Source: Chitinophagaceae bacterium C216 (lineage in GTDB: Bacteria; Bacteroidota; Bacteroidia; Chitinophagales; Chitinophagaceae). Taken from it: DNA of 64,000 nucleotides. Position 1 is the stretch's first letter. Every line of letters begins with the position of its first letter. The notes below the pieces were generated by a model. The model did no database searches. It saw nothing but the letters and a program-made list of their open reading frames with translations, and was not told the DNA's origin. A program made the position numbers and the translations under genes. Below are positions 1 through 64,000 of this stretch, piece by piece. The stretch is from assembly GCA_028485475.2 (NCBI GenBank), contig CP144143.1, positions 2,046,001-2,110,000 on the forward strand, written 5' to 3'.

Positions 1-580
1 CATCACCACTGATGACCATAAAGTCTGCCGGTTTATGCTTGATGATTTGATTAATCTGATCGAAATTGCCGGAGGCTTCTTTAGTGGCGATAATATTTTT
101 GCAATCGTGTGCAATGCGGAGGGTTGTTTCGGCAGTTACATTCATGCCGGTTCTACCGGGAACATTGTACATGATTACTGGTAGGGGTGCGGCATCATTT
201 ACCGCTTTATAATGCTGATAAATACCTTCCTGTCTGGGTTTGTTATAGTAAGGTGAAACGGATAAAATGGCATCGTAGCCGTCCAGTTTCATGGTAGAAA
301 GTGCATGTACGGTTTCTTTGGTATCATTACCGCCGATACCTGCTACCAGTCCGATGCGGCCGGCAGCTTTTTCTTTAACAAAGTCAAATAATATCTGCTC
401 TTCTTCTCTGGTAAGTGTAGCGCTTTCGCCCGTGGTACCGGCTACTACCAGATACTCAATTTTATTATCAATCCAGAAATTAATCAGATTTTCCAGTGCA
501 GGCCAGTCGAAATCGCCGGATGCCGTAAATGGAGTTACAATCGCAACTCCTGTACCTGTTAGTTTTTGTTGTATAGACAT
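1..580 (-). CDS. dapA: 4-hydroxy-tetrahydrodipicolinate synthase (partial, 3' end outside window)
   Basis: Condenses pyruvate with aspartate semialdehyde, the first committed step of lysine and diaminopimelate synthesis in the cytoplasm. Reading the minus strand from the ATG at 578-580 gives about 193 residues of a DHDPS TIM barrel. The start reads MSIQQKLTGTGVAIVTPF, followed by the pyruvate-binding AGTTGESATL segment, the SVSPYYNKP segment with the catalytic tyrosine, and IIATKEASG with the Schiff-base lysine near residue 163. The reading frame is still open at base 1, so about the last third of the protein is missing. It is the last gene of a minus-strand run after accA, with a gap of about 165 bp. 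Family assignment is secure. Confidence 0.95.
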   Translation of the reverse strand, partial: MSIQQKLTGTGVAIVTPFTASGDFDWPALENLINFWIDNKIEYLVVAGTTGESATLTREEEQILFDFVKEKAAGRIGLVAGIGGNDTKETVHALSTMKLDGYDAILSVSPYYNKPRQEGIYQHYKAVNDAAPLPVIMYNVPGRTGMNVTAETTLRIAHDCKNIIATKEASGNFDQINQIIKHKPADFMVISGD

Positions 581-745
581 TTTTAATATATCGTTTGATG
601 CGTGATTCGAATCGTTATACTTTACTTTCTGCAATAGGATGATGCCGATTGTAATACAGCTAAGTTAATATGTAAAATGAAGGTAACAGCAGTTGCTGAT
701 ACCCTAATCAATGTATATGTAATAATGCTGAAGTTGAATTATGCA

Positions 746-1717
746 TTATAGTTCTTCCCAGACACCCATTTTGCAGAACTTATCGATGCGGGCTTGTACG
801 CGTTGTTCAGCATCCATATTTTTTAGTTCTGCCAAGGCTTGCAGAATTTGTTTTTTGACATTATCTGCAGCTTGCTTGTAATCCCAGTGTGCGCCACCGG
901 GCGGCTCGGGAATGATACCATCAATTAGTCCAAACTCCTTCATTTTACTGGAAGTAAGTTTTAGCTGCTCGGCAGCCTGCACTTTATAATCCCAGCTGCG
1001 CCACAGGATGGTGCTACAGTTTTCGGGTGAGATTACGGTATACCATGTGTTTTCCATCATATATACTCTATCACCCACGCCTATACCCAATGCGCCTCCA
1101 CTGGCTCCTTCACCGATGATAATACAAATTACCGGCACTTTCAGACGCATCATTTCGTAAATGTTGCGCGCAATAGCTTCACCCTGCCCGCGCTCCTCGG
1201 CTTCTAGGCCAGGGTAGGCACCGGGAGTATCAATCAGGGTGATAATAGGCTTGTTGAACTTTTCGGCCAGCTTCATTAAGCGTAATGCCTTGCGATATCC
1301 TTCGGGGTTGGCCATCCCGAAATTGCGAAGCTGACGTTTTTTGGTATTGGTGCCTTTTTGGTGGCCGATAATCATTACGGTCTGGCCTTCTAGTGAAGCA
1401 AGGCCACCTACTATAGCTTTATCGTCTTTTATATTACGATCACCGTATAATTCAACATAATTTTCTGTCATCAGCTCAATATACTTATGAGTATAAGGGC
1501 GATCGGGATGACGGCTCAGTTGTACGCGTTGCCAGTCGCTGAGGTTTTGAGTAATCGTTCTGCGGGTTTCTTCTACCTTTTGTTGAAGCTGCTCAATCTG
1601 GGAACTCAGGTCGATATTGGTCTTTTCCTGGCGTTCAGCAGTGAGAGCAATTTCATCCAAAAGATCTTTTATTGGTTTTTCAAAATCAAGAAATTGCCTG
1701 TTCTGAACATCTGGCAT
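746..1717 (-). CDS. accA: Acetyl-CoA carboxylase carboxyltransferase subunit alpha
   Basis: Alpha subunit of the carboxyltransferase that moves the carboxyl group from carboxybiotin to acetyl-CoA, making malonyl-CoA for fatty acid synthesis; it works in a complex with AccD. The 323-residue length matches the family (about 320). An N-terminal helical segment (about 1-60) precedes the crotonase-like carboxyltransferase core. Visible family segments are [22 protein letters not shown] and the glycine-rich [17 protein letters not shown] oxyanion-hole region. No accD or biotin carboxylase gene lies nearby, so it is separate from its partners here. It shares the minus-strand direction with proA upstream and dapA downstream. 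Confidence 0.97.
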
Positions 1718-1856
1718 AATACGAGTTGTTTTATGAAGCGGCTAAATTAATGAATAATTAATTAATAGGGTTTTGAAATATCTCAACAAGTGTTGATACC
1801 TATTTGTCCGAAACAACGCCGCCAGATTGTTTCAGTTATTTATCAATAGTTTAAAG

Positions 1857-3095
1857 TTACCTAATCTGACCGTTACCTTCCAGCACCCATTTTTCGGTAA
1901 CAAGCTTTTCGAGCGCAAAAGGGCCGCGCGCATGTAGTTTTTGGGTAGAAATACCGATTTCTGCTCCCAGGCCAAATTCTTCTCCGTCGGTAAATCGGGT
2001 AGAAGCATTGGTATATACAGCCGCCGCATCTACCTCTTTCACAAACCGCTCACAAGCTTTTTTATTTTTAGAAACAATGGCTTCCGAATGACGGGTGGAA
2101 TATGTGGCAATATGATCGAGGGCTTCATCCATTCCAGAAACAACCTTCACGGCACATTTCAATGAGAGAAACTCTCGCCCAAAGTCTTCGGCTTTTGCTT
2201 TCTGCAGATGTGGATAGCCCTTCAGAATTTTGTAAGCGCTCGCATCTGCAAAAATCTCCACCTGATATTCTCCCAGTTTAGGTGCCACCTGACTGAGAAA
2301 CTCAGGTGCGATGGCTTTATCTACCAATATAGCATCTACGGCATTACATACAGACGGACGGCTTACTTTGGCATTGACAACAATGTTTACCGCTTTCTTT
2401 AAATCTGCCTCTTTTTCCACATAAATATGGCATACGCCGGCCCCGGTTTCTATAACCGGTACCAGACTATTTTGTCTTACAAAGTTGATGAGCCCTTCCG
2501 ATCCGCGCGGAATCAGTACGTCCAGATAACGGGTAGCAGTAAACATTTCCTGTACCACCTCTCTCTCAGGAGGCAACAATGTTACGGTGGCTGTATTTAG
2601 ACCAAATTCCTTTAATACTTTATGAATCAGATTTACCGAAACTTTATTGGTATGCTGGGCATCGCTACTTCCTTTAAGTACGCAGGCGTTACGGCTGCGT
2701 AGGCACAGTGCAGCAATATCGTAAGTCACATTGGGACGGCTTTCGTATATGGCACCCACCACCCCCAGTGGCACTGAAATCTTCTTTAGTTTTAGTCCGT
2801 TGGGTAATGTTTTCTTCAGTAATGTTTGATTGGAAGGATCCGGCAACTTTGCAATGTTTTTAATAGCTGCCGCAATATTTTTCAAACGCTGAGGATTTAA
2901 CATCAGCCTATCATTCTTAGGATCATCGGGGTCTTTAGCTGCCAGGTCTTTAGCATTGGCTTTTAGTATGGCTGCTTCATTTGCTATAATGGCATCTGAA
3001 ATAGCATACAGTAATTTTTTTAACTGCGTTTCCGATAAATTTTGTAAAGCGGTCTTTGCTTTATTAGCATTGATAAGCGCTTTTTGGATTGACAT
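1857..3095 (-). CDS. proA: Glutamate-5-semialdehyde dehydrogenase (gamma-glutamyl phosphate reductase)
   Basis: NADPH-dependent reduction of gamma-glutamyl phosphate to glutamate-5-semialdehyde, the second step of proline synthesis. The 412 residues match the usual ProA length of about 415. The aldehyde-dehydrogenase-fold segments are visible: VPLGVVGAIYESRPNVT in the cofactor domain, the catalytic cysteine in SRPSVCNAVDAIL near residue 250, and the C-terminal EEFGLGAEIGISTQKLHARGP stretch. It follows proB by 46 bp on the same strand, so the two probably form one transcription unit and channel the labile acyl phosphate between them. Confidence 0.97.
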   Translation of the reverse strand: MSIQKALINANKAKTALQNLSETQLKKLLYAISDAIIANEAAILKANAKDLAAKDPDDPKNDRLMLNPQRLKNIAAAIKNIAKLPDPSNQTLLKKTLPNGLKLKKISVPLGVVGAIYESRPNVTYDIAALCLRSRNACVLKGSSDAQHTNKVSVNLIHKVLKEFGLNTATVTLLPPEREVVQEMFTATRYLDVLIPRGSEGLINFVRQNSLVPVIETGAGVCHIYVEKEADLKKAVNIVVNAKVSRPSVCNAVDAILVDKAIAPEFLSQVAPKLGEYQVEIFADASAYKILKGYPHLQKAKAEDFGREFLSLKCAVKVVSGMDEALDHIATYSTRHSEAIVSKNKKACERFVKEVDAAAVYTNASTRFTDGEEFGLGAEIGISTQKLHARGPFALEKLVTEKWVLEGNGQIR

Positions 3096-3141
3096 AATGT
3101 TTAAGTTTTTCTCTTATTGTTATTAACTATAGATCCCGAAA

Positions 3142-4179
3142 TTATATCAAAACTATATCATTGGCATGAGCTGCTACCGTATTCTTCACTTTTATATACT
3201 TTTTCATGTCCGCACTACTCATTTTTGTTTTGGCTACGCCGATGATAATGCCGTCCTCAGTCATTAGCTGCACCACTTCTCCTTGTGCAAAACTTCCTTC
3301 AATAGCGACGATACCTACGGTAAGCAGACTTTTCCGTTCTAGGATAGCTTTCGCCGCACCCTTATCCACTTTTATATTGCCTAAAGTGATAGAACCGCTG
3401 GCTAGCCATTTCTGACGGTTTTTGAGGGTAGATTTTTTGGCATGAAACCAAGTGCCGTTTTTTCTGCCTAGGGCATCTACAATAGGAGTGTCGGACTGAA
3501 GGCCACACATTACTACATGAATGCCCAGATTGGTTGCCAGACGAGTGAAGGTAAGTTTGGATAGCATACCACCCAGTCCGAATTCCGATTTTTCTTCTTT
3601 TTTCACCAGCGACATAACGGTGGTATCGATGGATTTCACTTCTTTGATAATTTGCTTATTGGTGTCGAGGAATCCACCTACCGAAGTACAAAGTACCAGT
3701 GTTTCCGCATCAAATGCAATGGCAAGCAGGGTAGCTAGCTCATCATTATCCGAAAACTTCAGTTCGAGATCACTGATCACGTCATTTTCATTGACAACAG
3801 GAATCACATTATGCGCCCAGAAAGTTTTGAAAGTATCTCGCAATTGCAGAAATTGTTTACGGTCGCTGAAATGTCCGCGTTCGCAGAGGGCTTGGGCTAC
3901 CGTTAGACCAAATTTTTTGAAATAATTGCGATAAATTTCGATGAGAATGGGGTTGCCGATGGCTGCGGCCACTTTGCGTTGTAGCAAAGTTCCCTTATAG
4001 TTTTCAATGTATTTTTTACCACTGCTAACCGCCCCACTACTTACCAATACGATTTTGTAGCTTTTGCTAAGTCTGCTGATATCCGAAACAATCTTTTGAA
4101 TTACGCGTTTATTGATATCGCCATTCGTTTTGGTAATGACTGCCGAACCCAATTTGATTACTAAAACTTTTTGTGCCAT
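3142..4179 (-). CDS. proB: Glutamate 5-kinase
   Basis: ATP-dependent phosphorylation of glutamate to gamma-glutamyl phosphate, the first and usually proline-inhibited step of proline synthesis. An amino-acid-kinase domain covers about residues 1-250, starting VLVIKLGSAVITK and containing VLVSSGAVSSG and VVNENDVIS. A PUA domain covers about 265-345 (GAAKAILERKSLLTVGI through the aspartate- and lysine-rich end). At 345 residues it is slightly shorter than the usual 360-370 but has both domains. It lies directly upstream of proA. Family call is secure. Confidence 0.95.
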   Translation of the reverse strand: MAQKVLVIKLGSAVITKTNGDINKRVIQKIVSDISRLSKSYKIVLVSSGAVSSGKKYIENYKGTLLQRKVAAAIGNPILIEIYRNYFKKFGLTVAQALCERGHFSDRKQFLQLRDTFKTFWAHNVIPVVNENDVISDLELKFSDNDELATLLAIAFDAETLVLCTSVGGFLDTNKQIIKEVKSIDTTVMSLVKKEEKSEFGLGGMLSKLTFTRLATNLGIHVVMCGLQSDTPIVDALGRKNGTWFHAKKSTLKNRQKWLASGSITLGNIKVDKGAAKAILERKSLLTVGIVAIEGSFAQGEVVQLMTEDGIIIGVAKTKMSSADMKKYIKVKNTVAAHANDIVLI

Positions 4180-4245
4180 AATGATTTAAGTGGAGGCAAA
4201 GGTAACTTTCCTGTGTTAAATTTTAAACCTGCGCGATTGAGACTG

Positions 4246-4725
4246 CTACTGTTGAAGGAGTTTTTCCAGCACATAATAGGTGATAGGGCAAAATTCGCTA
4301 TTCTTAAGTGTGATGGTCTGACGTTTCAGCAGTACATCTTCATCCGTATACGGGAAGCGGGCACAATCTGATGGTCGCTCTTCGTAAATATAGCAAGTGT
4401 TATCTGCATTCAGGAAAGGGCAGGGGGAAGCCTTTACTACAAAATCACCGTCCTCGTCCACGCGTAAGTAGGTGTCTATAAATACGCTTTCTTTTAACCC
4501 TAGGTGCTTAGAGATGCGCTTAATATCAGGCGTCTTAAAACGGGGAGAATAATTTTTACAGCAATGGGCACAGCTAAGGCAATCCACATTATCAAAAGCT
4601 TCCTCATGCAGGAGGGGCAATCGTTTAAGAACTTCATTTTTGTTAGCTCGTTTTAGAAACTGCTGATAAGTTTTACGATGTTCTTTCGATTTTTTCTCCC
4701 AATTATGTAAGATGTCTTTACTCAT
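4246..4725 (-). CDS. YkgJ-like cysteine-cluster protein
   Basis: A 159-residue protein of the YkgJ/UPF0153 type, thought to bind zinc or an iron-sulfur cluster; the biochemical role is unknown. The cysteine pattern is clear: LSCAHCCKNY near residue 55, then SPCPFLNADNTCYIYEERPSDCARFPY, then a last cysteine in SEFCPITYY. I chose the ATG at 4723-4725 (MSKDILHNWEKK). A longer frame would begin at 4791 but would run far into the upstream gene. With the chosen start the gene overlaps the end of the sterol-desaturase gene by 8 bases (ATGAGTAA), which suggests translational coupling. Confidence 0.85.
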   Translation of the reverse strand: MSKDILHNWEKKSKEHRKTYQQFLKRANKNEVLKRLPLLHEEAFDNVDCLSCAHCCKNYSPRFKTPDIKRISKHLGLKESVFIDTYLRVDEDGDFVVKASPCPFLNADNTCYIYEERPSDCARFPYTDEDVLLKRQTITLKNSEFCPITYYVLEKLLQQ

Positions 4726-5662
4726 GTTGATGTTGCTTAAGTTGCGCCTCTTCTTGTAGCCGTAATTCCTCGCTGGTTTGCCTACTACCATCGTGGCTCC
4801 ATCCGGGAGGGCCGAAGATATAACCTAATCGTTGTTTAAAGGTCAGATTTTTTTGAGTGACGTCTTTGTAAATATTTTTCCATTCGTACAATACTAGGTT
4901 TACGGGGTCTTCCTTTTCCATAGGTTTGGTAAGGCCATATTGGATCGGTTGATACTTTTCTGCCGGCAGTTCTTCCTGAAAAGTACCGAACAGTTTATCC
5001 CATATGATGAGAAACATCCCCATGTTTTTATCCAAATACTTCGGGTTGGATCCATGATGTACGCGGTGGTGGGAGGGGGTTACTAGAATATGTTCTAGAA
5101 CACCCATTTTGTTGATCTTCTCCGTATGTACCAAAATGCCCCAAATTTGGGTGGCGGAATATATAAATACAATATCGATAGGCTGAAACCCCAGCCATGC
5201 TATCGGAATAAAATAAATGAAGCGGTAAAGCGGTTCTAGTACCGAGGAACGAAATCCTACGGTAAGATTGAATTTGGAGGAAGAGTGATGAGTAAAATGG
5301 GTGGCCCAAAATAATCTACAATAATGGTCCACACGGTGTAGCCAGTAATACATGAAGTCTTCAAAAAGCAATAATATTACCCAATAAAGGATGGGATTAG
5401 CTATCGGCTCAACTAGGCGATGTTCGTAGAAAAATGTGAGTATAACTCCAATATAAATAGTACGAAATAACAAGTCAATACCGCTGTTAAGGGCCATCAG
5501 ATACAGGTTCTGTAAGGTATCTTTGAGCGAATAGGTGTCCTGCTTACGCAAATGACTGAGCAGGATCTCAAGGCCAATAACGATGATATACAACGGAGTG
5601 GAAAGTAGAATCAGCAGTTGTTCTCTCGCGATACTCATATGTTGTAAAATTACAAACAACAT
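4718..5662 (-). CDS. Sterol desaturase / fatty acid hydroxylase family membrane protein
   Basis: Membrane-bound di-iron oxygenase of the fatty acid hydroxylase superfamily, acting on a lipid substrate that the sequence does not reveal. Several hydrophobic helices lie in the first 170 residues. The histidine clusters that bind iron are present: WLHRVDHYCRLFWATHFTHHSS (HxxxH and HxxHH types) and, later, THHR-like SHHRVHHGSNPKYLDKNMG. At 314 residues it has a typical length. A second ATG at 5638 (MSIAREQLLIL) is an equally reasonable start. It is the first gene of the minus-strand group and overlaps the YkgJ-like gene. Confidence 0.88.
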   Translation of the reverse strand: MLFVILQHMSIAREQLLILLSTPLYIIVIGLEILLSHLRKQDTYSLKDTLQNLYLMALNSGIDLLFRTIYIGVILTFFYEHRLVEPIANPILYWVILLLFEDFMYYWLHRVDHYCRLFWATHFTHHSSSKFNLTVGFRSSVLEPLYRFIYFIPIAWLGFQPIDIVFIYSATQIWGILVHTEKINKMGVLEHILVTPSHHRVHHGSNPKYLDKNMGMFLIIWDKLFGTFQEELPAEKYQPIQYGLTKPMEKEDPVNLVLYEWKNIYKDVTQKNLTFKQRLGYIFGPPGWSHDGSRQTSEELRLQEEAQLKQHQHE

Positions 5663-5871
5663 TTATCCCAGTCGAAAAATATTTACTCGTATAGGATGCA
5701 AGGATGGAAATGATGAGGCATTATAATACTTTGCACCTCTGAGATTTATACCATTAGAATCTATTATGGTGTGTAGCTCTTGCACATTTAGGGCCACATA
5801 ATAAACAATGCTAAATGCCTGTAATTTGAACAGAGGGATAAATAGTGCATTTCTCGCTTCAAATAAACATT

Positions 5872-5879
5872 TACCTTTG
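5872..5879 (+). promoter_or_regulatory. Promoter -7 box for gcvP
   Basis: TACCTTTG matches the Bacteroidota -7 consensus TAnnTTTG exactly and lies 31 bases before the gcvP ATG at 5911. It would also exclude an upstream in-frame ATG at 5845. A clear -33 TTG is not visible. Confidence 0.55.
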
Positions 5880-5910
5880 CGCATCCAAAAAATTTAATCT
5901 CAATATTACT

Positions 5911-8778
5911 ATGAATTTTTTCGAGCTCCAATCCAGGGAATTTGCTACAAGACATATCGGGCCGAATGAAAGAGAAACACTTAAGATGCTACAAGAGATC
6001 GGCTTTGATAACCTGGAGCAACTAATCAATCAAACCGTACCCGAAGGTATCAGAATGTCCGAGCCCTTGAACATCCCCCGAGCCATGAGTGAGCACGAGT
6101 TTTTGAGGCATATTAAAGAGGTATCCTTGAAAAACAAAATCTTTCGTAATTACATCGGTCAGGGGTATTACGGAGCCATTACGCCCTCGGTGATTTTGAG
6201 AAATGTTTTTGAAAACCCCGGCTGGTATACTCAGTATACGCCTTATCAGGCAGAGATCTCGCAAGGGCGTTTGGAAAGTTTGCTGAACTTTCAAACAATG
6301 GTCAGCGACCTTACCGGACTTCCGCTCGCCAACGCCTCTCTATTAGATGAGGCAACTGCAGCAGCTGAGGCGATGCTGATGTTTTTCAATGCTAAAAACA
6401 GGCAAGAACATATCACCAAGCCTAAATTTTTCTTGGATAAGGAAACTTTTCCGCAAACCAAAGATGTTGTTTATACTCGGGCTAAACCTTTTGGTATCGA
6501 GGTGGTAGAAGGCGATTATGCCGAAGCCGTTATTGATGCAACCTATTTTGGGGCTTTGGTACAATATCCTAATAATATTGGTAGTATTGAGGATTACCGC
6601 AGTTTTATCGGTAAGGTACATGAAGCGGATGCGTACGTGGTAATGGCTACCGATTTACTAGCGCTGACATTGCTGACACCTCCCGGTGAGTTGGGAGCAG
6701 ATGTGGCGGTGGGTTCTGCACAACGATTTGGTGTACCGCTAGGCTTTGGTGGCCCTCATGCCGCATTTATGTCGGCCAAAGATGATTTTAAGCGGCTTCT
6801 GCCAGGACGTATTATCGGCGTAAGTGTGGATGCCGAGGGTAAGCGTGCCCTGCGTATGGCATTGCAAACCCGCGAGCAACATATCAAAAGAGAAAAAGCT
6901 ACTTCCAATATCTGTACGGCACAAGCACTACTGGCCAATATGGCTGCTATGTACGCCGTATATCATGGTCCTAAAGGGTTGAAACAAATTGCTGAGCGCA
7001 TAGCGATATTTGCACAAACTGTAGCTTCGGAAATTGAGGCAAGAGGCTATACTTTAGTAGCACAATCTTTCTTCGATACCATCGTGGTGAAGGTAGATGA
7101 TGCATCAGTGATTAAAAGTCGGGCAGAAGAAAAGAAAATTAATTTCAGATATTTTGACAAGCATTGGGTGGGTATTTCCATTGATGAAACTACTATTATC
7201 GAAGACTTGTTCGATATCATCAGCTGCTTTGAGAACGAAAGCGAAACCATCGCTTTTGAGATTGCTGAAGACGATGGACTCTATCGCATCCCCGAAAAAC
7301 TCACCCGTACTTCGGCCTATCTCACACATCCGGTATTTAATTCTTATCATAGCGAAAGTCAGATGCTTAGATATATTAAGTATCTGGAAAATAAAGATTT
7401 ATCGCTAAATACTTCCATGATATCTTTAGGTAGTTGTACTATGAAATTGAATGCAGCTACCGAGATGATTCCCCTAAGCTGGAATCACTGGTCCAATATC
7501 CATCCATTTGCACCAGTAGAGCAGGCGGGAGGTTATAAAGAGCTGATTGATACGTTGAGTCAGTATCTGTGCGAAATAACGGGTTTTGATGCCTGCAGTC
7601 TTCAACCCAATAGCGGCGCTCAGGGAGAATATGCAGGGCTACTTACCATTAAAGCTTATCATGAAGCACAGGGTAATCCGCAAAGAAATGTAATGCTGAT
7701 TCCGATTTCGGCACATGGAACTAATCCTGCTTCTGCTGTAATGGCTGGGATGAAAGTTGTGGTGGTAAAAGCGCTGGAAAACGGATATATTGATGTGGAG
7801 GATTTGAAAGTGAAGGCTAATCAGTATGCCGATCAGTTGGCCGGTATTATGATTACTTATCCCAGTACCTACGGCGTATATGAGGAATCAGTAAAGGAAA
7901 TTACCCAAATTATACACGATTATGGTGGTCAGGTATATATGGACGGGGCAAATATGAACGCGCAAGTGGGATTGACTGCTCCAGGATTGATTGGTGCAGA
8001 TGTATGCCACCTCAATCTACATAAAACTTTTGCCATCCCTCATGGCGGCGGTGGACCGGGGGTAGGTCCCATTTGTGTGAAGGCACATTTAGCTCAATAT
8101 TTACCGGGCCATGTGACTATGTCTGGTCATAGTAACGGTGCTGTATCTGCAGCTCCCTATGGTTCTGCTTCTATTTTATTAATCTCTTATGCTTATATCC
8201 GCATGCTCGGGGCTGAGGGATTGAAAAAGGCTACACAATATGCCATTCTGAATGCAAACTATATGCGTGCGAGACTGGCTAAGCATTACGATATTCTCTA
8301 CACTAATAATAACGGACTTTGTGCTCACGAGTTTATCGTAGATCTGAGGCCGTTTAAAAAGACGGCACAAATAGAAGCCGAAGATGTGGCGAAAAGATTA
8401 ATGGACTACGGCTTCCATGCACCTACCATGAGTTTTCCAGTGCCGGGTACTATTATGATTGAGCCTACAGAAAGTGAAGACAAGGCAGAGATGGACCGTT
8501 TTTGCGATGCGCTTATCAATATTCGTCAGGAAATTCGCGATATTGAGGAAGGTAAGGCCGATGTCAAAGACAATCTGCTTAAAAACGCACCCCACACACA
8601 ATATGCGGTAACGGCCGATGCGTGGACGCACGCATATAGCAGACAGCAGGCGGCATTTCCATTGCCCTATGTAAAGCTGAATAAATTTTGGCCTTCTGTA
8701 GCTCGTGTGAACAATACGCTCGGTGATCGGAACCTGATTTGTACCTGTGAGCCGGTTGAGATGTATGTAGAAGAGTAA
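5911..8778 (+). CDS. gcvP: Glycine dehydrogenase (aminomethyl-transferring), P protein of the glycine cleavage system
   Basis: PLP enzyme that decarboxylates glycine and passes the aminomethyl group to the lipoyl H protein. The 955-residue chain is the fused bacterial/eukaryotic form with two homologous halves (N half from RHIGPNERETLKMLQEIG, C half from about residue 480). The PLP-binding lysine is in HLNLHKTFAIPHGGGGPG near residue 705. The start at 5911 (MNFFELQSREF) is preferred over an in-frame ATG at 5845, because a TACCTTTG promoter box lies between them. The genes for the T and H proteins are not adjacent. A strong terminator follows at 8808. Confidence 0.97.
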   Translation: MNFFELQSREFATRHIGPNERETLKMLQEIGFDNLEQLINQTVPEGIRMSEPLNIPRAMSEHEFLRHIKEVSLKNKIFRNYIGQGYYGAITPSVILRNVFENPGWYTQYTPYQAEISQGRLESLLNFQTMVSDLTGLPLANASLLDEATAAAEAMLMFFNAKNRQEHITKPKFFLDKETFPQTKDVVYTRAKPFGIEVVEGDYAEAVIDATYFGALVQYPNNIGSIEDYRSFIGKVHEADAYVVMATDLLALTLLTPPGELGADVAVGSAQRFGVPLGFGGPHAAFMSAKDDFKRLLPGRIIGVSVDAEGKRALRMALQTREQHIKREKATSNICTAQALLANMAAMYAVYHGPKGLKQIAERIAIFAQTVASEIEARGYTLVAQSFFDTIVVKVDDASVIKSRAEEKKINFRYFDKHWVGISIDETTIIEDLFDIISCFENESETIAFEIAEDDGLYRIPEKLTRTSAYLTHPVFNSYHSESQMLRYIKYLENKDLSLNTSMISLGSCTMKLNAATEMIPLSWNHWSNIHPFAPVEQAGGYKELIDTLSQYLCEITGFDACSLQPNSGAQGEYAGLLTIKAYHEAQGNPQRNVMLIPISAHGTNPASAVMAGMKVVVVKALENGYIDVEDLKVKANQYADQLAGIMITYPSTYGVYEESVKEITQIIHDYGGQVYMDGANMNAQVGLTAPGLIGADVCHLNLHKTFAIPHGGGGPGVGPICVKAHLAQYLPGHVTMSGHSNGAVSAAPYGSASILLISYAYIRMLGAEGLKKATQYAILNANYMRARLAKHYDILYTNNNGLCAHEFIVDLRPFKKTAQIEAEDVAKRLMDYGFHAPTMSFPVPGTIMIEPTESEDKAEMDRFCDALINIRQEIRDIEEGKADVKDNLLKNAPHTQYAVTADAWTHAYSRQQAAFPLPYVKLNKFWPSVARVNNTLGDRNLICTCEPVEMYVEE

Positions 8779-8805
8779 ACTTAATATCAATCATCGTATA
8801 CTGTA

Positions 8806-8837
8806 AAGCCGTCAGCATTGCTGGCGGCTTTTGTTTT
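8806..8837 (+). terminator. Rho-independent terminator after gcvP
   Basis: Nine-base stem GCCGTCAGC (8808-8816), loop ATT, GCTGGCGGC (8820-8828) with one G-T pair, followed by a T-rich tail. It sits 27 bases after the gcvP stop. Confidence 0.9.
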
Positions 8838-8955
8838 ATTCCTCATAATTTTTTAATTTGTGATTAAGGTTCAGTAACTTATTTGCCCAATATTGATACA
8901 AAATAACTCCGGATTGCTTGTAATATACCGGTTGTCATAAAAAACAGAGAACGTA

Positions 8956-9315
8956 TTGAAACGTATTCTCACCAAAAGAATATATGAGCCTGTACATCGG
9001 GACGATGGTGTCAGAGTACTGGTAGACAGACTTTGGCCAAGGGGGATTAGTAAAAATGCCGTATCTATTGATTATTGGGCAAAGGAGCTGGCCCCATCTT
9101 CCGAATTGCGGAAGTGGTATGGTCATGATGTTTCAAAATGGGAAGAGTTCCGCAGCAGATATAGAGAAGAGTTGGCAGCAAATCCTGCTTTGAGAGAATT
9201 TGTATTGAAATCTCAGGGAGGGGAAGTACTTACCTTATTATTTGCTGCTAAAGATGTGCGCTTTAATAATGCCATAGTATTGCAAGAGTATTTAAAAGAG
9301 CTATGGAAATGTTGA
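8956..9315 (+). CDS. DUF488 family protein
   Basis: A 119-residue protein of the DUF488 family (YeaO-like), of unknown biochemical function. Characteristic segments are GVRVLVDRLWPRGISK near the N terminus, WAKELAPSSELRKWYGHD in the middle and LLFAAKD near the C terminus. The start codon appears to be TTG at 8956-8958, which gives the usual family N terminus (KRILTKRIYEP); no in-frame ATG exists close by. It stands alone between the gcvP terminator and the phosphoesterase gene. Confidence 0.85.
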   Translation: MKRILTKRIYEPVHRDDGVRVLVDRLWPRGISKNAVSIDYWAKELAPSSELRKWYGHDVSKWEEFRSRYREELAANPALREFVLKSQGGEVLTLLFAAKDVRFNNAIVLQEYLKELWKC

Positions 9316-9385
9316 CCCTTTAATTATGTAACTATAATTCTTAATCTTCGGCTTAAAGGCCATTTAGTTTAAAACACGTTGCATT

Positions 9386-10441
9386 ATGAATAAAAGAATC
9401 TTCAGGCTATTCCTTCTAATTCTACTTTTTAGCTGTAAAAGCCCTTCTCTCATTTCGGATTACGGGATTGATAAAAAAGATCAATTTTTTTCTATTGCTG
9501 TATTGCCCGATACCCAATACTATACTGCTATGCGATATGGAGGTACTATGAAAATGTTCCAAAATCAGATTAACTGGATTATTAAAAATAAGGATAAAGA
9601 AAAAATTGCCTACGTGATTCATTTAGGAGATGTAACGGATAAAAATACTCAGGAAGAGTGGGAGCGGGCAAAAACGGAGTTGTATAAACTCGAAGCACAT
9701 AATATCCCTTATGGTGTAGCTGTGGGTAATCATGATCAGACGCCTAATGGCAATCCTGCAAAGGGAGATGACCAAACCTATTATAACAAATACTTTGGTA
9801 AAGATCATTTTATCGGTAAGCATTGGTATGGGAGTAGCCTAGGCAATAATAACAGCAATGACGATCACTTTGATATTTTCGAGTCGAATGGGTTGAAGTT
9901 TCTTGTAATGTACTTCGCTTACAATCAGCCGGGCACCACTCATTATAGCGAAAGTTATGAGCGTATTGTAATGCGTTGGGCCGATAGTGTGCTGAGTGCT
10001 AACCGTGATCGTAAAGCTATTTTGGTCTCGCATAGCACTATGGGGAGAGGAAAAAATGAGACCAGTGCCACTACTCCGGGGCAGGGATCCAATGATAACC
10101 CCGGACAGTTTACCAAACAAGGCAAGGTGATTTACGATATGGCCAAGCACCATAACAACGTTTTTTTGATGTTGGGTGGACACATAGCCGGAGAGTCTTT
10201 TAGAAAAGAAACTTATAATGGTAATGTTATTAAAGCCTATCTTGCCGATTACCAGTCGCGTCAGAATCCTCCCTACAGCGGTACCAAGGATAGAAATGGC
10301 GGTAATGGTACCATGCGTCTGATGCGGTTTAATATAACCAAACATACCCTAAGCGTCATAACATTCGTTCCCAAGGATGACGGTTCTGTTGTAATGGAAG
10401 TAGATGGGGATAGCCAATTCACCGAAGCCTTGTTTAATTAG
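9386..10441 (+). CDS. Calcineurin-like metallophosphoesterase lipoprotein
   Basis: Predicted dinuclear-metal phosphoesterase attached to a membrane. The N terminus is a lipoprotein signal ending LLILLFSC with the lipid-accepting Cys at residue 17. The metallophosphoesterase signatures follow in order: VLPDTQ near residue 47, LGDVTD near 82, GNHDQ near 118, SHS near 215 and GGHIAGESF near 267. The substrate is unknown. A paralogue with the same VLPDTQ/LLPDTQ opening lies at 46012-47001 inside polysaccharide locus B, so both may act on phosphorylated glycans (inference). Confidence 0.88.
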   Translation: MNKRIFRLFLLILLFSCKSPSLISDYGIDKKDQFFSIAVLPDTQYYTAMRYGGTMKMFQNQINWIIKNKDKEKIAYVIHLGDVTDKNTQEEWERAKTELYKLEAHNIPYGVAVGNHDQTPNGNPAKGDDQTYYNKYFGKDHFIGKHWYGSSLGNNNSNDDHFDIFESNGLKFLVMYFAYNQPGTTHYSESYERIVMRWADSVLSANRDRKAILVSHSTMGRGKNETSATTPGQGSNDNPGQFTKQGKVIYDMAKHHNNVFLMLGGHIAGESFRKETYNGNVIKAYLADYQSRQNPPYSGTKDRNGGNGTMRLMRFNITKHTLSVITFVPKDDGSVVMEVDGDSQFTEALFN

Positions 10442-10575
10442 CCATATGTGATCATATAACTAACAGTGCTCATCGGATACGTCATGATGAGGTGGCTGTG
10501 TTATTTGTATATCTGTTTTTGAATGGTTAGGGGTAATAGCATACACTTCAGCTCAGGCTATTAACCTCTAATAGC

Positions 10576-10609
10576 TTTTGTTCTATTACAGACAATGCAA
10601 TTACTTTTG
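10576..10609 (+). promoter_or_regulatory. Promoter for the aldose-epimerase-like gene
   Basis: TTTTG (10576-10580), a 21-base spacer and TACTTTTG (10602-10609, matches TAnnTTTG). The start codon follows 65 bases after the -7 box. Confidence 0.6.
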
Positions 10610-10674
10610 TAAAAGAAGATTGCTTTTAAGAATGAATGGTGATTTAACTTTAAGATAGTATAATAATAAAGCAT

Positions 10675-11547
10675 ATGCATACATTAGAGAACGAGTATAT
10701 AAGAATTGCAGTGGCTGATAAAGGTGCTGAACTGCAAAGTATACAGGACGTAAAAACCGGACAAGAATATATGTGGTCGGGCGATGCTGCCTTCTGGGGA
10801 AAACATTCTCCTGTGTTGTTCCCTATTGTGGGATCTTTAAAAGGTGGTACTTATTATTACAAGAATAGAGCCTACCAGCTAGGGCGACATGGTTTTGCGA
10901 GAGACTGCGTATTTGAGCTTCATAATGCAACGGATAATAGTTTGAGTTTTCTTTTGCAAAGTGATGAAGAAACATTAAAGAACTATCCTTTTCTTTTTAA
11001 ATTATGCATTGAGTATACACTTATCGAAGACAAACTGAGGGTTACTTATCGGGTAGTAAATATTGGGGAAGAAGATATGTATTTTTCCATTGGAGCGCAT
11101 CCGGCATTCAAAGTGCCGCTTTTCGAAGGAGATGCGTATAGCGATTACAAACTTGAGTTCGAAGTGGTAGAAAATACGGGGCGGTGGCCCATTAATTATG
11201 ATGGTCTATTGGAAAGTAGCGATATCCCTTTTTTCTATAATAATAATGTCATTCAATTGCGAAAGGAGCTTTTTTATAAAGATGCCATCGTCTTCAAGCA
11301 TCTTCAAAGTAAAAAAGTTAAGCTCGTATCCATTAAGAACAATAAAGGTTTTGAAATTAGCTTTGACGACTTTCCTTATTTAGGAATCTGGGCGGCAAAA
11401 AATGCAGATTTTGTATGTATTGAGCCTTGGTGCGGTATCGCCGATAGTGTAAATGCCGATCAACAGATTACGAATAAAGAAGGTATTCATCAATTGGCAC
11501 CTGGTGCAGTCTTTGTTAGGCACTGGGAATTTTCCTTTATATCTTAA
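10675..11547 (+). CDS. Aldose 1-epimerase family protein (LacX-like)
   Basis: A 290-residue cytoplasmic protein of the galactose mutarotase-like beta-sandwich fold, LacX/YihR-like subgroup. It opens LENEYIRIAVADKGAELQSI, with the family features MWSGDAAFWGKHSPVLFPIVG and RHGFARDCVF near residues 35-80. SIGAHPAFKVPL near 142 contains the conserved histidine, and FVCIEPWCGIADS near 252 the conserved glutamate. It probably interconverts sugar anomers or acts on a sugar phosphate; the substrate cannot be told. It has its own promoter and no signal peptide. Confidence 0.88.
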   Translation: MHTLENEYIRIAVADKGAELQSIQDVKTGQEYMWSGDAAFWGKHSPVLFPIVGSLKGGTYYYKNRAYQLGRHGFARDCVFELHNATDNSLSFLLQSDEETLKNYPFLFKLCIEYTLIEDKLRVTYRVVNIGEEDMYFSIGAHPAFKVPLFEGDAYSDYKLEFEVVENTGRWPINYDGLLESSDIPFFYNNNVIQLRKELFYKDAIVFKHLQSKKVKLVSIKNNKGFEISFDDFPYLGIWAAKNADFVCIEPWCGIADSVNADQQITNKEGIHQLAPGAVFVRHWEFSFIS

Positions 11548-11618
11548 AAGTATTATTAAAAAGTAGGCTCAAGAGTAGTCTTTATGGGGTTTATATGTAT
11601 CTTCCCGTGCTTTAAGTA

Positions 11619-13940
11619 ATGAAACGAACGATTCTTTTTTTTCTAAGTTTAACTTTATTCCTTTCTGGGTATGGACAGGCATATCATACCTTGAGCGGCA
11701 CTGTTCGTTCGGCACGGACGGGGGAAACGCTTATTAATGCTAGTGTAAAAGTACTCAACAGTGATGAGGGGGTGAGCAGTAATGAGTACGGATTTTACTC
11801 TATCACTCTAAAGGATGGGGAGTATGAAATAGAATATTCTGCCATTGGATACGAAACTGTAATTGAAAAAATTACCCTACAATCCAATATTGTTAGGAAT
11901 ATAGAACTCCCTGATGAAATCAAGAATTTAGAGACGGTAAGTGTTACAGCTAATACCCGGGGACGTACGATTTCTGGGACACAAATGGGAGTGGAGCGTC
12001 TCAGCACTAATGAAATTAAGACAATTCCCATGCTGCTGGGTGAGCGAGACATACTCAAGGCTATTCAATTGCTTCCCGGTATTAAGCAGGCGGGAGATGG
12101 GAATAGTGGTTTCTATGTGCGAGGGGGTGGCTCTGATCAAAATCTGATTTTGCTGGATGAAGCTCAGGTGTATAATGCTTCTCATTTATTGGGATTTTTT
12201 TCAACGTTCAACTCCGATGCTATTAAAGATATCACCGTATACAAAGGTGGTATGCCAGCACAGTATGGCGGTAGACTGTCGTCGGTACTGGATGTAAAAA
12301 TGAATGAAGGCAATAATCAAGATTTTGAACTTAGCGGTGGTATTGGACTTATTTCTGCTAAATTAAATGCTGAAGGGCCCATTCAGAAAGGGCGTTCCTC
12401 TTTTCTTCTTTCAGGACGCCGAACTTATGCCGATTTATTCATTCCGCTCAGCAGTGATACCAGCATAAGGGATAATCGTCTATATTTTTATGATTATAAT
12501 GCCAAGATCAATTATAAACTGAGTGAAAGGGATAATATTTATTTATCGGGCTATATGGGACGCGATCATTTGAAGTTGGGACAACAGTTCGGCATGGATT
12601 GGGGAAATATAACCGGTACGCTCAGGTGGAATCATATTTTTAATAGCAAGTTATTTTCTAATACGTCGCTTATTTTTAGCGATTTTGATTATAATATACG
12701 GATTAATAACAGTAGTAACGATTTAAGCATCTTCTCAGAGATACGAGATATTAATCTTAAGCACGAGTTTCAATGGTATACATCGGGGAAGCACACTTTG
12801 CGCTTTGGATTGAATTCTATCTATCATACCATAAAGCCGGGCGAAGTAACTTCATCGGGCGAAACCAGCTATAATGACTTTTATCTGCAAAAGAGGTATG
12901 CATGGGAGAATGCCATCTTTGCAACCGATACATGGAGAATGCTACCTTGGCTAAATGTGACTTATGGATTGCGTTTGTCTTCATTTGCGGTACTGGGTCC
13001 CGGTGATTTTTATGAAATAGATGGTGATGGTAATATTACCGATACGCTCACTTATAAAAAAGGTCAGCTTGTAAAAAATTACATCAATCTGGAACCGAGA
13101 CTGGCCGTGAGTTTTATATTAAATCCAACAACGTCTATAAAGGCATCTTATGTGCGTAATGTTCAAAACCTGCACCTAATAGCTAATTCTACTACCAGTG
13201 CACCTACGGATAAATGGATCGCCAGTACGAATATTGTGAAACCCGAAATTGCAGATCTGGTATCTCTGGGTTGGTATAAAAATTTTGCCGGCAATCGTTA
13301 TGAGTTTACTACAGAGGTGTACTATAAAAAAATGTATAATCAGATTGATTATCGTGACGGTGCAGAAGTGTTTACCAATGATGCCATTGAGACGCAACTG
13401 CTATTTGGTATCGGACGTGCTTATGGTTGGGAACTATTTTTAAAGAAGAAAACTGGTAAAACAACGGGTTGGATAAGTTATACGCTTTCTAAAACGGAGC
13501 GTAAAATAAACGGAATAAATGATGGTGCATGGTACAATGCGCGTCAGGATAGAACGCATGACATAGCTCTTGTTGTAAATCATCAACTAAATAGGCGCTG
13601 GAATCTTGCCGCCAATTGGATATTTTATACCGGAGATGCTGTGACTTATCCCAGTGGGAAATATATTATCGATAACCAGGTGGTGTTTTATTATACCAAA
13701 CGCAATGCCGATCGTATGCCCAATTATCATAGATTGGATTTGGGCGCAACTTGGGTGTTGAAAGATAAAAAGAAGTTTAGATCAGAACTTGCATTTAGCT
13801 TGTATAATGCTTATGGGAGAGAAAATCCGTATATGATCACTTTTAGGCAGAATGAGGATGATCCTACCAAAACAGAAGCCGTTAAAACTTCGTTGTTTAA
13901 ATTTGTTCCTTCAATCTCTTACAACTTTAAGCTTAAATAA
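11619..13940 (+). CDS. TonB-dependent outer membrane receptor with carboxypeptidase-like N-terminal domain
   Basis: Outer membrane active-transport channel energised by TonB. It has a signal peptide (about 1-20, ending GYGQA) and a carboxypeptidase-D-regulatory-like domain (about 22-105, HTLSGTVRSARTGETL). The plug domain (about 125-230) contains ILKAIQLLPGIKQAGDGNSGFYVRGG, and a beta-barrel runs to the C terminus. At 773 residues it is shorter than SusC proteins and lacks the SusC signature. It is followed immediately (stop then ATG at 13941) by a DUF4249 lipoprotein, a standard pairing in Bacteroidota. The ligand is unknown. Confidence 0.9.
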   Translation: MKRTILFFLSLTLFLSGYGQAYHTLSGTVRSARTGETLINASVKVLNSDEGVSSNEYGFYSITLKDGEYEIEYSAIGYETVIEKITLQSNIVRNIELPDEIKNLETVSVTANTRGRTISGTQMGVERLSTNEIKTIPMLLGERDILKAIQLLPGIKQAGDGNSGFYVRGGGSDQNLILLDEAQVYNASHLLGFFSTFNSDAIKDITVYKGGMPAQYGGRLSSVLDVKMNEGNNQDFELSGGIGLISAKLNAEGPIQKGRSSFLLSGRRTYADLFIPLSSDTSIRDNRLYFYDYNAKINYKLSERDNIYLSGYMGRDHLKLGQQFGMDWGNITGTLRWNHIFNSKLFSNTSLIFSDFDYNIRINNSSNDLSIFSEIRDINLKHEFQWYTSGKHTLRFGLNSIYHTIKPGEVTSSGETSYNDFYLQKRYAWENAIFATDTWRMLPWLNVTYGLRLSSFAVLGPGDFYEIDGDGNITDTLTYKKGQLVKNYINLEPRLAVSFILNPTTSIKASYVRNVQNLHLIANSTTSAPTDKWIASTNIVKPEIADLVSLGWYKNFAGNRYEFTTEVYYKKMYNQIDYRDGAEVFTNDAIETQLLFGIGRAYGWELFLKKKTGKTTGWISYTLSKTERKINGINDGAWYNARQDRTHDIALVVNHQLNRRWNLAANWIFYTGDAVTYPSGKYIIDNQVVFYYTKRNADRMPNYHRLDLGATWVLKDKKKFRSELAFSLYNAYGRENPYMITFRQNEDDPTKTEAVKTSLFKFVPSISYNFKLK

Positions 13941-14792
13941 ATGAGGTATTTGAGAAACATATTCAGTGTGGTATCCTGTCTGTTTTTGATTTCCTGTGAG
14001 AAGGTGATTACAGTACCCATAAAAGATGCAGCGCCTCAGTATGTCATTAATGGTTATATTACCGATAGCGAAAACTCTTGCCGTGTATTGATTTATACTA
14101 CTGTTGGGTTCAACGATACGAATTTCGAAACAGGAGTTTCAGGTGCTATTGTAACCGTCGCCGAAAATGATAAATCTCCTGTGCGGTTGGAGGAAGTTGA
14201 AAGAGGCCTTTATAGAGCCAATCTTACCGGTAAGTCAGGCAATACCTACTCTCTTAGGGTAGAATTGGATGGCAAAATATATACCGCTGCATCCACCATG
14301 CCGCGAAAGGTGAATATCGATACTCTTTATATTACCGAGCGGCCTTTTTTAGGTAAGACCAGAAAGTTTGCTACTGTAGAGTTTACCGATCCGCCCCAAA
14401 GTGGTAATGCTTATCGATTTATTCAATATGTAAATGGAGAGCCGGAAGCTACTGTATTTGTGACTAACGATACTTTAATTAACGGTCGTCGTGTGAAGTA
14501 TGATTTGCTGGTGTTTAATGACGAGTATACTTTGTATAAGTGTGATCAGGTATACGTGGTTATGCAGTCTATCGATTACTCCAATTATCTTTTCTGGAAT
14601 AGTTTAAACCAAAGTGCTTTGGGGGCACCTCAAACCGCATCTCCTGCCAACCCTTTAAGTAATATTAAGGGTGGTGCTTTGGGACATTTTAGTGCACATA
14701 CAATATCTTCGTATAATGTAGCGGTATTCCCTGATTCCACCTGTAGTTACCCTGAGTCAAGCTTGAGACCTGAGTTGAAGGTGTGGGAATAA
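13941..14792 (+). CDS. DUF4249 domain lipoprotein
   Basis: A 283-residue predicted lipoprotein (signal ending LFLISCEK, Cys near 16) of the DUF4249 family. These proteins are the usual partners of TonB receptors with carboxypeptidase-like domains. The N-terminal half looks like a beta-sandwich (YVINGYITDSENSCRVLIYTT, then VSGAIVTVAEN). The gene starts directly after the receptor stop codon, so the two are cotranscribed and probably form one outer-membrane uptake complex. The cargo is unknown. Confidence 0.85.
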   Translation: MRYLRNIFSVVSCLFLISCEKVITVPIKDAAPQYVINGYITDSENSCRVLIYTTVGFNDTNFETGVSGAIVTVAENDKSPVRLEEVERGLYRANLTGKSGNTYSLRVELDGKIYTAASTMPRKVNIDTLYITERPFLGKTRKFATVEFTDPPQSGNAYRFIQYVNGEPEATVFVTNDTLINGRRVKYDLLVFNDEYTLYKCDQVYVVMQSIDYSNYLFWNSLNQSALGAPQTASPANPLSNIKGGALGHFSAHTISSYNVAVFPDSTCSYPESSLRPELKVWE

Positions 14793-14882
14793 TAAATGCC
14801 CTTAAACGGATACAATATTATTAAAAAGTAAAAAATACTTTGCCGATATTAGTTTCAAATTACCCATTCAAAACAATACGCA

Positions 14883-15920
14883 GTGAAGCAACTATCGATT
14901 AAAGATATCGCCAAGCTGGCAGGAGTTGTGCCTTCAACAGTATCATTCGTGATCAATGGAAAAGAGAAGGAAATGCGCATTAGCGATGAGCTTGCCGCCA
15001 AAATTAGAAAAATTATTGCCGAAACAGGCTATGTTCCCAACCGTTCCGCGGCCAGTTTGCGTACCGGTAAAACGCATGTGATTGGCCTCATTGTAGAAGA
15101 CATATCCAATGTGTTCTTCTCGCTTCTGGCTAAAGCAGTAGAGGATATTGCTTATAAAGATGGCTACAGAGTTGTATATTGTAGTACGGAGAATGAGGAT
15201 AAAAAAGGCGTAGAATTAATTAGGGTGTTGCATAAGCAAGTAGATGGGTTTATTGTGACACCGTCTATTGGAATGCGGGATGAAATACTCAAGCTAAAAA
15301 AAATCAAAAAACCCGTTGTATTGCTTGACCGTTATTTCCCTGATGCGAATATCCCTTATGTGCTGGTGGATAATAAAAAAGCTATTGCACAGGGAGTAGA
15401 CTTACTGATTTCACGTGAGTATAAAAATATTGCTTTTGTTGTAACAGCGCTTGATCAAGTACAAATGCAGGAACGTTTAGAGGCATTTCGACAATGTATA
15501 AAAAAGCATACGGGTTGTATGCCAAAGTATGTATTAAAGCTTCCTTTTTCCACAATGGAAAACGCTTATGAGAAAGGTATAAAAAGTTTTTTGGAACAAC
15601 ATCCTGAGATTGATGCTATCTTTTTTGCAACAAACTATCTTACTATCGATGGATTGAGAGCCTTGCAGGCGCTGAAATGGAAAATCCCTGATAGGGTAGG
15701 TGTGTTGTCTTTTGATGATCATGCGATTTTTAAATTGTATATGCCTTCTATTACCGCCATTAATCAGCCTATTGTAGACATCGCTCGTAAAGGTATTGAG
15801 TTGCTGATTGCGCAAATGAATAATCAGGCAGATCGTAATAACAGTAAGGTTTTATTGGAAGCAGAACTAATTTGCAGAGATTCTTTAAGAAAGCCTTCTA
15901 AGAAAACAAAATTGTCGTAA
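14883..15920 (+). CDS. LacI-family transcriptional regulator of locus A
   Basis: DNA-binding regulator of the LacI/GalR family, 345 residues. The helix-turn-helix is at residues 3-24 (SIKDIAKLAGVVPSTVSFVI), followed by the hinge (YVPNRSAASLRTGKTHVIGLI) and a periplasmic-binding-protein-like sensor domain. The start is GTG at 14883. It lies just upstream of locus A. A strong CG-centred palindrome at 16025-16042, the operator type LacI proteins use, sits between it and susC. I infer that it controls the GGCAAAAACGATTTTGCC-type sites. The inducer is probably a sugar released from the locus A glycan. Confidence 0.92.
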   Translation: MKQLSIKDIAKLAGVVPSTVSFVINGKEKEMRISDELAAKIRKIIAETGYVPNRSAASLRTGKTHVIGLIVEDISNVFFSLLAKAVEDIAYKDGYRVVYCSTENEDKKGVELIRVLHKQVDGFIVTPSIGMRDEILKLKKIKKPVVLLDRYFPDANIPYVLVDNKKAIAQGVDLLISREYKNIAFVVTALDQVQMQERLEAFRQCIKKHTGCMPKYVLKLPFSTMENAYEKGIKSFLEQHPEIDAIFFATNYLTIDGLRALQALKWKIPDRVGVLSFDDHAIFKLYMPSITAINQPIVDIARKGIELLIAQMNNQADRNNSKVLLEAELICRDSLRKPSKKTKLS

Positions 15921-15990
15921 GACAATATTATGAGAAACAATCCCCAATGCATTTTCACTTAAGAAAATTTCTGTAAAGGAAAAATTAAAA

Positions 15991-16021
15991 TTTTGTTTTT
16001 TGAAAACTTTTATTACTTTTA
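15991..16021 (+). promoter_or_regulatory. Promoter of locus A susC operon
   Basis: TTTTG (15991-15995), an 18-base spacer, then TACTTTTA (16014-16021; seven of eight match TAnnTTTG). The layout is the same as at 26949-26979, and the operator begins 4 bases after the -7 box. Confidence 0.65.
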
Positions 16022-16024
16022 CTA

Positions 16025-16042
16025 GGCAAAAACGATTTTGCC
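16025..16042 (+). promoter_or_regulatory. LacI-type operator, class A, upstream of susC
   Basis: GGCAAAAACGATTTTGCC: perfect 7-base arms around the centre ACGA. The central CG is typical for LacI-family operators. It covers the presumed transcription start of the susC operon. Seventeen of its 18 bases recur at 26981-26998. Confidence 0.8.
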
Positions 16043-16272
16043 ATTTGAGTATGCTTATTGTCGAAAATGATTGTGTGTCCGTAAGTTAAACCAAGATTGA
16101 TTGAGCCCAAATTAATCTATCGCTCAAATGACATTTTGAGAAATATTATAAGCTGCTGGCGTGGCATTTTGCTTTTAGTGTGCGAGTAAAGCCGTTGCTT
16201 TATAGTACAGGGTGGTGTATTCTGTTCGCTTTCAAATAACCATTTAAGGAGTAAACAATAATAACTTGTCGT
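16043..16272 (+). other. Long 5' leader of susC (about 230 bases, no gene)
   Basis: No convincing reading frame. Near its start are three segments that could pair in alternative ways: CATTTGAG (16042-16049), CTCAAATG (16123-16130) and CATTTTGAG (16132-16140). The middle one can pair with either neighbour. The remaining bases up to the ATG at 16273 show nothing I recognise. Confidence 0.4.
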
Positions 16273-19200
16273 ATGCACTTTTTAATCAAACAGAAGCTGG
16301 CGCTCGCTTTGCTAGTGTCATTATTTGTACCTCTGTTCCTTATTGCTCAGGTATCTGATTCAGAATCGATCGTTGTTTCAGGTACTGTAAGGGATAAGTT
16401 AAATGCGGTTATGTCAGGTGTTACCATTCAAAACCTGCGAACCGGTGTCACCAGCCTTACCGATGCTAACGGGTATTATGAAATAGCTGCATCAAAAGGC
16501 GATACACTTACTGCCTCGCATGTGGGTTATATTACGCATCGCTGGGTTTTTTCGGAGAGAATTGTAGAAAACATTACGCTCGAAGCTGTGGCGGGAAGTT
16601 TGGAAGATGTAGTAGTGGTGGGTTATGGCCAGCAGAAGAAAATTAGTCTGGTAGGTGCTCAGTCTACAGTAAAGGCAGAAGAGCTGAAACATCCTGTAGC
16701 AAATCTCAGTACCATGCTGTCTGGTCGTATCGCTGGGTTGGTAGGCGTACAACGTTCGGGTTTGCCGGGTAGTAACTCTGCCGATATCTGGATTAGGGGT
16801 ATTCAGACATTTGGTGGAAATGCTAGTGGTGCACTGGTGATCATCGATGGTATTCAGGGTCGTGATTTGAACAGTGTGGATCCGGAAGACATCTCGTCCT
16901 TTACCATCCTCAAGGATGCGGCGGCTACTGCCGTATATGGATCTTTAGGTGCGAATGGTGTAATTCTTATCAACACTAAGAGAGGTAAATCTGGTAAGGT
17001 AAACCTTATGTTTAACTATAACGAAGGTATTACCATGTTTACCAAAGTGCAAAAGATGGCCGATGCTAAGACCTATATGGAGCTTAAGAATGAGGCTATG
17101 ATTGCGGCAGGATATGCACCTCAATTTTCTCAGGCTTATATCGATAGCACCTTATCCGGAACAGCCAATCCATACGTTTATCCCAATGTGGATTGGTTAG
17201 ATCTTCTGTTTAAGGATGTAGCTCCTAATCGTCGATTTAACTTTAGCGCATCGGGTGGTACGGAAAACACACGCTTTTATACTTCGCTTGCTTACTATTC
17301 AGAAGATGCGTTGTTGAGAACCGATCCTGCAGTAACCTACGATGCCAATACGCGTTTTCAACGATACAATTTTACTTCCAATATCGATATGAATTGGACG
17401 AAGACTACTAAGTTCTATCTGGGCATTAGTGGTTATATAACCGATTATAATCAACCAGGAGCCGGAGCTACACAAGCATTTAGTCAGGCAATGAATGCAA
17501 GCCCCGTGTTCTATCCGCCTATGTACCCCGGAAACTTAGTAGCGGGTATTGCTTATGGTAGTACTCCTTCTCCTAACCCTTGGGCTGCAGTAACGCAAAC
17601 CGGATATACCAATAGGTTTACCTCTAAGCTGAACTCTAATGCCAGCATTACACAGGATTTGAGTTTTTGGGTAAAAGGTTTGTCGGTGAATGCCATGTAC
17701 TCATTCGACTTATATAATGAGTCTTCCCATAGCAGAAGACGATCTAGAACGCTTTATTATCTGAATCAGGCTCAGCCTTATAAGCCGGACGGCAGCCTGA
17801 ATCTGGAACAAATGCTTACGGGTTCTGATAACTTAGACTTTAGTACGTCTAACTATGCTAACCGCCAGTTTACCTTACAGGCACAGGCGATTTACGATAG
17901 ACATTTTAATGATCACCATATTTATTCCATGCTGGTGTATAATCAGTTGAGTCAGATTTATCCATTTACCAGCTCTTGGACTGACTTTATTCCTCACCGT
18001 CAGCAAAACTATGCCGGGAAAGCTACCTATTCTTTCCGTCAGAAGTATTTTGCCGAATTCAACGTGGGGTATAACGGTTCGGAAGACTATGCACCTTCAC
18101 GCAGATTTGGTTTCTTCCCTTCTGTGGGTGTGGGTTGGGTATTATCTAAAGAGAAATTCTTCGAACCTTTATCTAATATTTTCCAGTTCTTCAAAATCCG
18201 TTATTCGAATGGTATTGCCGGAGCCCCCGGAACCGGATTGCGTTTCGGTTATTTAACGCTGATTACCACAAATGCACGTGGTATTACTTATGGTAAACCT
18301 GGTAGCAGTACAAGTGTTTCAGGTATTAATATTTCTCAATATGGAGCAGATGTAAGCTGGGCTACTTCACATACTCAGGATTTAGGTTTGGAATTTAATA
18401 TTCTGAACAACAAGCTTTCGTTTGTTCTTGATTATTTCAGATCTCATCGTACTGGTGTATTCCTTACCCGCGCTGATTTTCCGGGATATGCAGGCTTGCA
18501 ATACAATCCTATTGGAAACTATGGTATTGTAGATGCATCAGGTTTCGATGGTACTGTTGAATTGCAACCCATTCAGTTGGGTCTTAAATCGACAATATCC
18601 TTTAGAGGAACTTTCTCTTACAATAGAGACCGACTGGTGGAAAACAGACAGGCGCCTTATGCGGACCCTTATCAAGAAAGAAGAGGGCAGAACATTCTGG
18701 CACAGTTTGGTTATGTAGCTGAAGGAATTTTCCAAAGTCAGGAAGAAATTGATAATAGCCCCGATCAGTCCTATTTGGGTAATCCCAGAGTGGGGGACTT
18801 AAAGTATAAAGATTTGAACGGCGATGGTGTGATCAATGCTTATGACCAGACCAAGATTAGCCGTGGCGATGTTCCCGATCTGGTATATGGTTTTGGATTT
18901 AATTTCACCTTAGGACGTTTTTATCTGAGTGCCTTTTTCCAAGGAATTAGTGGTGCCTACCGAACCTTAAGCGGTATTGCACGTGCACCTTTCTCTGGTG
19001 ATGGAAACGATGGTAACGTATATGCTATCGTAACCGACAGATGGACAGAAGATAATCCAAAGGCTAATCCATTCTATCCTCGTCTGGCTTTTGGTAGCGT
19101 GGCTTCTGCCAATAACAATGTGCCTAGTACCTGGTGGGTGCGGGATATTGATTTCATAAGATTAAAAACTGTGGATTTTGGATATAATTTACCTAATGGA

Positions 19201-19365
19201 ACTTTAAAGAGCATCGGTTTGAAAAATGCACGCATCTACTTTTCCGGTGTAAATCTGCTTTACTGGAGCAAGTTTAAGCTGTGGGATCCGGAAATGAATA
19301 CCGGTGACGGTAATACTTATCCCAACACAAGAAACTTATCATTAGGTATACAGGCTAATTTCTAA
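16273..19365 (+). CDS. SusC/RagA-type TonB-linked outer membrane protein (locus A)
   Basis: TonB-dependent barrel that imports oligosaccharides together with its SusD lid. At 1030 residues it has the SusC length. Signal peptide about 1-26 (ending FLIAQ); carboxypeptidase-like domain about 33-110; the SusC signature LEDVVVVGYGQQKK near residue 113. The plug runs about 125-235 (ISSFTILKDAAATAVYGSLGANGVILINTK), then the barrel, ending NLSLGIQANF with a terminal Phe. It is the first structural gene of locus A, under the promoter and operator at 15991-16042, and is followed within a few bases by susD. Confidence 0.95.
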   Translation: MHFLIKQKLALALLVSLFVPLFLIAQVSDSESIVVSGTVRDKLNAVMSGVTIQNLRTGVTSLTDANGYYEIAASKGDTLTASHVGYITHRWVFSERIVENITLEAVAGSLEDVVVVGYGQQKKISLVGAQSTVKAEELKHPVANLSTMLSGRIAGLVGVQRSGLPGSNSADIWIRGIQTFGGNASGALVIIDGIQGRDLNSVDPEDISSFTILKDAAATAVYGSLGANGVILINTKRGKSGKVNLMFNYNEGITMFTKVQKMADAKTYMELKNEAMIAAGYAPQFSQAYIDSTLSGTANPYVYPNVDWLDLLFKDVAPNRRFNFSASGGTENTRFYTSLAYYSEDALLRTDPAVTYDANTRFQRYNFTSNIDMNWTKTTKFYLGISGYITDYNQPGAGATQAFSQAMNASPVFYPPMYPGNLVAGIAYGSTPSPNPWAAVTQTGYTNRFTSKLNSNASITQDLSFWVKGLSVNAMYSFDLYNESSHSRRRSRTLYYLNQAQPYKPDGSLNLEQMLTGSDNLDFSTSNYANRQFTLQAQAIYDRHFNDHHIYSMLVYNQLSQIYPFTSSWTDFIPHRQQNYAGKATYSFRQKYFAEFNVGYNGSEDYAPSRRFGFFPSVGVGWVLSKEKFFEPLSNIFQFFKIRYSNGIAGAPGTGLRFGYLTLITTNARGITYGKPGSSTSVSGINISQYGADVSWATSHTQDLGLEFNILNNKLSFVLDYFRSHRTGVFLTRADFPGYAGLQYNPIGNYGIVDASGFDGTVELQPIQLGLKSTISFRGTFSYNRDRLVENRQAPYADPYQERRGQNILAQFGYVAEGIFQSQEEIDNSPDQSYLGNPRVGDLKYKDLNGDGVINAYDQTKISRGDVPDLVYGFGFNFTLGRFYLSAFFQGISGAYRTLSGIARAPFSGDGNDGNVYAIVTDRWTEDNPKANPFYPRLAFGSVASANNNVPSTWWVRDIDFIRLKTVDFGYNLPNGTLKSIGLKNARIYFSGVNLLYWSKFKLWDPEMNTGDGNTYPNTRNLSLGIQANF

Positions 19366-19387
19366 TACATTGAAAATATTATATAAA

Positions 19388-21238
19388 ATGAGAAACCGAA
19401 TTTTATTGATAACAGCCGTTCTGAGTTTATTCCTTGCATCATGCAGCAAGTTCCTGGATCAGGTTCCTGATGATGTACTCAAGGAAGAAGACATCTTTAA
19501 GTCCTTAGTAAATACAAGGGCTTATCTGGCACAGGTATATACGAACATGCCTGATGAATTTAGTTGTCGGTTTGCCCCCAGCAACTACGCCGGACCTTAT
19601 ACAGGCGCCTCTGATGAGGCCAACTATTGGTCTCTATCTTGGGTTATGTCCAACTCTATGAACCAAAGTACATGGGATAATACGGCAGGGGGTACGTTTT
19701 GGATCAACTGGTACAAACCGGTAAGAACCGCTACAGACTTTATCAAGAAAATAGATAACGCCAACCCTGCAGAAGTAAGTGACATGATCAAATTGCACTA
19801 CAAAGGAGAAGCTAGGGCTATGCGCGCTATCTTCTATTTCTGGATGATGCGCTTATATGGACCTATCATTATTTTGGATAATGAAGTGCCTGTGGATGGC
19901 ACAGGAGATGAGATCTTCTTTGCGCGCCGTCCGTTTGATGAGTGTGTTGATTATGTAGTAGAGCAATTAGACTCGGCTTATATGGAGATTAAACAGTCTG
20001 TGCAAGGTACCGGACAGCGTCATGATAAACCGCTTACTTATAACAACGTGGTAGAATATGGTCGTGTCACATCAGGTGTTTGTAAGGCATATAAATTACA
20101 GGTGTTAATGCTGGCTGCAAGCCCGCTATTTAACGGTAACACCCGTTTAGCAAGTTTGAAGAATCACGATGGTACTCAGCTGGTAAGCCAAACTTACGAT
20201 CCTAATAAATGGGTGCGTGCTGTAAATGCTGCAAGAGAATTTCTAGAGGAGTTCGATGGACCTACCTATACGCTATACCGTGAGTCAGATCCCGATCCTT
20301 GGGTTGCAGCTTACAAGTCTTGTAAAAATGTAATTGTTACAGATTGGAACGACGAATGGATTTTTGGACGTCCGATGTCAAGTACAGGAGATTACTGGTA
20401 TGATATTACACCTAAATTGGTGGGCTATTCCTCATCTGTTGCTAAAGGAGCCGGTTTCTTGTCGGTAAACCAATCTATGGTGGATGCTTATGAAATGAGA
20501 AACGGATTGCGTATTACTAATCCGCTTTCAGGATACGTAAGCTCTGGTTTTTCAGATTTTAAGTCTCCTTATGATGTAAGGGAAAGACGTACATTCAATC
20601 AATGGGTAAACAGAGAAGCCCGTTTTTACGTAGGGGTTACCTACAACAGAAGCTACTGGCAAAATCAAGCTGGCGATGTCGAAGTGATTCCTGTATTTGA
20701 AAAGAGCGGTAACTCCGGAAGAAGTCAGAGTACTTGGGATGTAACTTCTACCGGATATATTGTAAGAAAGCAACTTGCTACTACCGGTTCGGCCAGCAGG
20801 GGATGGGTATATTTAAGACTCGCACAGATTTATCTTGACTACGCTGAGGCCTTAAATGAAGTAGAACCCGGTCATCCCGATATTCTAAAATACCTCAACA
20901 TGATAAGAGAAAGAGCCGGGCTGCCAGGATATGGTAGCGGACCAGGTCAAATTGAAGCTCCTACAACACAATCGGGTATAAGAGAGATTATAAGACACGA
21001 GCGTCAGATTGAGTTGGCATTTGAAAACGTACGTTACTTCGATGTACGCAGATGGTTGATTGCCGAGGAAACCATGGGTGCTGATGTATATGGTATGAAT
21101 ACTTTTGCTGATGGAGATGACTTTTATGAAAGAGTGTTGGTGCAAAAGAGAAGATTCTTGCCAAGAGATTACTTATGGCCTATTCCGCACGATGAAATTT
21201 TAAAGGATAAATATCTGGTGCAAAATCCTGGTTGGTAA
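19388..21238 (+). CDS. SusD/RagB-type glycan-binding lipoprotein (locus A)
   Basis: Surface lipoprotein that caps SusC and binds glycan. The start at 19388 gives 616 residues with signal MRNRILLITAVLSLFLASC (lipid Cys at 19). An in-frame TTG at 19370 is less likely. The first part holds the TPR-like helices (GEARAMRAIFYFWMMRLYGPIII near 145). The C-terminal region has the SusD repeat AQIYLDYAEALNEV, MIRERAGLPGYG, IRHERQIELAFENVRYFDVRRW, ending LWPIPHDEILKDKYLVQNPGW, the normal end of the family. Cotranscribed with susC. Confidence 0.95.
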   Translation: MRNRILLITAVLSLFLASCSKFLDQVPDDVLKEEDIFKSLVNTRAYLAQVYTNMPDEFSCRFAPSNYAGPYTGASDEANYWSLSWVMSNSMNQSTWDNTAGGTFWINWYKPVRTATDFIKKIDNANPAEVSDMIKLHYKGEARAMRAIFYFWMMRLYGPIIILDNEVPVDGTGDEIFFARRPFDECVDYVVEQLDSAYMEIKQSVQGTGQRHDKPLTYNNVVEYGRVTSGVCKAYKLQVLMLAASPLFNGNTRLASLKNHDGTQLVSQTYDPNKWVRAVNAAREFLEEFDGPTYTLYRESDPDPWVAAYKSCKNVIVTDWNDEWIFGRPMSSTGDYWYDITPKLVGYSSSVAKGAGFLSVNQSMVDAYEMRNGLRITNPLSGYVSSGFSDFKSPYDVRERRTFNQWVNREARFYVGVTYNRSYWQNQAGDVEVIPVFEKSGNSGRSQSTWDVTSTGYIVRKQLATTGSASRGWVYLRLAQIYLDYAEALNEVEPGHPDILKYLNMIRERAGLPGYGSGPGQIEAPTTQSGIREIIRHERQIELAFENVRYFDVRRWLIAEETMGADVYGMNTFADGDDFYERVLVQKRRFLPRDYLWPIPHDEILKDKYLVQNPGW

Positions 21239-21283
21239 TAATCAGATTATTCAACAAAGTCTGAAGCGTAAAAAACAAAGAAC

Positions 21284-22264
21284 ATGAAATCAAATAACTA
21301 TATAGAAAAGGCCAGACTGTTTAATATAAAAGGTTTGACAGCCTTGGCATTAGCCACATCTCTTTTGTCGGCCTGTGTTAAAAATGATGATCTAGTTTCT
21401 CCTCAGGAAGGAACCATATATATGCCACAAGCATATCAAGATAAATCCGTTATGACGCTCTATAAAATGGATGATCCGCAGAAAGTTACATTCGGAGCTT
21501 ATTATGCGGGGTTCAATGGAGCACCAAGCGATATTACAGTAAAGTTCGAAGTGGATCCTGCCTATGTAGATTGGTACAACGAACTTAACTCTCATTTGAG
21601 TTACAGATATCATCTGTTTCCCGATAGTACTTATAATCTCACTGGCTTGGAAACCGTTATCAAAGCAGGTAAGAAAACTTCCGAACCACTTGCTATAGAG
21701 ATTGAAGGCAAGAAACTCCAGTTTGGATACAAGTACATGCTTCCCATAAGAATTGTAAGTGTATCTGATGGAACAACTGATAGTTCACTATCCGTTACTT
21801 ATTTCAGGCTGGATACTTTGCTGACACGAGTAAAAGACTTTACTTCTGAGGCTACTTTAACAGTAAGTGATGAAAACCGCAACGGGGCCGGTTCGGCAGA
21901 GGGGTCTCCTAAGCTGGTTGATGGTAGTGTGGATACTAAGTTCTTGAGTTTTGATTATCACTCTGAATTCTGGATGCAGCTTTCATTCAGCGAACCGAAG
22001 TTCATTGATGCCTATGATATGACCTCTGCTAATGATGCTGTAGAACGCGATCCACGCGACTGGCAACTATTGGGATCTAATGATGGCACTAACTGGACGG
22101 TGCTGGATACAAGAATAGATGAAGCTTTCCCTGACAGGAAGTTTACGCGTCGCTTCAATATTGAAAACCCCGGTAGTTACAGACATTATCGATTGAAGGT
22201 AACTCGTAATATGGGGGCTACATTATTCCAGATGGCCGAATGGCGTTTGTTGCAGTTCTATTAA
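21284..22264 (+). CDS. DUF1735 / discoidin-domain surface lipoprotein
   Basis: A 326-residue lipoprotein (lipid Cys in LLSACVKND near residue 31) that fills the place of a surface glycan-binding protein after SusD. An N-terminal DUF1735-type domain covers about 40-175. A C-terminal F5/8 type C (discoidin)-like domain covers about 185-326, with KLVDGSVDTKF, YDMTSANDAVERDPRDWQLLGSNDG and YRHYRLKVTRN. Such proteins bind polysaccharide at the cell surface. It is the last gene before a strong terminator, so susC-susD-this gene form one operon. Confidence 0.85.
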   Translation: MKSNNYIEKARLFNIKGLTALALATSLLSACVKNDDLVSPQEGTIYMPQAYQDKSVMTLYKMDDPQKVTFGAYYAGFNGAPSDITVKFEVDPAYVDWYNELNSHLSYRYHLFPDSTYNLTGLETVIKAGKKTSEPLAIEIEGKKLQFGYKYMLPIRIVSVSDGTTDSSLSVTYFRLDTLLTRVKDFTSEATLTVSDENRNGAGSAEGSPKLVDGSVDTKFLSFDYHSEFWMQLSFSEPKFIDAYDMTSANDAVERDPRDWQLLGSNDGTNWTVLDTRIDEAFPDRKFTRRFNIENPGSYRHYRLKVTRNMGATLFQMAEWRLLQFY

Positions 22265-22289
22265 TAGATTCCCGATCATGAATGGAAGG

Positions 22290-22332
22290 ATAAGACTTGC
22301 TTTTCTCCTATGGAGCGGCAAGTCTTATTTTT
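22290..22332 (+). terminator. Terminator after the locus A susCD operon
   Basis: Eleven-base perfect stem ATAAGACTTGC (22290-22300) and GCAAGTCTTAT (22318-22328), followed by T-rich sequence. A small inner hairpin CTCC/GGAG lies in the loop. Confidence 0.85.
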
Positions 22333-22370
22333 ACCATATTTAACGATTGTTCCACTATCAGCAGTAGTAA

Positions 22371-24518
22371 ATGAAAAAACTCATTTTAAATATCCTAGCT
22401 CTTATTCTTTGGACAAGCAGTTTTGCTCAAGAAAAAACAGCATTTCAGATAGCTGCTCCCTGGAGCGAAGTTTATGATGTACGCTCCGATATTGCTATTG
22501 TCTACGGTGTTAATGATGCGGGTGGCCATTTTGAAGAAAGGGTTAAAGGCTGGCGCGATAAGGGGTACCAGGTTCACTTTATGACCGGTGTAGCCTGGGG
22601 ACAGTATCAGGATTATTTCTTAGGGCATTATGATGGCAAGAATCATTTGGATGAAGGCCAGGTCAATCGTAACGGTGATACGATATGGCATGGGAAAAAT
22701 GTTCCGTATATCGTTCCTTCTGCAGGGTTTATTGCCTATTTAAAAACACATCTAAAGCGGGCTATTGATGCCGGGGTGACGGCTATACATCTCGAGGAGC
22801 CGGAATTTTGGGCTCGTGCTGGTTACAGTGAAGCTTTTAAAAAGGAATGGAAGAAGCACTATGGATTTGATTGGATGCCTCAGCATGAATCTCCTAATGC
22901 AACTTGGCTATCATCCAAACTTAAGTACCAGCTTTACTATAATGCTTTGAAAGAATGCTTTGCATTTGTAAAAGAATATAGTAAAAAGCAGGGTAAAGAG
23001 GTTGCTTGTTATGTGCCCACCCATTCCTTATTGAATTACTCTGCTTGGAGTATTGTAAGTCCCGAAGCAAGTTTAGCTTCTATAAAAGATGTGGATGGTT
23101 ATATCGCCCAGGTATGGACCGGAACTTCAAGAGAACCCGTATATTTTAATGGGGTTAATAGGGAAAGAGTGTTTGAGAATGCTTTTCTGGAGTATGGAAG
23201 TATGATATCTATGATTCAGCCCACGGGAAAGAAAATTTTCCTTTTAACAGATCCCATTGAAGATAGATCTCGCACATGGGATGATTATAAGAGAAACTAT
23301 CAGGCTACTTTTACTGCTAAACTCTTATATCCCTCGGTTGCAGATTATGAAGTAATGCCTTGGCCTGATCGTATTTATCGAGGAAGATTTCCGGTAGAAA
23401 ATAGCAATGAAAGGCAACCTATCTCACCTGATTATGCAACACAGATGCAGGTAATGGTGAATGCGCTGAACACAATGCCCATTTCGACTAATAAAGTCAG
23501 CGGAAGTCAGGGGATAGGAGTGTTGGTATCCAACTCTATGATGTTTCAGCGATTCCCTACCCACGAAGGATACGAAGATCCTCAATTGTCTAATCTTTAT
23601 GGAATGGCTATGCCGCTTCTCAAAAGAGGAGTGCCGGTTGAGATTGTGCATATGGAAAATCTAACGCATGAAAATGCATTAAAAGACATTCGAGTGTTGA
23701 TCATGAGCTATTCCAATATGAAGCCTTTGAGCGAAACTTATCATAAAGCTTTAGCAGATTGGGTGAAGCAGGGTGGTATATTGGTGTATTATGGACGAGA
23801 CAATGATCCTTATCAACGTGTGAACGATTGGTGGAATACTAAAGGGAAGAAGTATAAAGCTCCGTCAGAAGATTTATTTCACAAATTGGGACTCTCCCAT
23901 GAAAATCATTTTTCAGGACAGTTTATAAAAATTGGAAAGGGCATGGTGTGTGTGAAACGTCAAGATCCCAAGGAATTGGTGATGCTGGCAGGAGGCGATC
24001 AGGAATATATCGCTTTAGTAAAAGAAGCCTATGAAAAATATGCGGGCAACGCAGAACTAATACTAAAAAATCATTTTACAGTTCAAAGGGGCGCGTACAT
24101 TATTGCTGCGGTAATGGATGAGTATGATGAGCAATCATTGAAGATTAAAGGACCTGTAATTGATTTGTTTAATCCTATGCTGCCCGTACTGGATACTAAG
24201 GAAGTAGCTCCGGGCGAACAGGCGTTTCTGCTGAATCTAAACATGATTCGCTCCGATGCCCCACAAGTATTGGCTTCAGCATCGCGTATTTATGAGGAAA
24301 CGACCACGAAAAATAGCTACTCGTTTATAGCTAAAAGCCCGTCAAATACTATTAATGCACTGCGAATAAAACTTCCTCGAAAACCTACATCTGTATCAGC
24401 ATTGAAAGGTGCTGAGGTTCTTAATTTAATTACGAACGCATGGGATGCCCGTTCCCAAACTTTATTGCTACGTCTTCCTAATTATAGCGAAGGCGTGAAG
24501 ATTACGCTAGCTTGGTAA
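22371..24518 (+). CDS. Secreted glycosidase-like protein of unassigned family
   Basis: I do not recognise a named family with certainty. The 715 residues begin with a signal peptide (ending TSSFAQ, about 19). About residues 30-340 look like a TIM-barrel glycosidase: alternating strands and helices, with an acidic strand end AGVTAIHLEEPEFW near 142. About residues 375-500 resemble the flavodoxin-like beta-galactosidase trimerisation domain (GIGVLVSNSMMFQRFP, LLKRGVPVEIVHMENL, LADWVKQGGILVYYG). A C-terminal beta domain follows. It precedes GH92 by about 54 bp in locus A, which supports a role in trimming the mannose-containing glycan (inference). Confidence 0.6.
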   Translation: MKKLILNILALILWTSSFAQEKTAFQIAAPWSEVYDVRSDIAIVYGVNDAGGHFEERVKGWRDKGYQVHFMTGVAWGQYQDYFLGHYDGKNHLDEGQVNRNGDTIWHGKNVPYIVPSAGFIAYLKTHLKRAIDAGVTAIHLEEPEFWARAGYSEAFKKEWKKHYGFDWMPQHESPNATWLSSKLKYQLYYNALKECFAFVKEYSKKQGKEVACYVPTHSLLNYSAWSIVSPEASLASIKDVDGYIAQVWTGTSREPVYFNGVNRERVFENAFLEYGSMISMIQPTGKKIFLLTDPIEDRSRTWDDYKRNYQATFTAKLLYPSVADYEVMPWPDRIYRGRFPVENSNERQPISPDYATQMQVMVNALNTMPISTNKVSGSQGIGVLVSNSMMFQRFPTHEGYEDPQLSNLYGMAMPLLKRGVPVEIVHMENLTHENALKDIRVLIMSYSNMKPLSETYHKALADWVKQGGILVYYGRDNDPYQRVNDWWNTKGKKYKAPSEDLFHKLGLSHENHFSGQFIKIGKGMVCVKRQDPKELVMLAGGDQEYIALVKEAYEKYAGNAELILKNHFTVQRGAYIIAAVMDEYDEQSLKIKGPVIDLFNPMLPVLDTKEVAPGEQAFLLNLNMIRSDAPQVLASASRIYEETTTKNSYSFIAKSPSNTINALRIKLPRKPTSVSALKGAEVLNLITNAWDARSQTLLLRLPNYSEGVKITLAW

Positions 24519-24572
24519 CAAGCTATAAAGCGTCAGGTTTACTAATTTCTTAACGGTTTCATCAGAAAGGAA

Positions 24573-26843
24573 ATGATTAAAAAGGTTTTTTTATTGCTGC
24601 TATTGATATCGTCATGGACGGTTTTTGCTCAAACACATAATTTGGTACGTTATGTCAACACGCTTCAGGGCACCAACTCTAGTTTTGAGTTAACACATGG
24701 AAATACTTATCCTACAGTAGCACTACCATTTGCCATGAATACTTGGACACCACAAACGGGTAAGAATGGCGATGGCTGGAAATATCAGTATACTAAAAAT
24801 ACTATTAGGGGGTTTCAACAAGCTCATCAGTGTAGCTCTTGGAGTAATGATTACGCAGTATTTTCTTTTATGCCTGTTATTGATAAGCTTGTTGTTAACG
24901 AGGATCAGCGTGCAACAAGCTTTAGTCATGATAATGAAATCGGAAAGCCTCATTATTACAAAGTGACATTAGATAATCAACTTGTAGTAGAAATATCACC
25001 TTCGGAGCGCGGTGCCCATTTGCGGTTTACTTTTCCTAAAGGACACACTAGTTATCTTGTATTAGATGGGTATACAGGACTCAGCGGAGTGAAAATTTAT
25101 CCGGAGCAAAAGATGATTACCGGATATGTGAATAATGGAAGGGGCATGCAAAAAGGATGGAAAAATTATTTTGTGGCTTATTTCGATCAACCTTTTGAGG
25201 ATTACGGTACTTGGGAGAATGAGAAAAATACGATAACTCCGCGGTCGAAAGAGGCTGAAGGTAAGGGACGGGGTGCGTATATTCAATTTAAAGAAGGCGC
25301 GAAGGTTCAAGTAAAGGTAGCTTCCTCGTATATCAGCGAAGCACAAGCCCAGCTGAATTTAAAAAAAGAACTAGGTAGTGATGCATCGCTAGAAGCTACC
25401 AAAGCTAAGGCTGCAACCATATGGAACAAGCATCTGGAAAGAATATTGGTGGAGGGTGATTCGGAAGATGATAAAGCCACTTTCTATTCTTGTTTTTTCA
25501 GAGCTAGCCTTTTCTCCAGAGCTTTTTATGAGATAGATGAAAATGGTAAGCCGTATTATTTTAGTCCTTACGATGGCAAGGTGCATAGCGGATACATGTT
25601 TACCGATACGGGTTTCTGGGATACATTTAGAGCGCAATTCCCCTTAAATATTATTTTGTACCCTACTATGCATGGTCGTTATATGCAGGCATTATTGGAT
25701 GCTCAGGAGCAATGCGGATGGCTGCCTTCATGGAGCTTTCCGAATGAGCAGGGCAGTATGATTGGTAATCATGCCATTTCATTACTAGCCGATGCTTGGA
25801 TAAAGGGTGTACGTACTTTCGATCCGCAGCGCGCTTTAGAAGCTTATTATCATGAAGCTAATAACAAAGGACCTTGGGGGCCGGCAAATGGTAGAGATGG
25901 TTATAAGGAGTATAATGCATTAGGTTATGTACCTTACCCCGAGTACAGAGAAGCTACGGCAAAAACGCTGGAGTATGCTTATGACGATTTCTGTGGGTAT
26001 CAGTTGGCAAAAGCTGTGAATAGTAGAAAATATATGGATGCCTTCGGCCCCAAAATGTATAACTATAAAAATGTCTTTAATCCAGCTACAAAGTTTATGG
26101 AGGGTAAAGACAGTAAAGGTAATTGGAAACCAGATTTTGATCCTGTAGAGTGGGGCGGCCCCTTTACCGAAGGGAATGCCTGGCATTGGGTATGGTCTGT
26201 TTTTCATGATATCAACGGATTGATTCAACTGATGGGAGGAGACAAGCAGTTTTGTGCAAAATTGGACTCGGTGTTTACCGTTCCTAACAATGTAAAAGTG
26301 GGTACTTACGGCTTTATGATTCATGAGATGACGGAAATGGTGAAAGCTAATATGGGGCAGTATGCTCACGGGAATCAGCCTATTCAGCATATGCCTTATT
26401 TATACACTTATGGTCGCCAGCCTTGGAAAACGCAGCAGCGTGTGCGGGAAGTGATGCGTCGGCTATATAACGCTACGGAAAATGGTTATCCAGGCGATGA
26501 AGATCAGGGGCAAACCTCCTCTTGGTATGTACTCAGTGCTTTGGGCTTTTACAGCGTATGTCCGGGCACTGATCAATATGTTTTAGGCAGTCCAATGTTT
26601 AAGAAGATTACCGTTACGCTGGAAGACGGTAAAAAGTTTATAATAAAGGCAGATAAGAATAGTGATACGAATGTATATATCCAGCGTGCTAAATTGAACA
26701 ATCGCACATATACAAAGAATTACATTACTTACAGTGATATTGTGAAAGGAGGGATATTGCACTTGACGATGGGGCCCCGGCCTAACTATAACAGGGGTAT
26801 TAAGGATGCAGATTTGCCGTTTTCTGTTTCGAGAAATAATTAA
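24573..26843 (+). CDS. GH92 alpha-mannosidase (first copy)
   Basis: Calcium-dependent, inverting exo-alpha-mannosidase of family GH92; members remove alpha-1,2, alpha-1,3 or other mannosyl residues from N-glycans and yeast mannan. Signal peptide about 1-20 (ending TVFAQ). N-terminal beta-sandwich from NLVRYVNTLQGT; the (alpha/alpha)6 catalytic part carries TGFWDTFRAQFPL, GGPFTEGNAWHWVW near 527, YAHGNQPIQHMPYLY, and GDEDQGQTSSWYVLSALGFY near 640. At 756 residues it is full length. The exact linkage specificity cannot be read from the sequence. A strong terminator follows. Confidence 0.95.
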   Translation: MIKKVFLLLLLISSWTVFAQTHNLVRYVNTLQGTNSSFELTHGNTYPTVALPFAMNTWTPQTGKNGDGWKYQYTKNTIRGFQQAHQCSSWSNDYAVFSFMPVIDKLVVNEDQRATSFSHDNEIGKPHYYKVTLDNQLVVEISPSERGAHLRFTFPKGHTSYLVLDGYTGLSGVKIYPEQKMITGYVNNGRGMQKGWKNYFVAYFDQPFEDYGTWENEKNTITPRSKEAEGKGRGAYIQFKEGAKVQVKVASSYISEAQAQLNLKKELGSDASLEATKAKAATIWNKHLERILVEGDSEDDKATFYSCFFRASLFSRAFYEIDENGKPYYFSPYDGKVHSGYMFTDTGFWDTFRAQFPLNIILYPTMHGRYMQALLDAQEQCGWLPSWSFPNEQGSMIGNHAISLLADAWIKGVRTFDPQRALEAYYHEANNKGPWGPANGRDGYKEYNALGYVPYPEYREATAKTLEYAYDDFCGYQLAKAVNSRKYMDAFGPKMYNYKNVFNPATKFMEGKDSKGNWKPDFDPVEWGGPFTEGNAWHWVWSVFHDINGLIQLMGGDKQFCAKLDSVFTVPNNVKVGTYGFMIHEMTEMVKANMGQYAHGNQPIQHMPYLYTYGRQPWKTQQRVREVMRRLYNATENGYPGDEDQGQTSSWYVLSALGFYSVCPGTDQYVLGSPMFKKITVTLEDGKKFIIKADKNSDTNVYIQRAKLNNRTYTKNYITYSDIVKGGILHLTMGPRPNYNRGIKDADLPFSVSRNN

Positions 26844-26865
26844 AGCAATTTTTTGTATATTCGAT

Positions 26866-26890
26866 AGCAGCCCGATAGGGCTGCTTTTTT
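26866..26890 (+). terminator. Terminator after GH92
   Basis: AGCAGCCC (26866-26873), loop GATA, GGGCTGCT (26878-26885), then a T run. It isolates the first GH92 gene from the GH125 promoter. Confidence 0.92.
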
Positions 26891-26948
26891 GATTGTATAA
26901 GCCTTTTATTGATAGGTAGTTAAAATGTTTACGTTTTGTAAATATAAA

Positions 26949-26979
26949 TTTTGTCGCTATTACATAATATTTATCTTTA
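26949..26979 (+). promoter_or_regulatory. Promoter of the GH125-BSP-GH92 operon
   Basis: TTTTG (26949-26953), 18-base spacer, TATCTTTA (26972-26979). Spacing and sequence match the susC promoter at 15991-16021. Confidence 0.65.
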
Positions 26980-26980
26980 C

Positions 26981-26998
26981 GGCAAAAACGATTTTGCT
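26981..26998 (+). promoter_or_regulatory. LacI-type operator, class A, upstream of GH125
   Basis: GGCAAAAACGATTTTGCT, identical to the susC operator except for the last base. It starts 2 bases after the -7 box, as expected for repression at the transcription start. Confidence 0.8.
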
Positions 26999-27141
26999 TT
27001 AAATGTGAAGTAGGGAAGTAAGAAAAGGTATATTGTTGGTTAGTGATATGTTTGTATTGTTCTATTACAACGCGAGTGCTTGCATCGAATAACTGCGGTG
27101 GAGGAATGCGCTTATGAAATATTTTTTATAAACTGAAATAC

Positions 27142-28563
27142 ATGAATCGTAAGGATTTTTTACAACAATCAGCCCTGTTAGGTGCAGGATTTGTGGCAAG
27201 CGGATTTTCGTTTGCGAAACCTTCTAATGATTTTCCGGTAGTACGGGTTCCTGAATCGAAGCGACATTTCAGAAGTGAAGCTATTGAAAATGCCATCAAA
27301 GCATTTCAGAGGAAGGTTAAGAATAAAGAATTGGCTTGGCTATTTAACAACTGTTTCCCGAATACTTTAGATACCACAGTATTTTATAATGAGGTGAATG
27401 GTAAGCCGGATACTTATGTAATCACCGGTGATATTGATGCTATGTGGTTGCGCGACAGCTCGGCACAGGTATTTCCTTATTTGCAATTTGCTAAGCAGGA
27501 TACAAAGCTTCATAAGCTGATTGCCGGTGTCATTAATAAGCAGGTACATTTTATCTTGAAAGATCCTTACGCCAACGCCTTCTTTAATGATGATAATCGG
27601 GTGAGTGAATGGAAAGACTCTGATATAACCGATATGAAGCCCGGTGTTCATGAACGCAAATGGGAGATCGACTCTCTCTGTTATCCCATTCGTTTGGCAT
27701 GGCATTTCTGGAAACAGACAGGCGATACCACGCCTTTTGATTTGCAATGGAAAGAAGCAATAGCTTTAACGTTAAGAACATTTAAAGAGCAGCAGCGTAA
27801 AGATAGTTTAGGCCCTTACAGCTTTCAGCGTAAAACATCCTGGGCCACAGACGGTGTTCCTATGGGAGGGTATGGATATCCCGTCAAACCCAATGGGCTT
27901 ATTTGTTCTATGTTTCGTCCTAGTGACGATGCAACTATTTTCGCTTATCTGATTCCTTCCAATTTCTTTGCTGTAGTGAGTTTACGTCAGGCGGCGGAAA
28001 TGGTAAGTGCTATTCATAAAGATGCCCGATTAGCGGCTGATCTTAAAGCATTGGCAGATGAAGTATCGGCAGCTTTGCAACAATTTGCTATTACAACACA
28101 TCCCAAGTTCGGAAAAGTGTATGCTTATGAAGTGAACGGTTTTGGAAGTTATGTGTTGATGGATGATGCGAATGTGCCTAGTTTATTGTCCTTACCTTAT
28201 TTGGGAGCAGTGTCGGCGGCAGATCCTATTTATCAGAATACGAGAAAATATGTATGGTCTGATAGCAATCCGTTTTTCTTTAAGGGCAGAGCAGGCGAGG
28301 GTATAGGAGGACCACATATTGGTTTGGATATGATATGGCCAATGAGCATTACCATGAAGGCTTTGACCTCAAAAAATGATCTGGAAATCAAGCAATGCAT
28401 TCAAGTATTGCAAAAGACGCACGGGGGTACTGGATTTATGCATGAGTCATTCCATAAAGATAATCCCGAAAAATTTACACGTAAATGGTTCGCATGGGCT
28501 AATACTTTGTTCGGAGAGTTGTTATGGAAGACTTTCAGTGAAAAACCTCATTTGCTTGTATAA
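27142..28563 (+). CDS. GH125 exo-alpha-1,6-mannosidase
   Basis: Family GH125 (formerly DUF1237) inverting exo-alpha-1,6-mannosidase, 473 residues, near the normal size. The (alpha/alpha)6 core shows TGDIDAMWLRDSSAQVFPYL near residue 93, KWEIDSLCYPIRLAWHFW near 173, SMFRPSDDATIFAYLIPSN near 255, and GGPHIGLDMIWPMSITMKAL near 392. The N terminus MNRKDFLQQSALLGAGFVASG is Tat-like but has RK rather than two arginines, so export is likely while the route is uncertain. With the neighbouring GH92 genes it indicates an alpha-mannan backbone. It has its own promoter and operator. Confidence 0.95.
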   Translation: MNRKDFLQQSALLGAGFVASGFSFAKPSNDFPVVRVPESKRHFRSEAIENAIKAFQRKVKNKELAWLFNNCFPNTLDTTVFYNEVNGKPDTYVITGDIDAMWLRDSSAQVFPYLQFAKQDTKLHKLIAGVINKQVHFILKDPYANAFFNDDNRVSEWKDSDITDMKPGVHERKWEIDSLCYPIRLAWHFWKQTGDTTPFDLQWKEAIALTLRTFKEQQRKDSLGPYSFQRKTSWATDGVPMGGYGYPVKPNGLICSMFRPSDDATIFAYLIPSNFFAVVSLRQAAEMVSAIHKDARLAADLKALADEVSAALQQFAITTHPKFGKVYAYEVNGFGSYVLMDDANVPSLLSLPYLGAVSAADPIYQNTRKYVWSDSNPFFFKGRAGEGIGGPHIGLDMIWPMSITMKALTSKNDLEIKQCIQVLQKTHGGTGFMHESFHKDNPEKFTRKWFAWANTLFGELLWKTFSEKPHLLV

Positions 28564-28666
28564 AAAATAAGATGTAACCCAATGGATGTTGATGCTTTTG
28601 TATGGTATTGTGCTCGGAGAGAATCCAAACCATCAATTATAGTTTATAAATATTAGAACTCATTAC

Positions 28667-29377
28667 ATGAATAGAAAGTTGGTAAAATCAGCTGTGGCAT
28701 TGTTGGTAATAGGTCTTACATCAGCTACTAATAATAATGTGTTAGGACAATTGCGCGACTCTCTTAATGCCAAATGCTATACCGAGGGGGCATATACTCT
28801 TTGCATTGAAAATAATGCAAGCGATTTTAATCCTATTACAGAGAAAAGACTAAAAGAAACTTTTTTTAAAACTTATCCTCGTCTGGCCAAAGAATTTAAT
28901 CCACAAACAGCCAAGACCGTAATCTTCCGAATTGATACGGCTTATGATGGTGTGGCTGCTGCAGCAAGAAATGTAGTAGTTTTCAATCCCGGATGGTTTA
29001 AAAGCAATCCGGAGGATATTGATGTAGTCACCCACGAAGGTATGCACATTGTACAAAATTATGGTCGTAGTGTAGGACCTTGGTGGCTTACCGAGGGGAT
29101 TGCCGATTATGTGCGCGAAGTATATGGAGTGAATAATGCGGCGGCAAAATGGAGTCTGCATAGTCCCCGTCCAAATGAAAAATATGACAATGGTTACAGA
29201 ATTACCGGACGTTTTTTATTATGGATTGAAAAGCACGTAAAAAAAGGATTTGTAAAAACCCTGGATGCAGCTTTAAGAGATCACACTTATACGGCTGATA
29301 TCTGGGAGCAACAAACAGGAAAAACGATTGAGGCGCTTTGGGAGGCATACGTTAATAATCCTAAAATACCGCAATAA
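28667..29377 (+). CDS. Basic-secretory-protein-like metallopeptidase
   Basis: A 236-residue exported protein of the BSP (plant basic secretory protein-like, PF04450-type) family, putative zinc peptidases. Signal peptide about 1-28 (ending NNVLGQ). The zinc motif HEGMH (HExxH) is in DVVTHEGMHIVQNYG near residue 124, followed by WWLTEGIADYVREVYG with a possible third ligand glutamate. It lies between GH125 and the second GH92, so it may cut the protein part of a mannosylated glycoprotein (inference). Family fairly sure, activity not proven. Confidence 0.8.
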   Translation: MNRKLVKSAVALLVIGLTSATNNNVLGQLRDSLNAKCYTEGAYTLCIENNASDFNPITEKRLKETFFKTYPRLAKEFNPQTAKTVIFRIDTAYDGVAAAARNVVVFNPGWFKSNPEDIDVVTHEGMHIVQNYGRSVGPWWLTEGIADYVREVYGVNNAAAKWSLHSPRPNEKYDNGYRITGRFLLWIEKHVKKGFVKTLDAALRDHTYTADIWEQQTGKTIEALWEAYVNNPKIPQ

Positions 29378-29416
29378 TAGTTTTAACGGTACATTGTATT
29401 ATTACACAAGTTCTGC

Positions 29417-29433
29417 AAACGATTTTTAAATAT
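29417..29433 (+). promoter_or_regulatory. Possible class A operator variant before the second GH92
   Basis: AAACGATTTTTAAATAT, preceded by TGC. It shares AAACGATTTT with the class A operators but the right arm is lost. The same 17 bases recur exactly at 52575-52591, just before fucP. The site ends 8 bases before the ATG. Confidence 0.4.
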
Positions 29434-29441
29434 ACACCGCA

Positions 29442-31715
29442 ATGAAGAAAACGTTTATAGCAGTCATCTGCACGTCGCTGTTGGCAATAACAACCACAGC
29501 CCAATCACTCGTAGATTATGTAAACCCGTTGATGGGTACCATGTCGAAATTCGAATTATCGAATGGGAATACTTATCCGGCAATTGGATTGCCTTGGGGG
29601 ATGAATTTGTGGACACCCCAAACCGGTAAAATGGGAGATGGATGGGTATATAAATATACGGACGACAAGATAGTTGGTTTTAAACAAACCCATCAACCTT
29701 CGCCGTGGATGAATGATTACGGCTATTTTGCCATTATGCCTATTACTGGGAGCAGAAAGTTTAAAGAGCAAGATAGAGCTAGCTGGTTTTCTCATAAAGC
29801 AGAGATTGCAAAACCGCATTATTATAAAGTATACCTAGCGGATTATGATGTAACCACTGAAATTACTCCTACGGAAAGAGCTGCTCGTTTTCGTTTCACT
29901 TTCCCTAAAACCGATAGTGCTTTTGTAATTATCGATGCCATAGACAGGGGGTCTTATGTAAAGATTATTCCTTCAGAAAATAAGATTATTGGCTACAGCA
30001 CGCGCAATAGTGGAAGTGTTCCGGAGAATTTTAAAAACTTTTTCGTAATTCAGTTTGACAGAAAGTTTGATTATAAAGCTACTTGGGATGAAGATCATTT
30101 CACCGATAGCGATGAAATAAGCAGCAAGCATGCAGGCGCCATTATCGGATTTAAGGGATTGAAAAGGGGGGATGTAGTCAATGCCAAAGTTGCTTCTTCT
30201 TTTATCAGTTTTGAGCAAGCTGAACTGAATCTGAAAAGGGAGATTGCCTCGATGGGATTTGAAGAAGTGAAAAATAAAGGACAAAGAATATGGGAAGATA
30301 TTTTGGGAAGAATAAGAGTATCAGGAGGTAGTGAGGAACAATTACGTACTTTTTATTCTTGTCTATATCGTATGGTGTTCTTCCCCTTGCGTATGTATGA
30401 AAAAGATGCGACCGGCAATATTGTACACTATAGTCCTTATACCGGCAAAGTAGAGCCTGGTTATAAGTTCGCTGGCACAGGTTTTTGGGATACTTTCCGT
30501 GCCTTATATCCATTCCTACATTTCGTTTATCCTTCAATTGCTACAGAAATGCAGAAGGGGTTAATCAGTGATTACAAAGAAGGAGGCTGGTTGCCCGAAT
30601 GGTCTTCGCCAGGCTATCGTGGCGTTATGATAGGTAATAATTCCGCTTCGGTAGTGGCCGATGCTTATCTGAAAGGTTTGAGAGGATATGATATTGAAAC
30701 TTTGTGGGAGGCATTGAAGCATGGTGCCAATAATGAAGGACCTCATGCAACTGGCAGAAGAGGGGTGGAGTACTACAATCGTCTAGGATATGTACCTAAC
30801 GACGTTAAGATTAATGAGAATGTAGCACGTACTCTCGAATATGCCTATGACGATTATGCTATTTATGCATTGGGAAAAGCACTAGGCAAGCCTGATTCTG
30901 AAATTCAAATTTATAAGGAGCGGGCTATGAATTATAAGAAGCTGTTTGATCCCGAAACTTTATTAATGCGTCCCAAAAATGAGGATGGCAGTTTTACTAA
31001 GTCCTTCAATCCTTATTCGTGGGGTGGTGCTTATACCGAGGGTAACAGTTGGCATTATTCATGGAGCGTATTTCAGGATATTGAAGGACTAAAGCAGCTG
31101 ATGGGCGGTGATAAAATGTTTGTTCAGATGCTGGATTCTGTTTTCATTATGCCGCCCGACTTTGGTGACAACAGCTACTATCGCTCTATTATACATGAGA
31201 TGCGTGAGATGCAGATAATGGGGATGGGACAGTATGCACATGGGAACCAGCCTATTCAGCATATGGTATACTTATACAATTATGCTGGACAACCTTGGAA
31301 AACACAATATTGGGTACGTGAGGTGATGAACAGATTGTATACTCCGTATGCCGATGGATACTGCGGTGATGAGGATAATGGACAAACCTCTGCGTGGTAT
31401 GTATTTTCGGCTTTGGGATTCTATTCTGTAACCCCTGCAAGCACCCAGTATGTAATCGGTGTACCCCTATTTAAAAAAGCGGAGATTACGTTTGAAAATG
31501 GAAAGAAGCTTCAAATAGTTGCGCCGAATAATAGTCCTGAAAATCGATATGTTCAGTCGATTACTATTAATGGAAAAATTAGTACTAAAAACTATTTTGA
31601 GCATTTCGAATTGCAGAAGGGCGGAACGATTGAATTTAAACTAGGTGCTCAACCCAATAAGCAAAGGGGAACTAAAAAAAGCGATTTCCCGTTTTCAATG
31701 AGTCTTCAGCCCTAA
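29442..31715 (+). CDS. GH92 alpha-mannosidase (second copy)
   Basis: Second full-length GH92 exo-alpha-mannosidase, 757 residues, paralogous to the enzyme at 24573. Signal peptide about 1-20 (ending TTTAQ). Same landmarks: TGFWDTFRALYPF, GGAYTEGNSWHYSW near 527, YAHGNQPIQHMVYLY, GDEDNGQTSAWYVFSALGFY near 640. Differences between the copies (for example IIDAIDRGSYVKI against VLDGYTGLSGVKI in the sandwich domain) suggest different linkage or aglycone preferences. Part of the GH125-BSP-GH92 operon, ended by the terminator at 31727. Confidence 0.95.
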   Translation: MKKTFIAVICTSLLAITTTAQSLVDYVNPLMGTMSKFELSNGNTYPAIGLPWGMNLWTPQTGKMGDGWVYKYTDDKIVGFKQTHQPSPWMNDYGYFAIMPITGSRKFKEQDRASWFSHKAEIAKPHYYKVYLADYDVTTEITPTERAARFRFTFPKTDSAFVIIDAIDRGSYVKIIPSENKIIGYSTRNSGSVPENFKNFFVIQFDRKFDYKATWDEDHFTDSDEISSKHAGAIIGFKGLKRGDVVNAKVASSFISFEQAELNLKREIASMGFEEVKNKGQRIWEDILGRIRVSGGSEEQLRTFYSCLYRMVFFPLRMYEKDATGNIVHYSPYTGKVEPGYKFAGTGFWDTFRALYPFLHFVYPSIATEMQKGLISDYKEGGWLPEWSSPGYRGVMIGNNSASVVADAYLKGLRGYDIETLWEALKHGANNEGPHATGRRGVEYYNRLGYVPNDVKINENVARTLEYAYDDYAIYALGKALGKPDSEIQIYKERAMNYKKLFDPETLLMRPKNEDGSFTKSFNPYSWGGAYTEGNSWHYSWSVFQDIEGLKQLMGGDKMFVQMLDSVFIMPPDFGDNSYYRSIIHEMREMQIMGMGQYAHGNQPIQHMVYLYNYAGQPWKTQYWVREVMNRLYTPYADGYCGDEDNGQTSAWYVFSALGFYSVTPASTQYVIGVPLFKKAEITFENGKKLQIVAPNNSPENRYVQSITINGKISTKNYFEHFELQKGGTIEFKLGAQPNKQRGTKKSDFPFSMSLQP

Positions 31716-31726
31716 AAAGTAAATAA

Positions 31727-31760
31727 GTCACCCGAAGTATTGGGTGACATATTTTTTTTA
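31727..31760 (+). terminator. Terminator between locus A and locus B
   Basis: GTCACCC (31727-31733), 8-base loop, GGGTGAC (31742-31748), then a run of T. The -33 TTG of the next promoter lies at the loop/stem border (31740-31742), so locus B begins immediately. Confidence 0.85.
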
Positions 31761-31770
31761 ACTATATTTG
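31740..31770 (+). promoter_or_regulatory. Promoter of the first GH172 operon
   Basis: TTG (31740-31742), 20-base spacer, TATATTTG (31763-31770, exact TAnnTTTG). The class B operator overlaps the end of the -7 box. Confidence 0.7.
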
Positions 31771-31787
31771 CTTAATCGAATAAGCAA
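31768..31787 (+). promoter_or_regulatory. LacI-type operator, class B, upstream of first GH172
   Basis: TTGCTTAATCGAATAAGCAA: 7-base perfect arms around a CG-centred core, with only one mismatched pair over 20 bases. Overlaps the -7 box. Confidence 0.8.
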
Positions 31788-31876
31788 GATAGGTAAGGCC
31801 ATATGAGTTGAATGAAAGAATGCTGTTTATTGATTGTTTGCTGTAAATAATTATTGCTCATTTAAAACATTTTAAA

Positions 31877-33811
31877 GTGATATTGACCCGTATCATTACC
31901 TGTATTCTGCTTGTAAGTAGTTGTAGTCTTTTATCGCTCGCACAAATTAAAGTAAGTTTTGAAAGCGAATTGCGTCGGTTGATGGACATTCATGTATTAC
32001 CTCAGTACATCGAAGGAACTATTGTGAAGCAGATTTCTTCATACGATACTACAGGTGGTAACGACGACGGATTTAATGGGTATTACTCTTATATAAGAAA
32101 GGAGCCGTCGGGAGGTCTAGTGATTTTTGAGGCAAAAGAGCAGGGGGTGATTGAACGGATTTGGACGCCAACACCTACCCAAGATACGTTAGATTTTTAT
32201 TTTGATAATAATAGTAAACCTGGATTTAGCATTAGGCTTTGCGATCTCTTTAATAACAGAATCTTTCCATTTGTAAAACCAATAGCAGATCAGAAAGTAG
32301 GAGGAAATTATTCCTATGTTCCTATCCCTTATAGAAAAGGATGTAAGATTGTTTTTCGAGGAGAAAAAATCTTATTTCATCAAATACAATATCGCGAGTA
32401 TGACGAAAGGTATAGTGTGCAAAGTTTTGATATAGCAACTGTTTCAAATCATGCCTCATTGATTAATAAAATAAGAAACATTTGGAATAATGACGATAGA
32501 TCGATATACAACTTTTATCCTGGTGGATTTCATGTGCTGCGTAAGAATATTCGGCTCTCGCCGGGTAATACTGCATCATTAGCACATTTACATAAGGGGG
32601 GTAGAATATTAGGAATTGAGCTTAGTCCATCTCATGTTTTTGAAGGATTATTTAAGCAAATAGATCTGAAAATATCTTGGGATGATGAGAAAGCTCCTGC
32701 AGTATATGTACCGTTGGCTGATTTTTTTGGCTTTGCTTATGGGGTGAGATCCATGAAGAGCTTGCTTTTAGGAGCTAATGATGCAAAATTGTATTGCTAT
32801 ATTCCAATGCCTTTTGATAAGAAAGCTTCCATTGAGTTGGTTTATAGAAAGAGGGATGTAGATACCGAAATTCTCGATTTGTCAGTAGTAGTATATTATA
32901 CTGATGAAAGGAGGAATGTACTTAAAGAAGGGCGGTTTTATTGTTATTGGAAAAATGAAAATCCGCCACTAGGAAAGCCCTACGTGTTTTTGAGTGGCAA
33001 TGGAAAAGGGCATTACATTGGTACTTTACTACAGGGTCAGGCAACAGATTTTACTCATTTTACAGAGTATTTTGAAGGGGATGATTATACTGAAATTGAT
33101 GGCAAGATGACCATGCACGGAACCGGATCGGAAGACTATTTTAACGGAGGATGGTATGCTCAGCCAGGAGGTTGGGTGGAGCGATTAGGATCACCGTTGA
33201 GTGGATGTCTTGAATACTCGCTACCCTTGAGTAGAACTGGGGGATATCGATTTTTTCTTTTGGATAAAATGCCTTTTAAGAAAAGTATTTTACATACAAT
33301 AGAGCATGGGCCTGAACAAAATAATAGGGCTGTAAATTATATATCAGCAGCCTTATATTATGCAGATCACCCGGTTACAACTATTAATCTTCCCACTAAT
33401 GAATCGACTAAAATATATACGCCAGATACTTTGACTTTTTATACCAGATTAATGCGCCATTTAACTTATAATGGGAGCTTGATATTTAGGAATGAGAAAG
33501 CGCAATTAGTGGGAAGTGAAAACGCCTCGTTAAATATTAATGCACTAGAAATCCCTAAGGGTAGATATGAATTGTATTTGCATATTGAAAAATCTGAAGT
33601 GGAAAGTATTGAAATAAAAATTGCAGATGCTAGTAATGTGCAGAATTGGCATAATGTGAGATTTAATAAAGATAGGCTTCCTGCAAATATATTAATTGGT
33701 CGAGTGGATATTTCAGTTCCTTCCATTCCTATAAACATTTTGTTTAAGTGTAAGAATGCTAATCCTGGACTTGTATTCGATAGAGTTGCATTGTATAAAA
33801 TAGATAATTAA
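31877..33811 (+). CDS. GH172 (DUF2961) glycosidase, long form
   Basis: Exported protein of family GH172. Characterised members act on difructose dianhydride or D-arabinofuranosides. The GTG start at 31877 gives a signal peptide ending LLSLAQ. The jelly-roll domain shows SSYDTTGGNDDGFNG near residue 53, VIERIWTPTPTQDTLDFYFD near 92, GKGHYIGTLL near 377, and the active-site segment MHGTGSEDYFNGGWY near 413. At 644 residues it is much longer than the other two copies (about 390), with an extra C-terminal beta domain. First gene of an operon with GH26 and the ADP-ribosylglycohydrolase. Confidence 0.88.
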   Translation: MILTRIITCILLVSSCSLLSLAQIKVSFESELRRLMDIHVLPQYIEGTIVKQISSYDTTGGNDDGFNGYYSYIRKEPSGGLVIFEAKEQGVIERIWTPTPTQDTLDFYFDNNSKPGFSIRLCDLFNNRIFPFVKPIADQKVGGNYSYVPIPYRKGCKIVFRGEKILFHQIQYREYDERYSVQSFDIATVSNHASLINKIRNIWNNDDRSIYNFYPGGFHVLRKNIRLSPGNTASLAHLHKGGRILGIELSPSHVFEGLFKQIDLKISWDDEKAPAVYVPLADFFGFAYGVRSMKSLLLGANDAKLYCYIPMPFDKKASIELVYRKRDVDTEILDLSVVVYYTDERRNVLKEGRFYCYWKNENPPLGKPYVFLSGNGKGHYIGTLLQGQATDFTHFTEYFEGDDYTEIDGKMTMHGTGSEDYFNGGWYAQPGGWVERLGSPLSGCLEYSLPLSRTGGYRFFLLDKMPFKKSILHTIEHGPEQNNRAVNYISAALYYADHPVTTINLPTNESTKIYTPDTLTFYTRLMRHLTYNGSLIFRNEKAQLVGSENASLNINALEIPKGRYELYLHIEKSEVESIEIKIADASNVQNWHNVRFNKDRLPANILIGRVDISVPSIPINILFKCKNANPGLVFDRVALYKIDN

Positions 33812-33832
33812 CTACCGGACTATATTTAGGAA

Positions 33833-34882
33833 ATGGGAGTTGTCATGCGCTTACATTACTTATTATTTCTTTATTTAATCCTTGGTGGTTTTACTTTTGG
33901 TATAAGGGGGCAGATTCAATCTTTAGGGCAAAATTATTTAAGTGTTAAAGCCTACGATCTGGATACAAATTTGGTTACCCCTAATTCACTTCCGGAGGCA
34001 CAGCAATTATATCGGTATTTTAGATCTGTATACGGAAATAAGATATTGTCCTCTGTAATGACATTAGGCAGTTTTGATGAAATAAACTGGTTAAAAAATA
34101 ATACCGGTAAAGAGCCTGCCATAATAGGTCTGGATTTTATGCATTGCTATCGTGGGTATACATGGTATGATAATGAACATCCCATTAAAGATGCAATTAG
34201 TTATTGGAGTAGAAACGGCATTGCAATTTTTTGTTGGCATTGGAGAGATCCATCTAGAAGAACAGAAACATTTTATACTCGGGGAACTCATTTTGATGTT
34301 AGTAAGATTTTTGATGTTACTTCCGCTGAGTATAAGGCTATGATAAGGGATATTGATTCAATAGCTAGTTTATTAAAGATACTTCAGTACAAAGGTATTC
34401 CTGTACTTTGGAGGCCTCTACATGAAGCATCTGGAAAGTGGTTCTGGTGGGGAGCCAAGGGCCCCGAGCCGTATAAAGAGCTTTATAGAGTAATGTTTCA
34501 CAGAATGGTAAATACTCATGGATTGAGAAATTTAATCTGGGTATGGACTACGGAATCTGATGATGAAGAGTGGTACCCCGGTGATGCGTATGTGGATATT
34601 ATTGGTAGAGACTTATATAAAAAGGGGAATCATCAATCTCATATAAAAGAATTCAATAAAATTAATGCATCGCATCGTGGAAAGAAAATGATTGCACTAA
34701 GTGAGTGCGGTTCTATTCCTACCCCTGATAATTTAATAAAAGACAAAGCATCATGGTTGTGGTTTATGCCTTGGTATGGCAACTTTGTTAGGAATGCATC
34801 GTATAATTCATTAGAATTTTGGAAGGAAGTTTTGCATAACGAATACGTTATTACGCTTGACAAAATGCCCTCTTTTAAGTAG
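33833..34882 (+). CDS. GH26 mannanase-like glycoside hydrolase
   Basis: Family GH26 retaining glycosidase (clan GH-A), mostly beta-mannanases and mannobiohydrolases. Of 349 residues, about 1-27 are the signal peptide; an in-frame ATG at 33845 is an equally good start. The general acid/base lies in PVLWRPLHEASGKWFWWG (Glu near 198) and the nucleophile in MIALSECGSIP (Glu near 291). LIWVWTTE and WYPGDAYVDIIGRDLY are further family segments. Cotranscribed with GH172 and the ADP-ribosylglycohydrolase. Its presence among alpha-mannosidases could mean a different linkage in the target, or an unusual GH26 specificity. Confidence 0.9.
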   Translation: MGVVMRLHYLLFLYLILGGFTFGIRGQIQSLGQNYLSVKAYDLDTNLVTPNSLPEAQQLYRYFRSVYGNKILSSVMTLGSFDEINWLKNNTGKEPAIIGLDFMHCYRGYTWYDNEHPIKDAISYWSRNGIAIFCWHWRDPSRRTETFYTRGTHFDVSKIFDVTSAEYKAMIRDIDSIASLLKILQYKGIPVLWRPLHEASGKWFWWGAKGPEPYKELYRVMFHRMVNTHGLRNLIWVWTTESDDEEWYPGDAYVDIIGRDLYKKGNHQSHIKEFNKINASHRGKKMIALSECGSIPTPDNLIKDKASWLWFMPWYGNFVRNASYNSLEFWKEVLHNEYVITLDKMPSFK

Positions 34883-34953
34883 GATGAATAGAGAGAGAAT
34901 ATAATGAACTAATGGCCTGCAATCATAGTTTCAAACTAGTAAAATGAGACAAT

Positions 34954-36489
34954 ATGAATAAAGTTGTTCTTATAATATTTTTATTATTGGCTTGTTGGTG
35001 TCATATGAATGCTCAATCTGTTTATTTAAGCAAGGACAGTGGTGAGCAAAAAACGTTGACATTATCCAAGAAGCGGTTAAAAGACAAAATAAAAGGAGGC
35101 TGGGCCGGACAAGTAATTGGAGTTACTTATGGCAGTGTTACAGAGTTTAAATACAAAGGAACATTTATTCAAGATTATCAACCTATTGAATGGTATAATG
35201 GATATATAAAAGCGCAGTTTGAATCTTGGCCTGATCTGTATGATGATATATATATGGACTTAACTTTTGTGGAAGTAATTGAACGATGTGGTGTAGATGT
35301 TCCAGTAGACTCGTTTGCAATTGCATTTGCTAGAGCTGGATATGTTTTATGGCATGCAAATCAGGCAGCAAGATACAATATTCTCAACGGTATATCACCT
35401 CTTCAAAGTGGGCATTGGCACAACAACCCACATGCGGATGATATAGACTTTCAAATTGAAGCGGATTTTGCAGGACTTATGCATCCGGGTATGCCCAATG
35501 CAGCAGCGAATTTTGTTGATCCTATCGGTCATATCATGAATTATGGAGACGGTTGGTATGGTGGTGTGTATGTTTGTGCATTGTATACTTTAGCCTTTGT
35601 TACAGATGATATACCTTTTATAATCAGGGAAGCACTTAAAACCATTCCGGCTCAAAGTACATTTTATAAGTGTATTAATGACGTAATAAACTGGCACCAT
35701 AAGTATCCCAACGATTGGAAGCAAACCTGGTTTGAGTTACAGAAAAAGTGGTCGTCTGATATCGGTTGTCCGGAAGGTGTTTTTGATGCTTTTAATATTG
35801 ATGCAAAATTGAATATGGCGTATGTGGTGCTTGCACTTTTATATGGCAAGAGTGATTTTGGAAAAACATTGGAGATCGCCACAAGATGTGGACAGGACTC
35901 GGACTGTAATCCAGGTACGGCCGGAGGTATACTTGGGACAATCAAGGGTTATAGTAATATTCCGGAGTATTGGAAAATGGGATTGTCAGACATTGAAGAT
36001 AGACCCTTTAAGCATACATCACTTTCTCTAAATGCAGCCTATGATATCAGTTATAAGCACGCAATTGAGATGATAAAGAGACATGGTGGTGAGGTTAGTA
36101 ATAGTAGTGTAACAATTTTGCTACAGAAACCCACATCTGTTCGCTTTGAGCAAAGCTTTGAAGGATTAGTACCTAAAAAGAAAATAGGTGTAGATAGGAT
36201 AGGGGATAGTATTATTGCCTTTGAGTTTGAAGGTACAGGTTTTGCTTTGAGAGGAGAGTCTATAAAAAAAGAACCTCATAGTGCAGATTATGTATTCGAC
36301 GCTATCTTATATTTAGATGATCAGATTATGGAGCGAGCCAAATTTTATACAAATTTTCTTACGAGACGATATGAGTTATTTTGGAAATATGGCTTAGAAA
36401 ATAAAAAGCATATGGTCAAAATCATTATTACCAATCCATCGCCCTATTATGAGATTAAACCGTGGGATTGTATTATTTATGGAAAATGA
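34954..36489 (+). CDS. Exported ADP-ribosylglycohydrolase-fold protein
   Basis: A 511-residue protein with the ADP-ribosylglycohydrolase (DraG-like, PF03747-type) fold behind a signal peptide (MNKVVLIIFLLLACWCHMNAQ). KIKGGWAGQVIGVTYG near residue 45 is the family opening. Metal-site segments are DDIYMDLTF near 96 and GQDSDCNPGTAGGILG near 312, in the places of the usual DDT and DTDTxGA motifs but altered. The C-terminal about 120 residues form a separate, beta-rich part. Intracellular relatives remove ADP-ribose; here, exported and in a glycan operon, a ribo- or arabinofuranoside-like substrate is more plausible (inference). Confidence 0.8.
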   Translation: MNKVVLIIFLLLACWCHMNAQSVYLSKDSGEQKTLTLSKKRLKDKIKGGWAGQVIGVTYGSVTEFKYKGTFIQDYQPIEWYNGYIKAQFESWPDLYDDIYMDLTFVEVIERCGVDVPVDSFAIAFARAGYVLWHANQAARYNILNGISPLQSGHWHNNPHADDIDFQIEADFAGLMHPGMPNAAANFVDPIGHIMNYGDGWYGGVYVCALYTLAFVTDDIPFIIREALKTIPAQSTFYKCINDVINWHHKYPNDWKQTWFELQKKWSSDIGCPEGVFDAFNIDAKLNMAYVVLALLYGKSDFGKTLEIATRCGQDSDCNPGTAGGILGTIKGYSNIPEYWKMGLSDIEDRPFKHTSLSLNAAYDISYKHAIEMIKRHGGEVSNSSVTILLQKPTSVRFEQSFEGLVPKKKIGVDRIGDSIIAFEFEGTGFALRGESIKKEPHSADYVFDAILYLDDQIMERAKFYTNFLTRRYELFWKYGLENKKHMVKIIITNPSPYYEIKPWDCIIYGK

Positions 36490-36563
36490 TAATAAATTTT
36501 TACTAATATATAAGATCTTTGCAAAGAGATCACTTTTTCTAATTTACTAGAAGATAAAAATAA

Positions 36564-36597
36564 TTTTTGGAATTAATAATTTGAGTTATTATATTTG
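36564..36597 (+). promoter_or_regulatory. Promoter of the locus B susCD operon
   Basis: TTTTTG (36564-36569), 20-base spacer, TATATTTG (36590-36597). Box sequence and spacing are the same as at 31740-31770; the twelve bases TATATTTGCTTA are identical. Confidence 0.7.
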
Positions 36598-36614
36598 CTT
36601 ACACGTTTAAGTTG
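36595..36614 (+). promoter_or_regulatory. LacI-type operator, class B, site 1 of susCD operon
   Basis: TTGCTTACACGTTTAAGTTG, overlapping the -7 box. Fifteen bases (TGCTTACACGTTTAA) recur on the opposite strand at 48166-48180. Confidence 0.75.
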
Positions 36615-36981
36615 ATTTAATTTTTATTGCTTGCTATGTTTATTGGTTAAGAGTTTAAGAGTTTTTGCCATAAAGTATCAGAAGAGGAACCTAGTTTGCT
36701 ACGTTAAAGTATTATAAGTTGCTTTTAGTTGAGGAAAAGAGGATAGGAGTTTTTTTAGATTGATTTGCTTATACGATTAAGCATTGTGTATATTTTCTAA
36801 CTGCATATGCTTCATAAAGGAAGGATTTTCTGCGACTTAAGAATTATACTCTAATAATTAAGCGATGATGTGGGAAGATAAAGAGTGTAGGTATAGGAAG
36901 ATAATTGGAGTGTATTTATTCAATTGTTGAAACTGCAGAAATAATTCCTAGAGGTGTATTACAAAACAAATACTTCAAGCT
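36615..36981 (+). other. Long untranslated leader before the FGE-fold gene
   Basis: About 370 bases without a convincing gene; AT-rich with stop codons in all frames. It contains the second class B operator at 36765-36784. I see no clear RNA structure elsewhere in it. Confidence 0.5.
36765..36784 (+). promoter_or_regulatory. LacI-type operator, class B, site 2 of susCD operon
   Basis: TTGCTTATACGATTAAGCAT: 6-base arms TGCTTA/TAAGCA with an internal ATCG-type core. Its centre is 170 bases from site 1, close to a whole number of helical turns, so looping between the two sites is possible. Only a weak -7 box (TTGATTTG) overlaps it. Confidence 0.75.
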
Positions 36982-38475
36982 ATGAGCCGGATTTTCTTGT
37001 TTTCCTTTTTAATGTTATGTATTTCCTATCTGGGGTGTTATAAACCCTATGAGATAAAACCGGATACTAATCCACCAGGAAACGTTACTAACCTGATGGT
37101 GGAAAAATTGGACGTTGATGTTAAAATAAGTTGGGAGTCGCCAACGGACGATGATTTGGTGGGCTTCCATATAGCTTTGTATAACGCCGCTAATCAAAGG
37201 GTGGTTTTAACTAAAAATGTTGCCAAAGACACTACGGAGTATCTTATGGAAAGAGTGCCTGCGGGTACTTACTATGTAGTAGTTAGGAGTAGAGATATTC
37301 AGAATAATTTGTCGGAAGGAGCAAAAGAATCATTTGTCTTTTTAAGTAAGGCTCCGACTAATGTGCAACGGATTAGAACTGCTCTCAACTGGAATGTAAT
37401 ACACGTAAATTGGGATTCGTTAACCACTGATGATTTTATAACAGAAGTAGAAGGCCAAAAGATATCCGAGCCTGTAGATAGTATTATTGTGGAAGTAGAC
37501 TCGGCTTACCGACGGTATGTACTACCGCCAACAGCAACAGGGGTTGTGATTCCAGATTTGCCGGATGGAGTACATTATATCAATGTGTATACTCATGGTG
37601 CATCGGGTTACTATTCCAATGTATATTCTCAGACATTTAGCCCTATCACCTTTGGTGAAAAATTTGTAAGAGTTACCGGAAATGGTTATGACTTTTATAT
37701 TGCCAAGTACGAGGTAACCACAGAAGAGTATAGGAAGTTTATTGTAGAAGATCTCAATATACTAGAACCCACTGCTCCTTATAGGGTTGACAACTCTAAA
37801 GTAGAGCCGGACGCTTGGTTTAAGTGGTGGTATGGAACCGATCCTGCCAGTCCGGGGGTTATGAAATTACTAGGCTTTAATACGTTTGAGTTTTCGCTGA
37901 CTCCTGATCAAGGGTGGGCTGCTAACAGATATGCATCTAATGCGTCGTTTGGTAGGGCAACCTGGGAAGGAGCTATGTTGTACTGCTTAATCAATTATAA
38001 TGGAAGATGTCCAACAGTAGATGAATGGCTGTATGCAGCAAAAGGTGGTGCATTAAGTCAAGGGTACGATTATGCAGGAAGTAATGATCCTGATGAAGTA
38101 GGCTGGTGGGGATGGGTACCAGGTACTCCAAGCTTCCTCAATCCTCCTGGCCTGAAACGCCCTAATGAACTGGGTATATATGATATGAGCGGAAATGCGT
38201 CTGAGTATACTTATGAGTTAGAGCCTAATGGCACAGCTTCGTTAGGTAAGAGTATTATTATAGGAGGCTCAATGGGACCTATTCACTTCTGGGGTAATGA
38301 AGGTGAGGATTTTGGACCGGACAATACCTTAAAACCTAAATTAAATGATCCTGCTATTGTCAAGAAAACGGGAGCAAAACAAAATGAGGCCATGTGGCGA
38401 ATGGGTATAAGAGTTTTAATTCCTCATGAAGAGATTGTTAAGCCTCGATTCAACAGGTTCAAATATGAGCCTTAG
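36982..38475 (+). CDS. FGE-fold (SUMF1-type) surface lipoprotein with fibronectin-like N-terminal domain
   Basis: A 497-residue lipoprotein (signal ending ISYLGCYKP, Cys near 19). A fibronectin-III-like domain (about 33-125, PPGNVTNLMVEKLDVDVKISWESP) and a second beta domain come first. About residues 233-490 are formylglycine-generating-enzyme-like: DFYIAKYEVTTEEYRKF, GRCPTVDEWLYAAKGGA, ELGIYDMSGNASEYTYE and MWRMGIRVLIP. The cysteine pair that FGE needs near its C terminus is not visible, and no sulfatase gene is in the window. I therefore expect a binding role rather than sulfatase activation. It heads the operon before susC. Confidence 0.8.
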   Translation: MSRIFLFSFLMLCISYLGCYKPYEIKPDTNPPGNVTNLMVEKLDVDVKISWESPTDDDLVGFHIALYNAANQRVVLTKNVAKDTTEYLMERVPAGTYYVVVRSRDIQNNLSEGAKESFVFLSKAPTNVQRIRTALNWNVIHVNWDSLTTDDFITEVEGQKISEPVDSIIVEVDSAYRRYVLPPTATGVVIPDLPDGVHYINVYTHGASGYYSNVYSQTFSPITFGEKFVRVTGNGYDFYIAKYEVTTEEYRKFIVEDLNILEPTAPYRVDNSKVEPDAWFKWWYGTDPASPGVMKLLGFNTFEFSLTPDQGWAANRYASNASFGRATWEGAMLYCLINYNGRCPTVDEWLYAAKGGALSQGYDYAGSNDPDEVGWWGWVPGTPSFLNPPGLKRPNELGIYDMSGNASEYTYELEPNGTASLGKSIIIGGSMGPIHFWGNEGEDFGPDNTLKPKLNDPAIVKKTGAKQNEAMWRMGIRVLIPHEEIVKPRFNRFKYEP

Positions 38476-38517
38476 AGGATTGCTGTCAATACAATTTGCT
38501 TGACTAGTTATTTGGTA

Positions 38518-38531
38518 TAAGCAATTGCTTA
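38518..38531 (+). promoter_or_regulatory. Palindrome related to the class B operator
   Basis: TAAGCAATTGCTTA, a perfect 14-base palindrome made from the class B half-sites in the reverse order (TAAGCA then TGCTTA). It lies 79 bases before the susC start. No good -7 box is adjacent, so its role is uncertain. Confidence 0.4.
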
Positions 38532-38540
38532 ATACTAACA

Positions 38541-38690
38541 TGGAAAATATATTTCTAATTATTGCCATATAGTATGTTGCAAGATTGCAACTGCTTTAAA
38601 ACAAACTGTATGAAAAATATATTCTTAGCTTTCTGTCTTATAATATGTTTAGTATGTTGCAAGATTGCAACTGCCCAAAACCAGACTGTA
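38541..38690 (+). repeat. Imperfect tandem duplication spanning the susC signal-peptide start
   Basis: A 24-base block is repeated exactly at 38571-38594 and 38651-38674, 80 bases apart. Similarity extends on both sides: ATGGAAAATATATTTCTA at 38540 against ATGAAAAATATATTCTTA at 38610, and AAACTGTA against AGACTGTA at the far ends. The upstream copy looks like a decayed signal-peptide start that stops at TAG after ten codons. Each block contains the palindrome GTTGCAAGATTGCAAC. Confidence 0.7.
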
Positions 38691-41600
38691 AAAGGCATAG
38701 TAGTTTCAGAAGATGGAACACCGGTTTCAAGAGTGACTGTTACAGTAAAAGGCACGAATACCGCAGTTATGACGAATGAGGATGGTGTTTTTGAAATTTT
38801 GGCAGATGAAAAAGGAGTTCTGGTATTTAGTGCTACCGCCATGGAGACTCAGGAGGTTCCCATAGATGGAAGATTAAATATTAGAGTAGTATTACGAAAG
38901 TATACTAAGCAATTAGATGATGTTGTTGTGATAGGATACGGTTCTGTTCGCAGAAGAGATCTTACCGGGGCTGTAGCCACTTTGAATAGTGATGAGCTGA
39001 ATAACAACCGTCCTCTTACTATTCAACAGGCACTTCAAGGTAAGTTAGCCGGAGTAAATGTTTTAAGTAATGATGGTGCCCCAGGAGGTGGTATTTCAAT
39101 ACAAATTCGTGGTGCTAATACCTTTAGTGGTAGTGGAGAGCCGTTATATGTGGTGGATGGTGTTCCAATAAATATTTCTAATTCTTCCGCAACTCCCTTA
39201 GAAGGAACTGTTGCTGATCCTAACAGCTATACTAAGAACCAGACGAACGCATTGGCTTTCTTAGATCCTAAAGATGTAGAATCGATACAAGTACTTAAAG
39301 ATGCTTCTGCTACTGCAATTTACGGATCACGTGGTGCAAACGGAGTTGTAATTATTACTACAAAATCGGGTAAGCAGGGCCGTCCACAGTTGGATTTTTC
39401 AACTGAGCAGGGATGGAGTCATATCATAAAGTTTACGGAAGTAATGTCGGCAAGGGAGTATACCCAATATATTAACGATGTATTGTATTGGACGAATTAT
39501 TGGAGACTCTATGACCCTGCAACAGGTACCAGCAGTTATAAGCCTAATCCGGAAGATTTTCCTTACCCTGGAATCTTTGATTATGCCCAAGGAGTTTATA
39601 AAAAAGGTCCCAACGATTATAGCGATGAGAGAAACGTTTGGCAAAGAGCCATTATGAGATCCGGTCGTAATCAACAATATTCGATAGGTGTTTCTGGAGG
39701 AACAGCTAATACTACCTACGCATTGAGAATAAGCAGAGCCGATCAACACGGTATTGTGGATAATACAAGATTTCAACGTAATGGATTCAATTTTAACTTA
39801 AACCAAAAAGCATTTAAGTGGCTCTCTTTGGGGCTCAATTCTAACCTTTCTTATATAAAATATAATCTAGTTAATACAGCCAATACGAATGATCAGACAA
39901 CGATGGGACTTATTAAGACAGCAATTTATGCTCGTCCTATTGATGCTGAAGCACCTCTTAGTTTTTTGGATGAGGGAGGATTCTATGCTACTTCTTCGCC
40001 ATTGGCATATGTAAATACACCGGATGTTACAGATCAAACCTCTGCATTTACGAATATTTACGGAGAAATTACTTTCTTGCCCTCATTAAAATTACGATCT
40101 AATCTAGGATATCATTACCATCAGAGCCAACGTCATAAGTACTACAATAGTAATCTCTATGAAGGAAGGCACAATCAATTTGGAGAGGGGTATGCTCAGG
40201 AAGGATTTACTCGTAATGTCAATATGAGTTTTGAAAATACGCTTACCTATGATAGACATTTTCAAAAACATCATTTAAATGTGATGGGTACACTGAGTAT
40301 GAACCAATATGAGTGGAATAACCAAAGCATGTCTGTGCGTGGTTTTGGATCGGATGTTACACAGGGATATGATATGGGGCAAGCTGTGGGTATACCCACA
40401 CTTTCATCTAGCAAGGGACAAAGCAACCTGATGTCTTATTTAGGAAGAGTAACTTATAATTACGATAATAGGTATTATGCTACTGCATCAGTGCGACATG
40501 ATGGTGCTAGCAACTTCGCAGCAAATAACAAATGGGCAACTTTTTCATCATTTGCTCTCGCGTGGAACGCTGCTAATGAAGCGTTTTTGAGAGATGTAAA
40601 GTGGATGGACTTGTTTAAATTTAGATTTAGTTATGGGTATACAGGAAATCAAGGAATCGGTGCATATGCTTCATTGGCTCGGTTAATTGCCAATAACTAC
40701 CCCTTTGAGGGGACCCTGAACAATGGTTTTATAATTAGTGGCGTAAACCCTGGTAACGCTAATTTGAAATGGGAAACTACTCGGCAAAGCAACTTTGGTG
40801 TGGATTTAGGTTTGTTCGATTCTCGACTGAACTTTACAATGGATATGTACTATAAAAAGACCTATGACTTGCTACAATATAAGTCTGTGGCAATGAGTAC
40901 AGGAGTACAGCGCATGCCAATGAACATTGGAGCAGTAGAAAATAAGGGTTTGGAACTTACATTATCAGCAACACCTATTAAGAATAATAACTTTACTTGG
41001 GATTTTTCTGCTAACTGGTCTACTAACAAAAACAAGATTCTTAAGTTTGGCGATAATCCGGATGCTCAAGATCTGTATGGCCCTTATAGGTTAGAAGGCC
41101 TGATATTAAAAGAAGGGTATCCTATTGGACAGTTGTATGGGTATGTAGAAGATGGATACTGGAACTCAATTGACGAATATAAGAATAGCTCATTTTATAA
41201 GTATATCCAGGAAAACGATCCTGCTTCTCTTCCAACCGATGAATTAATAGTACAAAACTACTTGGGAGAAATTAAATACAAAGATTTGAACAATGATGGT
41301 CAGTTGAATGAGTATGACCGTACTATGATTGGAAATGTAAATCCTGATTTTATATATGGCTTTACAAACAGATTTGAATACAAGAAGTTTTCATTGAACA
41401 TCTTCTTTCAAGGCGTATATGGAAATGATATATTGAATGCAACATTGTTAAACTTTAATACAACTTCTACATGGCCCAATAGACCTCCAGGGTTGTTAGA
41501 TCAAGCGTGGACTCCTGAACGCAGTGTCTCCAATCCTGAAATTATCAAGTATCCCAAACTGGGACAAAACCTTAACCGTAGTGTGCGTTTTTCAAGAAGG

Positions 41601-41858
41601 TATGTTGAAGATGGTTCTTATTTGCGGCTGAAGAATATTAGTCTGTCTTACAGAATTGATAAGCTATTTAATCTAAGAGATGTTAAAGGTATAAACATTA
41701 CTTTCAATGTAAATAATGTATTTACCATTACTAAATATACAGGATTTGATCCTGAAGTAAACTCTGCGGGGTCAGGAAATGCCGCTTGGCGCGGAATTGA
41801 CGTAGGAGCATATCCTTATGCAAGAACTTATATGCTTGCAATGCAGGTACAATTCTAA
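38610..41858 (+). CDS. SusC/RagA-type TonB-linked outer membrane protein (locus B)
   Basis: Second SusC-type oligosaccharide importer, 1082 residues. I prefer the ATG at 38610 (MKNIFLAFCLIICLVCC, signal ending ATAQ) to an in-frame ATG at 38562, which would put 16 polar residues before the signal peptide. Carboxypeptidase-like domain about 25-105; SusC signature LDDVVVIGYGSVRRRDLTGAV near 112; plug with VESIQVLKDASATAIYGSRGANGV; barrel ending with terminal Phe (MLAMQVQF). A local duplication overlaps its 5' end. Followed by susD. Confidence 0.95.
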   Translation: MKNIFLAFCLIICLVCCKIATAQNQTVKGIVVSEDGTPVSRVTVTVKGTNTAVMTNEDGVFEILADEKGVLVFSATAMETQEVPIDGRLNIRVVLRKYTKQLDDVVVIGYGSVRRRDLTGAVATLNSDELNNNRPLTIQQALQGKLAGVNVLSNDGAPGGGISIQIRGANTFSGSGEPLYVVDGVPINISNSSATPLEGTVADPNSYTKNQTNALAFLDPKDVESIQVLKDASATAIYGSRGANGVVIITTKSGKQGRPQLDFSTEQGWSHIIKFTEVMSAREYTQYINDVLYWTNYWRLYDPATGTSSYKPNPEDFPYPGIFDYAQGVYKKGPNDYSDERNVWQRAIMRSGRNQQYSIGVSGGTANTTYALRISRADQHGIVDNTRFQRNGFNFNLNQKAFKWLSLGLNSNLSYIKYNLVNTANTNDQTTMGLIKTAIYARPIDAEAPLSFLDEGGFYATSSPLAYVNTPDVTDQTSAFTNIYGEITFLPSLKLRSNLGYHYHQSQRHKYYNSNLYEGRHNQFGEGYAQEGFTRNVNMSFENTLTYDRHFQKHHLNVMGTLSMNQYEWNNQSMSVRGFGSDVTQGYDMGQAVGIPTLSSSKGQSNLMSYLGRVTYNYDNRYYATASVRHDGASNFAANNKWATFSSFALAWNAANEAFLRDVKWMDLFKFRFSYGYTGNQGIGAYASLARLIANNYPFEGTLNNGFIISGVNPGNANLKWETTRQSNFGVDLGLFDSRLNFTMDMYYKKTYDLLQYKSVAMSTGVQRMPMNIGAVENKGLELTLSATPIKNNNFTWDFSANWSTNKNKILKFGDNPDAQDLYGPYRLEGLILKEGYPIGQLYGYVEDGYWNSIDEYKNSSFYKYIQENDPASLPTDELIVQNYLGEIKYKDLNNDGQLNEYDRTMIGNVNPDFIYGFTNRFEYKKFSLNIFFQGVYGNDILNATLLNFNTTSTWPNRPPGLLDQAWTPERSVSNPEIIKYPKLGQNLNRSVRFSRRYVEDGSYLRLKNISLSYRIDKLFNLRDVKGINITFNVNNVFTITKYTGFDPEVNSAGSGNAAWRGIDVGAYPYARTYMLAMQVQF

Positions 41859-41921
41859 CGATTAAGATTAAAGCTGTTTGATATTGATAAAAACTATGTG
41901 AATTTTTCAAAAATATATACT

Positions 41922-43643
41922 ATGAAAAAGATAATCCTTTTGGCTCTCTTTTCTGCGCTTATATTGCAGGGATGTAAAAAGTTTTTGGAAGAGAAGCCAT
42001 TTGATTTCGTATCTCCGGAAAATGTGTATGATTCACCTAAAGGGGTGAAACAACTGGTTACCGGAATGTATGGAGTATTTTTTAGTACAAATTTGTTTAG
42101 AACTGAAGCTTGGATATACCTTACCAGTTGTGATGATGACTGGACAAATGGATTAGATTGGGTAATGGGGACTTATGGTGTGGGGAACTTTACCGGAGGA
42201 TGGGTGTATAACAACTCAGGTAATGACCCTTATTATGTGTTCTACCGACTCATAAGAGCTACTAATACTGTATTGGAAGTATTGCCTAATGTGGAGTTCT
42301 CTGCTGAAGAAACATACCTAAAAGAACAGTTCGAAGGAGAAGCGTTGGGTTTACGAGCAATGGCTTATTTTTATTTGGTGCAAATGTATGGTCCCGTCCC
42401 ATTGCGTCTTCGATCCGATGATCCCGATAATATGCCCCGCTCGTCAGTAAAAGATGTATATGCTCAAATTATTGATGACTTGCATAAAGCAGAAGATAAG
42501 TTGCTTCTAAATTCTAGAAGAACTTCAGCTATTAAGAGAGGACATTTCACCAAAGGTGCTGCACAATTACTTTTAGCAAAAGTTTATAGTACCATGGGTT
42601 CCGGTTCGCTTACTAACGCACAAATAAGTGTCACTACTCACGCAAGTCGTACAGCCAGTGGTGAAATTGTTAGAACCAGCCATACTTTTACTAAAAATAA
42701 AGTTGCAGGATATGATTTTGATCCAAAAATTGTTTATGATTCAGCAAAACAGGTAGTAACAAGATTAATTAATACGAGAGAGTATGAGCTGGAGCGTTTT
42801 GGTAATAACTGGAATCCCGCAAATTTTGGTGGTAAAGACTTTGTGTTTGCTTTAGAAACAGACTCAAGTACACAAGTGGCTTATACGCCTTATAATAAGT
42901 TCTTTACACCGCCGGGATTAAAAGGTGCTGGATGGCTTACCTATGTAAAAGATTTTTACTATATACATGACCCTGATGATGAAAGAGGCATGTATGGAAT
43001 TTGTCATGAATGGAAATCCAATAATTTGATGCCTAATGGGGTATGGAAACGCCAGTTCTTTCCGGCAGAAGATAGTAACAAGGTGTATGAAAAATATGGA
43101 AAAGCAAATGTAGAGACTAATATCAACAGTAACTCCATTTACTTAATGAAGTGGTATTTGGGAAATGCAGCTAATCCTCAGGTATTATTAAATGTTAATG
43201 ATGCAGGAACATTAATAAGTACTCCTACGCAAAACTTCCCTTTACTGCGTTATGCTGAGGCCTACTTAATTTTAGCAGAAGCAGAGAATGAGCTAAATGG
43301 ACCTACTGCATTAGCATATGATGCTCTAGATCTTTTACGTAGCTATAGATATAAAGAGGATGCCCCAAAGATATCTCGTACCATGACTCAGGAGCAGTTA
43401 CGATCCTTTATCTTGGAAGAACGAAGTAAAGAGTTTGCCGGAGAAGGATATCGACGATTTGACTTGATTAGATGGGGTATCTATTTACAAGTAATGAATG
43501 CAGTGGATATACGCAGGCCGAATTTGAATAATGATAATGCAATTATTTCAAAACGTAGAGAACAGAAACATTTATTGTATCCTATCCCGACTATAGAAAT
43601 AGATGGTAATCTCGATTTTGGACCTAATAATCCGGGATGGTAA
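41922..43643 (+). CDS. SusD/RagB-type glycan-binding lipoprotein (locus B)
   Basis: Lid protein of the second SusC, 573 residues from the ATG at 41922 (MKKIILLALFSALILQGC, lipid Cys at 18). An in-frame GTG at 41898 is less likely. Helical GEALGLRAMAYFYLVQMYGPVPL near 140, and the C-terminal LLRYAEAYLILAEAENEL, FILEERSKEFAGEGYRRFDLIRWG and LLYPIPTIEIDGN...NPGW are typical. Its stop overlaps or abuts the next gene, indicating one operon from the FGE-fold gene to the phosphoesterase. Confidence 0.95.
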   Translation: MKKIILLALFSALILQGCKKFLEEKPFDFVSPENVYDSPKGVKQLVTGMYGVFFSTNLFRTEAWIYLTSCDDDWTNGLDWVMGTYGVGNFTGGWVYNNSGNDPYYVFYRLIRATNTVLEVLPNVEFSAEETYLKEQFEGEALGLRAMAYFYLVQMYGPVPLRLRSDDPDNMPRSSVKDVYAQIIDDLHKAEDKLLLNSRRTSAIKRGHFTKGAAQLLLAKVYSTMGSGSLTNAQISVTTHASRTASGEIVRTSHTFTKNKVAGYDFDPKIVYDSAKQVVTRLINTREYELERFGNNWNPANFGGKDFVFALETDSSTQVAYTPYNKFFTPPGLKGAGWLTYVKDFYYIHDPDDERGMYGICHEWKSNNLMPNGVWKRQFFPAEDSNKVYEKYGKANVETNINSNSIYLMKWYLGNAANPQVLLNVNDAGTLISTPTQNFPLLRYAEAYLILAEAENELNGPTALAYDALDLLRSYRYKEDAPKISRTMTQEQLRSFILEERSKEFAGEGYRRFDLIRWGIYLQVMNAVDIRRPNLNNDNAIISKRREQKHLLYPIPTIEIDGNLDFGPNNPGW

Positions 43644-43678
43644 CGTGTAGATATATACTATTAAAAAATTTGAAGTCG

Positions 43679-44647
43679 ATGGTGCTAATGTTACATTTTA
43701 GAATACTAAGAGTATTGATATGGTTGCTGGTTACAATAAATGTTCAGGCGCAGCAGTCTGAAAAGAAACCACTTATTACTATAGGAAAGTTTGAGAAAAT
43801 TTTTGATCAGAGTATAGGTGAAAACGATACTTGGTATATCAATGATCATTGTTTTATTCAGGCGGGTGACGGCCAATGGCATATGATTGGTATTACGGGG
43901 AGAGAAGCGCCCCATCCATGGGATGAAAGCAATTTTGCCCATGCTGTAGCGGAGAGCTTGACGGGAAAATGGGAAAAGAAAAAATATGCCCTTCGTGTTC
44001 GACCAGATCTAAATGAAACGGTGTTATGGGCCCCACACATTGTAAAACACAATGATTTGTATTATATGTTTTATTGTGGTGGGCATCCGGATCATCGCAA
44101 GTATCAAATTAATCTTGCTGTGAGCAATGATTTGTACGAATGGAAGCGTTATGCTGGCAATCCTATATTCATGGACGGCTATGATGCAAGGGATCCCTTT
44201 ATCTTTCGTGATGAGATAAACAACAGATGGATCATGTATTATACAGCCACCAGCAAGCCGGAAGGAGGATATAGAATTGTAGCTGCGAAAATTAGCTACG
44301 ATTTATTAAATTGGTCTCAGGATAGATATGTCGTTTTTAAAGATCTGACAGACAAGGGGACCTGGGGTGGGAATACAGAATCTCCCATCGTAATTCAACG
44401 CGAAGACTGGTATTATTTATTCATAGGGCCCGGTCCTAATTATAAAACAACCAAAGTTTATAGAAGCAGAGATCCTTTTAATTGGGACATTGAAGATGAA
44501 GTAGCAGTGCTAGAAGCCCATGCACCAGAGATTATTCAGTATAAGGATAAGTGGTATATCAGTCATTGCGGTCTTAAACAAGGAGGACTTTACCTAGCTC
44601 CATTATATTGGCATGATGAACTGGAAGAAAAACTAAAGGAGAAATAG
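43679..44647 (+). CDS. GH43/GH32-like five-bladed propeller glycosidase
   Basis: An exported protein of 322 residues with a five-bladed beta-propeller of the GH43/GH32/GH130 kind. The repeat-like blades end in DLYYMFYCGG, RWIMYYTAT, DWYYLFIGPG and KWYISHCG. Likely active-site acids are the Asp in WYINDHCFI near residue 42, the Asp in DARDPFIF near 170, and the Glu in NTESPIVI near 236. The RDP-like and ESP segments resemble furanoside-acting families. The start at 43679 gives a clean signal peptide ending INVQAQ; an ATG at 43637 overlapping susD is possible. Precise family undecided. Confidence 0.7.
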   Translation: MVLMLHFRILRVLIWLLVTINVQAQQSEKKPLITIGKFEKIFDQSIGENDTWYINDHCFIQAGDGQWHMIGITGREAPHPWDESNFAHAVAESLTGKWEKKKYALRVRPDLNETVLWAPHIVKHNDLYYMFYCGGHPDHRKYQINLAVSNDLYEWKRYAGNPIFMDGYDARDPFIFRDEINNRWIMYYTATSKPEGGYRIVAAKISYDLLNWSQDRYVVFKDLTDKGTWGGNTESPIVIQREDWYYLFIGPGPNYKTTKVYRSRDPFNWDIEDEVAVLEAHAPEIIQYKDKWYISHCGLKQGGLYLAPLYWHDELEEKLKEK

Positions 44648-44697
44648 TGTTCAGATTTAAGATGAACAGCTTTCAATTTTAAAAAAACATAAAAATA

Positions 44698-45879
44698 ATG
44701 ATGAAATTTTATTTTAGTCTTTCATGTTTACTAATATTCTCGGTAAATATCTGGGCTCAATCATTGGGTTTATCAGATATTGTAGTTATAAAGGATCGTG
44801 TAAAATCCAAGCGGGTGAGCTCCTATGATAGAACCGGCGGCAACGGTGATAACATATACATGATTAAGCCGGGCGAAAAAAGGGTAATATTTGACGTGAA
44901 AGGCGCCGGAGTAATCACTCATATCTGGATGACACTTTCTCCAAGACCGGATGTTTTAAATCGATCGGATGTCATTCTTAGAATGTATTGGGATGGAAAC
45001 TCTTATCCCTCTGTACATGCGCCCATAGGTCCTTTCTTTGGACAAGGATGGAATGAAAGTTATGATTACGTCGCATTGCCTCTTTCTGCAGGCCCTGCCG
45101 GAGGAACGGCCTTGGTATCTTATTTTCAAATGCCTTTTGCAAATGGAGCTAAAATTGAAATAGAAAATCAGGCTGATACAGCCGTCGAGGCGCTTTATTT
45201 TTATATTGATTATGAAGAATGGGAGTCATTACCTCCCAATATGGGACGTTTCCATGCTTGGTTTAATAGGCAGATTACAGAAGCTCCACCAGAGGGAGAA
45301 AACGAATGGGAAGCTATTAGACCGTATGATAAGAATGTTGATGGCAAGAGGAATTATGTTTTCGCCAATATTAAAGGACAAGGACACTATGTAGGGGTAA
45401 ACTTTTATGTACAAAATCCAACTATCATGTGGTATGGCGAGGGGGATGATATGTTTTTCATAGATGGAGAAGAGAGGCCATCGATTCATGGAACTGGTAC
45501 CGAAGATTATTTTAATACGGCATGGTGTCCGAGAACCCCATATTTGCATCCTTATTATGGATATCCAAGAGTTTCGAATCATGAAACTGGTTGGTTGTAC
45601 CGAACTCATGCTTATCGTTTTCACATAACCGATCCTATTCATTTCAACAAAAGCTTAAAAGCTTCCATAGAGCATGGACATGCCAACGGTTTAACCTTGG
45701 ATTTGGCTAGTGTGGCTTATTGGTATACAAAAGAAGCCACCGATGTAGGCCCTATACCTGATAAGGAAGGACGTAAGTTTATGCCTGCTATCACCGCAAA
45801 CGATATGTTGCGTTGGCGTCATGAGTGGAGAAAGAGCATGGGGAATGACCCTAAACTATGGGGTAATGAACGTAAATAA
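44698..45879 (+). CDS. GH172 (DUF2961) glycosidase, short form 1
   Basis: Exported GH172-type protein of 393 residues, the standard length for the core domain. Signal peptide about 1-21 (ending NIWAQ). Landmarks: SSYDRTGGNGDNIYMIKPGE near residue 41, GVITHIWMTLSP near 73, GPFFGQGWNESYDY, GQGHYVGVNFYVQ near 227, and HGTGTEDYFNTAWCPRTPY near 263 with the conserved glutamate. It is in the susCD operon of locus B. The family links it to furanosidic substrates (fructofuranose or D-arabinofuranose); specificity is not readable here. Confidence 0.9.
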   Translation: MMKFYFSLSCLLIFSVNIWAQSLGLSDIVVIKDRVKSKRVSSYDRTGGNGDNIYMIKPGEKRVIFDVKGAGVITHIWMTLSPRPDVLNRSDVILRMYWDGNSYPSVHAPIGPFFGQGWNESYDYVALPLSAGPAGGTALVSYFQMPFANGAKIEIENQADTAVEALYFYIDYEEWESLPPNMGRFHAWFNRQITEAPPEGENEWEAIRPYDKNVDGKRNYVFANIKGQGHYVGVNFYVQNPTIMWYGEGDDMFFIDGEERPSIHGTGTEDYFNTAWCPRTPYLHPYYGYPRVSNHETGWLYRTHAYRFHITDPIHFNKSLKASIEHGHANGLTLDLASVAYWYTKEATDVGPIPDKEGRKFMPAITANDMLRWRHEWRKSMGNDPKLWGNERK

Positions 45880-46011
45880 GGACTCATTATTTCTCAAATG
45901 TTGAGTATATTCAACTCTATAATTGTATATATAACTTGTATCTATTATAAATTGAGTACGCTGACATCTCGTGAGTGTGCTTGAGAAATTTAATCTTAAA
46001 AACGAAGATTC

Positions 46012-47001
46012 ATGAAAAAAAGAAGTAGTATTTGGATATTGAGCTTGTTGGTTATGGTTAGTTGGGCTTTTGCTCCTTTGCAAAAGAAAAAACCATTTAC
46101 TATAGTTTTACTACCGGACACGCAGAATTATGCTGAAAAGTATCCGAACATATTTCGTGCTCAAACTACGTGGGTAGCTGATAAGAAAAACAACATAACA
46201 TTTGTTTTGCAATTGGGGGACATAACTAATAATAATAGTCCGGAACAATGGCATGTCGCCAAAGAGGCATTCGAAATTATGGATGGAAAAGTTCCCTATT
46301 CTTTCGTGGTAGGTAATCACGACATAGGTACTCATGGCTGGACTGATACTAGAAATACAAACTTATTTAATCAATACTTGCCTTATAGTAAGTATTCTAA
46401 AATGCCCAATTTTGGAGGGGCGTTTGAAGATGGCAAAATGGATAATACTTGGTATGCATTTAAAGCCGGCGGCTATGACTGGCTCGTACTGAACTTGGAA
46501 TTTGGGCCACGTAATATTGTACTAGACTGGGCTAATGAAGTTGTACGCAAACATCCAAAGCATAAGGTTATTGTTAACACGCATGCTTATATGTACTCTG
46601 ACGATAAACGGATTAGCGTACGCCATAATCATAAATGGACCCCTCAAAGCTATGGAATCGGTAAAGACACAGGCCCTAATCAGGTGAATGATGGTGAAGA
46701 TATGTGGGAGAAGTTTGTCCGCAAGCATAAGAACATCATGTTTGTATTTAGCGGACATGTTTTGAATGAAGGTGTTGGAACATTGGTAAGCAAGGGAGAT
46801 CATGGTAATGATGTATATCAAATGTTAGCTAATTTCCAATCCGGCGTTATTGGATCCGAGAATGGTGGAAATGGTTTTTTAAGACTGATAACGATCGATC
46901 CTAAAAAAAAGAAAGTTATTGTTAAAACCTATTCTCCCTATTTGGATCAGTATAAACAAACACCCGAACATAATTTTCAGTTTGACAATGTCGCCTTTTA
47001 G
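46012..47001 (+). CDS. Exported calcineurin-like metallophosphoesterase
   Basis: A 329-residue predicted phosphoesterase with signal peptide (ending SWAFA). Metal-site motifs: LLPDTQNY near residue 36, LGDITNNN near 69, VGNHDIGTHGW near 102, NTHAY near 193, FSGHVLNEG near 248. Similar in layout to the lipoprotein at 9386-10441 but without the lipoprotein cysteine. It closes locus B's structural genes just before the LacI regulator, so a phosphorylated glycan or phosphodiester-linked cap is a plausible substrate (inference). Confidence 0.88.
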   Translation: MKKRSSIWILSLLVMVSWAFAPLQKKKPFTIVLLPDTQNYAEKYPNIFRAQTTWVADKKNNITFVLQLGDITNNNSPEQWHVAKEAFEIMDGKVPYSFVVGNHDIGTHGWTDTRNTNLFNQYLPYSKYSKMPNFGGAFEDGKMDNTWYAFKAGGYDWLVLNLEFGPRNIVLDWANEVVRKHPKHKVIVNTHAYMYSDDKRISVRHNHKWTPQSYGIGKDTGPNQVNDGEDMWEKFVRKHKNIMFVFSGHVLNEGVGTLVSKGDHGNDVYQMLANFQSGVIGSENGGNGFLRLITIDPKKKKVIVKTYSPYLDQYKQTPEHNFQFDNVAF

Positions 47002-47095
47002 TGTCTTCTAAGACGAGTGAATATATTTATCTCAGCACTATTGTTACTATGCTTTTGGGTAGAATTATTTATAATTGTGTAACAAATTTTTATTA

Positions 47096-48142
47096 GTGAA
47101 AAAGAGGGTTTCTATAAAAGATATTGCGGAGAAAGTAGGCGTTTCAACGGCACTTGTTTCTTATGTGTTAAACGGAAAAGAAAGGGAAGCTAGAGTAGGG
47201 CAGGAGATTGCAAAAAAAATACGTAAGGTCGCAGCAGACCTGAATTATCAGCCGAACCTTATAGCTCGAGGACTAAAATTCGGACGTACTAACACACTAG
47301 GCCTTATAGTTGCCGATATTTCCAACCCCTTTTTTGCTACATTGGCAAGAAGTATTGAGCTGGAAGCACAGAAAAATGGTTATACTGTACTTTTTGGAAG
47401 CAGTGATGAACAATTGGATAAATCCCAAAATCTTATTAATACTTTTTTAAGCCGACAAGTAGACGGATTGATTATTACACCTGTAGCCGGATCTCAATCA
47501 CAGATCGAGGAGCTAAAAACTAAGGGTATTCCGTTTGTGTTGATGGATAGAGGTTTTTCTGATCTTGAAACCAGTGTGGTGGTAACAGATAACCATGAAG
47601 CTATGTATAGTGCTGTAAAACTACTTACCGATAATGGTTACAGAAAAATCGGAATGATTGCTTACGATACGCCGCTTACGCATATGCAGGATCGTATAAA
47701 AGGATACAAAGATGCCCTCAAGGATGCAGGTATTCGTTTCCAATCTAAATGGTTAAAGAAAGTTCCATTCGAAGATTACAAGGAGCGGGTAGCCAGGGCT
47801 GTTTTGCAGTTGATTGATAAGAAATCTCAACCTGTAGATGCGTTGGTATTTGCTACTAACAGTATTTCTGTACAAGCGTTAAAGATTATTCATGCTCAAA
47901 AACTCGTAGTTCCCGATGATCTGGGAATTATTAGTTTTGACGAGAGTGATGCTTTTGAATTTTTCTATACTTCCATTACCTATATCAAGCAGAACCTGAA
48001 TGAAATCAGTAAAAAGGCTGTTCAGACATTGCTTAAAAACATTAACAGCGTTACCCCTAAAGTAGAAAGAGTAATAGTGCCTTCAACAATTGTCGTTGGA
48101 GTAAGTAGTGGTAAAAAACTAAAAGAAAAAGTTGTCGTTTGA
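47096..48142 (+). CDS. LacI-family transcriptional regulator of locus B
   Basis: Second LacI/GalR-type regulator, 348 residues from the GTG at 47096; a TTG at 47075 is less likely, and the first regulator also starts with GTG. The helix-turn-helix is near residues 5-26 (SIKDIAEKVGVSTALVSYVL), the hinge is YQPNLIARGLKFGRTNTLGLI, then the sugar-sensor domain. The recognition helix (STALVSYV) differs from that of the locus A regulator (PSTVSFV), in line with two different operators. It lies between operons that carry class B sites, one of them only 24 bases after its stop codon. Confidence 0.92.
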   Translation: MKKRVSIKDIAEKVGVSTALVSYVLNGKEREARVGQEIAKKIRKVAADLNYQPNLIARGLKFGRTNTLGLIVADISNPFFATLARSIELEAQKNGYTVLFGSSDEQLDKSQNLINTFLSRQVDGLIITPVAGSQSQIEELKTKGIPFVLMDRGFSDLETSVVVTDNHEAMYSAVKLLTDNGYRKIGMIAYDTPLTHMQDRIKGYKDALKDAGIRFQSKWLKKVPFEDYKERVARAVLQLIDKKSQPVDALVFATNSISVQALKIIHAQKLVVPDDLGIISFDESDAFEFFYTSITYIKQNLNEISKKAVQTLLKNINSVTPKVERVIVPSTIVVGVSSGKKLKEKVVV

Positions 48143-48165
48143 TGATTTTCTTTATTAGCCGTAAT

Positions 48166-48180
48166 TTAAACGTGTAAGCA
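48166..48180 (-). promoter_or_regulatory. LacI-type operator, class B, upstream of third GH172
   Basis: Read on the minus strand: TGCTTACACGTTTAA, identical to 15 bases of site 1 at 36595. It ends 10 bases before the -7 box TATTTTTG (48191-48198), so it would block the promoter. Confidence 0.75.
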
Positions 48181-48190
48181 GGCAATTTTG

Positions 48191-48198
48191 TATTTTTG
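48191..48198 (+). promoter_or_regulatory. Promoter -7 box of the GH172-fucI operon
   Basis: TATTTTTG matches TAnnTTTG exactly and lies 16 bases before the ATG at 48215. The -33 region is covered by the class B operator and lacks a clear TTG. Confidence 0.6.
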
Positions 48199-48214
48199 TT
48201 TAGAAAGTATCGAT

Positions 48215-49381
48215 ATGAAAAAAAATTTACTACTACTACTTGTCATTTTCGCCACGATTGCTGCTAAGGCACAGCAAGGCAAGTTCAACGGCCTTGATAT
48301 GAACATGGGTAATCTGTCTAAATTGTCAGACGCCAAGACCCGTTCCATTAGCCCTGAAAACTTTACCGGTGAAAAAGGGAGAGGTGGTATGGCCGATCCT
48401 GCAAAGGATAAGGGAAAACGAAATGTAGCCAATGCCGCCCACGAAGCAAGAGATTTAGGAGTGGGTTGGAAAGTGAACCCTTTCATTATTATTGAACCGG
48501 GAGAAACCTTTACGATGGCTGATATTCAGGGACCTGGTGCTATTCAGCATATCTGGATGACGCCTACAGGCAATCTAAACTTTTCTATTCTTCGCGTATA
48601 CTATGATGATGAAAAAGATCCTTCGGTAGAGTGTCCTATTGGCCCATTCTTTGCCTCGGCGTGGAATGAGTTCTCACCTCTGAATTCACTAGCAATGACG
48701 GTAAACCCGGGAAGCGCATTTAACAGTTATTGGAAGATGCCTTTCAGAAAACGCATCAGAATTACAATGGAGAATATTGATAGCCAGCCAATGCGCCTAT
48801 ATTATCAGATTACCTATGCATTGACTGAGGTAGGCGAGGATGAGGCTTACTTCCATGCACAATATCGCCGCAGCAAGCCCAATATGAGCTCTCTGCATAC
48901 CATTGTTGATGGAATTAAAGGTAAAGGACATTATGTAGGTACCTATATGGGTGTTGGTGTCAATAATAACGGCTGGTGGGGCGAAGGCGAAATTAAGTTT
49001 TTCATGGATGGCGATAAGGATTATGCCACTATCGTAGGAACCGGTACCGAAGATTATTTCTGCGGCTCTTACAATTTTGAAAATAAACGTACCCGTCAGT
49101 ATCAGGAGTTTTCTACTCCCTATGCCGGATTGCATCAGGTAATACGTCCCGACGGATTATATGCCTCTCAGATGCGTTTTGGAATGTACCGTTGGCACAT
49201 TATGGATCCTATTCGCTTTGAAAAAGATTTAAAAGTGACCATTCAGGATTTGGGATGGCGATCCGGAGGTCGTTATCTACCGCAAAACTCTGATATCATT
49301 ACTGTGGCATATTGGTATCAAACTGAGCCTCATAATAAATTCCCTAAACTTCCCAGTGCAGATGTGTTAGAAGTAAACTAA
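48215..49381 (+). CDS. GH172 (DUF2961) glycosidase, short form 2
   Basis: Third GH172-type protein, 388 residues from the ATG at 48215 (MKKNLLLLLVIFATIAAKAQ signal). An in-frame TTG at 48188 lies inside the promoter and is rejected. Landmarks: ARDLGVGWKVNPFIIIEPGE near residue 79, GAIQHIWMTPTG near 109, GPFFASAWNEFSPLNS, GKGHYVGTYMGV near 236, and VGTGTEDYFCGSYNFE near 274. In other copies the residue before GTG is His; here it is Val. It heads an operon with the following lipoprotein and fucI. Confidence 0.9.
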   Translation: MKKNLLLLLVIFATIAAKAQQGKFNGLDMNMGNLSKLSDAKTRSISPENFTGEKGRGGMADPAKDKGKRNVANAAHEARDLGVGWKVNPFIIIEPGETFTMADIQGPGAIQHIWMTPTGNLNFSILRVYYDDEKDPSVECPIGPFFASAWNEFSPLNSLAMTVNPGSAFNSYWKMPFRKRIRITMENIDSQPMRLYYQITYALTEVGEDEAYFHAQYRRSKPNMSSLHTIVDGIKGKGHYVGTYMGVGVNNNGWWGEGEIKFFMDGDKDYATIVGTGTEDYFCGSYNFENKRTRQYQEFSTPYAGLHQVIRPDGLYASQMRFGMYRWHIMDPIRFEKDLKVTIQDLGWRSGGRYLPQNSDIITVAYWYQTEPHNKFPKLPSADVLEVN

Positions 49382-49396
49382 TAAAACTTTACATCC

Positions 49397-50647
49397 ATGA
49401 AATATTTTTCTTTAACGATTGCGTTGGCCGGTTGCTTAATAACGGCATGCAACAGCGGCACAAACAATAATGATTCATCAGCTAATACCACAGATAATAC
49501 AATGGAAAGTTATGCCCAAGGCAGTTTTGGATACGATGTCCAATTTTTGCAGCAGCAAGATAGCTCGCTTATTATACTTAAAAGTGAAGATGGATTAAGT
49601 CAGGTCATCGTATCGCCAAAGTATCAGGCAAAAGTATTCACTTCAACTGCCGATGGTTTGAGTGGTAAGAGCTTCGGATGGGTGAATTACAAAGCTTTCG
49701 ACGGACCACTGGATGAGCATATGAATGCTTACGGTGGCGAGGATAGATTATGGCTGGGACCCGAAGGCGGTGTATTTTCACTTTATTTTAAGCCCGGGGC
49801 TAAAATGGAGTTTGCCAATTGGAAAACTCCTGCACCCATTGATACGGAGGCTTGGACATTGGTGTCTGCCGATGGTGTTTCTGTTGTCATGAGTAAGGAT
49901 ATGGAGCTGCTGAACTATGCAGGAACTACTTTAAAGATTAAAGCAGATCGTAGTGTCACGTTAATCGGTACTGCAGATATTCATTCCGATTTAGGCATCA
50001 CGCTGGACAACTCAGTAAAAGCGGTAGCGTTCAGAACCGAGAATAGTCTTACTAATGCGGGTCCAAACCCCTGGGACGAGCAAAGTGGAGCTCCTTGCAT
50101 GTGGAGCTTGGATATGTTTGCTCCTTCTGAGGGTTGCACTATTGTTATTCCTTATAATGATAAAGCCACAGGTAAAGTAGCTACTACTGATTATTTCGGA
50201 GAAATAGCAGCGGATAGAATTACGTATAAAGATGGCATCCTTTTCTTTAAAGCTGATGGTAAATCACGAGGTAAATTAGGAATTCCACCTGCACGTGTAA
50301 AAGATGTTGCCGGTAGCTACGATGCCACCCATAATGTACTCACTATCGTAAAATTTGATATTCATCCTTCCGGAAAATACTTGAATCAAGAATGGCGTAC
50401 CGACCGCGAGCCTTTTAGCGGTGATGCCATGAATGCTTATAATGATGGCCCCCTGGAAGATGGCAATCAGATGGGGCCTTTTTATGAAATTGAAAGTGTT
50501 TCACCTGCAGCATTCCTGAAACCCGGCGAAAAGCAAGTGCATAAACATAATGTGTATCATTTTATCGGCAATAAAACCGCTTTAAGCGAAATCGCTAAGA
50601 AAGTGTTGGGCGTTTCGGTTGAAGACATTGAAAAGATATTTAAGTAG
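49397..50647 (+). CDS. Lipoprotein of unknown function (DUF6786-like)
   Basis: A 416-residue lipoprotein (Cys near 18, ITACNSGTNNND). It resembles a family found beside sugar isomerases in Bacteroidota, which I believe is DUF6786; I am not certain of the name. It looks all-beta, with YGGEDRLWLGPEGGVFSLYF near residue 114 and WSLDMFAPSEGCTIVIPY near 236, suggestive of a mutarotase-like sandwich. If so it could open or epimerise the sugar handled by the next gene, fucI. It is 15 bases after the GH172 gene. Confidence 0.6.
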   Translation: MKYFSLTIALAGCLITACNSGTNNNDSSANTTDNTMESYAQGSFGYDVQFLQQQDSSLIILKSEDGLSQVIVSPKYQAKVFTSTADGLSGKSFGWVNYKAFDGPLDEHMNAYGGEDRLWLGPEGGVFSLYFKPGAKMEFANWKTPAPIDTEAWTLVSADGVSVVMSKDMELLNYAGTTLKIKADRSVTLIGTADIHSDLGITLDNSVKAVAFRTENSLTNAGPNPWDEQSGAPCMWSLDMFAPSEGCTIVIPYNDKATGKVATTDYFGEIAADRITYKDGILFFKADGKSRGKLGIPPARVKDVAGSYDATHNVLTIVKFDIHPSGKYLNQEWRTDREPFSGDAMNAYNDGPLEDGNQMGPFYEIESVSPAAFLKPGEKQVHKHNVYHFIGNKTALSEIAKKVLGVSVEDIEKIFK

Positions 50648-50691
50648 GCAGTTTCTATAAAGTGTGTTAACCAATTAATTTTTGAAAACTA

Positions 50692-52479
50692 ATGGCGAAA
50701 AAGCAAAAGTTACAGAATAACAAATATCCGAGAATTGGTATTCGTCCTATTATTGATGGACGTTTAGGAGGTATTAGAGAATCGCTAGAGGCGACTACTA
50801 TGGCTATGGCAAAGTCCGTGGCCGAATTATATACCCGTGAGCTCAGATATCCTGATGGTACTCCCGTAGAATGTGTGATTGCCGATACTACCATTGGAGG
50901 TGTAAAAGAAGCTGCAGCGTGTGCGGAAAAATTTGAGGCCAATAACGTGGGTGTTTCTTTATCGGTAACGCCTTGCTGGTGTTATGGTTCAGAAACAATG
51001 GACATGAATCCTTATATACCTAAAGCAATATGGGGATTTAATGGTACGGAGCGTCCGGGTGCTGTTTATCTTGCAGCCACACTGGCAGCACATAATCAAA
51101 AAGGACTTCCTTGTTTTGGTATATATGGAAAAGATGTGCAGGATATGGGTGATACTACAATCCCTGCAGATGTGGAAGCTAAACTATTGAATTTTGCAAG
51201 AGCAGGGCTCGCTGTTGCTATCATGCGCGGGAAGTCCTATCTGGCCATAGGTTCTGTGTCCATGGGAATTGCTGGCTCTATCGTAGATCCCCAGTTTTTC
51301 CAGGATTATCTGGGTATGCGCAATGAATATGTAGATTCCACAGAAGTATTACGTAGGATTCAGTTGGGTATTTATGATCATGATGAGTTCAAGCGCGCGA
51401 TGGTATGGGTAAAGAAATATTGTAAAGAAGGAAAAGATCTGAATAGAAAAGAAAAGGTAAAATCACGCCGTGAAAAGGATAAAGACTGGGAGTTTGTTGT
51501 GAAGATGACTATGATTATCCGAGACCTGATGGTCGGAAATCCAAAGCTGGCTAAGATGGGATATGAAGAGGAAGCATTAGGTCATAACGCTATTGTTTCC
51601 GGATTCCAAGGGCAACGTCAGTGGACCGATTTCTTACCGGATGGTGATTTTTCCGAGGCTTTGTTGAATTCTTCATTCGATTGGAACGGCATTCGTAATC
51701 CATATATAGTAGCAACCGAAAATGATTGTTATAACGGGGTTTCTATGCTGTTTAATTATTTGCTCACCAATACAGCACAGATTTTTGCTGATGTACGTAC
51801 CTATTGGAGTCCGGATGCTACAGAGCGCGTGACAGGGTGGAGACCCGATGGTATAGCAGCAGAAGGGTTTATTCATTTAATAAACTCGGGTTCGGCTTCA
51901 CTGGATGGTACAGGCCGGCAGTCCAAAGAGGGTAAACCGGTAATGAAACCTTTCTGGGAAATTACACAAAAAGAGGTGAAAGCTTGTCTAGACGCTACAG
52001 AATGGAGCCCTTCCAATCGTGATTACATGCGTGGTGGAGGTTTTTCATCTACTTTTTTAACCAGAGGTGGTATGCCGGTTACTATGTGTCGTTTGAATTT
52101 GATAAAAGGCCTAGGGCCAGTGCTGCAAATTGCAGAAGGTTATACCATTGACTTGCCCAAGCATGTACATGATATATTGAACAGACGTACAGATCCTATA
52201 TGGCCTACCACATGGTTTGTACCTAATACTACTGGTAAAGGGCCATTTAAAGATGTATATTCTGTAATGGCTAATTGGGGTGCGAATCACGGCGCTATTA
52301 GTTATGGTCATATTGGTGATCAGTTGATCACACTTGCCTCTATGCTTCGTATTCCTGTGGCTATGCACAATGTAGATGAGGGACGTATTTTCAGGCCTTC
52401 TGCATGGGGTGCATTTGGTATGGATCCTGAGGGATCGGACTATAGAGCTTGTTCTGTATATGGACCTTTGTATAAGTAG
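50692..52479 (+). CDS. fucI: L-fucose / D-arabinose isomerase
   Basis: Cytoplasmic Mn-dependent aldose-ketose isomerase converting L-fucose to L-fuculose; the same enzyme family accepts D-arabinose, giving D-ribulose. The 595 residues match the family (about 590). Features: [24 protein letters not shown] at the start, [15 protein letters not shown] near 63, [25 protein letters not shown] near 199, and [29 protein letters not shown] near 527 with the conserved histidine. No fuculokinase or aldolase gene is in the window. It shares an operon with GH172 and the preceding lipoprotein under the class B operator at 48166. Confidence 0.96.
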
Positions 52480-52574
52480 GCAAATTATCTGAGGGCTTGG
52501 AAGTAGCTTGTATCATTATAAATTCAAAAGTGATATTAGCCAAGAAATCTGTATTTTACTGCCCCTCAATATCA

Positions 52575-52591
52575 AAACGATTTTTAAATAT
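52575..52591 (+). promoter_or_regulatory. Possible class A operator variant at the fucP start
   Basis: AAACGATTTTTAAATAT, identical to 29417-29433. It touches the ATG at 52590, so binding here would interfere with elongation or initiation of this gene. Confidence 0.4.
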
Positions 52592-53894
52592 GTCAATGAA
52601 AAAACAATCACTGTTTGTAAAGGACGGTATTAATTACGCCGCCCCGTTTGCTGCCATTAGTTCTTTGTTCTTTTTGTGGGGTGTAGCCCATGGTTTGTTG
52701 GATACACTGGACAAGAACTTTCAGGACATGCTGCATCTGAAAAAATGGCAATCTAGTTTTATTCAGTTTTCATTATACGGGGCTTACTTTGGGATGGCCA
52801 TTCCTGCGGGTTTGTTCATGAAGAAGTACGGATATAAGAAAGGGGTGATTTTTGGGTTGCTTCTTTTTGCTTTTGGAGCATTATTGGCTGCAGCTACAGC
52901 ACCTGCACAGTCTTTTGTGCTTTTTTTATTGTGCCTTTTAATTATCGGTTCGGGACTTACTACATTGGAAACAGCAGCGAACCCTTATACAACCAAATTA
53001 GGACCGCCCGAAACAGCAGAGCGTCGTATTAACTTCTCCCAATCATTTAATGGTTTAGCATGGGTGGTAGGGCCATTGATTGCGTTGTATGTTTACGGTA
53101 ATCAAAGTCATGTTGAGGGTGAAAAAATGATGTCGATCGTATTGCCCTTTGCACTGATAGGCCTAGCTGTGTTGCTGGTGGCTTTTATTTTCATGAGATT
53201 GAAGTTGCCTGAAATTACAGAAGAGGACGAGCTGGCAGCTCATGGAGGAGGACATGGTATTTCGGCAGTACCTGCTGCAGAGACAGACGCCGATATCAAT
53301 GATCCTTCCAATCCCCGTTATGTGAGCAAAAAGCCACTGTGGCAAAATCGGCATTTTAAGTTGGGCTTTATTGCTCAAGCATGTTATGTGGCGGCGCAAA
53401 CAGGGGTATTCAGCTATCTGATAAACTTCGTTACCGATCATGATATGCATCCACGCTTTGATGTAAAATATGGGCCGTATTTTTTGTCCATTGGATTTGC
53501 ATTATTTATGATCGGACGGATATCAGGTAGTGCGATGATGAAATATGTGAAGCCTACAAAATTATTAGCACTATATGCACTTGCAGTGAGTGTGTTATTG
53601 CCTATAGTGTCTGCTAAATTGGGTTGGACTTCTTTGATCGCATTATATGGTGTTTTCTTCTTTATGTCAATTATGTTCCCTACTATTTTTGCGCTAGCTA
53701 TTAAAGGGTTGGGAACAAAAACTAAGCAAGGGGCATCTTTCCTTGTGATGGCTGTGGCAGGAGGTGCCGTATTTCCCCCAATAATGGGTTTGGTAGCAGA
53801 TACTTACGGTATGGCTGCAGGTTTTTTGGTGCCTATTCCGCTTTTCCTGTTTATACTGTATTATGCAATAAAGGGGTATAAGGTATTGGCATAA
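52590..53894 (+). CDS. fucP: FucP-type sugar/H+ symporter (major facilitator superfamily)
   Basis: Inner-membrane MFS transporter of the FucP/NarK-like sugar symporter group, 434 residues and about 12 membrane helices. Start at 52590 or 52596 (MSMKKQSLFVKDG); an upstream in-frame ATG at 52497 would add a polar, unlikely extension. FLWGVAHGLLDTLDKNFQDML near residue 25 is typical of FucP, as are LTTLETAANPYTTKLGP near 125 and NFSQSFNGLAWVVGP. E. coli FucP takes L-fucose and D-arabinose; glucose/galactose symporters are close relatives, so the substrate is inferred from the adjacent fucI. Confidence 0.88.
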   Translation: MSMKKQSLFVKDGINYAAPFAAISSLFFLWGVAHGLLDTLDKNFQDMLHLKKWQSSFIQFSLYGAYFGMAIPAGLFMKKYGYKKGVIFGLLLFAFGALLAAATAPAQSFVLFLLCLLIIGSGLTTLETAANPYTTKLGPPETAERRINFSQSFNGLAWVVGPLIALYVYGNQSHVEGEKMMSIVLPFALIGLAVLLVAFIFMRLKLPEITEEDELAAHGGGHGISAVPAAETDADINDPSNPRYVSKKPLWQNRHFKLGFIAQACYVAAQTGVFSYLINFVTDHDMHPRFDVKYGPYFLSIGFALFMIGRISGSAMMKYVKPTKLLALYALAVSVLLPIVSAKLGWTSLIALYGVFFFMSIMFPTIFALAIKGLGTKTKQGASFLVMAVAGGAVFPPIMGLVADTYGMAAGFLVPIPLFLFILYYAIKGYKVLA

Positions 53895-54048
53895 TCCACA
53901 ATCTAATAATTCAACCGTCTTAGGATGGTTTATACTTTTTTTAGGTAGTAACCTATAGGCTGTATTATTTATTCATATTTCATTTTCAGGATACTGAAAA
54001 TAAGCCTTTGCCATGTCTAATTCTATCTATGATATTATCACTACGCGC

Positions 54049-56121
54049 ATGTACTTAAAAGTGTTTAGAATACTTGTTATTGTTTTTTTGATTCCATATA
54101 CTTTGCTTGCCCAGCAAAAATCGGATATCCCCTCGGGGCTTAAGCGATTTGTTGCTTCAGTAAGCGCTTCAAAAATTGGAGAAGCTGTAGCTGAAATAGA
54201 TTTTAAAAGATTATCTAAGGATCTGTATTATGGGCGTGTACGTTGGAACCTTTCTGCCAGCGTGCAGCAGAATGCTGTAGAAGTGACGGTGATTCCAGCT
54301 TTTCAGCCTAATTTTCATTGGGCACCCCATTTAACACCTACAGATAATCATATTATTCCACAACATGTATTTCGGGCACCGGCGTTGATTGTTGCTGATA
54401 ACAGTTATACCTTTTCTCTCATTCCGGATTTAGATTTGATTAAAAAGAACAGTCTTCCCTGGATGATGGACCTCAATGCCAGAGATAATCGTCTGATGTT
54501 GGGACTGGGTAAATCCAAAATTACTGATCATGTATTGTATGAAAGGGAAATTGGGATGACGATCCCGTCAGGCGAAATGGTTATAGGTTTTTATCTATTG
54601 GTATCCGATAAGGCGGCTGCTATTCATAATCCATTTCATCGTACGATAAATTTTATGTGGACCCAATGGGGCGAGCCTTTATATAAAGTAGGGGAACCTT
54701 TGCACCAAAAGAGTATGGAGCCTTATGTGAAGCATACTTATGAGTGGGCGTTTAAAAACTGGAGAGATGCAGTATGGCAGGAATTTGATTTGAATGGTAA
54801 AAGGGTGGGAGCTCCGGTATTTATTGTGAATACCACACAAAGCCCCAATTATCCCGGACAAGTGAATGAGCGTGAATTTCGTTCAATATGGAATCAGGCT
54901 TGGTTTAACTCCCTACGCTCCGCACAGGGATTATATCGATATGCGCTACGAACACATAATGACACCTTAAAGCAATATGCATTAATGACCAAAGAACTGG
55001 CATTAGCTTTCCCGCAAACCAATGGTCTGTTTAAAAGCGTTATTGCTGTAGAGATGGAGCAGGTAGAAATAGATGGTAAAAAGGTTAATCGTTCCAAAAG
55101 CTGGGACACTCGCTACTTTGGCAATTCTAATCGTAATCCCTATACTTGGGATGCACGCTTATCTCCTTATCATATTGCCGACATGAGCTTTACAGCTTAT
55201 TGGATGCTGGTATGGTATAATGAGCTTGAACAAGACCACCGGCTATTATCGTATGCAAAAAATTATGCAGATGCTTTAATTCAACTTCAGGATGCCGAAG
55301 GCTTTTTCCCTGCATGGATGAATCTAGAAACATTACAACCGATGGAGCACCTACAACAGTCTCCAGAAACTAGCGTTTCAGTAACATTTTTATCCGCCAT
55401 GTATAAGGCTACGGGTGATGTACGTTATCTGCAGGCTGCAGAAAGAGCAATGAAGGCGGTAATTACTAAGATAATCCCACAAGGGCAATGGGAAGATTTT
55501 GAAACATACTGGTCGTGCAGTCGTGTAGGAAGTGATAAGTGGGTAGGTAAGAAGGTAGCGCGCAACAATATGTTCAAGCAAAATACTTTTTGTATTTATT
55601 GGACTGCGGAGGCTTTATTGGAGCTATATAAATTAACTCGTAAGAAGGAATATCTCCGATGGGGCCAACGTACACTAGATGAACTGTTGATGGCTCAGGC
55701 TATATGGCAACCGCCTTTTATAGCGATACGGAGTCTGGGAGGATTTGGTGTAATGAATGCTGATGCCGAATGGAACGACTCTAGGCAAAGTCTTTTTGCT
55801 GGATTGATTATTGAGTACGGAAAAGTACAGAAGAACAAGCAATATATACAACGTGGATTAGCAGCGTTGCGTGCTTCTTTTACCATGATGTATACACCCC
55901 TTAATCCTTCTACCATGAAGCAATGGCAGGCGCGATGGCCATTCTTCGGAGAGAAAGATTATGGTTTTATGATGGAAAATTACGGGCATGACGGGGTGAC
56001 TAATGATGCCGGCTTGGGCATTGGCGAATTTACCATTTACGACTGGGGTAATGGCGCTGCGGCCGAAGCTTATAACCGGCTTGTGGACAAATATGGTCGT
56101 CGCTTTGTAGAGGAAAATTAG
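54049..56121 (+). CDS. Exported protein of unassigned family, probably helical-barrel glycosidase-like
   Basis: About 690 residues with signal peptide (MYLKVFRILVIVFLIPYTLLAQQ); an ATG at 54013 is an alternative start. The first about 220 residues are beta-rich. The rest looks like an (alpha/alpha) barrel: HIADMSFTAYWMLVWYNELE, LQDAEGFFPAWMNLETLQ, ETSVSVTFLSAMYKATGDVRYLQAAERAMKAV and YWTAEALLELYKLTRKKEYLRWG. I do not recognise a numbered family. Its place after fucI and fucP suggests it releases the sugar they use (inference). Its stop overlaps that of the convergent nhaA. Confidence 0.6.
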   Translation: MYLKVFRILVIVFLIPYTLLAQQKSDIPSGLKRFVASVSASKIGEAVAEIDFKRLSKDLYYGRVRWNLSASVQQNAVEVTVIPAFQPNFHWAPHLTPTDNHIIPQHVFRAPALIVADNSYTFSLIPDLDLIKKNSLPWMMDLNARDNRLMLGLGKSKITDHVLYEREIGMTIPSGEMVIGFYLLVSDKAAAIHNPFHRTINFMWTQWGEPLYKVGEPLHQKSMEPYVKHTYEWAFKNWRDAVWQEFDLNGKRVGAPVFIVNTTQSPNYPGQVNEREFRSIWNQAWFNSLRSAQGLYRYALRTHNDTLKQYALMTKELALAFPQTNGLFKSVIAVEMEQVEIDGKKVNRSKSWDTRYFGNSNRNPYTWDARLSPYHIADMSFTAYWMLVWYNELEQDHRLLSYAKNYADALIQLQDAEGFFPAWMNLETLQPMEHLQQSPETSVSVTFLSAMYKATGDVRYLQAAERAMKAVITKIIPQGQWEDFETYWSCSRVGSDKWVGKKVARNNMFKQNTFCIYWTAEALLELYKLTRKKEYLRWGQRTLDELLMAQAIWQPPFIAIRSLGGFGVMNADAEWNDSRQSLFAGLIIEYGKVQKNKQYIQRGLAALRASFTMMYTPLNPSTMKQWQARWPFFGEKDYGFMMENYGHDGVTNDAGLGIGEFTIYDWGNGAAAEAYNRLVDKYGRRFVEEN

Positions 56122-57278
56122 CTAGTGGCGCTGTACTTTTTGTGTCGCTGCCCGAGAAATATCTTTAATGCAATAAAACCTATAATTCCTGCAATTAAAG
56201 AAGATATCAAAATCATCAGTTTGGCATTGTTGATGATTTCTGCATCTTCAAAAGCCAAGAGGGTAATGAATATGGACATCGTAAAACCTATTCCTCCAAG
56301 AAAGCCCACACCGTTTATCAGCTTCCAGTTAATATCACGTGGAAGCCTGCATATGCCCATTTTTACTGTGGCGAAAGAGAATAGAAATATTCCTATTGGC
56401 TTACCAAGAATAAGTCCTAATGCAATTCCTAAAGCATAATGCTCATTCAATAAACTGCTAAAAGAAGAGTGTACGGTAATAGCCGTATTAGCTAAGGCAA
56501 AAATAGGTAATATGATGAAGGCGACGGGTACATGCAAGAATTTTTGCAAGATGTATGAAGTGGAACGTTTATCACCATTGCCGAAGGGTATGGCAAATGC
56601 CAGCAGTACGCCGGTAATGGTGGCGTGTACACCACTATGCAGCATGTACCACCACATGAATACGCCGCCAATCAAATAGGGAATTAGATTTCGCACTTTT
56701 AGGCGGTTTAGGATGAGCAACACCGTCCATATTCCCAACGCTATTAAAAGATTGGACCATAGCAGGTCTTTGGTATAGAAAATAGCAATTACGAGTATCG
56801 CTCCCAAATCATCAATTACGGCTAGTGCAGTCAGAAATACTTTGAGTGATAGAGGTACCCGATTACCCAGTAGCGATAGTATTCCTAGTGCAAAGGCGAT
56901 ATCTGTAGCCATGGGAATACCGGCTCCAGATTGGGTGATGCTTCCTATGTTCAGCGACAAATACAAAGCCGCCGGAATGAGCATGCCTCCTAATGCCGCA
57001 AAAACCGGCAGTAAAGCATTTTTTATTTTAGAAAGTTCTCCTATGTAAATTTCTCTTTCCAGTTCCAGGCCGATGAGCAGAAAGAAAATCGTCATCAAAC
57101 CATCATTGACCCAATGCTCAATGGAGCCTTCTCCAATTTTGGTATTCCAAAAGTGATGATAACTGTCATGGAAAGAGGAGTTGGCTATGGTCAACGAAAT
57201 GATAGTACAAGCTATCAATATCAAACCACCGGATCTTTCGCTTTCTACAAATTCCTTAAACAACTTTGTAGCTCTCAT
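56118..57278 (-). CDS. nhaA: Na+/H+ antiporter NhaA
   Basis: Inner-membrane sodium/proton antiporter for pH and salt balance, 386 residues, about 12 helices. The substrate-site aspartates are in GIPMATDIAFALGILSLLG (Asp near 126) and ALAVIDDLGAILVIAIF (two Asp near 155). LIGLELEREIYIGEL near 70 is also typical. It is transcribed towards the polysaccharide locus, and its stop codon shares 3 bases with the stop of the gene ending at 56121, leaving no room for a normal terminator. It marks the right border of the accessory region. Confidence 0.96.
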   Translation of the reverse strand: MRATKLFKEFVESERSGGLILIACTIISLTIANSSFHDSYHHFWNTKIGEGSIEHWVNDGLMTIFFLLIGLELEREIYIGELSKIKNALLPVFAALGGMLIPAALYLSLNIGSITQSGAGIPMATDIAFALGILSLLGNRVPLSLKVFLTALAVIDDLGAILVIAIFYTKDLLWSNLLIALGIWTVLLILNRLKVRNLIPYLIGGVFMWWYMLHSGVHATITGVLLAFAIPFGNGDKRSTSYILQKFLHVPVAFIILPIFALANTAITVHSSFSSLLNEHYALGIALGLILGKPIGIFLFSFATVKMGICRLPRDINWKLINGVGFLGGIGFTMSIFITLLAFEDAEIINNAKLMILISSLIAGIIGFIALKIFLGQRHKKYSATS

Positions 57279-57360
57279 AGTACTTCAAATTCGAGACAAA
57301 TATAGCCATTGTAGTAAAAGGCTATGGGTGTAATGAAAAATGATATGCGGGATATCCTCC

Positions 57361-58548
57361 TTAAACTTTATACATTCTATTTGCTGAATTTATATATTCC
57401 AACGGATCAAAGGTCTTGTCGAACGACTCCTGCAGCTCTTTCATCTTAATCTCCAGATCGCGAATACGGCTGCCCAGCTGTGGATCATTTTTATATTTTT
57501 CAAATAGCTCTTTGTACTTTAAAAGATTTTGACTGATGCGAAATGTAACCTGACCAAAACGCTGCTTCAGCGATTGTACATCGTTCATCTGTATATACGC
57601 CTTTTGTCTCCATTCTTTAGGATTCTGATCACGTTCTGTTGCCACAAACTGTGCTGCTTTGTCGCGCAGCATGGTGAGGTATTGATAGCGTTTTTCGGCA
57701 TCGTTTTCTTTCGAAAATTTGGCTTCAAAGTCGGCAGGAGTTATTTTTAGAATTGCTAGATTTTCTTTTAGTGTTTTGTCAAATTTCTTTTGCAAATCTT
57801 GTAGTTCGGTAGTAATGGCTTCCCACTCGGTTTCGATGCGTTCATTATCGTAATTAAACTGACTGATCTTCATGGTAAGGGTTAGCATCTCTTCACTTTG
57901 CGCTTTTAGGGCTTTTTCCTTTTTCCCTAAATTGTCGATATAGGATGTCATGCTTGAGAAAAGTGCCGAAGTGATGGGGCCGGTTACGGGAGCGCCTTTG
58001 GTAAAATTACCCGCAAAGTTCAGCAGATTATTAGTGACCGTCAATACAGGGCTTTCAGCTTTTTTCTCCTTTACAAATGCTGCATATTGATTATACCATT
58101 TGGTATAACCGTCGTAATTCATGGGATTGCCCGTTTCACTCAGTGAGTTGAAGAATGCTTTCGTAGAGTTGAACAGCATCAGCGGCTTGATTTCTCTATC
58201 CATGGATACGAGGTTCACCAATGCCGACTGATAATTGGCCTGAAAAAGATTGAGCTCATTTGCTTCGATGGCTTTTTGTTTTTCTTCAATCGCCTGTAGA
58301 CGTTCGGCCAGTTTATCGGCCTTATCTTTTACATCTTTTGAGGCTGCTATGGACTTATCCAACATCGATAGTCGCTGATCCAAAGATATTACAGTGGAAT
58401 CAATCGATCTTGTTTTCTGCTGGAAAACATGTTGGATTTCATTCAATACCTTGTCTCTTAAATTCATTTCCTGTTGAGTACTATCATTTACCTGTGCAAC
58501 GGCTGTACTAGTTGTAAACACGAATGAAATGGCCCAAAGCTTTTTCAT
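57361..58548 (-). CDS. Exported coiled-coil protein of unknown function
   Basis: A 395-residue protein with a signal peptide (MKKLWAISFVFTTSTAVAQ) and long heptad-like helices at about 30-110 (LDQRLSMLDKSIAASKDVKDKADKLAERLQ) and again at about 215-390 (LKAQSEEMLTLTMKISQF, LQDLQKKFDKTL, IRDLEIKMKELQESF). The start at 58548 gives the signal peptide; an in-frame ATG at 58659 would precede it with 37 unlikely residues. No known domain was recognised. Divergent from the gene at 58779. Confidence 0.75.
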   Translation of the reverse strand: MKKLWAISFVFTTSTAVAQVNDSTQQEMNLRDKVLNEIQHVFQQKTRSIDSTVISLDQRLSMLDKSIAASKDVKDKADKLAERLQAIEEKQKAIEANELNLFQANYQSALVNLVSMDREIKPLMLFNSTKAFFNSLSETGNPMNYDGYTKWYNQYAAFVKEKKAESPVLTVTNNLLNFAGNFTKGAPVTGPITSALFSSMTSYIDNLGKKEKALKAQSEEMLTLTMKISQFNYDNERIETEWEAITTELQDLQKKFDKTLKENLAILKITPADFEAKFSKENDAEKRYQYLTMLRDKAAQFVATERDQNPKEWRQKAYIQMNDVQSLKQRFGQVTFRISQNLLKYKELFEKYKNDPQLGSRIRDLEIKMKELQESFDKTFDPLEYINSANRMYKV

Positions 58549-58738
58549 AACGCAAAATTTATGATGGTAAAGAGATATATCGCAAACAAAAGCATTGCTC
58601 AATCCAACAAAGATAATCTTATCAAAGGCTTTAGCGAAATATAAACGGGTGAAGTTCACTCCAATAAAAGTTTAAACAGGCACAATAGTTGTCTGATAGC
58701 TAAAAAAATCATAAAATTACCGTCAATTATAAAAAAGC

Positions 58739-58770
58739 TTTTTTTGTAAGCGATTCAGGTTTTAATTTTC
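58739..58770 (+). promoter_or_regulatory. Possible promoter before the plug-domain protein
   Basis: A T run ending in TTG (to 58746), 16-base spacer and TAATTTTC (58763-58770), one base off TAnnTTTG; ATG at 58779. Spacing is a little short. Confidence 0.35.
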
Positions 58771-58778
58771 GAGATTCT

Positions 58779-61166
58779 ATGAAGCAACGCATCGTACAAA
58801 AGCCCTGTTTTTTTGTATTCGCATGGATATTATTGTGTAATTTTTCTTTACGCGCGCAGGATATCGTTTCCAAAATTGAAAATTATGCCGCAGCCTATAG
58901 TGCAGAGCGGGCATATCTGCATTACGATAAGTCCTCTTATTTTCCGGGAGAAACCATCTGGTTTAAGGCATATGTGTTGAATGAGCTGGCCCCGGCAACA
59001 GAAAGTAAGAACTTTTATGTCGACTGGATTGATGATAAGGGGCAGGTACTACATCATACAGTAGCACCTCTCGTCAATGGGCTTACAAACGGTCAGTTTG
59101 ATATTCCCGAGGATTATAAAGGAAAATTCATAGCGGTAAGAGCGTATACGCGTTGGATGCTCAATTTCGACTCTTCTTTTCTTTATAAGAAGACCATTAA
59201 TATTATCCAGAAGGATGTTACCAAAACCCCTCAGCAAATAGTGGTGAAGCCTGTGTTGGAATTCTTTCCCGAAGGGGGGGATATTATTGCCGGTGTATTA
59301 AATAAGGTAGCCTTTAAAGCCCGTGATCAATGGGGGCGACCCGTTAAAATCAAAGGTGTTGTAACCGGTGCTGATGGGAAGACCATTGACAGCCTGCGCA
59401 TAATACACGACGGTATGGGGTTTGTGATGCTTACGCCTCCAGCCGGCGCTAGCTTTACAGCCAAGTGGAAAGATGAACAAAATAATACTTACACGACGCC
59501 TTTGCCAGCCGTAAAGACTACTGGTGCCAATATTCAGGTGGCAGTAAGCGAGGGGCGCAGGAGCTTCAAGGTAAATCTTTCTTCTGATCTCGCCTCTCGG
59601 ATGGACAGTGTGTACATCGTAGGTACCATGTTTCAGCATGTAGTGTTCAATATCGCTAAATCTACCCAATCGGAAATAGTGGGTGTGGTTCCCATTGAAA
59701 ACCTTCCGTATGGTGTACTCACCATTACGGTTTTTGATAAAAACTGGAATGCTTTAACCGAGCGTATTACTTATATCGATAATCATGCTCCCTATATTTT
59801 CAAACCCGAAATGGAAGTACAACGTTGGGGGTTGAGTTACCGTGCAAGAGATGAAATAAAAATTACGGTGCCGGAAAATATAGCTTCTTCCTTATCTGTA
59901 TCGGTGACTGATTTGAACATTGATGCCGATACCACTGAAAATATTCTTTCTACATTGATGTTAACCAGCGAACTAAAGGGTAAGGTTTATAATCCGGCTT
60001 ATTATTTTAAGGATCCTTCACTTGTAAAACAACAGCATCTGGATTTGGTAATGTTAACCAATGGTTGGCGCAGAATCAACTGGCAGCAGGTAACGAAAGG
60101 AGAATTGCCTAACATCGTTTATCCGAGGGATACATCGTATATGACGCTTTCGGGTATTGTGCAAGGTTTTGTTCCGGGTTCTTTGGGGGATGGTGCGATG
60201 GCCATGATGATCGTAAAACAGAAAGACAAGGAAAATCAGATGTATTTGGTGCCTATAAATCGCAACGGAACATTTGACGATCCTTCTGTTGTTTTATTTG
60301 ATACTGCCCAGATTTACTATCAATTTCAGGATAAGAGTTTAGAAGGTGCAACCATACAGTTTTTCCCCAATAAATTGCGTGTGCCTCCTGTAGGTAAGAA
60401 TTATGCCGATGAAATTTTTCCCGATACTACTGGATTGGCCCGTCACCTGATGCTGGCTCTGGAACATAGTGAGAATGTTCAGAAGACAAAATATAAAGAG
60501 CTGGAAGCTGTGACGGTGAAAGCTAGAACAAAATCCTCCGTGGAGCTATTGGATGAAAAATATGCTACGGGATTGTTTAGCGGGGGTGATGCTATCCAAT
60601 TTGATGTATTAAACGATCCCTTTGGAAAGGTGGGCGATATCTTCACTTATCTGCAGGGAAAAGTGGCCGGATTACAAATAAGCGGACAAGGCTCTAATGC
60701 TAGTTTAAGCTGGCGAGGTGGTGCGCCGCAGTTGTATTTGGATGAAGTTCCTACCGATGTACAAATGCTTTCATCCATCAACATTAATGATGTGGCTTAT
60801 ATTAAAGCCTTCAGACCTCCGTTCATGGGCGGATTTAATGGAGGAAACGGGGCTATAGCCATTTATACCCGAAGAGGAGATGAGGCTAGGAGTGAGAGTC
60901 AGGGTATTCCTAACAGCAAAGTATTTGGATATACGCAAATTCGTGAGTTTTATTCTCCTCGTTATCTACGCCCAGAGGAAGATCCCGGAGCCGAGAGGGA
61001 TGTGCGTACTACTTTATATTGGAACCCGAACGTAACGGTAAACCCGAATACCAAGCAAATTGTGTTGTCTTTCTACAATAATGATGTTACTGATGCCTTC
61101 CGCGTGGTGATTGAAGGAATGACGGTAGATGGAAAGTTGGCTCACTTGGAAGAAATTATGGAATAA
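58779..61166 (+). CDS. Exported protein with macroglobulin-like domain and C-terminal TonB plug domain
   Basis: A 795-residue exported protein (signal ending CNFSLRAQ). An MG2-like segment near residues 38-60 (AERAYLHYDKSSYFPGETIWFKAY) resembles alpha-2-macroglobulin-type repeats. Further beta domains follow. A plug-like domain lies at about 595-710 (FTYLQGKVAGLQISGQGS, then FMGGFNGGNGAIAIYTRRG). No outer-membrane barrel follows, since the protein ends about 85 residues later. Proteins of this architecture are common in Bacteroidota, but their role is not known to me. It has a strong bidirectional terminator after it. Confidence 0.75.
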   Translation: MKQRIVQKPCFFVFAWILLCNFSLRAQDIVSKIENYAAAYSAERAYLHYDKSSYFPGETIWFKAYVLNELAPATESKNFYVDWIDDKGQVLHHTVAPLVNGLTNGQFDIPEDYKGKFIAVRAYTRWMLNFDSSFLYKKTINIIQKDVTKTPQQIVVKPVLEFFPEGGDIIAGVLNKVAFKARDQWGRPVKIKGVVTGADGKTIDSLRIIHDGMGFVMLTPPAGASFTAKWKDEQNNTYTTPLPAVKTTGANIQVAVSEGRRSFKVNLSSDLASRMDSVYIVGTMFQHVVFNIAKSTQSEIVGVVPIENLPYGVLTITVFDKNWNALTERITYIDNHAPYIFKPEMEVQRWGLSYRARDEIKITVPENIASSLSVSVTDLNIDADTTENILSTLMLTSELKGKVYNPAYYFKDPSLVKQQHLDLVMLTNGWRRINWQQVTKGELPNIVYPRDTSYMTLSGIVQGFVPGSLGDGAMAMMIVKQKDKENQMYLVPINRNGTFDDPSVVLFDTAQIYYQFQDKSLEGATIQFFPNKLRVPPVGKNYADEIFPDTTGLARHLMLALEHSENVQKTKYKELEAVTVKARTKSSVELLDEKYATGLFSGGDAIQFDVLNDPFGKVGDIFTYLQGKVAGLQISGQGSNASLSWRGGAPQLYLDEVPTDVQMLSSININDVAYIKAFRPPFMGGFNGGNGAIAIYTRRGDEARSESQGIPNSKVFGYTQIREFYSPRYLRPEEDPGAERDVRTTLYWNPNVTVNPNTKQIVLSFYNNDVTDAFRVVIEGMTVDGKLAHLEEIME

Positions 61167-61187
61167 CAGCCTAGGTTTTTCTCAATG

Positions 61188-61230
61188 AAAAGCCCGAAGA
61201 AGTAAAACTACTGCTTCGGGCTTTATTATT
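61188..61230. terminator. Bidirectional terminator between convergent genes
   Basis: AAAGCCCGAAG (61188-61198) and CTTCGGGCTTT (61214-61224): 11-base perfect stem with A and T runs on either side, so it can serve both the gene ending at 61166 and the one ending at 61245. Confidence 0.92.
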
Positions 61231-61244
61231 ATGGTTGATATGAA

Positions 61245-62282
61245 TTACTCCTCATTGTTGAAGTAAAGCTTATAAAATCTTCCTTTTTCATCTTCGCCGT
61301 GCTCAATTTTGCTACGGTCGCCGTGAATGTAAATGTGAAAATTTTTGTCCAGCTTTATCACACTTTTATAATGACGCTGTTGCCGTTTTACTGCTGCTGG
61401 CGATATGGAGAAGCTATCTTCAATGCTGATTGCTTTCTCCGCTTCATAGTGCTGTTTATAACGATTGAAGCTTTCGATATATTCCTGATGAAATAACACT
61501 TCATTATTAAAGGTTTCCTGATCGAAATGCTGTTTCTCTTTGAAAAAATTCAGGCTGCGGTTCAGCAAATCGGCCTGATCGGCCTTGGTAACATTGTATT
61601 CTTCTGGTAAATGCTCTATTACATATGACTTGTAAAGGGTCATCGTGCTTTCGGTATTAAAGTATTGATCCTTGCGCTGTTCCACTTTCAAAAATGCGTC
61701 TGTCCAATAACGGGCTTCGGCCGATTTACCTTTTCCGTCTACAATCGAAATCACAAAACCATTTTCTCTATCAATATTATAAATCATGCATCCTTTATCT
61801 AATTTGCTGATATTAATACCTTTTTCACTATCCACCTCAAAATTATCTTCAATAGGAGAAACTTTGAGGAATGGTTCTTTATTTTCCGATTTGAAAAGGC
61901 CCACTGCATCTACCGTGTCTCCATTAAGCAATCCTTCCTTAAAATATACTACAAAAAAATCGCCTCCTTTGATATTAGGATGGCTGCTTTGATTATAAAG
62001 GTGTTGTGCCAGCAGCTTTGACTGTGCCAATGTTTGTTCGGGCTTGTCAAAAATGGCACAAACGGATTTCCACACTTCATTGTTGCTAATATGGCCTTCG
62101 CTCGTAAACTGAAAATATTCCTCCGATTTGAACGGTGTTAAAAAGTACTTGACCAATAACTCTTTTACTTCCGGAGTCAATGCCAGCTCTTTTTTGGATA
62201 GAGTCAAAAACTCACTTTCTACCTGATTTCCTACTCGATGTAAACAAATATGTGTAATAGCCGATCCTTCAAAATACTGCAT
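61245..62282 (-). CDS. Nucleoid-associated protein (37-kDa NdpA/YejK family)
   Basis: A 345-residue cytoplasmic protein of the nucleoid-associated NA37 family (PF04245-type). The N terminus reads SAITHICLHRVGNQVESEFLTLSKKEL. The middle has GDFFVVYFKEGLLNGDTVDAVGLFKSENKEPFLKV near residues 103-135 and GCMIYNIDRENGFVISIVDG near 168. The C-terminal part is DSFSISPAAVKRQQRHYKSVIKLDKNFHIYIHGDR. Bacterial members bind the nucleoid; precise function is unclear. Divergent from lepA. Confidence 0.88.
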   Translation of the reverse strand: MQYFEGSAITHICLHRVGNQVESEFLTLSKKELALTPEVKELLVKYFLTPFKSEEYFQFTSEGHISNNEVWKSVCAIFDKPEQTLAQSKLLAQHLYNQSSHPNIKGGDFFVVYFKEGLLNGDTVDAVGLFKSENKEPFLKVSPIEDNFEVDSEKGINISKLDKGCMIYNIDRENGFVISIVDGKGKSAEARYWTDAFLKVEQRKDQYFNTESTMTLYKSYVIEHLPEEYNVTKADQADLLNRSLNFFKEKQHFDQETFNNEVLFHQEYIESFNRYKQHYEAEKAISIEDSFSISPAAVKRQQRHYKSVIKLDKNFHIYIHGDRSKIEHGEDEKGRFYKLYFNNEE

Positions 62283-62476
62283 AAGCTTGCTTTAAAAATG
62301 GGGCGTAAAGTAGAGAAAAATTAGCCATCAGCAATCGGTTATGCGGAGATTTTTGCTGATTCTGACGTATAACCGAGCATAAGGTAATTGTTGTCCTATT
62401 TTTTGATGATTTTTTAGTTCCGATTTCAATTAATAACAATCTGAATATCTTACCTTATACATCATAAATTCTTGTT

Positions 62477-62484
62477 ACCTTTGC
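62477..62484 (+). promoter_or_regulatory. Promoter -7 box for lepA
   Basis: TACCTTTG, exact TAnnTTTG, 23 bases before the lepA ATG at 62508. Identical to the gcvP box. Confidence 0.55.
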
Positions 62485-62507
62485 ACGCCCTGCGGGATTA
62501 TAGTATA

Positions 62508-64000
62508 TGAAGCATATTAGAAATTTTTGCATAATTGCCCATATTGACCATGGTAAAAGTACCTTGGCCGATCGTTTATTGCAGTCTACCAATACTGTTA
62601 GCGACCGTGAAATGATGGATCAGGTTTTGGACGACATGGATCTAGAGCGGGAGAAAGGTATTACTATTAAAAGTCATGCCATCCAAATTAACTATCGGTC
62701 GAAAGCAGGTGAGGATTATGTGTTGAATCTGATCGATACGCCCGGCCACGTAGACTTCAGCTATGAGGTGAGCCGTGCACTGGCAGCCTGTGAGGGCGCC
62801 TTATTGTTGGTAGATGCTACTCAGGGTATTCAAGCGCAGACTATCAGCAACCTCTATCTGGCTATTGATAACGATCTGGAGATTATTCCCGTAATCAATA
62901 AGATCGATATGGACGGTGCCATGATCGAAGAGGTAAAGGATCAGATTATTGATCTTATCGGCTGTAAGCCTGAAGATATTTTGCTGGCGAGTGGACGAAC
63001 CGGGCAGGGGGTTGATGAAATTCTGGAAGCTATTGTGCAAAGAATTCCACCTCCCGAGGGCGATGAAAATGCACCGCTCCAAGCACTGATTTTTGATAGT
63101 GTATTTAACAGTTTTCGCGGCATTATCGTGTATTTCCGTGTGATGAACGGAATTATACGAAAGGGTGATAAAATTAAGTTCGTTAGTACCGGTCAGGAAT
63201 ATGAAGCGGATGAAGTGGGTATTCTGAAGCTCAAGATGACCGAGAAAAAAGAGATAAAGGCCGGCGATGTGGGGTATATCATTACCGGTATTAAAAACGC
63301 TAAGGAAGTGAAGGTGGGGGATACCATTACAATGGCCAATAATCCCAACCCCGAAGCTATTAAAGGTTTTGAAGAGGTAAAACCGATGGTATTTGCCGGG
63401 ATTTATCCTGTGAATACTGATGATTTTGAGGAATTGCGCGACTGCATGGATAAGCTGCAACTTAATGACGCTTCTCTCACTTTTGAAGTAGAAACTTCGC
63501 AGGCGTTAGGTTTCGGTTTCAGATGCGGCTTTCTCGGCATGCTGCACATGGAAATTATACAGGAGCGCTTGGAGCGAGAGTTCAATCAGACGGTGATCAC
63601 TACTGTTCCTAACGTAAGCTTCCTAGCATATACTACCAAGGGCGAAACCATTGTGGTAAATAACCCGTCGGAGTTTCCTGATCCAGTGAAAACCGATCGG
63701 ATCGAGGAGCCCTATATTAAAGCGCAAATCATTACCAAGCCCGAGTATATCGGTAATATTATGACGCTATGTTTGGGCAAGCGCGGCATTCTGGTAAATC
63801 AAAATTACCTGACACCCACCCGTGTAGAGCTGGTGTTTGAAATGCCGTTGACAGAGATAGTATTTGACTTTTACGATAAACTAAAATCACAGACTCGCGG
63901 TTATGCATCATTCGATTATCATCCACTAGGATACAGAGAGAGTGATATTGTGAAAATGGATATTCTGCTGAATGGTGACAAAGTAGATGCACTGAGTGCG
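62508..64000 (+). CDS. lepA: Elongation factor 4 (partial, 3' end outside window)
   Basis: Ribosome-associated GTPase that back-translocates stalled ribosomes. About 497 of roughly 600 codons are in the window. The start [20 protein letters not shown] contains the P-loop (AHIDHGKST, residues 11-19). The G2/G3 segments are [13 protein letters not shown] and [18 protein letters not shown] near 75-90, and the G4 is [10 protein letters not shown] near 130. The EF4-specific region includes [24 protein letters not shown] near 340 and the start of the C-terminal domain. The reading frame is open to base 64000. Confidence 0.97.

What the first reader, a model, noticed from the sequence alone, without database searches (positions are those of the whole stretch)
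14883..56121. Candidate system for an arabinose- and mannose-containing actinobacterial glycan
The region combines three GH172 proteins, GH26, two GH92, GH125, a GH43/GH32-like propeller, a phosphoesterase, a metallopeptidase, and FucI/FucP homologues. GH172 includes exo-D-arabinofuranosidases found in Bacteroidota that degrade mycobacterial arabinan. E. coli FucI and FucP also handle D-arabinose. GH125 plus GH92 would dismantle an alpha-1,6-mannan backbone with side mannoses. This is the composition of lipoarabinomannan (mannan core, D-arabinan, phosphate anchor). No fucosidase of GH29/GH95 was recognised, which weakens the plain L-fucose explanation.
Basis: partly seen in the sequence, partly recalled or inferred. 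Interest (0 to 1): 0.82.

Follow-up and report, generated by a model that had tools for sequence, protein, structure and literature searches.

The report
Gene set for degrading mycobacterial-type arabinomannan
A soil-type bacterium carries two neighbouring gene blocks, one for alpha-mannan and one for the rare sugar chain D-arabinan, which together fit the make-up of lipoarabinomannan from mycobacteria and their relatives, and some related bacteria carry the same enzymes in single gene strings.

Summary
The gene list is real. The window lies in a 3.34-Mb genome, inferred to be Niabella. The 41-kb run holds two adjacent LacI/SusCD loci. The left one (14883-31715) is an alpha-mannan set: an unnamed 715-aa family, GH92, GH125, a BSP peptidase and GH92. 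The right one (about 31768-56121) is a D-arabinan set: one GH172 of each of the three kinds of the Dysgonomonas gadei D-arabinan locus PUL42, plus FucI, a FucP-like porter and DUF6786. GH172a matches the solved exo-alpha-D-arabinofuranosidase ExoMA1 (E 5e-119) and keeps its Asn specificity residue.

Relatives strengthen the lipoarabinomannan (LAM) reading. At the orthologous place in N. ginsengisoli one string holds GH172b, GH183 endo-D-arabinanase, GH92, GH125, GH92 and GH172a. Bacteroides oleiciplenus has GH125-GH172b-GH183-GH92 in a row, and B. muris has GH125 inside its D-arabinan locus.

Three results limit it. The two halves carry different conserved operators. No canonical GH183, GH116 or GH76 was found in the genome. 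The mannan set occurs without nearby GH172 in other genera.

D-arabinan specificity is about 0.9 likely; one arabinomannan as shared target about 0.6. Activity is untested.

The parts
14883..15920 (+). LacI1, LacI-type regulator of the left half
   Evidence: operator A lies between its orthologues and SusC1 in 5 of the 7 non-own Niabella stretches L154-L160
16026..16041 (.). operator A, palindrome GCAAAAACGATTTTGC
16273..19365 (+). SusC1
   Evidence: TIGR04056 894.6 bits
19370..21238 (+). SusD1 lipoprotein
21284..22264 (+). BT_3987-like N-terminal (recalled as DUF1735) + F5/8C surface glycan-binding lipoprotein
22371..24518 (+). U715: secreted protein of an unnamed family, beside alpha-mannosidases in other genera and beside GH172/GH183 in Niabella
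24573..26843 (+). GH92 (a)
26982..26997 (.). second copy of operator A, before GH125
27142..28563 (+). GH125 exo-alpha-1,6-mannosidase candidate
28667..29377 (+). BSP-family peptidase
29442..31715 (+). GH92 (b)
31768..31787 (.). operator B, palindrome TTGCTTAATCGAATAAGCAA
31877..33811 (+). GH172b, 73.5 kDa, size like DgGH172b
33833..34882 (+). GH26
34954..36489 (+). secreted ADP-ribosylglycohydrolase-like protein
36765..36784 (.). operator B variant (2 mismatches), before FGE and SusC2
36982..38475 (+). FGE-sulfatase-type domain protein
38562..41858 (+). SusC2
   Evidence: TIGR04056 840.9 bits
41898..43643 (+). SusD2
43637..44647 (+). GH43/GH32-type five-bladed propeller candidate
   Evidence: relative beside GH172c in Bacteroides rodentium
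44698..45879 (+). GH172c, DgGH172c type
   Evidence: 8ah3 E 4.5e-169
46012..47001 (+). metallophosphoesterase
47075..48142 (+). LacI2, LacI-type regulator of the right half
   Evidence: operator B lies between its orthologues and GH172a in relatives
48188..49381 (+). GH172a, ExoMA1/DgGH172a type exo-alpha-D-arabinofuranosidase
49397..50647 (+). DUF6786 lipoprotein, frequent neighbour of GH172a
50692..52479 (+). FucI, acting here as D-arabinose isomerase (inferred)
52497..53894 (+). FucP-like sugar/H+ symporter
54013..56121 (+). U702: beta-sandwich + (alpha/alpha) barrel protein, found in D-arabinan loci of Dysgonomonas, Bacteroides and Sphingobacterium

Best explanation
This is a pair of adjacent polysaccharide-utilization loci that together use an arabinomannan of the LAM type. 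Proposed steps: SusCD1 and SusCD2 import oligosaccharides at the outer membrane (inferred). In the periplasm GH172a, b and c remove alpha-D-arabinofuranose from the arabinan (by family and active site; activity inferred). GH92 enzymes remove side mannoses, GH125 trims the alpha-1,6-mannan core, and U715 opens or finishes the mannan end (U715 role inferred only). D-arabinose enters by the FucP-like porter; FucI turns it into D-ribulose, and a ribulokinase encoded elsewhere makes D-ribulose-5-phosphate (inferred; some relatives carry a ribulokinase-type kinase inside the cluster). LacI1 on operator A controls the mannan half and LacI2 on operator B the arabinan half, so each sugar part can switch on its own enzymes (sites shown, binding inferred).
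For: GH172a to 8ic8 (ExoMA1) E 5.2e-119 against 2.3e-33 for the fructosidase 7v1v. It has 'SYN' where ExoMA1 has 'AWN' with the Asn253 that blocks fructose (residue from PMC10509167); Asn in 72 and Asp in 7 of 79 relatives read, of 80 loci. GH172c to 8ah3 E 4.5e-169, 566 bits against 198 for 7v1v. GH172b is 73,550 Da; DgGH172b is 146,512/2 Da (PMC10115798). N. ginsengisoli, with the same left flank: operator-A-like site, GH172b, SusCD, U715, GH183, DUF1735, GH92a, GH125, GH92b, GH172a, DUF6786. B. oleiciplenus: GH97-GH125-GH172b-GH183-GH92, with GH125 67% and GH92b 60% identical to the window's. B. muris: GH116-GH97-GH125-GH172c-SusCD-GH172b. GH38 beside GH183/GH172b in B. oleiciplenus and after the GH172b-ADPRH-PHP run in B. 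rodentium. GH125 within 5 kb of a GH172 in 4 of 15 genes, 0.105 expected if placed evenly. Operator sites conserved at LacI1|SusC1 and LacI2|GH172a in relatives. No FucA found in the genome; no GH76, as a yeast-mannan locus would need.
Against: The two halves have different operators, so they may be two separate loci for two glycans. In 33 non-Niabella genomes with a long U715 match none has GH172 within the fetched stretch (up to 20 kb, some cut by contig ends), and 8 of 33 have U715 with GH92/GH125 at 60% identity or more: the mannan set often lives alone. No canonical GH183, GH116 or GH76 was found in this genome, so the endo-acting steps are unaccounted for. The co-location control weakens to P 0.022 (5 kb) or 0.084 (10 kb) if PUL genes clump tenfold; G000 and G400 are orthologous places; L008 (G400) was chosen after its GH92/GH125 had been seen; five of the nine comparison genomes (G394, G398, G399, G401, G402) show no GH125 or GH38 near GH172. 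GH26, FGE and ADPRH have no place in the LAM scheme. No expression or enzyme data.
Confidence: 0.6

Rival explanations
1. Two unrelated neighbours: the left locus takes fungal or N-glycan alpha-mannan, the right locus takes D-arabinan of any origin (mycobacterial arabinogalactan, pilin or O-antigen glycans). They sit together by chance or because gene blocks were inserted side by side.
For: Separate LacI regulators and operators with the border at about 31.7 kb. U715-GH92/GH125 blocks without GH172 in the stretch in 8 of 33 other-genus genomes. The BSP peptidase in this block (also L149 and L162) fits mannoprotein.
Against: In N. ginsengisoli both enzyme sets form one string with LacI1 upstream. 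The same families are interleaved in B. oleiciplenus and B. muris. In Niabella G277 (L155) operator A precedes SusCD-GH183-U715-GH172b, so LacI1 probably controls D-arabinan enzymes there. No GH76 for long fungal mannan.
Confidence: 0.3
2. An L-fucose or fucosylated-glycan locus.
For: FucI and FucP-like porter; two GH29 elsewhere in the genome.
Against: No fucosidase among the window proteins scanned. The two class-II aldolases found are AraD and a RhaD fusion, and none of the six FGGY kinases passes the fuculokinase model. FucI stands near GH172a in 18 of 80 loci.
Confidence: 0.04
3. A fructan or difructose-anhydride locus using GH172 as an alpha-D-fructofuranosidase, with the GH43/GH32-type protein as a fructosidase.
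For: GH172 includes the difructose anhydride I synthase/hydrolase (PMC8605356, passages read); the 43637 protein hits Glyco_hydro_32N with 53.9 bits.
Against: GH172a and GH172c score far higher to D-arabinofuranosidases than to 7v1v. GH172a has Asn where alphaFFase1 has Gly299. FucI is not a fructan enzyme.
Confidence: 0.03

Closest known systems
Dysgonomonas gadei PUL42 (D-arabinan; PMC10115798)
   Same: Three GH172 of the same three kinds and FucI; in the Dysgonomonas relative G394 also LacI2, SusCD, FucP-like porter, DUF6786 and U702.
   Different: PUL42 has GH183 and a putative GH116; this locus has neither, and adds GH92/GH125/U715/BSP and GH26/ADPRH/FGE/GH43-32. The full gene list of PUL42 is in a figure that I could not see.
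Microbacterium arabinogalactanolyticum D-arabinan cluster (PMC10509167)
   Same: ExoMA1-type GH172; isomerase and kinase route to D-ribulose-5-phosphate.
   Different: Gram-positive cluster with ABC transporter, GH183 and GH116; no mannosidases mentioned in the sections and passages read.
B. thetaiotaomicron yeast alpha-mannan loci (Cuskin 2015; recalled, and cited inside PMC11233589)
   Same: GH92 and GH125 with SusCD.
   Different: No GH76 in this genome; GH99 not tested; D-arabinan enzymes alongside.
LamH, mycobacterial GH76 that cuts LM/LAM (PMC11233589, passages read)
   Same: Same proposed substrate.
   Different: A mycobacterial enzyme acting on its own envelope, not a Bacteroidota uptake locus.

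Membership tests
GH172 | DUF2961 domain | tested here: met
   three proteins over the Pfam cut-off, 186.8, 277.1 and 299.5 bits
GH172 | catalytic Glu pair (E233/E254 of DgGH172c) in W-x-GE and GTGTED contexts | tested here: met
   GH172a WWGEGE and GTGTED; GH172c WYGEGD and GTGTED; GH172b EYFEGDD and GTGSED
GH172 exo-alpha-D-arabinofuranosidase (ExoMA1 type) | Asn at the place of ExoMA1 Asn253 / alphaFFase1 Gly299 | tested here: met
   GH172a only, by alignment; GH172c has Cys, as 8ah3
GH172 exo-alpha-D-arabinofuranosidase (ExoMA1 type) | release of D-arabinose from AG/LAM | not testable with these tools
   needs enzyme assay
PUL42-type D-arabinan locus | GH172 a, b and c kinds + FucI | tested here: met
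   for b by size and remote similarity only
PUL42-type D-arabinan locus | GH183 endo-D-arabinanase | tested here: not met
   none in the locus; the one DUF4185 hit in the genome is partial (62.7 bits) and lacks the Asp of the FFGDT motif
PUL42-type D-arabinan locus | GH116 exo-beta-D-arabinofuranosidase | tested here: not met
   best genome hit 20.3 bits against a 26.3 cut-off
Yeast alpha-mannan locus | GH76 endo-alpha-1,6-mannanase | tested here: not met
   0 matches in the genome
L-fucose catabolic locus | fucosidase plus FucK and FucA | tested here: not met
   two GH29 lie far from the locus; GH95 not sought genome-wide
LAM-degrading locus (proposed kind) | D-arabinan and alpha-mannan enzymes under common control | tested here: inconclusive
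   one string in N. ginsengisoli and B. oleiciplenus; two operators in the window

The most novel reading that the evidence does not exclude
A LAM-utilization system that does without the known D-arabinan and mannan depolymerases (no canonical GH183, GH116 or GH76 found in the genome) and uses undescribed families instead. U715 would act at the mannan/anchor end. The GH43/32-type propeller, GH26, U702 or the secreted ADP-ribosylglycohydrolase-fold protein would act as D-arabinofuranoside-cleaving enzymes; the last belongs to a fold whose known members cut alpha-D-ribofuranosidic bonds (recalled). Bacteroides rodentium shows the same set (GH26, GH43/32, ADPRH; no GH183 found by BLAST in its 57-kb contig).
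Probability: 0.35. Interest if true: 0.8.

Novelty: new variant of a known kind. Interest (0 to 1): 0.62.

Why it matters
LAM and arabinomannan are major surface glycans of mycobacteria and their kin. D-arabinan loci are known since 2023, but the listings of the searches made here (with 15 of 65 papers listed, 83, 92, 102, 109; open-licence library only) showed no paper on a Bacteroidota locus joining D-arabinan and alpha-mannan enzymes. If true, it gives a defined enzyme kit for whole-LAM breakdown, points to several unnamed families (U715, U702, DUF6786, a secreted ADPRH-like protein) as likely glycan enzymes, and says where mycobacterial glycans may go in soil and gut.

Tried and rejected
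U702 replaces GH116: within 10 kb of GH172a, 7 loci had U702 only, 12 GH116 only and 1 both, of 80. Wider stretches showed both together in the Dysgonomonas relative G394 and in B. muris G396, so the apparent exclusion is at least partly due to short flanks and was dropped.

U715 by structure: only 3 sequences were allowed in the alignment; the model is poor (pLDDT 49.6) and was not searched. PDB profile hits (Piwi and others) are weak and local; Pfam hints DUF4350, GLMA_2nd and Glyco_hydro_42M are all above E 0.01. A GH42-like build (TIM barrel, then a glutaminase-like domain) is a guess.

U702 by structure: pLDDT 72, pTM 0.80; hits are a polysaccharide lyase, GH76, epimerases, GH116 and GH127, with TM at most 0.38 on the query in the 50 rows listed. 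Fold class only.

Own DUF4185 as the missing GH183: rejected on the catalytic Asp. Fucose and fructan readings: see rivals. The ADPRH-like protein has no PDB relative by sequence. Rfam and tRNA scans: nothing. The first motif count (66 of 80) used too narrow a pattern and is replaced.
Full report
What is there. The genes from 14883 to 56121 are on the + strand with mostly short gaps; the larger ones are 352, 298, 161, 492 and 132 bases. The window is bases 2046001-2110000 of a one-contig 3.34-Mb genome. The genus is inferred to be Niabella: genome G358, called same genus, holds the same DNA as L005, whose record is titled Niabella sp. BIN29.

Two halves. An identical 16-base palindrome, GCAAAAACGATTTTGC, lies before SusC1 (16026) and before GH125 (26982). 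In shuffled sequence 1.1 matches at up to 3 mismatches are expected for the whole window, against 5 found, 4 of which are these two sites read on both strands. A different 20-base palindrome lies before GH172b (31768), with a 2-mismatch copy at 36765 before FGE/SusC2; the shuffles gave none. No such copy was found before LacI2 or GH172a in the window at up to 3 mismatches. In relatives the first motif (up to 2 mismatches) lies between LacI1 and SusC1 in 5 of the 7 non-own Niabella stretches L154-L160 and, in N. ginsengisoli, between LacI1 and GH172b. The second (up to 4 mismatches) lies between LacI2 and GH172a or at the start of the GH172a frame in 9 loci, 8 distinct ones since L005 and L157 are the same DNA, and also before GH172b in N. 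drilacis. Of 20 loci scanned the six U715 loci from other genera (L161, L163, L166, L149, L162, L138) had neither motif. Over 12 Niabella loci 7 and 12 sites were found (one of the 12 counted twice, through L005/L157), against 0-1 in each of 6 shuffles. So LacI1 probably reads operator A and LacI2 operator B (inferred), and the border runs at about 31.7 kb.

The D-arabinan half. GH172a matches ExoMA1 (8ic8) with E 5.2e-119, the entries 8ah3 and 4kq7 with 4e-39 and 1e-37, and alphaFFase1 with 2.3e-33. Shimokawa et al. (PMC10509167, sections 9 and 10 read, and passages) show that Asn253 of ExoMA1 stands where alphaFFase1 has Gly299 and blocks fructose; GH172a has Asn there, as do 72 of 79 relatives read in 80 loci, the other 7 having Asp. 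GH172c matches 8ah3 with E 4.5e-169. GH172b is remote from all solved GH172 but has the size of DgGH172b (73.5 against 73.3 kDa; and PMC10115798, of which Results part 1, section 13, the Discussion and passages were read) and 39-42% identity to proteins in Dysgonomonas and Bacteroides D-arabinan loci. The catalytic Glu contexts are kept in all three.

The D-arabinose route. FucI passes its curated model; the porter falls just short of the FucP model. [quoted passage not shown] Of 80 GH172a loci (many cut short), 28 have DUF6786, 25 a FucP-like porter, 18 FucI and 9 a ribulokinase-type kinase nearby (two kinases were named by PRK04123). The window lacks that kinase; the genome's AraB, in an araBAD operon at 1.21 Mb, is 48-63% identical to the kinases of those 9 loci. 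The only class-II aldolases found are AraD and a RhaD-dehydrogenase fusion, so no dedicated FucA was found.

The mannan half. U715 has no named family. In the same taxonomic family 44 of 394 genomes matched, 41 (own included) over most of its length. I fetched stretches of up to 20 kb round all 40 non-own long matches, some cut by contig ends. In Niabella 6 of 7 have a GH172 in the stretch. In other genera 0 of 33 do, while 8 of 33 have GH92 and/or GH125 at 60% identity or more and 3 more have distant GH92. U715 therefore keeps company with mannosidases in one set of species and with D-arabinan enzymes in another. That is what an enzyme of a mixed polymer would do, but a generic helper could do it too.

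One-string relatives. N. ginsengisoli has the same left flank as the window (metallophosphoesterase, epimerase, TonB receptor, DUF4249, LacI1) followed by GH172b, SusCD, U715, GH183, DUF1735, GH92a, GH125, GH92b, GH172a and DUF6786; several genes are split by stops in that assembly. Niabella G277 has SusCD-GH183-U715-GH172b-LacI2-GH172a-DUF6786-FucI-FucP and then SusCD...GH116-GH183, with no GH92 or GH125 in the stretches read. B. oleiciplenus has SusCD...GH97-GH125-GH172b-GH183-GH92b in a row, and elsewhere GH172b-GH183-GH38. B. muris has GH183-U702-GH116-GH97-GH125-GH172c-SusCD-GH172b. B. rodentium has kinase-GH172a-U702-GH26-GH43/32-GH172c-GH172b-ADPRH-PHP-GH38-FGE, the nearest match seen to the right half of the window; no GH183 was found by BLAST in its 57-kb contig. 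The Dysgonomonas relative G394 has the D-arabinan set without a mannosidase in the stretches read.

Control. In ten genomes searched, 4 of 15 GH125 genes lie within 5 kb of a GH172 (0.105 expected if evenly placed, P 4.6e-6), and 2 of 14 GH38 genes (0.09 expected, P 0.0038). If glycan genes clump tenfold the P values rise to 0.022 and 0.23; at 10 kb they are 2.6e-5 and 0.0089 evenly placed, 0.084 and 0.41 clumped. The GH172 places for nine genomes come from a search with GH172b alone and may miss some. Two of the four GH125 cases are orthologous places, one of them the window itself, and G400 was picked knowing its content; the B. muris and B. oleiciplenus cases were not. GH92 is too common in the three Bacteroides genomes (7, 14 and 28 matches, fragments included) to be informative there.

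What is missing. The one DUF4185 protein found (3.142 Mb, in another SusCD locus beside a GH92) aligns poorly and lacks the Asp of the FFGDT motif, which I take as Asp51 of EndoMA1 (residue from PMC10509167). GH116 above cut-off, GH76 and GH38 were not found; GH99 was not tested. So either unnamed families do the endo steps, or the organism eats ends and fragments released by others.

Mechanism and verdict. D-arabinan use by the right half: about 0.9. A single arabinomannan as shared target: about 0.6. Two neighbours for two glycans: about 0.3. No paper listed joins GH92 or GH125 with LAM breakdown in Bacteroidota: searches (15 of 65 papers listed), 83, 92, 102 and 109, listings only. In PMC10115798 GH92 and GH125 occur 0 times. 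The library holds only open-licence papers.

Noticed in passing
L098:2768-16139 (own genome about 3.133-3.146 Mb): Another SusCD locus with the DUF4185-like protein that lacks the catalytic Asp, an MFS sugar porter, a GH92 with F5/8C domain and a ROK protein; possibly a second mannan locus or a degenerate arabinan one.
   Followed up: partly
L193:4713-15086 and L194:4401-6355 (Niabella ginsengisoli): GH92a, GH172b, DUF6786 and the FucP gene are split by stop codons or frame changes, from assembly error or real decay.
   Followed up: no
window 34954-36489: Secreted ADP-ribosylglycohydrolase-like protein, 60% identical to one in the B. rodentium D-arabinan locus, keeping Asp-rich motifs (YDDIYMD, GQDSDC).
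   Followed up: partly
L195:17584-19629, L190:8462-10471, L200:16341-18332: A GH97 about 80% alike sits in three Bacteroides D-arabinan/mannan loci; its role there is unknown.
   Followed up: no
PDB 8ah3: The entry's molecule name says GH127 although the sequence is a GH172 (DG02479).
   Followed up: no
window 9386-14792: Upstream metallophosphoesterase, epimerase-type protein, TonB receptor and DUF4249 lipoprotein, conserved beside the locus in N. ginsengisoli; function not studied.
   Followed up: no
L095:8842-16750 (own genome about 1.21 Mb): L-arabinose operon (endo-arabinanase-like, AraB, AraD, AraA, Na+ symporter); its AraB is the likeliest D-ribulose kinase.
   Followed up: yes
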